The notes under the pieces: model-generated | Told to the model about the DNA's origin: nothing | What the model saw: only the letters and a program-made list of their open reading frames with translations | Database searches by the model: none | Made by a program: the position numbers and the translations under genes | Assembly (NCBI GenBank): GCA_037783545.1 | Contig: JBBELK010000001.1 | Location: 2,046,001-2,110,000 of the forward strand | Origin: Henricia sp. BOLD:AAB3569 | Lineage: Eukaryota > Echinodermata > Asteroidea > Spinulosida > Echinasteridae | Direction of reading: 5' to 3' | DNA length: 64,000 nucleotides | Shown: in pieces, positions 1-64,000 of the stretch | Layout: the number at the start of each line of letters is the position of its first letter | How positions within the stretch are numbered: the stretch's first letter is position 1

Positions 1-537
1 GCACACTTGAGATGACGAAGGAGTTGCATTCGCAGTTTTAGAAGTGGCGCGGAGGTAAACCCCAAGGAGGGAAAACCCACACGGTCAAGTAGGGACATGC
101 AAATCCAATCCACATACACGCCCCGGACTCGAAACCGTACCAAGCACATGGCAATCTATTTTTAAGGTTTCCTTGATCTAGCAAGAGCGCGCGACAGAGG
201 GCGGGCGGGCTACTGTTTTATCAGTGTCACTTATCACTGCACTGCATGCTGTGCGTGTGATGTGCTGTATGAAATGCGTGACACTGACTGACAGATACCG
301 TTTGGCATCGATTGATCTTTTGGACTTGTAAAGGCCTACTTGTTGTTCAAGTAAACGCCATTTCACAATTAGGCCCAACCTGAAGATTTTTGGTATCGTA
401 AAATCCATTCGTCAGGGACGTCGGATCTCAATAATTCATCAAAACGAATGATGTAAACTAGTTTAGGTGAGGAGTCATGGGAGTACAGTGGCAATCGTCA
501 ATCAGTAGCATCTATCATCATGTCTATGGATATGATG
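1..537. other. Intergenic, no feature recognised
   Basis: No exon, RNA gene or clear repeat is seen. The single 76-codon open frame on the minus strand shows no family resemblance and no splice context. Confidence 0.5.
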
Positions 538-1675
538 GTCAGACAAGTCGACCGTTGAGACAACTCGACTTGAGACAAGTCGACCGTTGAGACAACTCGA
601 CCGTTGAGACAACTCGACCGTTGAGACAACTCGACTCGAGACAAGTCGACCGCTGAGACAACTCAGCGGACACACTTAAATTTTGAAATTAAAATAACAT
701 ATTTTATTTTCAAACAATAAAAACATGTCGACCAGTAGCTAAGATAATCTCAGCTCTTTTTTTATCATTTTTCATTGGGATGTGGTCTCTTAGCAGTAGA
801 GCTGAGAGAAGTTATGAACATGAACACGCCATCACAAAAACAGGACAAAACAAATGTGTCATTTTCTCACCGTGACACCCTAATTCCCCCTAAAACTCAC
901 CCAAACCTTGTCAGGCAAAACCCCTACGCAGGTCCTTGAGGGAAATAACCAGCCACGATGATTATTTTGCTAACAATTCCAGCAAAACAAACCGGTATGC
1001 TCACAGCCTAACCGTTGTCATGTTGTGTTTAAAAAGTCTATCTGCCTAGTCTGTGTACAAAGGAATACCGATGCGCATTGGTTACCAGACTTGACCTTAA
1101 CTTCTGGACGTTAAGGTCAAGTCTGGTAACCAATGCGCATTGGTATTCCTTTGTACACAGACTAGACACTTGGTTGTTTTTGAACAAGACAAAAACGGCT
1201 AGGCTGTGAGCATACCGGTTTGTTTTGCTGGAATTGTTGGCAAAATAATCATCGTGGCTGGTTATTTCCCTCAAGGACCTGCATAGGGGTTTTGCCTGAC
1301 AAGGTTTGGGTGAGTTTTAGGGGGAATTAGTGTGTCACGGTGAGAAAATGACACATTTGTTTTGTCCTGTTTTTGTGATGGCGTGTTCATGTTCATAACT
1401 TCTCTCAGCTCTACTGCTATAAGAGACCACATCCCAATGAAAAATGATAAAAAAAGAGCTGAGATTATCTTAGCTAGTCGACCAGAACGGCCGTGTCACT
1501 GAATGGGTAAGCACCATCACCTCCCCCCTTTTACTTGTCTCAACGGTCGACTTGTCTCAACGGTCGACTTGTCTTTCCATTTATCGCACATACGGTCGAG
1601 TTGTCTCAACGGTCGAGTTGTCTCAACGGTCGACTTGTCTCGAGTCGAGTTGTCTCAACAGTCGACTTGTCTGAC
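538..1675. mobile_element. Foldback (TU/FB-like) element, about 1.1 kb palindrome
   Basis: The left arm begins GTCAGACAAGTCGACCGTTG and the right arm ends with its complement, CTTGTCTGAC. Both outer parts consist of short tandem repeats of GTCGACCGTTGAGACAACTC-like units. The inner arms match over several hundred bp and meet near 1095 at GTTAAGGTCAAG. No coding sequence is present. Long inverted arms with tandem subrepeats at the outer ends are the hallmark of foldback elements. Confidence 0.85.
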
Positions 1676-1905
1676 GCCCCCTTCCGATGGTAGTACATGT
1701 AGTAGTACAGTCCGAATAGCTTTTGACGCTCATCCACAGATATCCATTAAAATCTAGATAAGAAACAGAGGCCGTGCGCGCATATATAACCGCGCCTCAT
1801 TACCATATAATTTATAGCCACCTTCATTTGCATACTTTTGAGACATTTGCATAGGCCTAACTATTTGCATAGTTTTGGGCAAAATTTTTCGGTGTTTTTC
1901 CGGTA

Positions 1906-2685
1906 AGGGGCCATCCATAAAGTACGTACGCACGGAGGGGGGGAGGGGGGGAGGGGGGGGGGGGGGCCAAGCCAATGCGTATGTACGCAAACCGAAAATG
2001 TCTTTTTAGTAAATCGGGAAAGGATGGACAAGTTGACCATGGCTTCAGACCTTATGTACGAAATATATTAGACAGGCCACACATTTTTCTCACACATCTC
2101 ACATTTTTCTCACTCCTCAAATTAGGTTTTTCCCATTAAATCCCCAGTTGAATGATGCTTGATGTGTCATTTTAAGGAAACAAAACAAAATGCAAAAGAA
2201 ATCTATACATTTTGTCATTTATTTCAGACTTTATTGGCGAGATGCGAATCGTACTACACGTAGTAGTACATAGCACTATAGAGTACTGAACCATTTTTAC
2301 CAATGCTGAGGTATTGAGCTCGTGCGAATGACGTCATTTTGGGAGTAAAACGATACCGCGTCGTTGTGGAAGCAATGTGCGTGCGCGTTGTGTGTGTCCA
2401 TAGCGCGCATAACGCGCTATGATGAGGCTCCCATTGGTGAACTAAACCGCGTTGCGCCCACCAGAGAGACACACAACGCGCACGCACATCGCTTCCACAA
2501 TGACTCAGCATTTTTTGACTCCCAAAATGGCATATTCGCACGTGTTCGAAAGGGGTCAATATATGGAATGCGTATGCGTACAGGGGGGAGGGGGGTTGGA
2601 GCCACTGCGTACGCCATGCGTACAGGGGGGAGGGAGGGTCTAAAAAGTCGGCAATTCATGCGTACGTACTTTATGGACGACCCCT
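1906..2685. mobile_element. Inverted-repeat element with GGCCATCCATAAAGTACG ends
   Basis: The left end AGGGGCCATCCATAAAGTAC and the right end GTACTTTATGGACGACCCCT are near complements, each next to a G-rich run. Inner parts (2380-2500) hold a further imperfect palindrome around CGCATAACGCGC. No transposase frame is seen, so it is non-autonomous. Confidence 0.7.
1935..1966 (+). repeat. Poly(G) tract
   Basis: A G-rich run just inside the left end of the 1906-2685 element. Length in the assembly may be unreliable. Confidence 0.8.
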
Positions 2686-2907
2686 AAATAGTACTAGGCC
2701 TACCGCTATATGGTCGCCTCTACCATGCCTCTACTAGCTACTACTTGTACCTCGCGTAATGGGGTTATGTAATGCACCTATCAATGGTTCAATTTTTTCA
2801 TAGTAGTAGAGAACGTTTCAAAAGATGAGGCAAGTTATGATCTCCTGGAAGTAGGACGACTTTGTACCTCTATATTAAAAGCCAAGATTCCCAGCCAGTC
2901 AGTCACC

Positions 2908-5900
2908 ATGTTTGACCAGTTCAAAGAACGGCTGCATCATGTTCAACAGGACTTGTCTACAAGGTATGTGTAAGCAATGTGTTTAGGACTTGTCTTGAAT
3001 TTTTGTATGTTAAAATCATTTCGAACCGGCTAGCCGCTACGTTGAGTATACTCAACCTCGGCCAGCTCGATGGTGGAGTGGTTATTATGCTCGATGGCTC
3101 GATGATCTGCCTAATGTAGTATGCAGGAGGTTGTGGAATCGAGTCCAACCCAAGCACGCTATGTTTTCCTCAAAGTGACTCGGGGAAACATAGTATACAG
3201 TGCTAATCAAGTTACCATACAACTGGTAGGGCAAAACAAACCCTGCAGCCGATTTCACGAAACAGTGCGTAACTTGCGCCATAAACGGTTATGGCGCAAG
3301 ACTTACGCCATAAAGTTATGCCGTAGCTGCGCAAATACTTAAAATCGATTTCACGAAACTCTTCTTAGCTGCGCAACGTTTATTTTTTCACTTTAGCACT
3401 TGTAACTTCTAGGACGAGGCTAATTTCTAGTTTATCAACGACTATTTGATGCTTGCGCTTGATAAAATAGTCGTACATAAAACATACGTCGTTGTTTTTC
3501 ACAAATTTTGCACGGTCATCATGGCTGCCGTCGCGGGTCATAATGCGTCGAGTCGCAGATTTCACCGATAAAGGCTGTTTTCTACAAACGGAAGGCTGGG
3601 GTTCAGTTCGTTGACGATGCGGTAAATAAGCACGTGTAGCTAGCTGCATTATCGCCATTTTCCACTGTCCTACGACACATTTTTCCAACTTACGCCACCA
3701 AAAACCATTGCGCAAGTTACGCCACATTTTATGGCGTAAGTCGGCGAGTTGCGCCACATCCTGATGTGGCGCATCTTTCGTGAAACGCTTATTAACTTAT
3801 TGCGCAAGTTACGCAATAACTTATGGCATAAGAGGACTTACGCAATTGCGTAAAGTTTCGTGAAATCGGCTGCTGGGTTCTTTACCATGCACAGGCACCT
3901 AGGATTTTCCTTGTTATAATAATAATAATGGTGGATTCTTATATAGCGCTCATGTCCACCCTGCGGGGTGCTCCTGGCGCTGTTGCCATTATTACCGCTG
4001 CCATCAGGAAATCACCAGAACCATTTCGCTTCAACTAGGTGGCTGCTGGCCAGGCGCTCAACCCTATCAGCACTTAGATTGTGGCATTCCCCTTAACAGT
4101 TTCCCAAATATCGCTTGGGTTGACGATCGAGGCATATAAACCATGTAAAAATGTTAGTTTGATGGTAAAAACGCACAATTAAAAGGGAAAAGTGTAATGA
4201 ATTTACTCGGGAAAAACTTTGACAGTTGTCCCATAGGTTTAGAGCATGGGGTCTCAGAGGGTGTCTGTGCATGGTAAACTTTCCCTGTGCCACAGGCTTT
4301 TACGAGCACAACACACTCGCGGCTGGTGTAGATTTAGAGACACAAGATTATGTTTGCTGCTATATGGTCGTAGCAAATGGACCTTTTCAGGGTTTTCCGC
4401 ACACAATGGAATTAGCATGATTGATACAGTGGACCTTTGACATGTATAGATTGGTTCCCGATTCTATACGTTTCGCGAGTTTGCAATAAGCGACAGGATC
4501 GGGAACCGGTCTATACATGTCAAAGGTCCGATGTACCAATCATGCTAATTCCATTGTGTGCAAAAGAAACTCAAACAGGTCTATAGACTGCCGAAGTGAA
4601 TGTAATCCTTTGTTGGTTGCCTAGGCAATGGCTCTACACTAAAAATCACTGAACCGTGTCCCTGTGCTTTTGCAATAGTACTTTTTCGGACGGTCATGAT
4701 GTTTAGAGCCAATTGCCATGCCATTCACGTCACACTTCAGCTGTATATTCTCTGTACCTCATCTAAATTCTGAGAAAAGAAACTGTGCCTTGGAGATTAA
4801 AAATTCAAATGTGTAGTGAGCTTCGCTTTTATACCCTCTCAAGTCCAAAAATATTTACCAATTTTTCTTTTTCTTCTTGCAGCCTGAAAACCTTGAGCAC
4901 AAAAGCTAAGGAAGTGAAACGATCGCGCAGGTAAGTGGTGAACCCATGTGTGACTTCACCCTGGGATATTTTACATCCAGAAATGTCAAATAATTTCCTT
5001 TTGTAGTCTTCATTCAAGTATTTTAAAGCCCCAAATCAAGTTTCGAGTAACCTACACTAAAAGTTGAATTCTTCCTGAAACGCAATCTAGTGCACTCACA
5101 CCACTTTGGCCACCTTGCATTAAACTTCAGCCATAGGAGCAGTTTCTCAGTCCCATGTCAGTCCGACATGGGAGCAGTTTTGTCAGCTTGTTATAAGAGT
5201 GGTCCCTGAGGTTTGTGCAGGGTCTTGCATTCTTGAATAGAGGCTAGTGTTAAATGAACAAAGTGTTCCGTGCATCCAGACTTGGTTCGAACAAAAGTTT
5301 GGGACTTCCAAAGTAAGGTCTCAAGTGGTTTTAATCAACGCTCAAGTCCATGTCCCAAGTCTCAATAATAGTGACTAAAGTTTAACTTGTGTCAAAGTCG
5401 GGGATTCGAGTCGCCAACTCCTCCACACCAAAGGCCATTGTAACCAGAAATTAGTTGAAACCAGTTGACCAAATTTCATCCATGTGCTGTAGATAGTTTC
5501 AATATTTTACAGAAAGCTATTTTACAGAAATGATGCACAGATATTCAGTTCACTTTGCATGGAAATGCCTAAATCGTATTTTTGTCCCACTCGAGGCATC
5601 CCATTGCAAAGAAGTTACTGTTTTTATTTTAACCACTTTGAACAATTGCTCTTTTTTGTTGTTGTTGGGGTTTTTTTTAATGTCATAAATTTTTTTTATG
5701 AATCTTTTTTTTTTCTTCAAACAGAGATGAATTGGCTACAGTCAAGAAAGACATGTAAGTTGCACTTTGCTAGTGTCGATTTTCTAGATATTAATTTTCC
5801 CCAGAGCTCTGAGCTTCTCAAGATCAAACAAGATTTAAAAAAAATATTATACAGTCCTCATTATAAGAGCTCTGTTGGCCTCAGGTTATAGCTGATTTTT

Positions 5901-8900
5901 TATTTTTATAAACTGTTTTCTTTCACAGTCACGCATGTATATTATATAGAGGACCCGTCTTTATACGGAGGACCACTTTCACAGACAACCCCATTCATAG
6001 AGGTTCCCTTTAATACTCGGGCCCCTTTCACAGAGGGAGACCCCTTTCACAGAGCACACCGCCCCCCTCTTCACAGGGCTCTTCACAGAGTGAGAGAAAC
6101 AAATTCCATTTGTGATGTACACGGCAGGCTTGTAGTCGAGTCTATCACAAGTCCAGAGCCGATAAAATCACAAGTCTGTGACAAGTCCAGAAACAAGAAA
6201 CAAATTATGAACACGCACAAAAGAATGCCTTTGTTGGAGTTCATTTGACTTGAATTAAGATCCAGGGATTTGTGGTGGACTTGTGAAGGCATTGTATTGA
6301 AGTTGGCCAAAATGTCAACGGATCTTTCAAATATTCCTCATCAAGAGTAATTTTTAGTGGTGTTTTATTTGGCCGTGGCAGTTACTTGTACTTGGCAGAT
6401 TGTGGCAGTATGAAGGGGTTTAAGATTATCTCAAGCTTTTTTGTTTTATGAACAGCCCACGATCACTCCCCCAAGCGTGCAACCAAGAGGCTGGAGCAGA
6501 TCTCTTAGACAGGTAAAATCCATTCTAAATGAGACTTAACGAAATTTCATTGTAAAATTAAACGATAGGAGTTCGAGAGGAATGAAATGTGCCTGCCAAT
6601 CGTTAGGCACATTTTGCCACGGTATTTATTTTTTAATCAGCCTGCTGTTTTGTGTTAATATTTTGCCCAGATTCCAGCAGATGTGGAGTGAACTGCATAA
6701 AGAAATAGAAGCATCAGCGGAGAAAGCAGTGGTAAGGGGAATTGGGTTAAGGGAAAAGTACCCTTTTCGACTCTATGACAGACACAATAGGGGGCACATT
6801 TTGATTTGGGTATAAATAAGGGAATAAAAGTGTGTTTTGTCGGTCTTAAACTGCACGTTAAGACTGCCTGGGGGGTGATATAATGGCTTGAGCTGCAAGG
6901 CGGAGGCCATCATCAGCCTCCAGGTTCCCAGCCGGTTTTAAGCATACTGTTTAAAACCGGCCAAACCCACTTTTATTCCCGTTCATAAAATACCTTTTTG
7001 TGTAAATCAGTCAAACTCACCGAAACTCGTTGATATATAGTACACTTTATTTATTTCTCCATTTGACAAACTTTTGTAAAACGCATTAAATTCATTAGAA
7101 GTGTTGCGCATCAGACTGTTTTTCTTTAATTGTGAGGGCGCTGTTTAAAATGAATTGGATTGGATCGCTGATGCAATAGATATGCGTGGTAAGTGAACTA
7201 TAATGACACCAGTGGCTAGCGAATCATGTTTGGTGACTTTACACCTAATTTTGGAATGACTCGGCTGTACTTTCGAAGTGTTTTAGAGGGGAAAATAAAA
7301 TATTTTTGTCCGGCGGTAAGCCCCCGATGCCATCTGCATGCATTGTATTTACACTTGTCATTAATTTGTCTTTAATTAACCGTTTTTGCAGTCAGTGGAC
7401 AACCTTGTACAGGAAGTATTCTTAAACTACGAGCGCCGGGCCGAGCCCTTGCTCCAATTCCAAAAACAGTTACAGGACCTACCTCGATTTGTTGAAAACA
7501 TCCAACACGTAACAGTAGCAATAGGTATGTGGATGTGATCAAATGTTATGTCTAATTGTCTATGCTCAAAAAAGTAAATTTGAATGAAAAATTGAAAATT
7601 TTCTTTCTATCCAAGTATTAGGTTTCAAATAGGATGTACACCCTGTTTACACTTTATCTCGAGCTCGTGGTTGAACACCGAGCTAGGGATCAGCCCCTGA
7701 TCACAAACTGAGTGTAAACCCTCTCGGAACCAAATTGGCCCTGGATCAGACCCCGAGATTTTGGTCTCGCATTGGCGGAGGGTTCAATCCCGAGCTCGGG
7801 ATCTGTTTGCGGTTAGATGAGCAATTAATCTTTACTGCATCCTGCCGCATCTGCTCCACAGCCGTAGCAGGGGAAAAGCCTGCGAAATTCAAGTGGCCTT
7901 ATACACTGTACATGCACAACCCATGCACACATCGATCAGTACATACACACATACATGTAGAGCATGACTTTTGACTGCAACTTCTGGCACCGCGCTCGAG
8001 ATCAACTACACAATGTGAACGAGGCACTCAGGATATTTGCAGTTAACACTGACACATTCTTATCGGGTGATCAATCTTGATCCCGAGCTCGGGACCAGTG
8101 TAAACACGTGAAAGAGATAGGTGCGATATACTTTCCAACCACAATTTATGTATTTTAATCTGAAGGCTTCTAAATTGTCTATACAATTTTTATAAATGAA
8201 CCATTCTCTCGATCAAAATTCTACATAATAGATTACTAAAGTTTAAAATGTAACCCTTTGTACTGTGTGTTGCAACGGCTACCTGTTTTCATGTGCTTAA
8301 TAGCAATGGACGTTTCAGGTTACCAGTGAATATTTAGACCCAATTACCGTGGCAACTGACGTTGCATTGTAGTAGGGTAATTCCCTAAATTAGGGGTCCA
8401 AAAGTGTGACATGCTTTTTAAGATTTCAAAGTGTTTTTAGTGATTGAAAGTGGTTTCCCAGTAGAAAATAATTATTTTTATTTCAACAAATGCCACTCAA
8501 ATTTAATGTTTGTCTGTAGGTATGGCACCAAGATTAATGCAAACTCATTCTTCAGCCAATTTTCATTGGCGTACGTAACCCGGGACACCAAACTTCTATT
8601 CAATACCATGGAACAAATTATAAGCCTTTATGGTCTTTTGTTTTCAATATTTTTCAGGAATCGGGGAACAAAATATTGAGAAAAATTATGCTGCCCCCAA
8701 AATCACAGGCCACAGTCCATTACTGAGAATTTATGATCATGAGTGGTGATTTTTGAAGCAGACAGTGTCGTACGTAACTGGGACACCAAAAGTTTTGGAC
8801 CCCTAATTTTGGGAATTACCCAGTAGTCTATTGCAGATAAGTTTTTGTTTTGGATTATGACCCTGGGACCGCCAGGGTGAATATATTCGATACAAATGTG

Positions 8901-11900
8901 GACAGACATCCATGAGTTTTGGAAATCTGGATGCAGTGAAAAGTAACTTGGCTCCACCGGGATTTGAACCGCGGACCTTCTGCTTAACGTGCAGACGCCC
9001 TACCAATTGAGCTATGAAGCCAACTGGTGGTCTCGAAACACGGTGTAGCAGTTGTTCCTCACTGATTGGGATAGGGTATCACATGAGCTTAGCAAGCCCT
9101 ACAGAGGGATAAACCCTTCAATGAGATAACCACCCCTCCCAAAGATCATTAAAGATATGCCCCAAACCTGTGCCCGGCTTGTCTTAATTAAGTATGAATA
9201 AGTGAAGATTTTAGGCAGAAAGTCTGCGGTTTGAATCCCGGTGCAGCAAAGTTGCTTTTCACTGCATCCAGATTTCCCAAACTCGTGGACATTTGTCCAC
9301 ATTTATATCGAATGTTTTTGTCTTATAGATGCTAATTTTAGACGTCAATGTCTGTGGTCCACACTGCTTTTATTTGCAAATCCGTTACCAAATGATTGCA
9401 AATGTTCACTGAAATTTTGCAATTTCGGTGGGATTATCACTGTATGGTGTTAAATAATGCGTTTCATGTATGAACTGGCCTTTAGTATGCTTGTATAATT
9501 TATTTATTTTCACTCACTAAATTTAGGAAGACTGGAAGCAGAATTTGAAGAGGTCGAGTCCATGTTACTAGGCTTTGAGGATATGATTGGTCATTGTGAA
9601 CTGCTCCGCAACAAGCACACACAGACAGCTGAGCTAAACAGATACACACAGCAAAAACTGTAAGTTTGTTCAAAGCAGGAAGTCGAGTTTTAGCTTTTTT
9701 GATCCTAAGGAATAAAAAAAACACCATCACATTAATACACCGATAAATGTATGTAGTTAACATGATTGTGTTTAAAGGCCCTATGTATCATTTGCAAGAT
9801 AAAACTTTTTACAGATTCGTGGAATAAGAGTGTAACATATCTAAGGAAGAATGTTGGTAAACTAGCCTGAAGAAATTTTAGCTACTTAGGTGTATCAATG
9901 CTTCAGAAAACCTTGAAAATCTATACATGGATTTTGTGTACAAGTGATTGGTAAAATAGAAAACCACCTTCGGTTGTCAATTTCCAACATTTATGTGGTG
10001 TGCTTGTTACCATTGCCGTCAACTCATGAAAAACAAAATTGGGTCATTGCAAATTATACAATGGGCCTTGAAATACAGGATGTTCAGTATGCTTATTTTT
10101 AAAATCTTGAAAAGTTGAGATGGACTTCAAAATTACATGGTGTTGTTTTTCAATAGCCGTGTTTCGTTTGGGCTTTTTTGGCAAAACTCAGCAGGTTCAG
10201 TGTGGGCATTTCAGGAAATGTTCCAGTCTATTGGTTACTTTTACAGCCGGAAGCCCAGGAAAATCTGAGGCCAATTCGTCTAAGGCAGAAAGCCCAGTGC
10301 AGACTGTCTCAGTATTAAAAGTTGCCTGAACGTTGTAAATGTACACGGTCCTTATCAGTTTTTGAAGCATTTCATCTTTTTGCATTGTCTACTTTTACCA
10401 CAAAAAGTGAAAAAATGTATACGCATCCCTATTGGCTGAGAGCACGTCACGTGGCCAGTCTTAAACGGATGATAAAGAACGGCCAGCAAGTCTTAAACAC
10501 TTTCTTGCCTGGCCCACGTTTGTGCCCGCACCCTTGTCAGCGCATATGGAACACACACGCACACAGAAACACGCATGCATTACGCGTAACGTGTGCAATC
10601 GAACAAAAACAACTCGACGCACAGCTTGCAGTTTGAACGAACTTGCGATGCATACAAAAATACAATGCAGAATATGGCAAAAAGGCAAGCAGTTTGACTG
10701 ATTTACACAAAAAGGTATTTATGAATGGGAATAAAAGTGGGTTTGGCCAGTTTCAAACAATACGCTTAAAACCGGATAGGGGCCTGGACGAGTGATAAGA
10801 TATGTTTTAGACTGGCCAAACCCACTTTTATTCCCTAAGTAAAATTTCATCAATAACATGTCTCACTACCGTCTTATTAGTTTCAGGAAAATAAAGACTT
10901 TGGCATTGGATTCTTTGATTTTGACACCCACTTTAAGAAGTGATCATCAAAATTAAAGCATTAGAGGTAAATGTACTTACTGACAACAGAGTAAATGCTT
11001 CTTTTTACCAAAACAAAATTTTTTTTTAATCTTTTATTTGCAGGAAGGAAGAAGGCTTAATGAGAGGTAAGTAGAGCAAATGATTTTTCTATTTTGTCAA
11101 AATATTATTTGATTAAAAAAAATCACAGAAAATTGCTTTTGCTTGAAATGGTTAGGTTGGATTGACCAGGGGTGTACAATTTCAGATTTTAATCTGATTT
11201 CAGATTTTTATTTTTATGTACAACATTTTTATTTCAGCTTTTTTTTCTTCAAAATTCCATTCTCGAAGCCATAAAATGCACCAACTGGGGACATATATTC
11301 ATCAAGATGTCAGTACAACTTAATTGGGCCCCGAACTCCACACTGTTCATAATTTCAGCTTCACGATTGCAGTTTCAGATTTTTGTTGGGTTCTCCACTC
11401 ACACCCATGATTGACACTAAACCTTTTTCACCAAAACATAGCACCGAGAGAACTTGAACGACACACTGAAAATCACATAATCACCTTAGATGTGATTTCT
11501 AATGCATCGCTTTATGCCAAATTCCCTCCATGCCGCTTTTTCTCAAAATGACGCTGAACAAATAACGTGTAAAACATGAACAAGCTACATTTTATCAAAA
11601 AAGATGCAGATTTTGGCAAAATGGGGAAACCTTGTCTTTAATTGAAACATAGTCAAAGGCGGCATTATCCTCAGTTACCTGAAACAAAACAAAAGTATGA
11701 AAAGCCAGATTTCGTTCCCACCTTAAAGTAAAATTACATTTTCTCTTAAACATGACTTCATAGTTCGTCTCCAGGAGGAGTATGACCAAACAGTGCTTCT
11801 TAAAGAAGATTCTCAGCGAGCAAACAAGATTGAACGACAGAAAGCATTCCAGGATGTTTTCAGAGCCGACATGCAACACTATAAAACCTATGGTGAAATG

Positions 11901-14581
11901 GAGCGTAAGTTGAATTTTAAAATGTTTTCAAATGTCCATTTTCTTGCTATAGCCATTGACATGTCGGACTCAAATTTGTGACTCGATGCCCGCAATAGAG
12001 CTTTATCACGGTGCGTCCATTTTTTTCTTGTTCCCCATAGTACGTGTCGGGTACAATCAGTGCGTCTGTGCGTCCGCTCGATAGCGCTTGTATCTCCCGT
12101 TGAGAATCACTGTCCACGCTGCGCACTCTCTTGATCACGCAGCGCCTGTGCCATTGTGATGCACACAATGAACAATTTCAAAACGGGACCAAACTTTTTT
12201 TCTGCAAGCCTCGCTTTGGTAACGTTCATTTTAATGGAAGAAAAGGGAAGATGGCCGCACCGTGATAAAGGTCTATTGGTCAAGACATTTGGGCCTGATT
12301 TTCACTGACATGATATTCTGTGATCTCTTCTGTAGAATCATTCGCCATAAAGAAATAACTATTTCATCAAGAGTCATTAATAAACTCCTTTAAAAAAAGT
12401 TTGGAAACTCAAGTTTGACTGACGAATTCTCTGTTGTTGCCAAATCATTTTTCTTGAATTTTAAACAAATTCATCTGTAAACTTAGTGGGATCTTGTTGG
12501 CGCACAAAGATAATAAACAACATCAAATTTACCAATTTGTTTGCATTTTCACAATCTAGCATGCCATGATATGGCTGCAAGTTATACAGCATTTTAAAAA
12601 AAAATTGAAATTATCTGGAACGAATTTACTACCATAACTACACTACTCACAATAAGTTGGGGATATTGGTGTTTTTTTTAAATTGTTTTTTTCTTCCAAA
12701 TGATTGTTTTCACCTATTCCTGTGACAAGGTGTGTCTGTCCTGCAGATGCAATTGTCTAATCATATACAAAATCATTCAAGCGGAATGCATACCCTCAAT
12801 AAAATATCCCTAACTTATTGTGAGCAGTGTACTTGTCTTGACCAACATGGCTGACTTGACTTACATTGATGTCAGATGATCTGACTTGACTTGGGACTCG
12901 AGCAAATGATTTGACTTGACTTGGAACTTAAAGGTATCTCAAAAATCTGAAATGTTCACAGATTTACACATAACTTACGCAATATAAACATGTCGGTAGA
13001 AAACTTCCCCTGAAATGGTTTTGTATGAAGTGCTATAGTCTTTGAGAAACGAGTAAAACAATTAATTTTCGTCTCATGAGGCGAAAATTCACTTCGCCCT
13101 GGACCACTTCGCCAAAAAACCATTTCGCCCAAATGCCACTTCGCCCCAAAACCACTTAGTGCGCAGGCCGTGGTCCAGGGCGAAGTGGTTTTTGGGTGAA
13201 GTGAAAACAACACAGTTTTTGACTGTTTTCTCAAAAGTACAAAGCTGACTTTTACCCAGGTTGATTTTAATCATGCATATCTTCAATCACACAGGGAGAT
13301 GAAACTATTTGAAACGGTTTACCAATCATATGTTCTGCCTGTACGGGAGATTTGTTTCAACCCTGCTTTCAAGCCCCAAAGTGCGTCCCATCGCTGTTTT
13401 AAACTTGGCCAAAGAAATAATCACATCACTTTCCTACTTCCTTTGCAGGTATGGTATCATCCGAAACCCACCAAACACCCCCCGACACAAGCGCCATCGA
13501 GAATTTTGAGATCTCGGTCAATGAACAGGAACAAGAGGCACTGAATGACTTCCTTGGCAGTCCAGCTAGCGAACTGGATGCCAGAACACAAGATGACCAA
13601 GAGGACACCGAAGAAGAGGAGGGAGAAGTGCTCGATGTCATTGAAGAAGAGAGCGAGAGGGAGGACAAGATCAACGGAGAAAAACAGAAAGGTGGGGTTG
13701 TAATGATTTTTGCTAGAAGTCTTGAGTTTGAATCTCAAGGAAGACCATATTTTTTTTGCATCTCATGTTTGGACGTACGATGGTGAATGTACCTAAGGCT
13801 TGCCTTGTGTGTTGGATTCATCTTTTTCATGAAAACTTGAAAAATGTAAACAAAATCCAAAATTTATCCAAAGTTATGATCTCTAGTTTGGCAATGACTC
13901 GGACTTGTTGTAATGACTCGGACTCGAGTTTTTGACTCAAGTCCTGATTTTCACTGACTTGACTTGAGACTCTAATGACGAGGATTATAGTCACTGTGGC
14001 AAATGACTTGACTCGACTTAAACATTTTTTTTCTTCTTTTGTGTGTCATTTTGAGGACCGAATTGTATTTCCGCACTACAAAAACCTAAGACAAAGCTTT
14101 CTTTAAACACGGAGCATTCTTGGCCATAAACAAAACAAAAATACCCCATACGAATGCAAGTTTCAGCGTTTATACTCATTTTGAAATTAACTTGAGCAAA
14201 TTTACTGTGATGACTACTTGACTTGACTTGGGACTCGAGCAAAGGGAGACTTAGTACAACCCTGTAGTTTGTATGTTAGATTTTTTTATTATTTTGCACA
14301 CAGACGACTCCTCTGAAGCCAACAGGATTGTACCAGGAGAAGAAATGAAAGAACAAGTCCAAGATAAAAACACTAAAGATGCTGAGGAGAAATCGAGTAA
14401 TGAAGCCAATAATGCGGCAAGCCAAAATGGCGAGGCTCACGAAAATGGGAGCCCCATGGAGGACAAAAGTGGTGAGTTGAGAAATGAAGAAAGTAAGACC
14501 ACGGTTGAACCTCAAGATGAAGAGAATGATGATGAAGACGAATTTGATACGCCAGATGAAGGATCTGAACATGAAAAATAA
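2908..14581 (+). CDS. DTNBP1: Dysbindin (BLOC-1 subunit), complete, 11 coding exons
   Basis: Coding exons: 2908-2963, 4883-4930, 5725-5754, 6456-6512, 6671-6731, 7392-7524, 9527-9659, 11044-11066, 11764-11904, 13449-13691, 14304-14581. They sum to 1203 nt (400 codons plus TAA), all introns are GT-AG and all phases agree. The human protein is about 350 aa. The N-terminus MFDQFKERLHHVQQDLS matches the dysbindin start (MLETLRERLLSVQQDF in human). Exons 4-5 give the AGADLLDRFQQMWSELH segment. Exons 6-9 (residues about 85-227) form the coiled-coil dysbindin domain, including QDLPRFVENIQHV and ERQKAFQDVFRADMQHY. Exon 10 carries the conserved EQEALNDFL stretch (about residues 255-263). The C-terminus after that is strongly acidic (runs of D/E), as in the family. 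Dysbindin is a subunit of BLOC-1, which acts in endosome to lysosome-related organelle traffic. The ATG at 2908 is chosen because it starts the family-like N-terminus. Exons 2, 3 and 8 are tiny (48, 30 and 23 nt), and the last exon-10 donor (AAAG then GTGGGG) is weak. Confidence 0.93.
3070..3240 (+). repeat. tRNA-derived SINE (family B), degenerate
   Basis: GGTGGAGTGGTTAT... GTCTGCC-like... GGAATCGAGTCCAACCCAAGCA keeps the tRNA-like head in degenerate form. It is followed by the family tail CGGGGAAACATAGTATACAG. The intact relative is at 21436-21575. Confidence 0.6.
3245..3873. mobile_element. Inverted-repeat element with GCAGCCGATTTCACGAAAC ends
   Basis: Left end GCAGCCGATTTCACGAAAC, right end GTTTCGTGAAATCGGCTGC-like. 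The subterminal parts are rich in GCGCAAGTTACGC-type short repeats. A 125-codon open frame inside (minus strand) matches no family I know. A 160 bp relative lies at 60982-61145. Confidence 0.75.
3917..4090 (-). mobile_element. 3' tail of an L2/CR1-like LINE or dependent SINE
   Basis: On the minus strand the segment ends GCGCTATATAAGAATCCACC followed by (ATT)n. That is a typical L2-clade 3' end. Nothing coding remains. Confidence 0.55.
4401..4560. mobile_element. Short hairpin MITE
   Basis: Arms of about 70 bp: ACACAATGGAATTAGCATGA on the left and TCATGCTAATTCCATTGTGT on the right. Inner arms GGACCTTTGACATGTATAGA and its complement flank a loop of about 30 bp. Lies in the first dysbindin intron. 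Confidence 0.8.
5945..6095 (+). repeat. Degenerate tandem repeat of CCCCTTTCACAGAG type
   Basis: Around eight loose copies of a 12-20 bp unit (CCxxTTTCACAGAGG) in a dysbindin intron. The copies are strongly diverged. Confidence 0.55.
6818..6990. mobile_element. MITE with AAACCCACTTTTATTCCC ends
   Basis: Starts GGGAATAAAAGTGTGTTTTG and ends CAAACCCACTTTTATTCCC. The inner part GGTCTTAAACTG/CCGGTTTTAAG is also inverted. Longer relatives lie at 10421-10837, 54690-55050 and 62167-62830. Confidence 0.75.
7133..7300 (+). repeat. Dispersed repeat, copy 1 (empty-site copy)
   Basis: GAGGGCGCTG..., then GATGCAATAGAT, then ATAATGACACCAG.AGCTAGCGAA, matching 22513-22990. Here the sequence runs on from the GTACTTT end to GTGTTTTAGAG without the insertion found in the other copy. 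Confidence 0.75.
7640..8108. repeat. Inverted-repeat-like element rich in CCCGAGCTCGGG
   Basis: Ends CTGTTTACACTTTATCTCGAGC and GCTCGGGACCAGTGTAAACA are inverted in part. CCGAGCTCGGG palindromes recur inside. No coding sequence is recognised. Confidence 0.5.
8375..8821. mobile_element. MITE family D, 447 bp, ends GGGTAATTCCC
   Basis: Ends GGGTAATTCCCTAAATTAGG and its near complement CCCTAATTTTGGGAATTACCC. It is flanked on both sides by AGTA, a possible 4 bp target-site duplication. Relatives are at 30880-30967 (half copy) and 32378-32543. Confidence 0.8.
8862..9205 (-). repeat. SINE family A (tRNA-Asn-like head), nearly full length
   Basis: On the minus strand it reads: a 5' unit (GGGTTTATCCCTCTGTAGGG...), then the tRNA-like GGCTTCATAGCTCAATTGGT...GGTTCAAATCCCGGTGGAG, then the tail TTTTCACTGCATCC...CATTTGTATCGAATATAT. 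The anticodon-position triplet is GTT but the universal U33 is lost, so it is not a working tRNA. Confidence 0.8.
9209..9312 (+). repeat. SINE family A, 3' half
   Basis: GGCAGAAAGTCTGCGGTTTGAATCCCGG and the tail TTTTCACTGCATCCAGATTT on the plus strand. It sits head to head with the 8862-9205 copy and forms an inverted pair. Confidence 0.75.
9772..10075 (+). mobile_element. TTAA-flanked MITE family R
   Basis: Begins TTAAAGGCCCTATGTATCAT and ends TGCAAATTATACAATGGGCC. Internal text AAGAATGTTGG.AAACTAGCC is shared with 28071-28310 and with fragments at 37550-37830 and 42357-42450. Confidence 0.65.
10421..10837. mobile_element. Composite MITE with AAACCCACTTTTATTCCC hairpin
   Basis: ACGCATCCCTATTGGC...GAGCACGTCACGTGGCC, a GT/CA-rich middle, then an inner hairpin from GGGAATAAAAGTGGGTTTGG to CCAAACCCACTTTTATTCCC (10725-10836). 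It lies in the dysbindin intron between exons 9659 and 11044. Confidence 0.75.
11170..11400 (+). repeat. Dispersed repeat rich in TCAGATTTT
   Basis: Contains CATTCTCGAAGCCATAAAATG and CACCAACTGGGGACA, which recur in reverse orientation at 44895-45215. Confidence 0.65.
12384..12600 (+). repeat. Half copy of the AAACTCCTTAAAAAAAGTT palindromic MITE
   Basis: AAACTCCTTTAAAAAAAGTT...CAAGTTTGACTGACGAATTC matches one arm of the full element at 41852-42338. The second arm is absent. Confidence 0.65.
12838..12930 (+). repeat. GACTTGACTTGG short repeat
   Basis: Loose tandem copies of GACTTGACTT(GGGACTCGAGCAAATGA). The same motif recurs at 13870-14245. Confidence 0.6.
12928..13345 (+). mobile_element. 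TTAA-flanked MITE family Q, right end lacking TTAA
   Basis: Begins TTAAAGGTATCTC, then TTCACAGATTTACACATAAC. The middle repeats TTCGCCC-AAAACCACTT-type units. The end reads TTTACCAATCATATG without the expected TTAA. Confidence 0.7.
13870..14245 (+). repeat. Degenerate GACTCGAGACTTGACTT array
   Basis: Low-order repeats of GACTTGA/GACTCGAG in the last dysbindin intron, interrupted by unique sequence. Confidence 0.55.
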
Positions 14582-14705
14582 TGTAATTCAACAAAGGTAT
14601 ATTATTTAGCTTGTGTCAGGGAGAATGAATATCAATGAATATCAGTGAAAGTTCAGTAGATTTTGTCGATGTCTATAAGAAGAAATCTGTGGCGAATCCA
14701 TGCTC

Positions 14706-14711
14706 ATTAAA
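14706..14711 (+). promoter_or_regulatory. Possible poly(A) signal of dysbindin (ATTAAA)
   Basis: ATTAAA lies 125 bp after the dysbindin stop codon. It is the first common poly(A) hexamer variant I see there. AATAAA also occurs near 15152 and 15229, so the true site is uncertain. Confidence 0.3.
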
Positions 14712-14904
14712 ATACAAAAAGACAATGGAAATTCCAGACAGTATCTTGGCACACTTGATTGTTGGTTTTATTTGACAATCTCGGATATTACATACAAATC
14801 AATCAAAATACATAAAAGACAAGTACAATAAGTATCCGATACATTGTCAAGGATGACACAAAAAAAGCTAAAAATAGCTTAATTCCATTGTGGTCCTTTG
14901 TATT

Positions 14905-15030
14905 AGCACTGTATACTCGGTGCTTTCTCGAGACATGAGAAAAACTTCAAAGTATACTATAAAGTTGTTCCCACGGTGTCTTGGGGAGGCACTATATATA
15001 CAGTGCTAGTTAAGTTAGGTGAAGGGCAAA
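14905..15030. repeat. Inverted pair of SINE family B tails
   Basis: TAGCACTGTATACTCGGTGC on the left and GCACTATATATACAGTGCTA on the right are inverted copies of the family B tail, with TGAGAAAAACTTCAAAG between. The tRNA-like part is missing. Confidence 0.6.
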
Positions 15031-15837
15031 TCAAATCCTAATATTTTAACATTTTGATTGCAAAATGTGATAAACCCATCAGAGGTAATGTTAGAAAATG
15101 CTACACATGAAATCACAGTGGCCCTACCTATGATACAGCATTCAATGATCAAAATAAAGTATGTACCTCATGCATATTCATAAACAATAGCCATGCTGTA
15201 ACTTGTCTATTCACCATCATGTGTGGGTAAAATAAACTGCGTGTTACGCCCGCCAGAGGCACACACATTGCAACAAAACAACAAACTGGTACACGCGCTA
15301 GCTACTTTTGCAATGTTACACGCGCGTAGGGGTCCGGAGAGCAGTGCAATTGCAGCAAATTTGATTGGTTAAAAGTGGGGGCATTGAATCGGCTAGACCC
15401 GGTGCGTATATGCCCACCGGGCAATAGTCTTTGCCATGCCCCGGGCATAGTCATTTAGCGGGTTCCGGACGCGCGCATTACATGTGTTAGCATAGCTGTG
15501 CACCAACTATGCAGCTGGGCGCTTCACGTAAACAATCATCAGGACGGTAATGGCGGAATCTCGACGTCTGTCGTAGATGAAGAAATCCTTAAGAATAAGA
15601 GAAGTGGCCTACAGTGAAAACTTTGTCAGGTGAAATGTGCTACTAAAGTGCCAGGTGATTATGCTACAAATGTTTGCTGTAAATATACAACTTTTCCGCC
15701 GTAGACCAGCTTCCGAAATCGAAACTCGAAGGACCACTGTCATGACTGTATGATGTATCGTTACTTTTAACCAACCAGATGACACAAATCTACACATTCG
15801 GTATATAAAACAAATATTGACTGCTGTTTATTCGGGT

Positions 15838-15946
15838 CATGGTTAAGATTATAGGCCCTCGGTGATCTCGAAGCCATGACTATGCCCCTCGGCGTATAGT
15901 CATGGCTTCGAGATCACCTTGGGCCTATAATCTTAACCATGCCCCT
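15838..15946. mobile_element. Perfect-arm hairpin element, about 110 bp
   Basis: The left arm TCATGGTTAAGATTATAGGC...GAAGCCATGACTAT is matched by the right arm ATAGTCATGGCTTC...CTATAATCTTAACCATG with almost no mismatch. The loop is about 12 bp. Confidence 0.8.
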
Positions 15947-16614
15947 CATTGCAGTCTATATTTGTATAATATATTCTGTACGGAGACCAAGACGGTATAT
16001 AACAAAACAATTGTTGACTGGTGTAATGTGGATTTAACACCCTCGGCGTTGCCTCTGGTGCTAAAACTCCATATCCCACACCAGTAATTAATTGTTTAAT
16101 ATTGAAATATAAATTGAGCAACTTGTAACTCCATTACCCACTATTGCAGAAAGATGCAATACTTCTAATGTATTATTGTACTAATCAGGAGAGCCCTAGT
16201 GTAAGGCAATTGTGTATATATTTAGTATGATGTAACAAAACAGTTTATTAATAATCAATTTTGATAAATGTCCCATAATGAAAAACATATTTTTTATAAT
16301 ATGAATTAAGAGCAGTGTTGTTTTATATTAAAATTTGATTTTTTGTTTTTATTGAATCTATAAATTAATCTTTTTACACCTTGTAAAGGTGTACAGATGC
16401 TACAGTTTCCAGCACCACTTTTTCAGACGGTGAAATGCAATTAAAAGTACTGGTAATAAATGAGAAATTACCTCAATGATCCGTTTTGAATCGGCAAAAC
16501 CTGGATTTTGTTTACAAGGTGACCATGACGTCAATGTACTTCTATAAAGATCTAATCGCATTGGTTATAAGTCCTAATGCAGAGACTTCCAAAATGTTCA
16601 GAAAGGCACATTTT

Positions 16615-17190
16615 TAGGTGCCATCTAAAGTTGTCAACATGGCCTTCGACCTCTCCTACTCTTTGTACTACGTGTAAAAAAAAATCCTACTTTTGATCTT
16701 CCAACAGACTTAAACAAAAATTTCAGATCATTTAAACAAGTTTCATCAGTTTTGGACGAGATTTAAATACCACACGAATAAAACCTAAATTTCAGAATTT
16801 GCCACTTTCGACACCACTGATGGAATATGCATGCTACAACCAAAAGCTTCTGAAAGAATACCCTTAATGTTATTGCAAACCATCTTGATCGTTTTTCACA
16901 ACTCGTCAAGAGATGTAAAGGGACCTCGGACATACATGTACATAATTTTCTTGACAATGGAGGATGCTAAGTCAAAAGTGGCAAATTCTGTTATTGAGGG
17001 TTTTATTCGTATGGCTTTTAAATCTCCCCCTCTATCTCGATGAGACTCGCACAATAACATTTGTCAGGCCTTGTTTACATGATCTGAAATTTTGGTTTAA
17101 ATCCGTTAGAAAATGAAAAAGGTATTTAAGATCAAAAGGACAGGTTTTTTTTACACGTAGCAGAACTGTGAAAATGTTGATGACTTTGGG
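16615..17190. mobile_element. Inverted-repeat element with AGTTGTCAACATTTTCACAG-type ends
   Basis: Left CATCTAAAGTTGTCAACATG, right AACTGTGAAAATGTTGATGAC. Shorter relatives are at 35386-35552 and 56860-57040. Confidence 0.65.
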
Positions 17191-18134
17191 TGGCTCCTTA
17201 TGAAATACTTCTCTATTTTAAATACAAACGGACGGTTCTATGCATCACACATGAAGAGACTCGCCATACAATTTTGGCTAGTCCCCAAAATAAATAATTA
17301 TAAACTCCCCAAAAGAGGGTTTTTCTTTCTAAAACTATTTACCTTTTCTTCAAAAAGTGGTACGATTTTGATAATATATTAAATTTCCACCATAAAAGCC
17401 GCTTAAAAATTGTCTTTTGAAGTCAGTTAAGTACATCAGAAATTCACACACAATCAAAATGTATAAAGTACCACAAATGCAATTTCATTGCATCGTGAAT
17501 ACTCGAGCACTACTGGCTTTACCCTGAATACAATCGTAAACTTTATCATTTGGTATATAAGATGAAAGAATACAGTACATATGAAAACATCTCTATGCTT
17601 GTTTATCGAAAGCTATACTAAAATTAATAATTACTTTCGTGCTTAAAAATTGGAAAGTTGATTTGGGGTCGAATAAACAACTTTGCAGAAGTCAACAAAT
17701 TTGGTTTCAGACGGGCGTTCTTAATGCGAACCATGCACACACGAAAGATCGACGTCTGAAACTAAGTCGCTCTTCCGTCGTACCAAGTCACTCGATACGT
17801 CAAACTTAATTCAAATTTCTGGGATAATTTAGTTCAGCGCGACTCTGGTGCGCCAGTATGAAACGGGTGTAAGATCAATTTCTGCTGATAACAGATAAAA
17901 ACAAAGTATAACTGCATTTTCCCAACAAATAGTTCATCATTACATGTCACAAGAAACCAATTTAAATGCACTAGCTGAAAAGGCACGCTTACTACAGCAG
18001 AACCACTATTTCTGCTGTTAAAGGAGAAGTATACCCAAGACATATTAAACAAGTGTAACTCATAAATTATTATTATTATTATACAAAGAACATAAAATAT
18101 GACCCACTGAAAAGCGCATTTGAACTTCACATTG

Positions 18135-18480
18135 ACCCCGTTCTCACAAGAGAAATCACTTCGTTCGACAAAGATTAGTTAATCATCGTTAGTTAATGAA
18201 GAGCGGTACCATTCACATTAGGCGACTACTAACGATCGAATGAAGCTGTGGGAGGCCACAATGCCCGTTTGCACGTCAAGTGTCTGACGAGCTGTGGTTT
18301 TTGAGCGGTGTGTAAAAAAAACTAAGCTTGACACAGAACACGCTTGCGCTTCTGGGTGCCCAGTTCTCGAACAAAACGTTTGCGCCCATAAGCAAGTCTT
18401 TTTAAAGTTTGTATCGGCTTTTCGGAGGATCATATTTCTTTGACTTTGTATAACAATAAGGTACATGTTGCACTTGGGTA
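18135..18480. repeat. Partial copy of the CCCGTTCTCAC MITE family
   Basis: The left end ACCCCGTTCTCACAAGAGAA...TTCGTTCGAC matches 20332-20795 and 55473-55948. The right end is not recognisable. Confidence 0.65.
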
Positions 18481-19079
18481 TACTTCTTCAGTGGATCATT
18501 TGCAATGACCCAAAAAGTAATCGACGAGTTTACAGGGGAAAAGTTCTGAAAGTAAAGATTGAATTAATAGCAACTATCCAATGAAAGGTTTTCGCTCAAA
18601 ATTATATAATTTTACCAGAAAATAATCCGTCAAGATGAAATTATTTAGATCGTTTGCAAACGATTTACTTATTTTTGGTTCGCATCTACGCGGTCCCAAA
18701 TGCATGGGCGCTGTGTACTCCGTGTGCGTGTTCCAACGCGATGCATTTTTATGGATCGCGCACACACGCAGTATGTGCGCCACAGAGTGCATGAAGCAAG
18801 CCACATAGTACCCGATCAACTGAGAACGAATATTTGAAACACCCCGCCATGGATATGGATTTTCATGGTTTTTTTAAACGTGGTACATTTGACAAAGCTG
18901 AAATTTCTTCGGATGAGTTTGTTGACGTCTTTCTTTTGATTTATAATGGTTTTATTCGCAGAATCGCTCAAAAACAGATCATCTACAGGGCCTTTAAGTA
19001 GACTATGAAATTGGCCACAAATATCAACACACAAGGCAAGATTCGTTTAAAAGTAGTTTTTAACTTAATGAATGTAAAA

Positions 19080-19145
19080 AGCATGCTCGGGTTGGTTAGA
19101 GTCCCACCCGAGCATGCTATTAATTTTTAGCGTGTTCTCGGGAAC
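19080..19145 (+). repeat. SINE family B fragment
   Basis: GAGTCCCACCCGAGCATGC followed by TTTTTAGCGTGTTCTCGGG: the B box and tail only. Confidence 0.55.
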
Positions 19146-19174
19146 CGCAGTGATTAATGCATATACCGCATTAA

Positions 19175-20060
19175 CATTGTATTGACCGACGCAATGGCCG
19201 TCCCCAATTCGCTCCTAGTCACTCTGGGATGAGATGTACCCGAAGGCATCCTCAGTGTGGCTTTCATTTTGCAATTGTCGGTCGAGGCCATCTCCAACCC
19301 GCTCCTAGTCACTCTGGGATGAGATGAGCCCTCTGTTGTCAGACTTGTACTTGAAGGTGTCGCCATTCTTCCTCTAGGGCGCCCTCAGTGTGGTTTTCAT
19401 CCTGCGATTGTCGGCCAAGGCTGTTCCTAGTCTCTCTGGGATGAGATGAGCCCTCTGTTGTCATACTCGTACCCAAAGGCGTGGCCATTCTCCCTGTAGG
19501 GCGCCCTCAGTGTGGCTTTCATCCTGCGATTGTCGGCCAAGGCTGTTCCTAGTCTCTCTGGGATGAGATGAGCCCTCTGTTGTCATACTCGTACCCAAAG
19601 GCGTTGCCATTCTACCTGTAGGGCGCCCTCAGTGTGGCTTTCATCTTGCGATTGTCTGTCGAGGCCATTTCCAACTTGCTCCTAGTCATTCTGGGATGAG
19701 ATGAGCCCTCTGTTGTCAGACTCGTACCCGAAGGCGTCGCCATTCTCCCTGTAGGGCGCCCTCAGTGTGGCTTTCATCCTGCGATTGTGGGCCGAGGCCG
19801 TCTCTCGGAGCAAGTTCGATCTATAGTCGACTAGAGTCCCTAGAACAACGGAAATTACCCGTCGTTCGAGGGACTCTAGTCGACTATAGTTAACTATAGT
19901 CGCTTGATCGAACTTAGCCCAACTCGCTCCTAGTCACTCTGGGATGAGATGAGCCCTCTGTTGTCAGACTCGTACCCGAAGGCGTCGCCATTCTCCCTGT
20001 AGGGCGCCCTCAGTGATTTCTGAAGCTTGACTTTCATCCTGCGATTGTCGGTTGTCGCTG
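19175..20060 (-). repeat. Tandem array of CEP89 last-exon copies (about 6 units)
   Basis: The final exon of CEP89 (20095-19930) encodes ...DNRRMKV...LRAPYRENGDAFGYES..., ending SSQSD and TAG. Downstream come about five more copies of the same stretch: the stop-codon positions repeat at 19930, 19682, 19549, 19427, 19305 and 19215. Units are about 120-130 bp, except the first interval (248 bp), which has a palindromic insertion, and the last, which is shortened to 90 bp. The copies lack a short piece present in the working exon between CTGAGG-side and AAAGTC-side sequence, so they are more like each other than like the exon. They lack a splice acceptor and probably sit in the 3' UTR or 3' flank. 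Confidence 0.9.
19802..19918. mobile_element. Small inverted-repeat element nested in the last-exon array
   Basis: About 115 bp with arms AAGTTCGATC...GACTAGAGTCCCT and its reverse complement (AGGGACTCTAGTC...GATCGAACTT), inserted in one copy of the CEP89 last-exon array. It accounts for the long 248 bp interval between two stop-codon copies. Confidence 0.75.
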
Positions 20061-23000
20061 TTTGCCACACTGTCTCCAACTGCTCTTCGAGATTCCTGTG
20101 AAGTGAAAATAATTAAAGTGTCCAGCTTCACCCAGGATTCAATACAGCTTTAATACAGGGTGTCCAAAAAATGTCCAGATCAAACCAGACAACCTCAGAA
20201 TCACCCAGTTTAGGATTTGTCAATAGGCAGTCACTCCTAGTCGAGGGCTGACTTTGCTGCACCAAAAATAACTTTTGATCCGCTTGACGGATTTTGATGC
20301 AATAAAGACTATCAGTATCTGGGGAAACTTAGACCCTGTTCTCACTAGAGAAATCGCTTCGTTTAACGAGGATTAATTAATTATCGTTAGTTAATGAAGC
20401 GTGCGTTCACATATCACTGGACGAAGATAGAATGAAGAGCGGTACCGTACACATTATAAGCGACCGCTAACGAAGATCGAATGAAGTTGTTGGAGGTCGT
20501 ACATACGCGCTGTGTGGGTTTTCCAGTGGCGCGTCAAAAACAACACTTGCTGGGCGCTTGACACACAACGCGCTTGTGCAACTGGGCATGCCGAATTGCT
20601 TCGTTGAACGAAGGGAGCGTTCTTATTACAAATTTGCTTTATCGAATGAAGCTATGGCTTCGTCGAATGAAGCTATTTGCTTCATCGAATGAAGCGATTC
20701 CAATCATCGTCGAATATAGAGGCGTGTGTTCACATCAGGAAAACTCTTTGTAGAATCATCGTCGAACGAAGCGATTTCACTTGTGAGAATGGGGTCATAA
20801 ATTCTGAGGTTGCCAGGTTTGACGCGGACATTTTTTTAGGACACCCTGATAGCAAAAAGTTTGAAGAACACTCTTATACGATTCTGCTATAGCGGCCATC
20901 AAAGTACTAGACCACAACAGAGAGTTAACAATAAAACTATTAACTCTCTGTGTAACCCACCTTTTTTCCAATGTAAAAGTATCAAGGGAATCCTGTTTTT
21001 CCTGTACGATGGTTTTGAGGTGTGCCATTTCTCGTTCGTACTCTCTAAGCTGACTCGCATGGCTGTCATCCTGGGCTTCAATACGGCTGGACATGTTCCC
21101 CAGTTTATGGTCAGCTTTCTGCCTGTAAGACTGCCAATAAACGACACACAAACTTGCTAATTTTAAAATTCAAGCAAATGTGAGAGAATGTCGTTTGGCT
21201 TGCATCTGAGAGAATGAATATATTAGTAAAGGTTTGCTTTGTCCCATCCGATGTAAATTTATTAGCACTCATGATTCCTGATACACTATGAGAAAAACTT
21301 CAGAGTGTGCTTGGGTAGGACCTGAACCCACGACCTCCTGCATATTAGGCAGATGTCTTAACCACTTGACCACCAAGCTGGCAGATGTTAATGAGCAGCC
21401 GGTTCTCCACGAAACCCGCTGCTAAATGATTTGAACCATTTGCTCGGTGGTCGAGAGGTTAAGATGTCTGCCTAGTTTGCAGGAAGTCGTGGGTTCGAGT
21501 CCCACCCGAGCACACTATGAAGTTTTTCTCATAGTGTCTTGGGGAAGCACTGAGTATATACCAAGTACAGTGAAACTTGTCTATTGTGGCCACCCTCGGG
21601 ACCGTAAAATATGGCCACTATAGACCTCTTATCCAGTGGCCACTATAGACAAGTTTGACTTTTAAGCATACTTTGTCTTTTGCAAAATGATTCAGAGCTG
21701 TACAATACACACTACTGGACCTTGTGGGATAATTTAAGGAGTTGTTCAGATTTTTCCAGAAAATTAATTTCGTTCTAAGCCAATGTCGTACATGTACGAT
21801 CTGTCGTATGCATTCTGAAAGTATTATCGTACATGTACGATCTCGATTGTATTATTTCCCCCGCCCCCAAAAAAAGCCAACCGTCGCGCATGTAAGACTT
21901 CAATTACGAAAAACTTTAGGGTTAAATGTTAACAACAATGGGCACTAAAAGAGTTAACAGTCACATAAAAGACCTCCCCAAAATACTATCCATGAGAAGA
22001 AAACAGGAAATTTGCAATCTCCAATTTGGACGTGGAAGCAAAGAGGTTGGTGTAATCACTGCACTGCTTTATGGAACTGGATAAATTAGTTTATAAAACA
22101 TCAGTGGTTTTTTTAGAGCGCCAAATTTCAGAATGGAAATGAGAAAAATATGACATGGGAAAAAAATGATGATCTAGACACGCTCCTTTAATACGATCAA
22201 GCAAACTTGAATCCTAAAGATTAACTGAATTTTGAGCTGCCTTATAATTTCTACAGTAATAAAATCTTCGAACAAATCTTTCACTAGTTGCCGATACCTT
22301 TAATTTCTCCTCCAGTCTTCCGATGGCAATATTCCCTGCTAGCATTTTGTTCACCGCTTTCTTCTTTTCATGCTCTTGACTTTTAGCCTGGGAATAATAG
22401 AAAGAGAGCAAACCTGTGTCCTGTTTACAGTGTTCTCCACTGGTTGTTATCTTGTCTGAGCAGCGCCCTCATGCAGTGAACACTGACCAACCCCCAAAAT
22501 CCTTGTTTGCTGTGTGAGGGGCGCTGTTAAAAACATATGTATGCAGCTATCATGGCCGTGTGATCGGCTGTGGATTGGGTCGCCGATGCAATAGATTTAA
22601 AAGTGTTAAGTAAATGATAATGACACCAGCAGCTAGCGAAGCACGTTTGGTGATTTTACAACTAATTTTGGAATAACTCGGCCGTACTTCTGTGCCCAAT
22701 TTCATAGAGCTAGCTGAAAACGTGTGCTTACTGTAGCAGAAACGTTGTGCTAACGTTAAGGCTATTTCACGGCCGCAGCGTGCTTAAGCATGCACGCGCT
22801 TTGAAACCGCCATTGTTGCGTCACTATCTTAAGCAAAATTTGGCTCTGCGGTTAAGGCAGGTTTTCAGTTGCTTACCGTTAACGATGTCTATGAAATAGC
22901 CTGACGCTCGGTTAATGGAAAATGGGCTGTTAAACAGCTCTATGAAATTGGGCCCAGGTGTTTTTAGAGAGTAAATGGATCGTTTTTGTCTGGGCAGCAA

Positions 23001-26000
23001 ATTTTTGTTTAGGGGCTAACAGCACCTCTGATGATTATTTGTCTGTTGATCACGTTCAAATGACGTCACTTCTTACAAATTACCACGTGCATCATGATTT
23101 TGAGCGTATTTTGTTGTAACGCTCATCGGTTGCGCCGTATTTCAAACAAATTTTGAGCAACACGCGCGCGCGTTTAGAACATGTTTCAGGGTGTGCATGC
23201 GCGTACTTTATGGCGTTTAATACGCAGTAGCATTTTTTCCTACGAAGATGGCGTCTGTGAACGTGATCAATAGGCAACACACCCGGATAAAACAGCTTGT
23301 GAAGAACCTTGGCTTTAAATTTTTTAAGTGCACTGTGTACGGCTCAACAGTTACATTCAAGTCACACAGTGAAACCCTGAGCTACGCTTGAGACTTAAAC
23401 CCAAATCTTGAATTATTCACTTTTGATTTAACATTTGGAAACCAAGTATTAAAAAAAAATGATAAACAAAAAAATATTGAATTTTCAACTGGAAAAGCAT
23501 TTAAGAAAAAAAGTGTTTTGCAGTTTTTGAAAAGTGAAGTTTTGCAGTTTTTGAGATATGGCACAAAAATCTTTATCTCATGAATGACAGCCTCACCAGT
23601 GGCGGATCCAGCCTCATTAAAATACAGGAATACAATGGAATTCAGGGGGTCCGACTCCCTGAATTCCATTGTATTCCTGTATTTTAATGAGGCTGGATCC
23701 GCCTCTGCTCACCACTTGTGTTAATGAATCTCTCTCAGCGGCCGTCTGCTCTGCAATCTCCAACACACTGTTTAGATGCTGGTTGGACAAAGCCAGTTTG
23801 TTCTCGCTGTGCTCCAATTCTTTTTGTAGCAGCGCTATCTTGTGCTGTAGTTTTCTGCAATTACCAGAAAAAATGGTATCACTTTTTCAAATTGCACAAT
23901 TTCATAAAATGCATGATTTTATGGAGAAAACGTCACTGGCCAACAGTCATCACTCTTTTTGTGAGAAAACATAAAACGTTTTAACCAGTTCGCGACGGGG
24001 AACTGCTAAGTGCATGGGGCGGTTATACAGAATTAGCCCATGGGTCAGTAGCAGGGCAGAGCTAACTGGTCTCTCATCTTGTTGGCTTGGGGTCATATCA
24101 GTTTTAGGTTTTTGACCTGTGACTGGACTCTGGAGAAAATGACTTGTGACTGTACTTGGGAAATAAGATTGATTTACGACTTGAAATAAAAACTAGTCAT
24201 CAAGTCTCCAGCCCCAGAGACATACATGTATACTGCATAACCAAAACTGCAAGTGCAGTCTCCCGCTCCAGGGGAATAAATTGGAAAATGCCTAGCTGTC
24301 GCGAAGGGGTTAATGACAGGGACCTGAATTGAAACCAAGGGACTTGTGATGATTTGGGACAAGCTCAACTACAACATTATAAGATCACAGGTTTTATCAT
24401 AGTCTTTTTATACTCTCTATCTGGCATTTTCCCCAATGACTCACTTCTGAACTCTAGTCAATGCCTTAATCTCCCCCTGCATCTGGCTTTCCTCCGCCTC
24501 CCCGTCAGCAACCTTGATAGCCAGTGTCTTCTTCTCACTCTGAACTGACGACAGTTTCAGCAACACATTGTCCATCTCAGCTCGATGCGTACGCTGCTCA
24601 TCCTCAAGCGATCTGAAAGAGAAATTGGTGACTTGACTGAGAGTTGTATTTAATGTTGGGACTTAGAACCAAATTTTTGAATATTCAGTTTTGATTTTAC
24701 CATCCGATTTCACACTTTGGAAAGTAAGTATCAAAATAAAATTGATTTTCCATTTTTAACTCAAACCGAAAATGATGAAAGTGTGTGAATCTATGAATAC
24801 AATTATGAGAGTAAAATTGATCCAAACAAAAGATGCCAAACAAAAGAGAGGCATGACACCTCTAGAGGACATAATTAATCTTTATGGTCTCAGTTGTGTC
24901 ATGTATGCAGATGACACTCAGCTTTATATTGCCTGCGAAACACTGACGGATACGTCAGTTATTGGCATAGTTGAGGCATGCATTGACAGGATTCGTCAAT
25001 GGATGAGTTCAAACTGGCTTGCTCTTAATGAAAGCAAGACAGAGGTTCTCAGGTTCTCATCGAAATTTAAGACGACTGTGTCCGCTGGTGTTCCAGATGA
25101 GGTAGTTGTGTGGGTGGGTGACAGTCTTGTTCATCCCTCCTCTACAGCACGTGATCTTGGAGTAACATTTGACTCCACTGTCAGTATGAACGCTCATGTA
25201 ACTAATGTTTGTCGATCGGCATCACATGCCCTTTGGAAAATTAGGAAAGTCCGCAATATTTTGGATAAGGCTGCTACAAAAAAGTTAGTTCACGCTTTTA
25301 TTAGCTCCCGCTTAGACTATTGTAATAGTCTTTTGTTTGGCCTTCAGTCAACTGAAATTAGAAAGTTGCAACTCATTCAGAATTCCGCTGCTCTACTGGT
25401 TGCCAGGACTGGCATTCACGAGAGCATTACCCCTATTCTTAGAGACCTTCACTGGCTGCCGGTCGAGCAGAGGATTCGTTTCAAAATTCTTGCCATTTCT
25501 TATAAAGTAATCAAAAATATGAACGCGCCAATTTATCTTACTGAATTGTTAAACCTTCGTGTGCCAAAGAGAGGAACAAGGCAAAGCAGTGCAATTTGTC
25601 TTGAACCTCCATCAGTTAAGTCAACTAGAACAAAATATTATGCAAATCGTGCATTTTCAGTTGTGGCTCCAAGATTATGGAATGGGCTTCCTGTGAATAT
25701 TCGAGATGCCTCCACTTATGAGTCATTTAAGTCCTTGCTTAAAACTTATCTTTTTAGGGATTTTTTTTTTTGTTAGTGAGTTTCGTGGTGTTATTGTATT
25801 TATAATGACTTTTTTGTAAAGTGTGCAGAGATATTTATGTTGTGCACTTTAAACAATAAATGATTGATTAGATTGATTAGATTGCTCTGGCGGGATGCCA
25901 AGATAGCTCAGTTGGTAGAGCAGTCTGTTGGCCATGTATGCCAAGGACCTGGGTTCGAAGCACTGCAATTTTCTTGTGTTTCTAAATTCATGTTTCAAAA

Positions 26001-29000
26001 GATGCTTTGTTTTAATAGCTATGGCGAGCAACAAAACAAACGTGTTCTCCACTATTATTGAAACATTGTCTATTCTCGGGAAAAGGGCATAGATTGAACT
26101 TTTTTCTTCGTAAACATTGTTAACTGTGTTTAAATAATCTAGGCTCCCTAAACGAATGTCGACCTCTAAATCAGGTAATTGTTTTTAAATATAATCTGAA
26201 CTGTGCAATATGTGTCTATTTTCAATACTGGAGAGACCTTTTCCTCCAGGATTATATCTCTGTACAATGTCATTCATCTTCTCTCAAAACAAAAGAAATC
26301 TTAAGATAGATCTAAGGATCTAAAGAACAGCAGCGAATAGTGCCACAACATACCTTCCTAAATTTCCAAATTTCCAATATACCGCATGTAACAAGGACAC
26401 CAACAAATGTCACAAAGTACGTGTCCTATGTTACATATGTTAAATAAGAAATGTGTACACAGAGTTTTCAGAAAGGTATGTTGTTGCACTATTTGTTGCT
26501 TAAGTTATCTCCTTGGATCTGTCTTAAGATATTTCCTTTGTTTTGAGAGAAGATAACTGGCATTGCACAGAGTTATGATCCTGGTGAAAAAGTCTCTCCA
26601 GTATTGAAAACAGACTTATATACGAGTACACCGATGTCATACGCTCTGTCAGAAAATGCCCTCTCTGACAGAAACACTTGGTGGCGCTATGTATTGTGAA
26701 CCGGCCGAATTGACCAACTCACCTCTTGTACCCGGCCACAGTGCTCATGTGTTCCTGTATGGGCATTTTGGTTTCGGCAACCACGATGGATTGGTCATGT
26801 CGCTGTTTGAGGGCGCTATAACGATGTTTCAGTTCTGATAACTGAGCCTCGAAGTCATTCTTCTCTGACTCTTCGATAGCTAGGCGCTTGCTCATTTTGG
26901 AAACTGTCAAAAATGGAATCCATACAGTAGAGGGATAACAATTTCCCATGGATAGTATTTTAGGAAGATATTTTATATGATTGTTAGTTTAGAACAAAAT
27001 CCATTTTCTGGCAAAATCTGAACAAGCTCTTTTAAGAATTTCAGTGGAAATTTTGAACCAGGTAGAAAATACACAAGCTATAGAGCTTCTGCACCGGCGG
27101 CCATAACAGGGGGCATGTTTTCTTATTTAAATGATGTAACAATAGAACCACAAAGCACCTACTCATGCATGACACATGGTCACAATGTGACTGCCCCCTG
27201 TCATGGCCACTGTGCACAGGCTCTATTGCAGAAATTGTACACATATAAATACACACACATAAAATAATACACAACAAAATTTGCAATCTTTTGATAGCCC
27301 TTACCTTCAAGAGAGTGTGCCTTCTGCGTGTCCTTCTGCTTGCGATGTAAGGTGTCCAGCTGGCCTTGGATAAGTTGGTTTTCCTCTAAGACAATACGGG
27401 CATGCTCCTGAAGGCGATGCCTGTAACAATAGTAATGCCATAGAATGCAGAGATGTGTTCCTATATACATTTGAGAAACCACATCAAATAGCTGCGGTTT
27501 AGTTGTAGGGCCGTTTAGTTGTTCCTAAACACTTCAGATAGCCAAACAAAATACAATGCATCATTTGAAAGATGAAACTGTTTACCAATTCTTGTAATGG
27601 GGCATTTAAAGATAGTATACATGATTGGTAAACTGTTACAAATAGTTTTATCCCCCTGTGTGATTGAAGATATTCATGATAAAAACCAACCTGAGCAAAA
27701 ACCAGCTCCGTACTTCGTCTAACTTTTGAGGAAACAGTCAAAAAAGCATTTACAGTAATTTCGCCTCAAAACTATTGCGCCCCAAAACCACATCGCCCTG
27801 AACCACGGCCTGTGCACGAGGTTGTTTGGAGGCGAAGTGGCTTTTGGGCTAAGTAGTGTTTGGACGAAGTGGTTTGGGGGCGAATTGAATTTACGTCTCG
27901 CGAGACGAAAAATAATTGTTTTGCTAATTTCTCAAAGACTATAGCACTTTAGACAAAACCATTTCAGGGGAATTTTTCTACCGTCATCATGTTTATATCG
28001 TGTAAGTTATGTGTAAATCTGTGAACATTTCTTATTCTTCGAGATACCAATCATGTGTACTGCCTTTAAAGAAGAATGTTGGAAAACTAGCCTGCAGAAA
28101 TTTCAGCTACATATACACAGCAATGCTTCAGTAAACCTTTAAAATCCATGCATGTTTTTTGTGTTATTTAAGTGAAACCACCATCAATTGTTAATACAGA
28201 AAGTACCATCTTGGACAGAAAAAAAATGTCATTACTATCAACTCATTTTTGTTGTTGTCAACTCATGAAGTAATATTTTAGGTTGTTGCAAATGGGCCTT
28301 TAATAATATCCCACTGCCAAACTAATTTCAGTATCGTTTTTATCATGTCATTGTATCGTATTCAGAAAATTGTTGTTTTCACGGACTGACACCTATCGTA
28401 AATTAACAAATTAGGGAGTGTTTCGGTTAATTTTTCCTATATCCCATAAGTATATGGATGGTATTATTCATGTCAAGTATTTTCAAAGCCTTCGTGGAAA
28501 CCAAAATTCATGCGTTATAAGTCCAGTGTACGAAGCTTGTGCGCACAGTTCGTGAAAACTTGTGTCCCCCACTGTGCGGTTTTCACAAAATGTAACAGAA
28601 GGGCACATATGTGTCACTTCCTGATGTCAGCAATGATGTACATCTCACAGTACGGTACTAAACTGAGTGCATAAATCATTGTTACCATTCCGTCGGTGTA
28701 ACCGAGGACGGAGAGCTAACTTGTTCCAGTTTCAGGTGTAACCTCTGGTTCTCATGTATGACCTCCTCTGCTGACTTGCGCAGACGATTCAGATCTCCCT
28801 GAGTTAATCGCATCTGCTCATCCTGGAAGAACGATTAAACAGAGTATATACCCAGTGTGCTTTATAAAGTGAAATGGCTGACATGCTATCATTTAGTCCA
28901 TGCGTTTGCCAGACAAAACAGATGCAATATTTGGTATGGTGCCTAATGACCATTAAATTGAAACAACTAAAGTTGTGATTAAGCACCAAACTAAATTTGT

Positions 29001-32000
29001 TAATTTGCTTAGTTGCACTCCCATGCAACACCAAGAGAAAAACTTGGTTTGTATGGAAAACACGAGGGAATATACCAATGTGTCTTATATAGACGAATCC
29101 GGTTGCTGAGGACTCCTTATACGCCCGCCATTACTGGGGCCTTCCACTGCCATCAACTGGGTGCTCTGTTTGTTGTTAAATCGAACAACGCACAACGCGC
29201 CCACTTCGCGTACACAGGCTTCGCAAGCTTACAATAAAGCGCAGAATTGTTCAAAGTGACAACATAATGTAACAGCTTATCATCAACAAAAAATGCACAG
29301 TTCATGGCACTGGATGGCCCCCAGTTATGGCGGACGTACAGAGAAGAGGACTTCAGTTCTCGGATTGGTGTATAGCTCAGCTGGTAGAGCATGATCTGCC
29401 CAGTCAATGGTATTGGGTTCAAATCCTTATAAGGCCCATAAGATTAAACATTCCGTCTTTCAACTCAGAAAATTATTTGTATACCATTAAACTCGTAAAA
29501 AAAAAGAACTCAAAAACAAAACATTTATGATTTATTGGAGGCCTGACAAATAAGTGATAGCATGTTGAAAGACTGACCTTTTCTTTGAGTGATTTTTCGT
29601 ATGCTACAATCAGAGGTGACAAGTATTTTGGATCAGTTAACTTGCGTGGAATCTTGCCACGGGACGGCAGGCCGGGTGGGTCACCTTTCTGTACACACAC
29701 ACCAAGGATAAAATATCAAATAGTTCTCAATCTCTCTTAAATTTTTTTCCCAGCAGTCCCTTGGTAATTATCCCTTAAAAAAATTACCTAAAAAATAAAT
29801 AATAATACGTAACCTCTCAATCTTCAAAATCAATACGATTTTACATACACCCTAGAGACTTAGGGATATTAATTGGGGCAAGCCTGGCAGGGGTTTGGTT
29901 CGTATCTTAAGTGATCCCTGGAAGGGATGGTTATCTCACTGAAGGGTTTATCCCTCTGTAGGGCTTGTATAAGCTCACGTGATAGCCAATCCCAATCAGT
30001 GAGGAACAACTGCACTGCCGTGATTCAAGACCACCAGTTGGCTTCATAGCTCAATTGATAGGGCATCTGCATGTTAAGCAGAAGGTCCGCAGTTCAAATC
30101 CCGGTCGAGCCAAGTTGTTTTTCACTATTGTGTTTACCAAACTCATGGACATTTGTCCACATTTGTATCAATTTTTAATTCTAGTGATAATGAATGGGTG
30201 TAGTTCAGCGCCTAGCCCCTTACCTGTGGTGTGGAGTACTAATGGCCTGGTACCTGCTGAGTTGGGTGTTGAGTGTGTGGATAATGAATGGGTGTAGTTC
30301 AGCGCCTAGCCCCTTACCTGTGGTGGTGAGTACTTGGCCTGGTACCTGCTGAGTTGAATGTTGAGTTTGTGAATAATGAATGGGTGTAGTTCAGGGCCTA
30401 GCACCTTACCTGTGGTGGTGAGTACTTTGCCTGGTACCTGCTGAGTTGAATGTTCAGTTTGTGGATAATCGTCTTCAGTTGTTCATTTTCATCAATGACT
30501 TCTTCGGCCTGTTGTCTTATCTGAAATTGCTGTGAATGATCTGTTAAAAGAAATTGTAATAGTCTTCATTTCACATAGTCCTCATTCTGGTTAACAGTCA
30601 ATTCCATAGTGCTGCTTAGTACACAAATTTGCTTAGCATAAAAAGTTAATAGCTTTGCTAAAACTGATCTACCAGCCAAAATTGCTTGTCAACTTGTGTT
30701 CAATAGTAAGAGTAGCAGAACATAAATTAATCGGAATACATTTGTACGATTTTGGCCGGTGATCTAATTTTGTAAAAGTTAACAAATTTGTAAAACCAAA
30801 CAAATTTTTGAAATTGGCCCCTATAGTTACCATACTGCCACCATGTCGTGTCCTTATTGAAATAAACATTATTATTTTCTACTGGGAAACCACTTTCAAT
30901 CACTAAAAACACTTGGAAATCTTAAAAAGCATGTCACACTTTTGTACCCCTAATTTAGGGAATTACCCATCTATATTTCGAGACACTTGAAAAACTGTGT
31001 GAAGCAGGTCCTATTTCTAGGCTGGTTACATACAGCTATACTCCACAGACAATAGAGCCATTATACCACAGGGGCCCAGTTTCTTTCACATAAGGGCGCT
31101 CTTGTAAAAAGATGTGTGTTCACACTGTACACACTTTATAAATTCATCTTTAATTATTGTTTTCTTATAAAAAATATATCATCTCGGGTGAAATTATTGT
31201 ATTGGACAGTTGGAACCACTTCTATCTTGCATTTGAGTAAGACTTGGAAAGAATTTCGTTTACTGGTCGCCACTAATTTTTCTTAAGATGACTCAATAAA
31301 CACCAAAAAGTGAGGAGCAAGAAACATTCAACAGTTTATTTCAAAATTCAAAACTTTCTCTGCCATATGTTCCATAGACTCTGCACACGGCATCTGAGTG
31401 GTGACCAGTGAGCAGAATTCAAGATTATTCTGGTCAGTTGGAAACAATTTTGGAACATTGCAAATCTGTATACAGGCTTTATTAAAACTGCCAAGAGCTG
31501 ACCTGCGTCTTTCATGGATTCAGACAGGCTCCTCAGGTTGGTGTTCTCTAGATGCAAGTGGTCGTTGACACCTTTGATAGCCTCATTGTCCAGCCGCAGG
31601 TTCTCACACAGCTGATGTAAATCCTCAAGTGGTTTGGGAGTATTGTCTGAACATCAAGGGCACAAAAATACAATGTTGTATTTTACGCAGTAGTGCAGTG
31701 AAGGCCAAAACAAGATGGATTTAAGGAGACTGTTAGTCTTTACATGAGCTTTTACAGACATACTCTTGTTGGGCAAAACAATTTCCTCCCTCAAACTTCA
31801 GTCAAATTGTGACTGGTATTGGAAGCCATTTTTTACATCATTGCATCGCGGGTTTTATGACGAATACAACAAAGAATGCTATGGAAACCATCAGCGTACT
31901 TAAGGGAGGATAGTGCCACCTATGATGCCTACAGTTGAAGTCAGAAGTATAAATACATGTACACCACTACAATCATCACCCAAAATGGTAAACAGGACTA

Positions 32001-35000
32001 CCCGAACCATTGCAAGGTGTACAAGCTATGTTTTTAAGTACTGCATGCACGTGAGGAATTCCACAAAATCAAGACTTTAGTAAAGACCGTTACAAAAATG
32101 GTGTAAGTACACCAGTTTTAACACTTGGTTGCATACAGTTGCATTTATACTGACTTCAACTGTACCTTGGATGCTGATGATTCCCGCTCCCGCTGCAGGG
32201 TTATCGGTAAAGCGTAGTGCATTGCCATGCACAGTATGGTGAGTGTTGTAGTTGTTCGCTTGTTATCCCGTGATTATTGAATCCACAAAAGCCATGGTAT
32301 TTTTTTCCACTACAAACGTTTGTGCGTGTATCTATGGCGTGTACCGACATGACAGACGTAAACAAATACAGCCTTATGGGTCTTTCTATAAATTAGGGGT
32401 CCAAAAGTGTATTAATTGTACTTTATGTACTCACATTTTTTGAGATGGAAAGTATTTAAAGAATGTGTCCTAAATTTACAAAAACAAGATGTAAAATGTA
32501 ACAGGGGACACCAAAATTGGACCCCTAATTTATAGAAAGACCCTTATGCCTTACGCGGCACTGTATCTCGTTCAGCCATTTATCGGCGCTTTTCAATTAT
32601 CCAATACCGGTCCTCATATCCGTGTGCCTGTGTGGAATATGTGGTCTGGGAACAAGTTTAATTCACTTTGCAAATAGGTCTGACGTTGAGCCTACCTTGC
32701 ACAAAGCCAATGTCTGTGCCACTAGTCCCCCTTATTGGCAGTGACTGTTGGTGCTGTTGTCTTTGCAATGTCCCCAGTAGCTGGTCCTGTTGTTGGTCCT
32801 TCATTTCCAGTTCTCTCTCCAGCCGTGAGTTGGTCTGCCTCAGGTATTCTACTTCCTGCAATACCTTGGACGGATGTTGGATGTGGTTGTACGTTTCTGT
32901 TTATGAAAGGAAAAATGGAAAGTCAGTTATCAATTTGACCTCATGATCATGAGCACGACTGCGTACCAAATGTGTTGGATAAAATTAAGTAATGACAGAA
33001 ACATACTAAAGCAGTTATGAGACTAAGGCCCGCTTCAAACGTTGAGCTTATGCCGTGTCGAATTAAATTCAACTTGGCACGACGTTGGCACGATGTTAGC
33101 ACGGCAGTGGCTTCAAACGTCGAACTTAATTGCAAACTCCCGGTCGAGCTTAAATACATCCAACATGGCGGATGAGTATTGTGCACGTCATGGATGTTGT
33201 ACACGTGCGTTTTCCATTCTGTGCATTGTACGTCGCCATTTTATTAATTTGATGCACTTGTTTGTTGGTTATTTCTTTACTCACATACATGCTGCAGGCA
33301 TGCGCATTCCTAGTTGTGAACAAAATTGCGGACCAACTTCGAACTGGAATAAATTTGACACGGCAGAAGCACGACATTTGAAGCCAAGCCGTGCTTGTGC
33401 CGCACTAAATAGAGTTAGCACGGCAGACCCTGTCGAGTCAAATCTTCTGCCGTGTCGAACTCATTTTGCTGAGCCAAATGGCTTCAAACGTCGCGCTTAT
33501 GCCGTTTTGAATTTTTAAAATCAATTTTAAATTAATTCAACACGGCATAAGCGCGACGTTTGAAGCGGGCCTAAGTTTCTGTTCACCTGAATCATCTTGG
33601 CTGAGTCGCGAGGAGCTTCGTGGGGCAGCGATGGGTGGTGCAGCTCCCTGTAAGGCACTGACTGTAGTGGCTTCAATTCGCTCCACTATCTGAAAGCCGT
33701 AAACAAATTATTTTGGACACAAATTTTAAAGGACTAAACTGCTATTTGCCATCATAAACTACCCAGTACTCTACACTTTTATGATTATTTACTGTTAATC
33801 CCAAAAAAAATGCAAGGTCCAGCTTTAATAATTCCCCAAAAGCATGTTTAAACACAATAAACAGTTGGCTTCATAGATCAATTGGTAGGGCGTCTGCACG
33901 TTAAGCAGAAGGTCCGCGGTTCGAATCCCGGTGGAGCCAAGTTGCTTTTCACTGCATCCAGATTTCCCAAACTCATATGGGCATTTGTCCACATTTGTAT
34001 CACAATGAAAACAAGTAAAATGGCCCACATTAGACAGTCATTTTCTTTGTGGGGTACCGTGGCCGAGTGGTTAGGGCCATTGACCCGCAATCATGGGTGA
34101 AAACTTGGGGTTGCGGGTTCGAATCCGGCTGCGGTACCTGTGCCCTTGGGCACGGCACTCAACCACACTTGCTCCATCCTTCGGAAGGGATGAAAAGCCG
34201 TTGGTCCAGTGTGTTAGGTAATGGTAACGCACTCTAAAGATCCCAGAGCATTCTTTCGTAAAGAGCAAGGGGATATTCCCCGGTGTCTCTGGTCATTTCT
34301 AATTCGAATTCTTCATGGGTTTCCTCACGCTTGCGAGTGACAGTGCAATGAGCACTATTGAGGAATCCTTGGTATGAATACCAGAAAGAAATAATAATAA
34401 TAATAATAATAAGAGTTTTAGACGTATACCTGCTATCAGCTCCATAGAAGAATACTACTTCATAACTAGCTTCAAAAACGTCTCTCGAATGTATAGTTGG
34501 GTTTGGTCATTCAACACAATGGCCACTGTTTGCAAGTCAAGGGCAGCCCATGGCTAACAATGCATGTGGGTGTGCTGTAGAAACAGCTGATAACGCTTTT
34601 TTAATGAAGCATAGTTTGCCAAATAACGAGAATTTTGTCTTAATTATCATTCACCATGTTTTGGGTAATATCAACAGGTAAAAATGTTGTTTGATTCACA
34701 AGGCCACTTTTTATATGCTTAGGGTAAGTAATTGCTCTCTGAAGCCCAATATTAATGGGGGGAAAAATCAACTCCTGAAGTATCAAGATTTAAAGGCAGT
34801 ATACATGATTGGTATCTCGAAAATCAGAAATGTTCACAGATTTACGCCTAACTTACACAATATAAACATGATGACCGTAGAAAACTTCCCCTAAAATGGT
34901 TTTGTCTAAAGTGCTATAGTCTTTGAGAAATGAGTAAAACAATTAGTTTTCGTCTCATGAGACGAAAATTCAATTCGCCCCAAAACCATGTCGCCCAAGT

Positions 35001-38000
35001 GCCATTTCGCCCCCAAACCACTTCGCCCGAGTGCCATTTCGCCCCAAATCACTTCGTGCATATCTTCAATCACACAGCGGGATAAAACTATTTGTAACAG
35101 TTTACCAATCATGTATAATATCTTTAAGGTGAATTATGTGTCCCACCTAAAAGTACAATGACCCTTAGACAAGCTTACCGGTTCACGGACGGGTCCATCT
35201 GGACTTTTCTCCAAATCCAGCCCGTGGCTCCTGTCACTTCTTGCTTCCTCCTCCATTAGCCTGTCGGGAGTCCTGCGACTAACTAAAAAGATCAAAATTC
35301 CAATTTAATTTTAACTTATTGGGAAACTTATATCGAGTCACAGGCAAAGTTTCATAAAACTTGTAATGCTTTAAAAGCAAAGTTAAGAGGCCGTCCAAAG
35401 CTGTCAACATTTTCACAGTTCTACAGAACGTAGTATTTTTCAAGACCCCCTCCCCGAAATACTACTTATCAACATTTTTCTGTCAGTACCATGAAATGTC
35501 AAAGTTTCTACGCTTTGTAGAACTGTGAAAATGTTGACAACTTTGGACTTTTACGGATACCATGCGTTTCTATGACTGAGTAGTAGAGAGCCCCTATCCG
35601 ATGTGCGTTCAAACCAGGTGCACTAAAACTATTAAAACTGTTTAAATTTGCTTCTAGTTGAACAAGGAGCAATTTTTTACTGTTCATTTAATAATAATAA
35701 TAATAATAATTTAAACTACTCTGAATGCCGCAATAGGGCGACAAATCGTGTGTAAAAAAGCTATATTAGGGCGACCTGCTCAATAGGGCGACATTTTGGT
35801 GTCGCCCTAATATTTTTGAGTTTAAAAATCATTTTATTAGGGCAAAAACCATTTTTATTGGGACTGGAGCTGTTTCTCTTCGGTCTGGAAGCATCTCTGG
35901 AAGCTTTGGGTAAAAAAATAAGGTGTCATTTTGAGTGACTCTTGCCGAAATTTCGGTGGTCCCCGGGGAGAGTCTTCCCGAAATGTCGCCCTATTGCGAC
36001 ATTCAGCGTTGTTACAAAAACTCTGGATGCCGCAATAGGGCGACAATTCGGTAAGCCTTTCCCCGGGGACCACCGAAATTTCGGGAAGAATCACTCAAAT
36101 AGACCGTATCGAATAGCCGCCATTTCGTGGGGCAGTTTCTTTGTTCCTCGAGGACATGCATGGTTGCACATATTGTGCTTCCATTGTTGAACGGTTTAAG
36201 TAACAAAAGGTGCCCCACGAAATGGCGGCTATTGACACCAAATTTCTCTACCCGAAGCTTACAAAAATGGTTACAGACCTAAGAGAGACGGTTCTAGACC
36301 TAATAAAAATGGTTCTCGATTTAAAAAAAATGGTTTTTGACCTTAAAAAATGGTTTTTAAACTCAAAAATATTAGGGCGACATCAAAATGTCGCCCTAAT
36401 AGAGCATGTCGCCCTAATATAGCTTTTTTACACACAAATTGTCGCCCTATCCTAGCATCCAGAGTTTTTGCACTTATAGTGCACCAACTCCAGGACAAGC
36501 CTGTTCGAGAGCGCATCACATTAAAAATGGCAAGTGAAGTATTTTAACTCAGTTAAAAATATAGCTCTAAACAACAACACTCAACCAACCTTTAAAAAAA
36601 ATGGGGTTGATACAGACACAAAATACAACAGATCACAGTTCCCCAAATGCCCCTTTAAAACAAAATAAAGTCTTGAGTCTGCTTTTAAACAACCCCAGTG
36701 ATTGCACATTACGAAGGTCAGAGGGTAAACTATTCCACAATCTAGGCTGCTTTCGAGCGCGGCACCAGGGATCCCTGGTGCTCGCCCAAAAGTGTGTGTA
36801 TGCATGTGTGACGTAACGTTCCCAACACCTAGGAGCACCAGGGACGAGCGCTCGAAAGCAGCCCTAGGAGCAGCAGACATAAAAGCCTGACTGCCCAGTG
36901 TGGAAAGCATTTTTCCCTTAGGATATTCCAGTTTTGGGTTTGCAAATGCGAGACAGAGTAGTACAAAAAATACTGAATATTGAAAAGTGTGGTTTTGATT
37001 CCCAACCCTAACATCAACACAACAACAAGGAATGCACAAACTATCAACAGCATATACCCACCTTTCTTCTTGGCCCCTTTCTTTCCTTTTCGTTTCCAAG
37101 GAGGAGGTGGTGTGATAAGATCAGAAAAATCATCTTCAGGGGGACTTGTTACCATGGTCAGACTGCTGCTCTCTGATTGGTCGGCTGGTCGGTGCTTCTT
37201 TGGCTGAAATGAGAAAAAATTGGCTGGTTCGGATTATTCAATGTTACTGATGAAAGGGTGGTATATGAATGTACATACCTGAACACAACTTGGATATGGC
37301 ATAACACCTGCGCTAACTCTTATTTATGAGTTTGTGTATAACATGCATGACACATACAAACAGTAGAAAAACAACTTGATGCATGGACACACATAGGTCG
37401 AGGCATAAATATGATATGATCTGGGCCAACTCTACACAAAATAACCAAACCACAAAATTAAATGTCACAAATTTCGAGGGATTTTTACCAAGTTACACAA
37501 AAAGCATTTACGAATGGGAATAAATGTGTGGTTATTAGCCAGTATTAAAGCCAAGTTATCATTTGCAGTGACCCGAAATTTTACTTCATGAGTTGGCAAG
37601 AAAAAGTCGACTAATATATAGCAATAAGCAATGGTAACAAACACCATTTTGTTTCCGCGTAAAATGGTTCCTCTGGGGTAGAAATTTCCAACGGAGTGTG
37701 CTTTAAAAAAAAAAATCATCTGCAGACAATTGTTTTACCATTCATTCAACACCAGAACCATGCATGGATTTTTATGGTTTTCTAAAGTATTACTGCATCT
37801 ATAATAGCTGAAATTTCTTTAGCTATGGGCACAGGGCAATCCTTCTCATGTAGGCCCCTAGTTTTAAAACATACAAGGAAATTATTGTGTCGGTCCAAAA
37901 AGGTTCGAGTCCCGCCCGAACACACTAGGAATTTTAGCGTGTCCTCAGGAAACACACTTAGTATATAGTGCATACCGTGTCGTGATGGGCAAAAATTCTT

Positions 38001-40899
38001 TATCATACAATTAAAAATCAGCCAGCCAACCACACATTTATTCCCTCATCCAGTCAGCTTTAAAATATTCACCTCTGGTGTTTTCTTGACTTTTGCGTAC
38101 ATATCCTTTGTGTTCTCGGTTTCTGAAGAGAGTCGTTCCTTCTTCCGTCTACCTTTGGGTCTTCTCGGATTTTCCTCCGACAGATGAGGGCCATCCCAGT
38201 CCTCTGTGCCGTTAACCTCTCCCGACCTCTCAAGTCCCGACCTGTCAAGTTCATGGCGCAATCGTTCCCGCGGGGAGGGGTCGATTTGCTCACGTTCCCC
38301 ATCTGTGGGCCGAACGTCAGCTAAATTATAATCGTCTTCGTCGCTGCTTAGGACTGAATCTGAGTCACTGTGGGCGGGAGTAGCCAACTTTGAGCGGTTG
38401 CTGATGGTTCCACGTTGCTGACGGCTTGCAATGACAGCGGGGACGGTCGAGTATCTACAAGTTACATAGAATGAAAAATATTATGAACATTTGTAAGTGA
38501 ACAATTAATTTCTGCAATAAAAAACTGAATTGTTTTTTAAAGGAGTAAAATACACTCGACCAAAAAAGTTCTGTCACCAGTAAGACATTTATAGATATTT
38601 ATTATTAAATTGGATTTAATGTAGGAAAATAATATATAAAATTTTAGCTGAACATATCCCTCAAAGGAATAGAGTTCAAGAGAGATCATGATGGCCAGCT
38701 TCACTGAACAGGAATGCAACAGAGGAGTATGGGGTCAGAATGAAAAACACAAAAAAACAACGATGTCAACTTTATTGCACTCAAGCAAGGGGAGTTACTG
38801 TTCAGTATTTTGCTTCCACCATACCTAATGCAATGGCACAATTCAGATTGGACAATTTAACCATTTTGATTTGGATGTTTTTAACAAGACATTGATAAAT
38901 CCAAACTCACTTAAACATTTTCTAATTGTCTACACACAAATTGTCCAAATCACAAGTTGCATTGTTCTTTGGTGTTTTTCATTCTGACCCCACACTCCTT
39001 TGTTGCATGCCTGTTCAGTGAAGCTTGCCATCATGATCTCTCTTGAGCTCTATTCCTTTGAGTGATATGTTCAGCTAAAATTTGATATATTATTTTCCTA
39101 CATTAAATCCAATTTAATAATAAATATCTATAAATGTCTTACTGGTGACAGAACTTTTTTGGTCGAGTGTACATTTTGAAATGTGATGTTACACAATGTT
39201 AAACAATTTTCTTAATGTCAATTACTCCGCTACCAACTTCAATCTCATTGCTCGAAAGCGAGTGAAGAGCATTGCAAGTTTGTACGTGTTACTTAGGCAC
39301 TTTTTTTGCCAAATTATTGGAAGGAATAAATTAGCTACACATTAAGAAAATTTTCAAAATAAAAGACACAGCAATTCCAATTTGCACACGGAAATTTATC
39401 TGGTTTAAATCGATGGGCTTTTTAGGTCACCTACGGTACATATTTTTAAATTCTCTTTTTGCCACCATGAATCACCTAAGGACCCTTGAGAATTGAACAT
39501 GTGTGAAAAGGTCTTAAATCTTTGTGCTTTACCACGAGTCATCATAATTATGATCTTTTTAATTCTCATCCTCTTCACTATCTCCATATAAATCAATGAA
39601 TCACCTTAGGACCTGATATTTTACCCAGTGTGAAAGGAACTTAAAATCTCCTTGCTTTACCCTGGGTCATAACAATTCTGATCCACTTTATTCTCCATAA
39701 TCTCTAAGGAGCCCTGGGATTTTAACAAGCATATGACATGTGTGGAAGGTCTTAAATCTCTGTGCATTACCCTGGTTCATCATAATTCTGATCCTCTTCA
39801 TTCTCATCTTCTTCACTATCTCCGTAATCGTACATGCTGCTCCTTGCCATACTGTTCTCCATGCTGGTGCTAGCCCCACCCTCCCTCCCCAATGACCTTG
39901 CAGACACGCCCCCTCCTGTACTCCTCAGGGTAGCATCGGGAGGGGGCGTGGCTATGACCCGGCCGACGAGGGAAGCATTCAGGAGGGCCGAGGAGAGTGC
40001 AGAGGGAGGGCGCTCTTCTAGAGGCTCTGCCTGCGGCTCTGGAGACCGGGGTACGGCTGCAAACATTGCTCGAGGGAACAAAGCCGACCCTATATGGGAC
40101 TGAAAATAAAATAAAGAATCATTTTTATACATATTGGGAAAAAAGAGGTCAACAGCAACTTCTGAAAATAGTTTTTAACCAAATAGTTTTATGGCGAGTT
40201 AATTATAAGGAAGTTAATTGTTCCCCCAGCCCCCCCCCCCCCCCCCTTCCATCCCCCATCCCCCCCCCCCCCCCCCCCCCCCCACACCCCCCCCCCTTCC
40301 ATCCCCCATCCCCCCCCCCCCCCCCCCCCCCCCCCCCTACAGCTACGTCGCTGATTGAGAAGTTGATCATGGCTTCAGACCTTGTGTGCAAAACATATGA
40401 GATAATGAGACAGGCTGGAATAGTGGAAAATGTCAAAGTGTTTCCTCACAAAATCTTAATTTTTTCCCAATCTTAATTTTTTTCCAATCAAAATTTTGGG
40501 TTTTGCAACAAAATCTGCATATTCCAATGCTAGATGAGTCATTTGACAAAAAATAAACATTTTCTGATCAACTTTCCAACTCTTACCAACGACATTTCCG
40601 AAGGCGAGTTGTCGGTTGTCTGAACGGACGAGTTGTCCCGCTACGCTAGTAAAACCCTAAGCCAAATTGGCATGGCAACGTTAACAACCGCACGAATCAG
40701 TCATGCATCATTGTCGTTGTCACACGCAAAAACAAACGTGAATTTTTGAGTATAATATATCAATCCATTTCACTAGCTTAGCTTTACAGGGAAGAAAATC
40801 TCTTAATCTATAAAATCAGACTTATTTTCTTACCAATGGCTTCTTCTTTTTCCCCTTTCGGCGAGATTTGCCAAGCCCGAGACCTTTACCACCTGCCAT
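19930..40899 (-). CDS. CEP89: Centrosomal protein CEP89 (CCDC123), complete, 18 coding exons
   Basis: Exons in transcript order: 40899-40834, 40099-39771, 38454-38073, 37203-37062, 35282-35179, 33689-33587, 32896-32696, 31646-31503, 30540-30410, 29688-29578, 28822-28686, 27420-27305, 26903-26723, 24612-24445, 23854-23713, 22387-22298, 21130-20961, 20095-19930. They total 2883 nt (960 aa; human 783), all GT-AG and in phase. Exon 2 encodes PPSALSSALLNASLVGRVIA, like human [21 protein letters not shown]. Exon 10 encodes DPKYLSPLIVAYE (human DIKYLSPLLLAYE). Exon 12 encodes HARIVLEENQLI (human QAKLVLEENKLL), and exon 16 AIGRLEEKLK (human RLGKLEEKVK). From about residue 376 to 945 the protein is coiled coil; residues 1-340 are low-complexity and charged. 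CEP89 is a distal-appendage protein of the mother centriole needed for ciliogenesis, also reported at mitochondria. Exon 11 uses the donor at 28684-28685: stopping at an earlier GT breaks the frame and loses the conserved SSxxxTxxEW segment. The start at 40899 opens a basic Gly/Lys-rich N-terminus and is the least certain part. Confidence 0.93.
20332..20795. mobile_element. MITE, 464 bp, ends GACCCTGTTCTCACTAGAG
   Basis: Left GACCCTGTTCTCACTAGAGA and right TTCACTTGTGAGAATGGGGTC are near complements. The interior is full of CTTCGTTCGACGAAGC-like repeats. Lies in the last CEP89 intron. Confidence 0.8.
21265..21575. repeat. Inverted SINE family B dimer with cloverleaf heads
   Basis: The minus-strand copy (21265-21400) and plus-strand copy (21436-21575) face each other across about 35 bp. 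The plus copy keeps a full 7 bp acceptor stem (TGCTCGG with CCGAGCA), a T-arm GTGGG/CCCAC with TTCGAGT, and an anticodon stem CTGC/GCAG. The tail is TTTTTCTCATAGTGTCTTGG. Its repeat nature argues for a SINE rather than a tRNA gene. Confidence 0.8.
21590..21660. mobile_element. Short hairpin element
   Basis: ACTTGTCTATTGTGGCCAC and GTGGCCACTATAGACAAGT are inverted around an inner GGCCACTATAGA copy. Confidence 0.65.
21950..22180 (+). repeat. Dispersed repeat shared with 63190-63420
   Basis: ATACTATCCATGAGAAGA, TTTGCAATCTCCAATTTGGACGTGG and CACTGCACTGCTTTATGGAAC recur at 63190-63420 with slight changes. Confidence 0.65.
22513..22990 (+). repeat. Dispersed repeat, copy 2, interrupted by a MITE
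   Basis: Matches 7133-7300 on both sides of the insertion at 22692-22957: CGGCCGTACTTC before it and GTGTTTTTAGAGAGT after it. Confidence 0.75.
22692..22957. mobile_element. MITE with GGGCCCAATTTCATAGAGCT ends
   Basis: Left GTGCCCAATTTCATAGAGCT and right AGCTCTATGAAATTGGGCCC. The inner arms CTATTTCACGG and GATGTCTATGAAATAG are also inverted. A second copy is at 43218-43477. Confidence 0.85.
23046..23270. mobile_element. MITE family I, ends TTGATCACGTTCA, copy 1
   Basis: TTGATCACGTTCAAATGACG on the left and GTGAACGTGATCAA on the right. The interior has TGACGTCA and AAGATGGCG. The second copy is 47749-47975. Confidence 0.8.
23598..23710. mobile_element. hAT-like MITE hairpin at the CEP89 exon 15 donor
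   Basis: A near-perfect hairpin with about 50 bp arms and a short loop. Its ends, CAGTGGCGGATCCAGCC and the complement of GGCTGGATCCGCCTCTG, resemble hAT-type termini. On the minus strand exon 15 ends GTG, the intron reads GTGAG, then the element starts; on its far side GTGAGG follows. The 5 bp direct repeat GTGAG thus duplicates the 5' splice site. Confidence 0.8.
24850..25882 (+). mobile_element. 5'-truncated CR1/L2-like LINE, reverse transcriptase C-terminal part
   Basis: An open frame runs to TAG at 25776 (its first ATG is 24772, but the LINE-like part starts near 24856). It holds the last part of a non-LTR reverse transcriptase: the catalytic YADDTQLYIA motif, then WLALNESKTEVLRF, then the C-terminal region with RLDYCNSLLFG, RDLHWLPVEQRIRFK and RLWNGLPVNIR, typical of the CR1/L2/Jockey group. 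The endonuclease and most of the RT palm are missing, as is usual after incomplete reverse transcription. The 3' UTR is only about 80 bp and ends in short repeats of the type GATTGATTA, like CR1/L2 3' ends. It lies antisense in the CEP89 intron between exons 26903-26723 and 24612-24445. No frameshift or stop is seen in the remaining RT, so it is fairly young, but it cannot move on its own. Confidence 0.85.
25893..25965 (+). repeat. tRNA-derived SINE head
   Basis: TAGCTCAGTTGGTAGAGCA fits a pol III A box and GGGTTCGAAGC is a degenerate B box about 40 bp later. It directly follows the LINE tail. The cloverleaf is not intact, so this is a SINE remnant and not a tRNA gene. Confidence 0.6.
26210..26620. 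mobile_element. Long-hairpin MITE, ends TCTATTTTCAATACTGGAGA, copy 1
   Basis: Arms of about 190 bp: GTCTATTTTCAATACTGGAG...TTCTCTCAAAACAAAAG and the complement CTTTTGTTTTGAGAGAA...CTCCAGTATTGAAAACAGAC. Copy 2 is at 47087-47512. Confidence 0.85.
27078..27240. mobile_element. MITE with GGCCATAACAGGGGGCA ends, copy 1
   Basis: CACCGGCGGCCATAACAGGG on the left and CCCTGTCATGGCCACTGTGC on the right. Copy 2 is at 45470-45622. Confidence 0.75.
27606..28069. mobile_element. TTAA-flanked MITE family Q, full copy
   Basis: TTAA then AGATAGTATACATGATTGGT on the left; ACCAATCATGTGTACTGCCT then TTAA on the right. The interior has TTCGCCC/GGCGAAGTGG repeats and CGTCTCGCGAGACG. It appears to sit inside a family R element (28071-28310 continues it). 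Confidence 0.85.
28071..28310 (+). repeat. TTAA-flanked MITE family R, copy 2 (3' part)
   Basis: GAAGAATGTTGGAAAACTAGCC through GTTGCAAATGGGCCTTTAA, matching 9840-10075. Confidence 0.65.
29365..29450 (+). repeat. SINE family D head
   Basis: GTATAGCTCAGCTGGTAGAG (A box) and GGGTTCAAATCCTTATAAGG (B box), tRNA-like with a degenerate acceptor stem. Confidence 0.6.
29868..30170 (+). repeat. SINE family A, full-length copy
   Basis: A 5' unit of about 170 bp, then the tRNA-like GGCTTCATAGCTCAATTGAT...GTTCAAATCCCGGTCGAG, then the tail ending CATTTGTCCACATTTGTATC. It is the best ordered copy in the window. Confidence 0.8.
30187..30470 (-). repeat. Tandem copies of CEP89 exon 9 3' end with its 5' splice site
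   Basis: Exon 9 (30540-30410) ends RYQAKYSPPQ followed by GTAAGG. The same segment recurs twice downstream in the intron, with donors at 30408-30409 (used), 30316-30317 and 30222-30223. The period is about 92-94 bp. Each copy keeps CAACTCAGCAGGTACCAGGC-like exon sequence and CAG/GTAAGG. Reading past the first donor gives a stop after three codons (GTA AGG TGC TAG). Confidence 0.9.
30880..30967. repeat. Half copy of MITE family D
   Basis: TTGTACCCCTAATTTAGGGAATTACCC with its subterminal sequence equals the inverse of 8375-8475. Confidence 0.7.
31930..32164. mobile_element. Tc1-type MITE with Sleeping Beauty-like ends, TA flanked
   Basis: TACAGTTGAAGTCAGAAG on the left and CTGACTTCAACTGTA on the right. 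Sleeping Beauty and related Tc1 elements start CAGTTGAAGTCGGAAG, and TA is their target duplication. At about 235 bp it is non-autonomous. Confidence 0.85.
32378..32543. mobile_element. MITE family D, 166 bp, with TTAT target duplication
   Basis: GGGTCTTTCTATAAATTAGG and CCTAATTTATAGAAAGACCC are perfect complements. TTAT lies on both sides. Confidence 0.85.
33027..33571. mobile_element. Harbinger-like MITE, 545 bp, TAA target duplication
   Basis: GGCCCGCTTCAAACGTTGAG and GCGCGACGTTTGAAGCGGGCC are near complements, with TAA on both sides (33024-33026, 33572-33574). GGGCC-type ends and a 3 bp TWA duplication fit PIF/Harbinger. A 158-codon frame inside is made of the repeat itself. Confidence 0.8.
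33864..34005 (+). repeat. SINE family A, tRNA-like head and tail
   Basis: GGCTTCATAGATCAATTGGT...GGTTCGAATCCCGGTGGAGCC followed by TTTTCACTGCATCCAGATTT. The 5' unit is missing. Confidence 0.8.
34051..34412 (+). repeat. SINE family C, class II tRNA head, full length with (AAT)n tail
   Basis: The head has acceptor stem GGTACCG/CGGTACC, A box TGGCCGAGTGGTTAGGG, a long extra arm and B box GGGTTCGAATCCG, as in tRNA-Leu/Ser. The body has CATCCTTCGGAAGGGATG and GATCCCAGAGCATTCTTTCG, and it ends in (AAT)n. Confidence 0.8.
34790..35127. mobile_element. TTAA-flanked MITE family Q
   Basis: TTAA then AGGCAGTATACATGATTGGT; right end ACCAATCATGTATAATATCT then TTAA. The interior again carries TTCGCCC repeats. 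Confidence 0.85.
35386..35552. mobile_element. MITE with GTCAACATTTTCACAGTTCT ends
   Basis: CAAAGCTGTCAACATTTTCA on the left and TGAAAATGTTGACAACTTTG on the right, 167 bp, in a CEP89 intron. Confidence 0.8.
35718..36475. mobile_element. Complex inverted element of TAGGGCGAC repeats
   Basis: The outer arms ACTCTGAATGCCGCAATAGG and CCTAGCATCCAGAGT enclose many copies of TAGGGCGAC and GTCGCCCTA in both orientations. An internal end-like copy (CTCTGGATGCCGCAATAGG) at 36019 suggests one element inserted in another. Confidence 0.75.
36113..36232. mobile_element. Nested hairpin MITE
   Basis: AGCCGCCATTTCGTGGGGCA and TGCCCCACGAAATGGCGGCT are perfect complements 120 bp apart, inside the 35718-36475 element. 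Confidence 0.85.
36743..36866. mobile_element. MITE with CTAGGCTGCTTTCGAGCGC ends
   Basis: CTAGGCTGCTTTCGAGCGC and GCGCTCGAAAGCAGCCCTAG; CACCAGGGA and TCCCTGGTG are also inverted inside. Confidence 0.75.
37893..37985 (+). repeat. SINE family B fragment
   Basis: GGTTCGAGTCCCGCCCGAACA and the tail GTGTCCTCAGGAAACACACT, then ATAGTGCATACCG. Confidence 0.55.
38551..39171. mobile_element. mariner/Tc-like MITE palindrome, TA flanked
   Basis: Arms of about 210 bp beginning TACACTCGACCAAAAAAGTT and ending AACTTTTTTGGTCGAGTGTA, flanking a unique centre of about 200 bp. Located between CEP89 exons 2 and 3. Confidence 0.85.
39460..39830 (-). repeat. Diverged tandem copies of CEP89 exon 2 3' end with its 5' splice site
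   Basis: Exon 2 ends with an acidic stretch (GDSEEDENEEDQNYDEPG) and GTAATG. Two diverged copies lie downstream in the intron, with the GT at about 39659-39660 and 39531-39532 against 39769-39770 for the used donor. The period is about 110-128 bp. In translation the copies still read like MEIVKRMR...IIMMTRGKAQRFKTF in a shifted frame, and the intron part (AAGGTCTTAAATCT) is also repeated. They are clearly older than the other arrays. Confidence 0.8.
40222..40337 (+). repeat. Poly(C) tract with two CACACCC/TTCCATCCC breaks
   Basis: About 115 bases almost all C, 120 bp upstream of CEP89 exon 2 on the coding strand (as G). It breaks into two similar halves. Confidence 0.9.
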
Positions 40900-42480
40900 T
40901 TTTGATCGGAATCTCAAAAATGGCAAAAAAACGTAGACTGGTTCCTGATCCACATATTCCACAAAGAATATTTTTTATTTACCTCATGATTTTCTTTTTT
41001 GCACATTTCAGAAATTATCAAGCAAAATGTAAAAGTATTAATTTGGTAAAATCAAGTCACTTCTACTAATTGGATGCCTCAGAGCTGCTGAGAGTCAATT
41101 TTTCGACGTAAATTAACACTTTTTTTTATCTTTAAATTTGAGTAAGCCCTTTTTCGTTTGTTATAGATAAATTCCAAGGCGCCTGAACGAAACTGGCTGA
41201 AAATATTCGTACGTGGATATTTCGGGCTGGTCCAGAACCTAAAGGGTCAGAATTTTTTATTTCCCCGTGTAAAAGATCACAGAATAACTAAATTCTTTAG
41301 AAAAATATGAATACAGTGAACGAGGACACCATGCCTGCGCTGTGTGCGTGCATGGTACACGTGTACGTGTATAGTCCGTTGCAACCGGAGACCTGGATGG
41401 AGGAGCTCATCAAGGCATGCTAGGTCTCTGCTGCAACGTAACATAGCCCAAACACTACCCAAGTTCATTTTAATATCGGTATGCACTAGAGTACTGAATT
41501 GAAAACATCACCTTTTGCATGCTGCCAAGGTTACTGGATCTACACTAAAACCAGTAGTCTTTTTTCTATGCGCTTTACCAGTGGTTGTTTAGATCCATAC
41601 CCGATGTGCATACGACATTGGATGGTTGGTTTTGCCTTGCAACTGATCATGGGTCAGACAATACCACTGTAGGGTGGTTTAAGCCTAGGTTCTGAGATAA
41701 CCGGTACTCATAAGGTAAGCGTAATGTAGATGGGGGAAATCTGGGTGATTATGTCACCCTTTTGTACAATTATTTTCCCAAGTTTTTAAAATTCGCTTGA
41801 CACAAACGCACATAAATGGATTTTAAAGGCTTTCTGAAGCATTGATCCATCTAAACTCCTTAAAAAAAGTTCGGAAAGTCAAGTTTGACTGACGATTTCT
41901 CTCTTGTTGCAAAATAATTTTCCTTGAATTTTATATCATTGGAAAGCCCTGTTATTCCTCTTTACGATGTGTCATTTGTTATGATTAAGTAATTGGGGAA
42001 TGTGCAGCACAGCTGAATACGGGGAGCGGGTGTAAAGTGAAACGTCACAAAATGCATTGCTATTGTCAAAAAGTGCATTGACACATTCCCATCCTCCAAG
42101 CAAAAGGGGAATGCACTGCATGACAATAGCAGTGAGTTTTGTGACATTTCACTTTCCACCCACCCCTGTATTCCGCTATACTGCACATCTCCCAATTAAT
42201 TAATCACAACAAATGACACATCACTGTAAAGAGGAATAACAGGGCTTTCCAATGATACCAAATTCAAGGGAAATAATTAAGTAACAAGAGAGAAATCGTC
42301 AGTCAAACTTGACTTTCCGAACTTTTTTTGAGGAGTTTATGTAGCTAGTAGCTAAAATGTTATTATGCTAAATTTACCAACATTCTTCTTTAAAATGTCC
42401 TTATCCAGAAATCCGTAAACAGTTTCATGTTGCAAATGATACATGAGAACAGAATTCAAACAAAAATCATACACAACCAA
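40900..42480. other. CEP89 upstream region
   Basis: No convincing core promoter motif is seen. AT-rich unique sequence runs to about 41850, then comes the palindromic element listed next. Confidence 0.5.
41852..42338. mobile_element. Palindromic MITE, ends AAACTCCTTAAAAAAAGTTC
   Basis: Arms of about 220 bp: AAACTCCTTAAAAAAAGTTC...GGAAAGCCCTGTTATTCCTC and the complement GAGGAATAACAGGGCTTTCC...GAACTTTTTTTGAGGAGTTT. A half copy is at 12384-12600. Confidence 0.85.
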
Positions 42481-43217
42481 CATGGTTTTCTTTAATTTTT
42501 ATTTTTCATTTCTACTGGAAAATAAAAATACACCACAATGATAAAAATGCTTCACCGAGTACAGGTAAATGCAACAATCTTTACAACAAGAGCTGACAAA
42601 AGTTGAGGACAAGTTTAACAAGCTTAATCCACAGTAAAAAATAAAACGTATCTCGAGGCAATTAAATTCTTAACAGCTGTTTTTTTTCCTGAAACTTAAG
42701 ACAATAAGCCCCAAAAAATCTTAAAATTCACCATTTATGAAAATGTGGATTCTGCATTCACTTTTTAATCTTTCTTTCAATTACAATTTGAGATAGACTA
42801 CATTGACTCGACGTTTGATGATTAATTGATGGTCAAATATTTACAAAATGCTAATTTTCTTGATCAATTTTGGCCAATAAATTTGGCCAATTATTTACTG
42901 AAAGGGCTCTTGACCAAAATGTCTAATCTACCATTGATGAAATTCGTTTCATAATAGCTGTAAAGATGAAGTTGATTTCTGCAAATTTTTGAAATATTTT
43001 CAGAGGGCCAGAACTTGACCAACGCACATATCTTTGCGAATGACTGCCATAGCAACATTGATCACCGCTATAGACAAATCCATTTTTTTCCTTAGCGTAT
43101 CCACCATAACTACGGTACTCCTAGTGCATGAACTGCACGTTTTGTATAGATTCTACACTGTAGCATTGTGCAGTCACTGCAACCTTGCACTTGTTTTGTG
43201 TCCACCAACAGCAGTGC

Positions 43218-43477
43218 AGGGGCCAATTTCATGGCGCTGCTTATGCGCTAGCTGAAAACGTGTGCTTACTGTAGCAAAAAAGTTGTGCTAACTTTAAGGC
43301 TATTTCCAGGCCGCGGCGTGCTTGGAAACGGGCATTGTTGCGTCACTAATGTTCAGCAAATTTGCCCCTGAAGCTAGCAAACGTTTGTCAGTGCTTAAGG
43401 TTACGGTCTCCATGAAATAGCTGGAGCCTCCGTTAGCACAAAATCGGCTGCTAAACAGCGCCATGAAATTGGCCCCT
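43218..43477. mobile_element. MITE with GGGGCCAATTTCATGGCGCT ends
   Basis: AGGGGCCAATTTCATGGCGC and GCGCCATGAAATTGGCCCCT; same family as 22692-22957. Confidence 0.85.
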
Positions 43478-43683
43478 GGCCTCAATCCCAAGCAAAACTA
43501 GTACATCTGTTCGAAGTGAAGCACAATGCTGCAGTGTAAAATCCATACAAAAGTGCAGTTTATGCACCAGAAGCACTGCAGTTACGGAAAGCAAGAAAGC
43601 AAGAAGTGGATTTGTGTATAACAGCATGGATTACCAAAGCCTATCAAGTACATGTAGTTGACTGCTATAGCAGCATCGATTAG

Positions 43684-43925
43684 GGTGGATTCATACCAAT
43701 CCTTTTCGCACGTAAATGTGACGCGCGTTGTTTTGAGAAAAAGCGGTTGGAGGGAATTTTGAGTGAAACAACACACAGAAAACCACAGAATCAACTTGGG
43801 TGGATGTGTTTTTGTGATTCTATGATTTTCAGTGCATTGTTTCAGTCTGAATTCCATCCACACCGCTTTTTCTCAAAGCGATGTGTGTTGCCTTTACACT
43901 CGAAAAGGCTCTGTAAATCCACCCT
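43684..43925. mobile_element. MITE with GGTGGATT ends
   Basis: GGTGGATTCATACC and TGTAAATCCACC at the ends; GAGAAAAAGCGGTTGGAGGGAA and CCACACCGCTTTTTCTC inverted inside. Fragments occur at 11440-11560 and 53800-53890. Confidence 0.65.
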
Positions 43926-44894
43926 CAGTGTTAGTATTAGTCTATATACACTATCCAAATGGCAGAGTTAGCCCAACATCAAATTTAAAATCAAGAGTTA
44001 TTTACACACATCACAGGTAGAACTGCGGAGCCCCGTTTTAAACATTGTGTACCTAAAAACTAACGAGTTATTTTCCGTCCAACAAATTTAAGCATTTGCA
44101 ATGTTACTCCAGCTTAACTCCCCCAAAAACAAAAACTAAATGAATCCTGTAGATGATGCTAAAAAATTAAAACTCACCAGAACTCAGTGGTCCAAAAGTC
44201 ACAAGAAAAAAAAACACATGCTGACGAAAAAAAAAATTAAAAGGACAGTCAACACAAACCAAAGAATACTCCTTTGGCACATCACTGACAAATATCACAA
44301 AAAATACCAACACAAATCACAAGTCTTTAAGAGGAAAACACCTTGTTTTGGGGACTGAGTAAAAAGGCGACACTAAACACAGGTCATATTTGTTCCGAAG
44401 ATGAAGTTATGTATCACCATAATGGGTCAAGATTCACCGCCGATTTAAAAAAAAAAAAACACCAAAAACCAAAGGAATCACATCGCTTTCTCTAAAGTTC
44501 CAAATTTCCGTGCTGGATGATTACAAAATAATGGTAATCAAGCATGATGTTAACATAGAAGTGAGACAATAAATGATAGAGCACAAGCAAGCTGACAAAA
44601 AAAACAAACATTGTCCAAAGATTATAATGAATTATCGACCAGATGAAACATGCACTACAACCATATTTTCCTCAGTATAAAAACAGTGTATGAATTAGCA
44701 TGTGTTTTTAAGGAAACATGCAGCATACATGTATAAGCTAAACTATGCTTTTAAAAAAATGCACAAAAAATTATGCAGCAACACACAGCTTTTAGAGAGT
44801 ATTCTAATAGTTACATGTAAAAGCAGAGATAAGACGTTTAGCTTTAAAGCAGCAACATACAGTTCTCTCTATAAAAAAAAAACAAAAAAAAAAA

Positions 44895-45215
44895 AACAGG
44901 GGTGTGAGTCAAGAACCCAAACAAAATCTGAAAAAAATCTGAAACTGCAATCGTGAAGCTGAAATTGCGAGCGCGAAGCCTGAAGCCCTAACGGCGTGGG
45001 GTCCGGGGCTCGCTTAAATTGCACCGACATCTTGATGAATAAGTGTCCCCAGTTGGTGCATTTTATGGCTTCGAGAATGGAATTTTGTACTGAATGCTGG
45101 CTTGCACATGGCGTGCGCTAGCAAGTGGCATGGGGGGGAAAGCGGAAATATTGGCACATTAAAAAAAGAAGCTGAAAACAGCTTAAAATATGAAATTTCA
45201 CACCCCTGAAAAAAA
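44895..45215 (-). repeat. Dispersed repeat, second copy of 11170-11400
   Basis: GGGGTGTGAG...AAATCTGAAACTGCAATCGTG and CCCCAGTTGGTGCATTTTATG match in reverse orientation. Confidence 0.65.
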
Positions 45216-45469
45216 CACAAATAAAACACCAGACATTACCACAAATGGGTTGATTCCATTCATTAGAACGGCCTTTCATTGTACACCCACCATAGCAATG
45301 AGCCATCTTGTACATAACCCGTTTGTTTTTTCATTACTGCTTAACCAAACAACACATGCCATGTGCAACATTGCCCCTTGTCGCACATATCCTTTTTTTC
45401 AAAATGGCAAATGTACCGATTTGGCAGCAACACAAAACGTACATTTCGTGCACTGGATGGCTCCTACTT

Positions 45470-45622
45470 AATGACCCTTTGTAAAGACGGCCATGACAGG
45501 GGGCAGTCACATTGTCACTGTGTGTCATGCACAAGTAGACACTTTGTAGATCTATTGTCACATCATTTGAATATGAAAACCTGCACCCTGTCATGACCGC
45601 CGGTGCAAAGGGTCTATAGCAG
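45470..45622. mobile_element. MITE with GGCCATGACAGGGGGCA ends, copy 2
   Basis: GACCCTTTGTAAAGACGGCC and GACCGCCGGTGCAAAGGGTC are inverted; the interior matches 27078-27240. Confidence 0.75.
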
Positions 45623-45790
45623 CCACACAATAGAGGGAATCCCAACTTTTAAAGTATGTTTATCATGCAGACATTCAGATTTGAGCAAAAAATGACAGAC
45701 AAAACTTGAAACTTTTGGACCACCCAGTGTTTGTATACTTACACTCACGTCTCAGACACGAACCAACACAATCCAATCCTACCCGTGATT

Positions 45791-48700
45791 TTATCGTCTG
45801 CGACCCCGACTCCGCGACCGACTTCGCGTCCGGCTGCCGTGACGGCGCCCTCTAGGCGGCTCTTGGATTCTCGCAATCTTCTCTTTTTCCTTTTCTTCCT
45901 CCTCAAATTTGCGTCGTCTCTCCTCCCGCTCTTTAACCCGTGCGTTGTACTCATTGGTCCTCTGTTCAATCTAAGATTGAAAGAACAGCATTGTTTACCA
46001 TAACTACATAAAGAGCATACTATGTACGAATCCGAAACTTTTGAGGGGTGGCGGTTGATAAGAATCGCAAACTTTCAATTAAAATTACATTTAAACCTCA
46101 ATAAAAATACTTCCCAGATCACCTTGCGACAACAAGAACTTTCTATTATCAAGAATGAAAACAGTAAACTGGGACCTAAACTTTTCCTTGTTATAAGAAG
46201 AATGCTGTATCGTCAAGCACCCAAATAATGACTGGAGTTTGTACACCTTCAAATCACTGCTTCTGTGCTCAAAGTTAAAGAGAAATTACACCCACGAAAC
46301 ACTTGTTCAGCACAATGTCTTGTTTCTTGTGTGTAATTCCCCTTCAAGCAAATATAAATTTGAAAATGGTGTGGGCAATTTTCACACAGAGTGCCACTCT
46401 GTTTACTAGACATTCGATTAAGAACCCGTCGAATAGCATACATTGAGATCATAAGGATTCCGTAAAGGTATGTTGCTCCACAGTAACTGATCATACTTGG
46501 AATTTAAATCATTAACAAGGTAATTTCTAGGGCTGGGCGAATAGCTCGATTAATCGAGAGTAGTAAACGGTACTCGAAATCCCGATTAGCATTTTTAAAC
46601 TACTCGATTAATCGCGGCGCTGCGAGTACCGTTACATACTCCGCGATTACGCTATACTGTTACACTGTGACAGTCCCCTTTCTTAAAAGACGGCTCGTGT
46701 GCAACTGAATTTTATTGTGTAGGCCTATGCTGACAATTTCAACACATAGGCCTACACGTACAACTACGTACATGTACGTGTTTTTGGTTTTATTTGCCTT
46801 TTGATACGTTGCAAACTACTCGCGATTAATCGACTAGTCGCGAGTAATTGCTGCAACTACTTGCGAGTAACAAAATCCACTAGTCGTCCAGCACTAGTAA
46901 TCTCTCAATCCTCCAATGGAGGAATTGAATAATACAAATCAATTCATCAGAGATTCAGTCACGATTCTGATTCCCAGAATTAAAAAAAAAAAAAAAATCT
47001 AGCCCGAAACTACAAGGCGCAAAATAAAATCAAAAGTTGGGGATGTGTCTTATACATGGGTACACCTGCACCTTGTACTCGTATATATGTCTGTTTTCAA
47101 TACTGGAGAGATCTTTTCATCCAGGATTATATCTCTGTACAATGTCATTCATCTTCTCTCAAAACAAAAGAAATATCTTAAGATAGATTTGAGGAGATAA
47201 GTTCAGCTAAAGAATGGCAACGAATAGTGTCGCAATATACCTTTCTGAAAATCATGTGTGCAAATTTCCAATATACCGTAAGTAACAAGGACACCAAAAA
47301 ATGTCACAAAGTATGTTTCCTTTGTTACATACGTTATATGGGAAATTTGTACACAGGGTTTTCAGAAAGGTATGTTGTTGCACTATTTGTTGCTTAAGTT
47401 ATCTCCTTAGATCTGTCTTAAGATATTTCTTTTGTTTTGAGAGAAGATAACTGGCATTGCACAGAGATATGTTCCTGGTGAAAAAGTCTCTACAGTATTG
47501 AAAACGGACTCATAAGACACATTGTGCCAGCTGTATACAGTTGGAGGTGCTCCTTATACATGCGATTTTACGATACCTGTTCATCAGTGAGTGGAAGCCA
47601 GTAGATGCACGGCGTGGCCTTGGTCTTCCTGAAGAGATCGTCCAAAAGCTTGGCAGGAGGCTCTTCTGGTTCTTTTGCTGATGTAAAAACAGATCAAAGA
47701 AGAGTACCAAGTTAGCCATGAGTATGAAGTAATGCTTAAAGTCAATCAATTGATCACGTTCAAATGACGTCACTTCCTACAAATCTCCACGTGCATCAGA
47801 ATTTTAAGCGTATTTTTGTGTGACGCGCATCGGCTGCGCCGTATTTCGAACAAATTTCGAGCAACACGCATGCGTGTTTGAAACATGTTACAGCGTGTGC
47901 GTGCGCGTACTTGATGGTGTTTAATACGCAGTAGCATTTTTTCCTACGAAGATGGCGTCTGTGAACGTGATCAATAGAATGCCATGGCCAAGTTTATACC
48001 GAATTCACCTTACAGGCTGCAAAGTGCATCATCGTTTTCTCATGCATCCATGAAAAACATTGCCTTTTGGAACTTTTTTTTTTTTTTCTTTTGTCAAAAA
48101 TCAGCATCTTCCAATTTTTAGCCGTATGAAAATTCGAAATCAAAGGTTGGCAGGTATGGGCTTATAAACCCTACCACCATGGTGCACCACTCACTGCGGC
48201 TTGAGAAATTTCTACTTCTGCCTGGAAAGGCCACTACGAAAATGGGGCCGACTTCCAAAGCGCCAAGACGCATCTTAGGAAGTGGTTCACTCTTGAGAAA
48301 AGAGCATTAATCTCGTCTTAACTTTTGTGAAATCGTCCCTGGCCTTTGATTAGTTAAGGCACAGACCTTGACAAAATTCCGACTTAGCTACTTCAGCACA
48401 AACAAACAAAATACCAATGGGTGGATTGCTTGGTCAGAGTGTCCCTTTTCCTATCGTGATTATCTTACCTTTCTGTTCAGCATGTCTCCTCTCGCGTTCC
48501 TTACGTCGCCTCTCCCTGGACAGACTCCGTTCCCTATCGCGGTCCTATTCCCTTATGGGTGGCTTGGTCGGCCTGTCCCGCTCCCTATCGTGATTATCTT
48601 ACCTTTCTGTTCAGCATGTCTCCTCTCGCGTTCCTTACGACGCCTCTCCCTGGACAGACTCCGTTCCCTATCGCGGTCCCATTCTCTTATGGGTGGCTTG

Positions 48701-51700
48701 GTCGGCCCGTCCCGCTCCCTATCGCGATTTTGTTCCCTGTCCCTCTCTGATGCCCTGCGTTCCCGTTGTGATCGGTCAGCACTGGACGGTGTCTCTGGTT
48801 TAGGCACTGCTTTTGGAATGATGGTCTTGCCCATGTACCTGTCCATCTGTGTGAAATGGGTACATAATTTTATTCAACCTTTTCATGTTTTCAATTTAAC
48901 TGTGGTTCAGAACTAGAAAACATGAATGTTCAGCCACACTTGGACAACACTGCATGGGTGAATTACACACACGGCCCATTTGCAGCTCATGTTGTGTGTT
49001 ATGGGGACATCGGGTTACCAATCATGTCGTAGAAGGATAGTCCATTGCAATGCACTCCAAGCAAGTTCACATGAATTACTGTACACAACCGGCAGTCTTT
49101 CTGCTGTCATACGGTAATACCGAGAAGTAATGGTATTTTTAAAATACCGATTAATACCGAAATACCGGCGAACTTGGTATAAAGTTCATTACCACGGTAT
49201 CGTGAAATTTTTACCAGCATGAAAAGAAATTTGCGCGACAGAAAGTCATGGAAATTAACAGCGTTGAGAATTTGGGTGTTGTGCAAGATATTTGTTCAGT
49301 GTGTGAAGGGACCTTTCTCCATAAGAAATACTGGCACGCACATGCTCCGTGCGGAGTTGGTGTTACTTTCACCTTGACACACTCACTTGTAACACTGTTA
49401 TGTGCAATGTATTTGGCTGGCTGCAAGTGCTGTGTACAATCGATCGGCATTGGATCGCTAGCCCGGTAGGAGTGCCTGCGCGATCGCGCTCCCTTAAATG
49501 AAGGACTGCAGGGACTGGCATAAAATACAATACTTGGCAGTACATGTACTTGGTACTGGTACTCAGATGAACACTGGCCGTGAAGTTTTTAATCATGCCT
49601 TGGGAAAATAAAATGATGCCGGGAAAGGGTAAACAATGACTAAACCCAGATACAAGGTATGAGATCTTTGAGTGGACTAAAGATCTTGTTGTTCTGGAGA
49701 CCATACCTCATCACTGGCAGCAAAGTCCACACGTAGAGTTTTAGGGTTGCTGTTTGGCCACTTGGTACCGTGAAGACTGTCCCGACAGGACGCAGCCTCC
49801 TCCACTGAAGTGAACTGTAAACAAACCAAACAGGAAATAAAACTAAAAATATGAGCACAAAATGAGTTGTTTACTGAGAAGTCGCAAGAAACTTGGTAAT
49901 TCTGCCTGCTCTAAATAGTGTAGGGAACTTGGCTAAAAGGTCAAATAGTAAGGGCCCAGATTAAATGAGAAGTATACCCAAAAGACCCTACATGCATTCT
50001 TATGACAATACATTAAAAATGTATGGAAAAATATTTTGTGTCCAATTTTCAGAAAAATGGCGGTGCTCATACAAGGCATCACTGCAATTCTCATTCTTTG
50101 GGAAGTTTGTATTCACTTCTGGATGCAGTGAAAAGCAACTTGCCTCCACCGGGATTCGAACTGCGGACCTTCTGCTTAACGTGCAGATACCCTACCAATT
50201 GAGCTATGAAACCAACTGGTGGTCTCGAATCAGGGTAGTGCAGTTGTTGCTCACTGATTGGGATTGGCCATCACGTGAGCTTAGCAAGGCCTACAGATGG
50301 ATAAACCCTTCAATGAGATAACCACCCCTCCCAGAGATCATTTAAGATATGCCCCAAACCCCTGTCCGGCTTGCCCCAATTATTAAGTATGAATAAATGA
50401 TAATTTTTTTTAAGGGATTATGACCTAGGGACCACCGGGGTGAATATATTCGATACAAATGTGGACTTCTCAGTTGTCATATTTCTTGTTCTTACAATAG
50501 GCCCTTACGATTTTTATCTCATCCCAAGTTTAGTTGTTTTATTTCAATGGTGATTAGCACCATATCAGATGTTGCGAATGTATAACAATAATGTAGAAGT
50601 TGCACTTGTTCAGCACAATGTTTTTTGCTTTTTGGGTATACTTCATGTTTAGCAAAAACTGGCAGTGTCTATCAAAAGTAATACAGCAGGGGCGTAGGCT
50701 GGGGGGTGGTGGTGGTGGTGGTGGGTGGGTGGGGGGGGGGGGGGGGGGGGGGGGATTTTATGAGATATTTTAAGAGTTATGTAACAGGCAGACCCAACTA
50801 GACCACATGCCTACACAATTGGTGCAGATGAGATTCACAATGCTTCACATGAATGGTGTGAAATTTCGCAGCTCTGTGGCGGCTAATTTGCAAAATATTG
50901 CAATATTGCAGTTGCAAAAATGTGCATTTCTTTTTTAAGGCCTGTCTACACGAGCCAACATTTGTTGGCCAACAAGGTTCAACATGTATCCGACGATGTC
51001 GGCCGACCAAAAGTTGGATGGTGTGGACGCCACTCCAGACGACGTCTAACATCATCCAACAAGTTGAAACATGTTGGAGCATGCAGCTATCGCCCGACTT
51101 TGTTGGAGGAAACGGGCCAATAGCAGAGAAGAACGCCTGTCACGTGATGGCCGCAGCTAACCACTGTCGAGATATTTTGGATCATGTTGGGTCGTGTGGA
51201 CGAGCGCATCCAACAACGCCCAACAAGTTCCAACTTCATGTTGGACCTTGTTGGCCAAGTTAAGTGTATATGTTTATCTGAAAACACTAACCGCAGCAAA
51301 GCAGTGTGACTTGATACTATCAATCCAGAACCCATCTTCAGTCTCCATCTTCCCAAAGCGACCCAGCAATTCCTTGAGTTGGTTCAAGGTGTATGGTCTG
51401 ACAAGATTCATCACGTGAACGATGCTGCTCTCCGGGCGATGTGAGGGGCTTGCCTTGATTGGCCGGCCCTCGACGCGAATTGGCTCGTCGATTGAGGTGC
51501 GAACGACTTCGCGGAGCTTGGTCTTTCTGGTTTCTGTGAACATTGTAAAGGGAGAAAATTACATTTGAAATTGATAATCTAAACGATTTTAACACTGCCC
51601 CAAAAGACTATTCATTACGTCACAAATCAGAAGTTTGTGCATAATGGAGTTTTATTCAAGCGTATAAAATTACATTGTTCACCATTTAACTGGGAAACCT

Positions 51701-54700
51701 TACTCAAATTGAGGTATGTTTTGCCCTTACCCGACGTAATTGTTACTCAAATTGGAAGATAGAAGTGGTATATTCAGGGATGCCAGTGGCTCTTAACTTC
51801 AGGGCCGAAAAAAAAAACCCACTATCGTAACTGCATGTATGTGTGCACATGGACTCGCCAGCACAGTATACTGTACAGTATGCATGTACATTGACAGTGT
51901 GCAAAGCAATGGATATGTCAGTATGTACATGTATGTGATCTAACCACTGCTGTATAGATACAGCACCCTCTGTGTACTTCTGATCGATAGTCTGGTTTCG
52001 CGATACTTTAGCCGTGAATGATTATGGCCGGGATACAGACATACTGCATGTGTGCAAATCATGACATAGGGCATATCCAAACATCGTTGATCAGTAAGTG
52101 AGAAAATTTTCCACATTTGTTTGGACTTGAAGAGTTGAAAATATAGTCTCCTTATATTTCCGGCCATTTATTACCAAGCCTGGAACAAAGGCTTTGCCGG
52201 ATTTATTTTTCCAAAATAAGAAAAACCCATAATTCCGGCTATATCCGGAAGACTGGCATCCCTGTATATTTTTAAAATTGAAGAATTTATATATGTGCAC
52301 ATGCATTTTTTTATAAAGGGATCTTTATTCTGTGTAGTATAGCCAAGACACCAGCCTGAATACGATGGTGACTTTACTCAATTTCTTGAAAACGGACACA
52401 GGTAGATAAGGCAACACAGGTTGGTTTTTATCATACACATTCTCAATCACACATGGAGACAACTCCATTTGTAGCAGTTGTCCAATCTTCATGTAATCTA
52501 ACAAAAGAAAATCATAATCCCTCCGTCTTTCCCGTTTTCTGGTTTTATTAATTAAAGATATCCTCTTGTATTGTGAACCTACCCATTTCCACCCTAATGG
52601 GGCATTCACTCTATCCCCGAAAAATGGTCTTGCGCGTGCCCTGTGCTACTGGTTTATACAGGAGCTGATTATCTGCTTGTGCACGACCTAACGCGACACA
52701 CAAAGCTTTGAGCTGCGGTCAATGTTCAAATTTGTTGAACTTTGTGCACTGACCTTTCCAACGTGCAGCCTATGAGCTATCAGAGAAGCCCCAAGTTACC
52801 GGAGTGGACTTTTCTATTTTGGAAAGATCAGTGATTTGGAGCTCATGCAATGCATTAAGCGCAGGGTACAAGCATGGGTTTTTCCGCGATAATGTGAACG
52901 CACCTTAATGTACATTCCATACCTTTAGCCTTTTCCTCTTTTTCCCTTAATCTCTCCAGCTTAGCCCTCTGTTTAGCAGCTTTCTCTTCTCGTCTAGCCG
53001 CTGCTTCAGCCGCTTTCCTGGCTGCTCGCTCCTTGGCTCTTTTCTCCTTCTCTTCTTTTTCCTTCTGTGTGGTACTCCAGACCTTTTCAGAATCTATAAC
53101 AATGCAATCATTCAAAAAAAAAATCAGACACGTAGTTCGTAGAATGTGATTTGTTCCATTATTTCCTGGATTTCGTCACTGACACCACAAAGTGACACCC
53201 AAGCGCACTTCTGTTAGTCTGTGAAAGCTGCAAAGTGGGGGGACACCAGATTTCACAAACTGACATCCAAGTGTGCACACACACTCTGTACATAAATGCA
53301 TGAATTTCCACGAACTGACACCCAAGTAAACGTTGACAAAATTTGAAAAAACTTGACGCGAATGATATCATCCATTTACTTGTGGAATAAAGTAAAAATT
53401 TGATTGAAACACTCTAATTAATTTACGATGTGTGTCGGTTTGTGGAAACAAAATGTTGGGTGTCAGTTCGTGAAAACACAACTTAGGTGCTGACGTCATT
53501 TTGTACCCGAGACGAGCACTGACGTGCGAGTGCGTGTCAATTCATGGTGTCAGCGACAATATTTTTATAAACCACTAAGACAAAAGTAAAGTTTTATGAA
53601 GAACCTCAAAATAAACACATCCGAGTTTGAAAAATTTGTTGAAAAAATTTAGATCTCTGCTTGGTCGAATAATTTCGCTGGATTCTGTTTTTTAAATTAG
53701 AATTTCCATCTTAAAGGCAGAACACATGATTTGTAAACTGTTAAAAGGAACGTTATTTCCACTCGTGCTTGGAAACCCATTTATTAAATGTCGTCGTCTT
53801 AATTCCTTCCACACAGCTTTTTCTTAAAGCGACGTACGTGGCAATAACGCGCAAAGAGGCTCAGTGTGAATTTGTGTGCGCGAAGAGCGTGTTGCACGCG
53901 TCATGGATGTGTGCTGTTTGATTTAACAACAATGCAAAACACACAGTCCATGCAATGGAAAAATCTGCGTCCCAGCTATGAAGGTTATGTACAGGGAAAG
54001 AGTCCTGGGAATGGTCGATACTAATGTGTGCAATAAAACTAAAAACCTGTGTAGATGTTTCTTGGTTTCTTTTTATTAGGTAAAAAATGCCAAACTAAGA
54101 AACATTTTTAAAAAAAAAATTTGCAAGGTGAAATTAGGATAAAACTGTGATGATATTAAAAGTGTAATATTTAAAATAGTCTTGCAGTGGTTTTAACTTG
54201 CCTTCCACATCTTCTTTCTTTTCATCCCCGGACTCTCCACCCGATGCATGGTTTTTCTCGTCTTCGGTGTCATTATCACTACCGCTGCTGCTGTCCTCTG
54301 CTTCACCGCTGGACTTGTCTGCTTTCGTATCATCTTTGGCTTCACCTTCACTTGATGACTCCTGAAAACATTACAAGCAAGAACATTTAACCTTGGCACT
54401 TCTCACCTAGTACCAACAATTTAAAATTCCAAACAATATAAAATTCCAAATTCAGTACGAGCCCAAAAATGTTGGTTAAGCACAGGTTTTCATGTTAGGA
54501 CCAAATATACCGATCCAGTCAGCTCCACCCATTTTGGAATTGACCAATCACAGCCTCAGGTTGAGGTAACCAAAAAGTGGATCTCCATTTTGGTTACCCG
54601 AGTCCTCAAAATGTTGTGCACAGAGCTATGGCGAAATGCAGCACGAGTGACGCAAAAACACCATAAACATCATTTTTAACAGTGCAGAGGACACTAGCCG

Positions 54701-57700
54701 GTTTAAAACGTACTGTATAAGACTATCCTAACCTACTTTTAATCCCTGCCTAAATGTGTTTTTGTGTAAACGGGAAAAACTAACCACAATTAGCTTGTCG
54801 TTTTGTTATGTTGTGCATTCACTGCGTCCTAGATGTGTGTCGAGATGTTTTTGTTCGATCTCGCGCATTATGCATATTGCAGGCATATTGTGCGTGCACG
54901 CACACGACCGGATACTTAAGTGCACATTTTGCTTTCGAGCATGCAGTTTTTGTGTGCGTGTTTCAATACGCGCTGACCAGGGGCGCGGATGGCGACTCAC
55001 AGCGCGGCCACGCGACTCTACTGCACACGTGCCTCGCATGTGTGGCATGTTGCTAGGCAATTTCTAAATGGGCAGAGCTTACTGGATCGGTCTATTATCA
55101 CACACAAAATGGGAAAATGGTTTCAAAAAATATTCCAAGAGACAAAGGAGACATCAGCCCTGAACACAGATGAGGTATGTTGGGTGTTGCGGGTTGGACA
55201 CCCTGCCATGGTAAGCCCTTGAACAACTGCTTCATCCTTCGGAAGGGATGTAAAGGAGTTGGTCCAGTATGTTGTGTAACTCACTTAAAAGATCCCAGAG
55301 TGCATTTTCGTAAAGAGTAAAAGGATTCCCCGGTTGTCGCCCAGTTTTTAAACAAAATGGAAGCACTTTTGGAAGCCTAAATTTTTGTACATTTACAATT
55401 ACCAAATCCTTGGGCTAATTCCACTGAAACTCCATGTAATGCTTATTCAAACCACATGTTGGAGCTTACATAGACGCCGTTCTCACTATAAATCGCTTCG
55501 TTCGACAATTATTCGACGAAGAGATTTCCTGATGTGAACGCACGCCTCATTCGACGATGATTGGAATTGCTTCATTTGATGAAGAAAATAGCTTCATTCG
55601 ACGAAGAGATCGCTTCATTCGACGAAGCAATTTTGTAATGTGAGCGGCTCCCTTCGTTCGAGGAAGCAATTTGGCGGGTCTGTTGCACAAGCACGTTGTG
55701 CGTCGAGCGCCTAGCAAGAGTTGTTTTTGACACGCCGCTGGAAAACCACACAGCGCGTCTAGACACTTGAAGCTCAGCGCTTGATGCGTGACGCACATGT
55801 ACGACCTCCCACGGCTTCATTCGACCTTCATTAGCGGTCGCTCTTCGTTCGATCTTTGTTTAGTGATATATGAACGCACGCTTCATTAACTTACAATGAT
55901 TAACTAATCTTCGATGAACGAAGTGATTTCTCTAGTGGGAACGGGGTCTAAGTCATCTTTACTGTTGACTTCACTCACCAGTCTTGCCAACCCTTGCAAA
56001 CCTAAGCTTTCCGACAGAGAAATAGCCCCAGTGTACAGTACTTCCAGAGTCACAATTTCAGGCGGGGTTAATCTCCGAGGGTTAACAGTTTAATGAATTC
56101 ACCTTTTTGTCCCCTTGCTTTTCCTCCCTTTCTTCATCCGATGACACATCACTGCTCTCTGCTCCGTCCTGGCTCACCGTCTGCGTGATAGTCCTTGTGA
56201 TGGTCTGCTCCTTGCGTTTGGGTTTTGGTTCCCCCTCCTCATCGGAATTCTCTGGCGAGGAGTGCCGCTTGTTGTCGGTTTCTACGGCAACGTTGTCGAT
56301 GGAGGTTTGTTTCATCTCGGGCATCATCTCCTGGTGATTGTGAATTTCAAAGTTTCAAAAAATTAATGAGAGACCCTCCTTTACATACCCTATGTACCGA
56401 TCTCGTTATTTAGAGGTGCTCGACTAGACCACTTTTTGCAAAAATCAATTCCATACTTTATCTAACTTTTGAGAAAACAGTCAAAAAATGGTTTACAGTC
56501 ACTTTGCCCCAAAACCACTTCGCCCTGAACCACGGCCTGTGAATGAAGTTGTTTTGAAGTGGCATTTGGGCGATGTAGTGTTTGGACGAAGTGGTTTTGA
56601 AGTGTTTCAGGGCGAAGTGGTCCAGGGGGAGGTGGTTTTGGGGCGAAATAAATTTACGTCTCGCGAGACGAAAAATAATTGTTTTGCTCATTTCTCAGAG
56701 ACTATAGCACTTCAGACAAAACCATTTTATGGAAAATTTTCTACCGTCATCGTGTTTATATTGTAAGTTATGCGTAAATCTGTGAACATTTCTGATTCCT
56801 CGAGATACCAATCATGTATTTCACCTTTAATCTGAAGACTATCTCATTAATCTCAGCAGCAAAGTTGTCAACATTTTCAGTTTTACAAAGCCTAGGAAGG
56901 GGCGAGGGACGTCGAGAGCCGTGTAGGACTTTAACATGCACGGAAGTGACAAAAAGATGCAAGATAGTATAAGGGGGGGGTGTTGTCTTGAAAAATACTA
57001 CTCTCTGTAGAACTGTGAAAAGGTTGACAACTTTGGATGACCTAAACATTAAACAAGTTTAAATTGTCCCACAAAATGCTCTGCCCCATCAAGTCCAAAA
57101 TTTTGGATCAGTGCACATCAAATCTAACGACAGTAGTGGCAATTCTAGCAGTAAAATTCTGGTGGGGCCAACTCTGCATGACTCCACTAACTGTGATATT
57201 GCATTGCACTATGGGACATTAAACAGCCGCTTACACACAGAACATCACAAAGAATACACAGGAATTGGGTCCAGCTCTGTGTGGTCCCTACCAACTGCAA
57301 TATTCCACTGCACACTGTAAAAAAAAGAAGAAATGACAGCCCTCTTGATGGGGCGGTGTAAAACCCCTAATGTAAAAATGCCGCTAAATGATAGATACCC
57401 AACCCACCTTAAGCATATCAGTGCTGATATTAACGTTAAGTTTCTTGGTCTGTGTCAGGCCTTTGGTGCGTCCCCATCGGCGTTTCCTGGTGGTTGATGG
57501 TGCGGTCACCCCGGGGCTACTCCGGTCAGCTCCATCTTGATCCTTATCCTTGGATGCTGTTTTTAAAAAAAGGTTTTTAATATTATGACTGAACAAAAGG
57601 CTAAATAGAAACTGCATAAGGTTATAGAGCTCGTCATGGTTTTATTGTCGATTTCACAAAACTTAGATTTAAGACGATTCTGAGCCATAAGATCAATCAT

Positions 57701-60700
57701 ATCAAAAGGTGTGTCTGTATCCGACAGGGATGCCAGTGGCTCTTACCTTCAGGGCCGGAAAAAAAATCCACTATCATAACTGCATGTATATGTGCACATG
57801 GACTCGCCAGCACAGTATACTGTACAGTATGTACATTAACAGTATGAGTGCAATGCAATGGATATGTCATTATGTATGTGATCTAACCACTGCTGTATGG
57901 ATACAGCGCCCTCTATGTACTTCTGATCGATAGTCTGGTTTCGCGATACTTTAGTCGTGAATGATTATGGCCAGGATACAGACATACTGCATGTGTGCAA
58001 ATCATTCGGGAAAACGTGCTACGTGCGTGTATACATGTACATAGGCTGTACATACATAACATACATGTATCCGGACATCGTTGATCAGTAAGTGAGACAA
58101 TTTTCCATGTTCTTTTGGACTTAGAAGAGTTGAAAATATATTCTCCTTATATTTCCGGCCGTTTACTTTTCCCGCCTGGAAAAAAAGGCTTTGCTGGATT
58201 TCTTTTTCCAAAATAAGAAAAAGCCGGAATTCCGGCTATAGCCGGAAGACTGGCATCCCTGTATCTGACTAATTTTTGTAAATTGTTTCCGCGAGTTACT
58301 GTAAACATTCCATCTTGGTAATTCTTACGTGCGTCCACACTTGGATTTATTTTCGACCCATAAAATGTCCTTCACCACGTAAAACTGTGATAAAACATGT
58401 CACCTCATCATTGAATCCAGCCTTATATTCACATTCTCCGACACCAAGCGATTAAAACCTTATTACTTACAACCAAGGTTAATCCTCCTGGTCTTCACTT
58501 GAACAGACGGCGGTTTGGATGGTTTCTCTGCATCTGCTTGTTCCTGGTACGGGATGCATTAAAATTAAACACAAACATTCAGAGTTAGTACATTGATGGT
58601 AAATATTTGCTGTGGTTTTATATTTTTTTTGTAGCTCTTTTGGGGAGGCTTAAGGATGGGTGAATCCATTTTTGCAATCTTCAGAAAGAAAATACAATTT
58701 TTTAATGACTGCCTAATTTCAGGTAGATCATTCATTTCCAAATTACGTAAGATTGAATGTAATAAAACTCAGTCATTGCCATTAACCGAGGCCACCAAGG
58801 CCAAATGCCCTGCTGTGTTTGCCACAATGTCCCTTCAAGACATACTTTCCGAGGCCATCTTGGCTGGCATGCCCAATCTTCCCAACTTTCATGAGGCTGG
58901 TAGAGCATATGCCCAGTGAGCCAGAGGTTTCAGGCTCGAATCCTGATAAGGCCCTTACAATTTGTCCCTCATCCCAATTTTTATGAGTCATGTTCCAGTA
59001 ATCATTTGGAACAAAGTTCGCTGTGGTGCCCCACCAATTGGCATCAATGCCGTTTAAAATTCGAACGAAATCCAGACCAGAGTGACCTGATCCTTGTACA
59101 TGTATTTATAACGTCAAGGCCTCAGAACTTTTGTGTCCTATAAATTGGTGTTCTATCTAAATGTCATCACAAGGCAGGGTTTGTGGTACATGTACATAAA
59201 AAAAAGAATAATTTTTTGCCGTAAGTAAGTTAACAAAAATATTTGCCTATTTTGATTGATTTTAGGGAAGACTGCAAATACAAAATCACCCTGAAATAAT
59301 AAACAGCTTTGATTTGTGTAAATGTATTTATAAAAAGCTTCTTCGGTTGAAAAATAGCCTGCAGACCATCAGACCTCCGGGCAACGGCACCTCCACATCC
59401 AGTGAAATGTCTAAGGTAGGGAAGGCTGCTTCGTATGGGACCCAGGCTACATTGTCATCTGAGAAATCAGGTTGCATACAGAGCAAATGGTTGTTGCAGG
59501 AACTTGGCTTTCTAAAGTTCCACAGGTGCAGCTATTGTACAATTCCAACGGCAAGTTCCAATGGCATTCACAATTTAGTTCCGATTGCACTCCACTGCAG
59601 CAATAGACATACGTGTATCATAAGCGAACGTTCAAAGTGTTCATTGAATCTAACACGATTACGCAGTAGTCGGCTAAATGTAGATGACACAAAGTTTATT
59701 TGCTAGCTCCCGACGTCAGGCAGCGTCCAATTGTTGAGAAGGCCAAGTGGAGATCGCAACGTACATCAGATGCGCAGGATTTATAAATTGTTCAAATTTA
59801 CGAAACTGAAGCTGGTGACAGTAAAGGGCGAGTTCTTGATGGAAAGCAATGCAGTGTAGTTTAATTGCAAGTTCTAGAAGACTTTGATGAACTGTCCAAA
59901 CGTAGACGATCCACAGGCAGTTCATGAAGATCACTGGCTTTGAAGACTCTTTTGTCGGACGATTCAAGGTAGTTTTAAGGTGTTCACTTGATGCACAGAC
60001 GGTTAAGTCCTTGAAGCTCAACGACGATGACGCATGTTAATTTGAACTAAAGTTCTTCAGACGCACTGTGTAAAACAGGTAGGTTGATTCCAAAATGGTT
60101 TTAGGAGTCCAAACTGCAGAATTATGAGCAGTCTGAAGATTATAATGTTTCTGTAACAGGATCGATACTACAGTTCTTGCTTACAAGTTCTTGCTTAACG
60201 TGTGGCTTGCCTGTTGATGTCCACTGTATATCTTGAAGTCAAGTCACTGACATTTGCTTAGCAAAACTATTTTTAAGCAGCACAATATCTCTCTTGGTTG
60301 CAGAAAGTCATTTCGGTGACAATATCACAGAGTCTTTGAAACTAGCGCAGCAATATTCCAGCGAGGAGTATTCAAATGCTACACACACACACACTTCCTT
60401 GCTTTTTCATCAGACAGTCATAGGGACTGAACGCGGCATGCGCAACGGGCGCATTTTTCACTGGGACATTTTTCTGTTCAGCCTGGTCCACGAGAGGTGT
60501 TGGTCGCAGTTGTTGTGAGCCCGCTGGGTGCGATAACCATCCCCTTGAGCTAAGTGTAATTGGTTTAGGCACATTATGTCATTTGGGGATTTTAAGACTT
60601 TTTGACTTTTAGCAGAAACTCAATTTTATTTGTACACCGTTCGGCCATGCTTTTTACCAAAACAGAGATTATATCATGTAATTCAAATAATTTCATTTTG

Positions 60701-63109
60701 AAATTCTAAAGTTTATCAAATTTTCACAGAGAGAATAACATTAAGATATGAAATTATAATTTTAAAGCTTACTTAAAAACAACAGAAAAGTTGGGTTTTC
60801 AGGCAACCTGAGAGAGTATACCACTGTGCCTCATAGCTCAGTTGATAGAACATCTGCCCAGTGAGTCAGAGGTATTGGGGAAAACCTGAGGGAGTACACC
60901 ACTGTGCCTCATAGCTCAGCTGGTAGAGCTTCTGCCCGGTGTGTCGGAGGTCTCGGGTTTGAATTTCAATACAGATCATCAGCAGCCGATTTAACGAAAA
61001 CTTGCGTAGCTTGCACAACGTTTGAAAATGGCGTAAGCCCAATAGGCCTACGTGTAATTATCACCGGAATGTTGCGCAGCTTACGCAATACAAAGTTGCG
61101 CAAGCTGGCTTATGCAGTGCACAAGGATTTGTGAAATCGGCTGCTGAATTTTATCTCATGTTTGGTGGTAAGGCCCAACAAAATAAATGTTGTGTTTACG
61201 GTAACCCGACCTACCTGGAATTTTTGAGGCCAAATTGCCGACCTTAAACTTTTTATTGCCAATTTTCAAGTTGATAATTTTAAATGAGCACTATTTGCAA
61301 TCATTTCCAACGAACATAACATTATTCTGCACTTGTACATGAACATGGTTAACAGTGTTAATAGTGAGTTTCAGACATTGCAAAACGAAACGCAAATGCA
61401 TAAAATGAAATGTAAAAAAACCTACCTGGATTTTGTTTAGGCCGTTACCGTAAACGCACCATTTATTTTGTTTGGCCTAACATACATTCTATTGTACTTA
61501 TAGTGTGCTGTACAGGGGACAAATTTAGACAAAAGAAACTCACAACTTGAATGGGCCGATAGGATTAGATAACATTGCATTTTTAGGTCAAAGGTTAGGG
61601 GTCAACAGAGGTTAAAACAAGCACAGTCCCTTTTACCTTTTCAGCTGGCTGTTTTTCGAAACTTTCAGCCTCGACATTCAAGGTATCTTTTGCCGCTACC
61701 TTCAATTCCTCGCTTTCATCAGTTTCCATAGGAACAGGTTTCTCCTGGTCTGTTTCTTTCTTGTGTTCGCTGCTTATTAGATGAAGTGTACATTTTATTA
61801 ACAATTTTCAGAAAATATTTGTAACATTTAAAAATAGCAGCTCATATTCAGGACCTTGGTTAGTTTCAAAGGTTATGGCTCTGAATCTGGCCCGTTTGCG
61901 GTACTGAGCTCTTAGGCAAGCCACTTTGTCGTAAATGTCTCTGTTCACACAAGAATGAGTACCAGCGATAGTAGTGAATGTGATGTGTATGATCCACCCA
62001 TAGGCATAAAAAACCTGCAGCCTGGGCTGTGTACTCCCCACTCAGATAAAATGGTTTAATACAACCACATTTTCACTACTCTTTGAGGGTACGAAGGTGT
62101 AGTCACAACCATTATCGTAGGACAGAAAACCAATCTCTACTATTTAACTAAATACTTAGACAGTTTACGCATCCCTATTGGCCGAGAGCACGTCACCTGA
62201 CCAGTCTTAAATGGACGATAAAGATCGGCCGGCCAGTTTTAAACACTTTCTTGCCTGGTTCGCGTTCGCGTAGGGAACACGCACATGAAAACTGCACGCA
62301 CCAGAAAGCAAAATGTGCGCTGTGAGTGACAAGTACACGGTCGTGGTCTAACACGGACACACTTGTGGGGTACCAAACACAATGGAACAATGGTACCCCA
62401 TAAAGAAATTCAAAAGGAACAGTGGTACCCCACAGAGGAATTCTAAAGAAAAGGGAAAATAGGACAACAATGCAAGTACCCCATAAACCCCTGTGTACAC
62501 AGATGTGTGTGTGTGCGCGTACAACACGCTTGCATTGCGCAATCGAACAAAAACCACTCGACGCAATGCACAGCAGTTTGAACGAATGCGATTGTCATTT
62601 ATGTAACTGAAAGTACGTTGCAAAACATGGCAAAATGACAAGATTATCAAAGAATTCTGGTGAGTTTTACCGATTTAAACAAAAAGGCATTTATGAATAG
62701 GAATAAAAAGTGGGTTTGCCCAGTCTTAAACAATCCGTTTAAAACCGGCTAGGGTCCTTGACGCTCATAATGGCCCTCGCCTGCGACTTGGGCCATTATC
62801 ACTCGTCCAGGCCCCTATCCGGTTTTAATCGCAATTAAAAACTTTGTACAGTGTTTTTACAGCATTAACGGCAGTAAAGTAAAAATTTGTAAAAAGCAGT
62901 TGATTAACCCATCACCCTAACTCCCTAGGGTGTGTGTACAATCGTATTGATTTTGGAGGATTGAGGAGTGTTAGGGTTAATTAAACTTCAATTTCTAACC
63001 TTTGTTTGCGCTCTGTGGCATCAGTTTCTATTCTCTCCTCAGTGTCATCAGGGTCCTGGTGCTTCTTTTCGGTGATGTCATCTGTCTTCATTGCCCGTTC
63101 TTCCGAATC
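45791..63109 (-). CDS. ACIN1: Acinus (apoptotic chromatin condensation inducer), 3' 12 exons, 5' end outside the window
   Basis: Exons in transcript order: 63109-63000, 61769-61637, 58543-58471, 57556-57408, 56330-56103, 54361-54202, 53093-52923, 51533-51292, 49814-49707, 48846-48603, 47677-47577, 45970-45791. They give 632 residues in one frame. The SAP domain known at the family N-terminus is not in the window. Recognised parts: RKRRWG with following [10 protein letters not shown] (exon 57556-57408); an acidic, Ser-rich segment; an Ala/Lys/Glu-rich helix (53093-52923); and the RRM split over 51533-51292 and 49814-49707 ([43 protein letters not shown]). An Arg/Asp/Glu-rich stretch follows. 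The RSB motif that binds RNPS1 and SAP18 is in 47677-47577 ([14 protein letters not shown] then [10 protein letters not shown]-like, with A to T in this copy). The C-terminus is an RS tail ending [11 protein letters not shown]. Acinus scaffolds the nuclear ASAP complex bound to the exon junction complex. One intron is GC-AG, and exon 48846-48603 is followed by a tandem copy of its own donor. Confidence 0.93.
46528..46896. mobile_element. hAT-like MITE with 8 bp target duplication
   Basis: The ends TAGGGCTGGGCGAATAGCTC and TCGTCCAGCACTA fit hAT termini. The flanks GTAATTTC and GTAATCTC form an 8 bp duplication with one mismatch. The interior is rich in CGATTAATCG. Confidence 0.85.
47087..47512. 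mobile_element. Long-hairpin MITE, copy 2
   Basis: TCTGTTTTCAATACTGGAGA to AGTATTGAAAACGGACTCAT; the whole element matches 26210-26620. Confidence 0.85.
47749..47975. mobile_element. MITE family I, ends TTGATCACGTTCA, copy 2
   Basis: Matches 23046-23270 along its whole length, with TGACGTCA and AAGATGGCG kept. It lies just upstream of the ACIN1 RSB-motif exon. Confidence 0.8.
48419..48736 (-). repeat. Tandem copy of ACIN1 exon 3' end with its 5' splice site (2.4 units of 134 bp)
   Basis: The exon 48846-48603 ends ...ERRHAEQK, then GTAAGATAATCA. A nearly identical 134 bp unit follows, with its own donor at 48467-48468, and a third partial unit reaches 48419. I count only about four or five differences between the two full units over the exon-like part. 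One turns TGG into TAG, so the copy is no longer open in the exon frame. Since 134 is not a multiple of 3, using the second donor would also shift the frame. Confidence 0.92.
49085..49215. repeat. GGTAATACCG-rich element remnant
   Basis: ACGGTAATACCGAGAAG, AATACCGATTAATACCGAAATACCGG and TACCACGGTATCGTG form short inverted repeats. The ends are unclear. Confidence 0.45.
50110..50385 (-). repeat. SINE family A, 5' unit and tRNA-like head
   Basis: On the minus strand: 5' unit, GGTTTCATAGCTCAATTGGT...GTTCGAATCCCGGTGGAGG, then TTTTCACTGCATCCAG. A separated tail piece (GAATATATTCGATACAAATG) is at 50425-50466, so this copy is rearranged. Confidence 0.75.
50699..50754 (+). repeat. Poly(G)/GGT tract
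   Basis: GGT repeats running into more than 20 G. Length in the assembly is doubtful. Confidence 0.9.
50938..51265. mobile_element. MITE-like element rich in CCAACAAGTTG
   Basis: GGCCTGTCTACACGAGCCAAC on the left. CCAACATGTTGG-type short palindromes recur to TGGACCTTGTTGGCCAAG on the right. It ends about 25 bp before the ACIN1 RRM exon donor. Confidence 0.6.
51775..52264. mobile_element. MITE family K, ends CAGGGATGCCAG, copy 1
   Basis: CAGGGATGCCAGTGGCTCTT and AAGACTGGCATCCCTG; flanked by TATATT on both sides. Matches 57725-58261 closely, including CACAGTATACTGTACAGTAT. Confidence 0.85.
53160..53560. repeat. Repeat of TTCGTGAACTGACACCCAAG units
   Basis: Several loose copies of CACNAACTGACACCCAAG and its inverse GGGTGTCAGTTCGTG, probably a decayed inverted-repeat element. 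A relative is near 28370-28640. Confidence 0.5.
53711..53760 (+). repeat. TTAA-flanked MITE family Q, end fragment
   Basis: TTAAAGGCAGAACACATGAT followed by TTGTAAACTG; only one end is present. Confidence 0.6.
54196..54202 (-). other. GC-AG 5' splice site in ACIN1
   Basis: The exon 54361-54202 ends GAAG and the intron begins GCAAGT, the usual consensus of GC-AG introns. The next exon (from 53093) needs phase 1. The nearby GT (in GTTAAA) would give phase 2 and an immediate stop, so the GC donor is the only one I can find that keeps the conserved frame. Confidence 0.8.
54690..55050 (-). mobile_element. Composite MITE, reverse copy of 10421-10837
   Basis: AGGTTTTAAAC-type start, CTACTTTTAATCCC, a TTTGTGTAAA bridge and TTTTGTTCGATCTCGCGCA match the 10 kb copy in reverse. 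Confidence 0.65.
55165..55345 (+). repeat. SINE family C, body without head
   Basis: CATCCTTCGGAAGGGATGTAAA, GTTGGTCCAGTATGTTGTG and AAAAGATCCCAGAG match 34180-34290. Confidence 0.7.
55473..55948. mobile_element. MITE, 476 bp, ends GACGCCGTTCTCACT
   Basis: The right end TTTCTCTAGTGGGAACGGGGTC is the near complement of the left. The interior shares CTTCATTCGACGAAGAG repeats with 20332-20795. Confidence 0.8.
56455..56830 (-). mobile_element. TTAA-flanked MITE family Q, one end
   Basis: Ends ACCAATCATGTATTTCACCT then TTAA (56827-56830). The interior has CCACTTCGCCC repeats and CGTCTCGCGAGACG. The other end is lost. Confidence 0.75.
56860..57040. mobile_element. MITE with AAAGTTGTCAACATTTTCAG ends
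   Basis: CAAAGTTGTCAACATTTTCA and TGAAAAGGTTGACAACTTTG are inverted; family of 35386-35552. Confidence 0.75.
57725..58261. mobile_element. MITE family K, ends CAGGGATGCCAG, copy 2
   Basis: CAGGGATGCCAGTGGCTCTT to GAAGACTGGCATCCCTG, flanked by TATCCGA and TATCTGA. Confidence 0.85.
58890..58970 (+). repeat. SINE family D head
   Basis: GAGGCTGGTAGAGCATATGC and CAGGCTCGAATCCTGATAAGG, tRNA-like and degenerate. Confidence 0.55.
59300..60550. other. Unassigned unique-looking sequence in an ACIN1 intron
   Basis: A 130-codon open frame (59314-59706, +) has no recognisable domain. No second copy is present in the window and no clear terminal repeats are seen. It could be an old LTR or an unrelated insertion. 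Confidence 0.3.
60810..60975 (+). repeat. Tandem pair of SINE family D heads
   Basis: Two copies, about 75 bp apart, of CCACTGTGCCTCATAGCTCAG...TCTGCCC, each preceded by CCTGAG-GAGTA-ACCACTG. Only the second keeps a B box (GGGTTTGAATTTC). Confidence 0.7.
60982..61145. mobile_element. Short MITE with CAGCAGCCGATTTAACGAAA ends
   Basis: CAGCAGCCGATTTAACG and TGTGAAATCGGCTGCTG are inverted, 164 bp; relative of 3245-3873. Confidence 0.8.
61172..61477. mobile_element. Harbinger-like MITE, 306 bp, TAA target duplication
   Basis: GGCCCAACAAAATAAATG and CATTTATTTTGTTTGGCC with TAA on both sides. TTTACGGTAACC and CCGTTACCGTAAA are inverted inside. Confidence 0.8.
62167..62830. mobile_element. Composite MITE, third copy, with an inserted GGTACCCCA repeat
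   Basis: ACGCATCCCTATTGGCCGAG...CACTTTCTTGCCTGG and TTTATGAATAGGAATAAAAAG match 10421-10837. Between them, 62360-62490 holds about four spaced GGTACCCCA or TACCCCATAAA copies not found in the other copies. Confidence 0.7.
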
Positions 63110-63976
63110 CTGGTTGAAGGTAAAATTGGTGCACTGAAGCTGGTTTAGATTTTTCCCGAAGATTGATTTCATTATAACTTTAACAATCATATAAAATATC
63201 TTCCCAAAATAGTATCCATGGGAAGAGAACACGAAATTTGTAATCTCCAATTTGGATGTGAAAGCAAAACAGTGGGTGTAATTACTGCAGTGCTTTATGG
63301 AACCGGATATATTAGTTTAGAAAACATTGGTGTTTTTTTTATGATATCCTTGGAAATATGCAGATTGAAAACCTGAAATTTCAGAACGGTAATGAGAAAA
63401 AAATGACAAATGATATGTGAGCCGCTCCACCGAAAGTAGGCGCTTATCGCACAGGCCAGAACTGAGATAATGGCTAATTTATGCAGGAAAGTCAAGTAGG
63501 GCATGTAAGTCAAGTAGGGTTCCACAACAATTTACAGTTTATTTTCGGTATCATGAAAAACTAGAGCCTTCATTTTACAAGAATATTAAATAAAAACTCC
63601 AAATTATCACAAATATCAGTGAAGTTACCCACTTCACGCAGCGCGCGGGTGCCGGTGTTGAAATTAAGATTTTCTCACTGGCAAATCTTGCCCAATCTCA
63701 ACTATTTAGGGCGCACTTGAAAGCTTATGACACGATCTTTCCATTTCTGCTTGCGCGTTTTAGCGATGGCTGATAGATTTGGGTTGAAACGAAGCTTTGA
63801 AAAATGGGTCGATTTTTATGAAAAAGAAAACCAGCCGATTTTGTAAAACGCGCAACTTTCAACGAAATACTTTCGTGAAATACGCATGTCCATGCCTTTG
63901 CTATGGAGCTGCGTATTTCGTAGCACGAATTTGGAGCGCGCGCATTGCTGACGAGCCTGTGCCTTTAATACCACTA
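63110..63976. other. ACIN1 intron or upstream sequence, nothing recognised
   Basis: No further ACIN1 exon could be supported. The stretch at 63190-63420 resembles 21960-22170 (ACTATCCATG-GAAGA, GAAATTTG-AATCTCCAATTTGGA), so it is a repeat. Confidence 0.5.
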
Positions 63977-64000
63977 TATCTCATAGGTCAGCTGGTAGAG
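63977..64000 (+). repeat. SINE family D head cut by the window end
   Basis: TATCTCATAGGTCAGCTGGTAGAG at the last bases fits the A-box part of the family. Confidence 0.55.

Follow-up and report, generated by a model that had tools for sequence, protein, structure and literature searches.

Tandem arrays of exon 3' ends and their 5' splice sites in a sea star genome

Results

Exon-end arrays in the window

The window, a stretch of 64,000 nucleotides of sea star (Henricia sp.) DNA, contains a CEP89-like gene and an ACIN1 gene, and four of their exons are overlapped at the 3' end by tandem arrays (Table 1). A preliminary description of this DNA had reported four such arrays, and all were recovered where it placed them by Tandem Repeats Finder together with an ungapped lag scan; only the lag scan detected the diverged array of exon 2. 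Its statement that three of the four copy the 5' splice site is also correct: the donor is repeated in the exon 9, exon 2 and ACIN1 arrays, and the fourth repeats a coding end with its stop codon. The gene name ACIN1 is supported by an RSB motif (3.9e-16, Pfam). The name CEP89 is unconfirmed, as Pfam gives weak coiled-coil matches only, and the coding part of the terminal exon has no Pfam match.

Copies in the ACIN1 array are 91% identical across 186 bp, with donors at 48602 and 48468. Those of the exon 9 array are spaced by 92 and 94 bp with 93% matches and have donors at 30409, 30317 and 30223; the start of this exon was set by eye, at TTTCAG. The exon 2 copies lie 110 and 128 bp apart and are 85% identical in their ungapped parts, with GTAA at each of the donors (39770, 39660 and 39532); the two downstream copies are older. 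The terminal-exon array has its TAG stop inside the first copy and is broken by an inverted repeat, located by eye at about 19811-19915. Immediately upstream of exon 2, at 40222-40341, is a C-rich tract more than 100 bases long.

Table 1. Features of the window and array loci found elsewhere in the genome
Feature	Position	Strand	Basis
CEP89-like gene, terminal exon, coding part (..NLEEQLETVWQTATTDNRRMKVKLQKSLRAPYRENGDAFGYESDNRGLISSQSD, stop); array's first copy	19930..20095	-	Sequence reading
Terminal-exon array, units about 122-133 bp; coding end and stop copied into 3' flank	19196..20015	-	Tandem Repeats Finder, lag scan
Exon 9 (IRQQAEEVIDENEQLKTIIHKLNIQLSRYQAKYSPPQ), last bases CAG, then GTAAGG	30410..30520	-	Weak coiled-coil Pfam matches only
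Exon 9 array, about 3 copies of exon end, donor and intron start	30186..30469	-	Tandem Repeats Finder
Exon 2 array, three diverged copies of exon end with donor	about 39508..39826	-	Lag scan
ACIN1 exon, ending before GTAAGA	48603..48849	-	RSB motif of gene at 47577-47654
ACIN1 array, 2.3 copies of exon end and donor, 134 bp	48422..48741	-	Tandem Repeats Finder, lag scan
SINE piece, tRNA-like, 78 bp, tandem pair; comparison case	60805..60957	.	Tandem Repeats Finder, lag scan
L045, counted			No family match
L047 (with L046), counted			Cation_efflux, Pfam, below curated cut-off
L050, counted			VWD, Pfam, below curated cut-off
L058 (with L057), counted			No family match
L059, counted			Dynein AAA_6, Pfam
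L060, counted			Dynamin GED, Pfam
L061, counted			ELP1, Pfam below curated cut-off; also matches ELP1 in PDB
L072, counted			Aconitase, family match
L075, counted			PHD_5, Pfam, below curated cut-off
L080, counted			IFT81, family match
L082, counted			
L083, counted			ABCC5, best match
L084, counted			CNH, Pfam, below curated cut-off; no PDB match
L086, counted			No family match
L088, counted			No family match
L055 copies, not among the 15 counted			Aldedh, Pfam, above cut-off

The claim that the window holds nothing comparable away from exon ends, a tandem SINE pair excepted, is nearly right; Tandem Repeats Finder also detects arrays of 17-bp units, with a higher-order period of 66 bp, at 541-664 and 1533-1672. 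Five arrays in the window are of about 75 bp or longer, and three of these cover a donor (p about 0.001, assuming 0.5 donors per kb, our own estimate), a figure to be read in the light of the window itself having been picked for the pattern. Tandem pairs and longer arrays of the tRNA-like SINE piece, about 78 bp in length, occur elsewhere too (G000:C121:872769 and G000:C163:13156-14343).

When the exon 9 array was used as a query of the assembly, it found its own place alone among the 41 matches listed (40 of 687 candidates scored); the other 40 matches span query bases 439-611 and belong to a different repeat. Among the matches listed, the exon 9 region is present in the assembly as a single copy. 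Judged from these matches, the exon 9 unit, the one window array covered by this search, would not be a dispersed repeat family.

Exon-end arrays elsewhere in the genome

Genome-wide pattern searches, followed by reading of the stretches concerned, revealed at least 15 further loci with arrays of an exon end plus donor (Table 1). Exons were called from open frames and splice signals, with family matches, several of them weak, at 10 of these 15 loci outside the window. Screening the whole genome for pairs of AGGTAAGT motifs lying 41-101 bases apart gave 49 hits (reversed control, 207); 15 places were read, and five distinct loci appear to be coding exon ends with an array: L045, L047/L046, L050, L055 and L058/L057. 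L055 (G000:C666) was kept out of the count, since its true exon was not reached; its long array, which repeats the end of an aldehyde dehydrogenase exon and the donor, extends through L137 and has 11 intact donors in L055 alone. A three-copy AGGTRAG search gave 357 hits (control, 580), and nine places were read among the matches listed (100 of 357), five of which are exon ends (L080, L082, L083, L084 and L086). L059, L060, L061, L072, L075 and L088 came from searches by motifs other than the donor. The call at L045 rests on an open frame that runs in frame into a plausible next exon; a second family search in the likelier frame found nothing. We take L082 to be HIBADH-like and L047 to be SLC30A9-like.

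Several candidates were rejected. The remaining AGGTRAG places read (L079, L081, L085 and L087) are not exon ends, and L051-L054 look like chance donor pairs. L049, L056, L079 and L044/L048 are without a clear coding exon and were not counted. L063 (G000:C141:3267700-3268900) was also left out: its 91 bp array starts just past the donor of an exon that is presumably SNF2-like, leaving the donor uncovered. L064, L070, L071 and L089 were set apart because their arrays lie within open frames or have a period that keeps the frame.

Array anatomy and copy number

Units measure 61-134 bp, the listed spacing covering more than one unit where some donors are mutated, and the sequence matched before the donor extends over 13-127 bp. 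Where the 5' edge of a locus was read, the exon passes into the first copy without a break. In the 18 arrays measured, the identity of downstream copies to the first ranges from 73 to 100%, and GT is retained in 74 of 80 downstream copies. L047 and L046 lie on near-identical contigs (99.7% over 1,166 aligned bases) with 8 and 7 copies, respectively. L058 and L057, about 84-90% alike, have 6.5 and 2.5 copies and are alleles or paralogues. The arrays overlap clear exon ends and vary in copy number between alleles or paralogues at these two pairs, as variable minisatellites at exon-intron boundaries do. Some searches return near-identical contig pairs, and parts of both haplotypes therefore seem present in the assembly.

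The difference in copy number between near-identical contigs makes it extremely unlikely that the arrays are artefacts of assembly. This assembly can concatenate, as indicated by a mitochondrial contig with three COX1 copies (see below), but in most arrays the copies differ by substitutions and spacing, L075 being nearly uniform.

Frequency of arrays at donors

We compared the number of arrays lying over donors with expectation in two ways. In the first test, 28 arrays with a period of 50 bp or more were collected by searches that do not use the donor motif, and six of these (L059, L060, L061, L072, L075 and L088) cover a coding exon 3' end, compared with about 1.3 expected (p 0.0017) for an assumed 0.5 donors per kb and 95-bp units. 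The 28 comprise 18 Tandem Repeats Finder arrays that were read (L059-L067, L069-L075, L077 and L078; L068 and L076 had none), six read from an acceptor-motif search (L088-L091, L094 and L095; L092, L093 and L096 had none), and four judged unread from their listed rows, namely two families from an ATTGCC search and two arrays from the acceptor-motif search. They were drawn among the matches listed (100 each of 207, 1204, 1121 and 2004), the rows to read being selected by eye from visible strings; arrays under 50 bp, pairs of dispersed elements and rows judged to be chance were dropped before counting. L061 was recognized as an exon end after its other end had been read, and L071, L077, L090 and L094 also reach the edge of their stretch. 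A donor density of about 1.05 per kb would remove the signal.

In the second test, five of seven distinct AGGTAAGT array loci with a period of 40 bp or more look like coding exon ends, compared with about 10 of 40 AGGTAAGT sites that look like coding donors (8 to 14 on stricter or looser reading). The 40 sites were every second row among the matches listed and were judged by eye with a codon score. Fisher p is 0.026 for 10 such sites, 0.012 for 8 and 0.083 for 14. It rises to 0.06 without L055, to 0.11 with L045 taken as non-coding and to 0.21 with both changes, and is 0.05 when near-identical sites among the 40 are merged (about 7 of 25). Because p increases once the doubtful loci are left out or the repeated sites are combined, this test is only suggestive of a donor excess. 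Nine of the 40 sites (L102, L103, L106, L107, L114, L116, L119, L127 and L133) share the flank ATGACCCATAAG before GTAAGTCCC and represent a dispersed repeat with a perfect donor-like motif. L108-L111, at about 1.038-1.085 Mb of G000:C1, are four closely similar exon ends that share one donor sequence and seem to belong to a local cluster of genes.

Raw counts point the other way. Pairs of AGGTAAGT number 49 per 14,466 single sites, fewer than the 207 per 26,738 of the reversed control, and AGGTRAG triples are likewise below theirs; the reversed-control rows contain satellites and dispersed elements. Taken together, the evidence for an excess of arrays at donors is modest. The earlier proposal of a process, selection or tolerance acting near exon 3' ends has support from the further loci, from the first test and from the lack of recognized exon 5' ends, but is weakened by the fragility of the second test and by counts below controls.

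Chance alone would require that tandem arrays arise anywhere and that the presence of several at exon ends in the window is fortuitous. The genome is large, the donor-motif counts and second test are as described, and neither of the two array families from the ATTGCC search looks exonic (judged from rows among the matches listed). The excess in the first test, and the fact that no array at an exon 5' end was recognized, make chance an improbable explanation.

A mutational process favouring tandem duplication at exon 3' ends, such as one involving repair or breaks linked to transcription close to the 5' splice site, is consistent with both tests and with the polarity of the arrays described below. 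The numbers are small, however, the donor density is assumed, and the second test loses significance under the changes given above. Nor is a fixed break point seen, the length of matched exon sequence before the donor being so variable. We regard such a process as unlikely, if less so than chance.

Polarity of the arrays

Both ends and both strands of the arrays read were scanned for exon 5' ends, and none convincing was found in or beside them. L057, L058, L059, L070 and L089 scored above the threshold of 4 and were judged unconvincing, the scores being explained by copies of the exon end itself, by the wrong strand or by a position inside long open frames. Counting only arrays not chosen by donor motif, the ratio of 3' to 5' ends is 6:0 (p 0.016). 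Adding the three window donors gives 9:0 (p 0.002), but the window was chosen for the pattern and 6:0 is therefore the safer figure. Two acceptor-motif searches gave 2004 hits (control, 434) and 56 hits (control, 66). These searches have little power because true acceptors are, by our estimate, a small share of such motifs; the larger set of hits contains very many satellites, and the smaller one enters as a count alone.

Reading frame and substitutions in the copies

Sixteen arrays (two from the window and 14 loci, with L055 included and L045 and L061 excluded) were read in frame past the first donor. A stop is encountered within one unit in 15 of the 16, the exception being the aconitase locus L072, and unit length is divisible by three in 3 of the 16. 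Because of these stops and unit lengths, useful alternative donors among the copies are unlikely, as far as reading of the DNA can tell.

Substitutions were examined for signs of constraint. Over the 18 arrays, mismatches to the first copy amount to 5.4% of exon positions, 3.5% of positions in the nine-base donor and 5.7% of intron positions. Divergence is lower in the donor bases than elsewhere (25 of 717 compared with 336 of 6140, p 0.02) in this set, in which many arrays had been found by donor motif. In the seven arrays not picked by that motif, two of them from the window, the difference is not significant (7 of 225 compared with 100 of 2098, p 0.32). Measured against the consensus of the downstream copies themselves, deviations amount to 2.0, 1.3 and 3.3% at the first, second and third codon positions and to 3.2% in the intron part (p 0.007). 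This effect is carried largely by L058 and L086 and is absent in L055 and L072. The bias may indicate that copies are repeatedly derived from, or exchange with, the constrained exon; some downstream copies may also be used as exon.

Retention of the copies for a function, such as U1 snRNP binding, a splicing aid, a shield from early polyadenylation or a supply of alternative donors, could account for the frequency with which GT is kept, for the lower divergence of donor bases and for the codon-position bias. Against it stand the loss of the donor difference in arrays not picked by donor motif and the stops that follow later donors, and we judge such retention very unlikely.

Discussion

Origin and persistence of the arrays

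The arrays are probably the outcome of ordinary tandem duplication, tolerated since the first donor or stop remains functional, with the copies lying downstream of it. They would be locus-specific minisatellites, formed when a segment of roughly 60-135 bp is duplicated in tandem at the DNA level. The duplicated segment would take in the exon 3' end together with the GT donor and the first part of the intron; at a terminal exon it would take in the coding end with its stop codon. Arrays would then expand and contract, probably by unequal exchange, while the exon presumably still terminates at the first of the donors or stop codons. Such arrays could be tolerated because the extra copies land in the intron or 3' flank. 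Duplication at an exon 5' end would instead place a spare acceptor and a piece of exon ahead of the true exon, and would probably be purged by selection, from which the polarity may result. Such a tolerance filter would account for the polarity, for the terminal-exon array in the window and for the damaged frames.

Tolerance alone, however, predicts no excess of arrays at donors over neutral DNA; the first test shows an excess, with which the second weakly agrees. Since the filter by itself gives no such excess, a bias in formation, or a greater abundance of arrays in genes generally, is possible. Formation bias may be part of the excess of 6 over about 1.3 among the 28 arrays, which are few and are set against an assumed donor density. 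Nor would a plain model of dead copies predict the codon-position bias.

Relation to known systems

Tandem duplication of AGGT-containing exon sequence reportedly leads to intron gain, an idea attributed to Rogers 1989 and Hellsten 2011. The preliminary description had suggested that the copies in the window might make new introns. They do not appear to do so: the copies sit in an existing intron with no acceptor or exon start recognized in them, and in the arrays scanned no duplicated segment was found to give both the donor and the acceptor of a new intron. In the accessible parts of accounts of intron gain by tandem duplication (Ma 2016, PMC4974935; Lehmann 2010, PMC2891723; PMC3443670), a local tandem duplication likewise copies a splice signal; in the sea star arrays, by contrast, an existing donor and intron sequence are duplicated, and the copies lie inside an existing intron with no new acceptor recognized. 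In Lipomyces, too, duplication affects the functional donor of an intron already present, giving rise to [D] stwintrons (PMC7138796, as excerpted). There the product is a nested intron, whereas the sea star arrays consist of several units and show no nested intron.

The closest published case found, going by the available part of the paper, is that of human genes in segmental duplications, which carry internal tandem repeats across their exon-intron boundaries (De Grassi and Ciccarelli 2009, PMC2812944). Like the sea star arrays, these are variable minisatellites over exon-intron boundaries whose copy number varies between paralogues. The human repeats, in the same part of that source, have units averaging 30 bp, lie in recent primate paralogues and are located in coding exons in half of the cases; the sea star arrays have units of about 61-134 bp, lie in conserved genes and, in the loci found, occupy exon 3' ends. 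No account of arrays that prefer exon 3' ends was found in a literature search with most subscription journals outside its scope.

It is conceivable, though doubtful, that the arrays constitute a distinct class of sea star minisatellite on 5' splice sites, in which duplication is biased to exon 3' ends, copies return to the exon and exon ends are rewritten over time. If the 3' polarity and the donor excess hold genome-wide, splice signals shape where minisatellites can live. Duplicated donors would then be standing, variable raw material for changed exon ends and introns, and the sea star a natural system for the choice among identical donors and for the origin of intron sequence from exons.

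Mitochondrial contig

The contig with repeated COX1 (C955 of G000, L001-L003; 48,576 bases) contains three COX1 matches at 16,221 bp spacing, compared with one in G000:C2104, and is probably an assembly-made concatemer of the mitochondrial genome. COX1 gives a good translation when AAA is decoded as Asn, ATA as Ile and TGA as Trp. We take the open frames after COX1 to be ND4L and then COX2, and a frame upstream on the opposite strand to be ND1-like. This code, and the order COX1-ND4L-COX2 with an opposite ND1, presumably correspond to the sea star arrangement.
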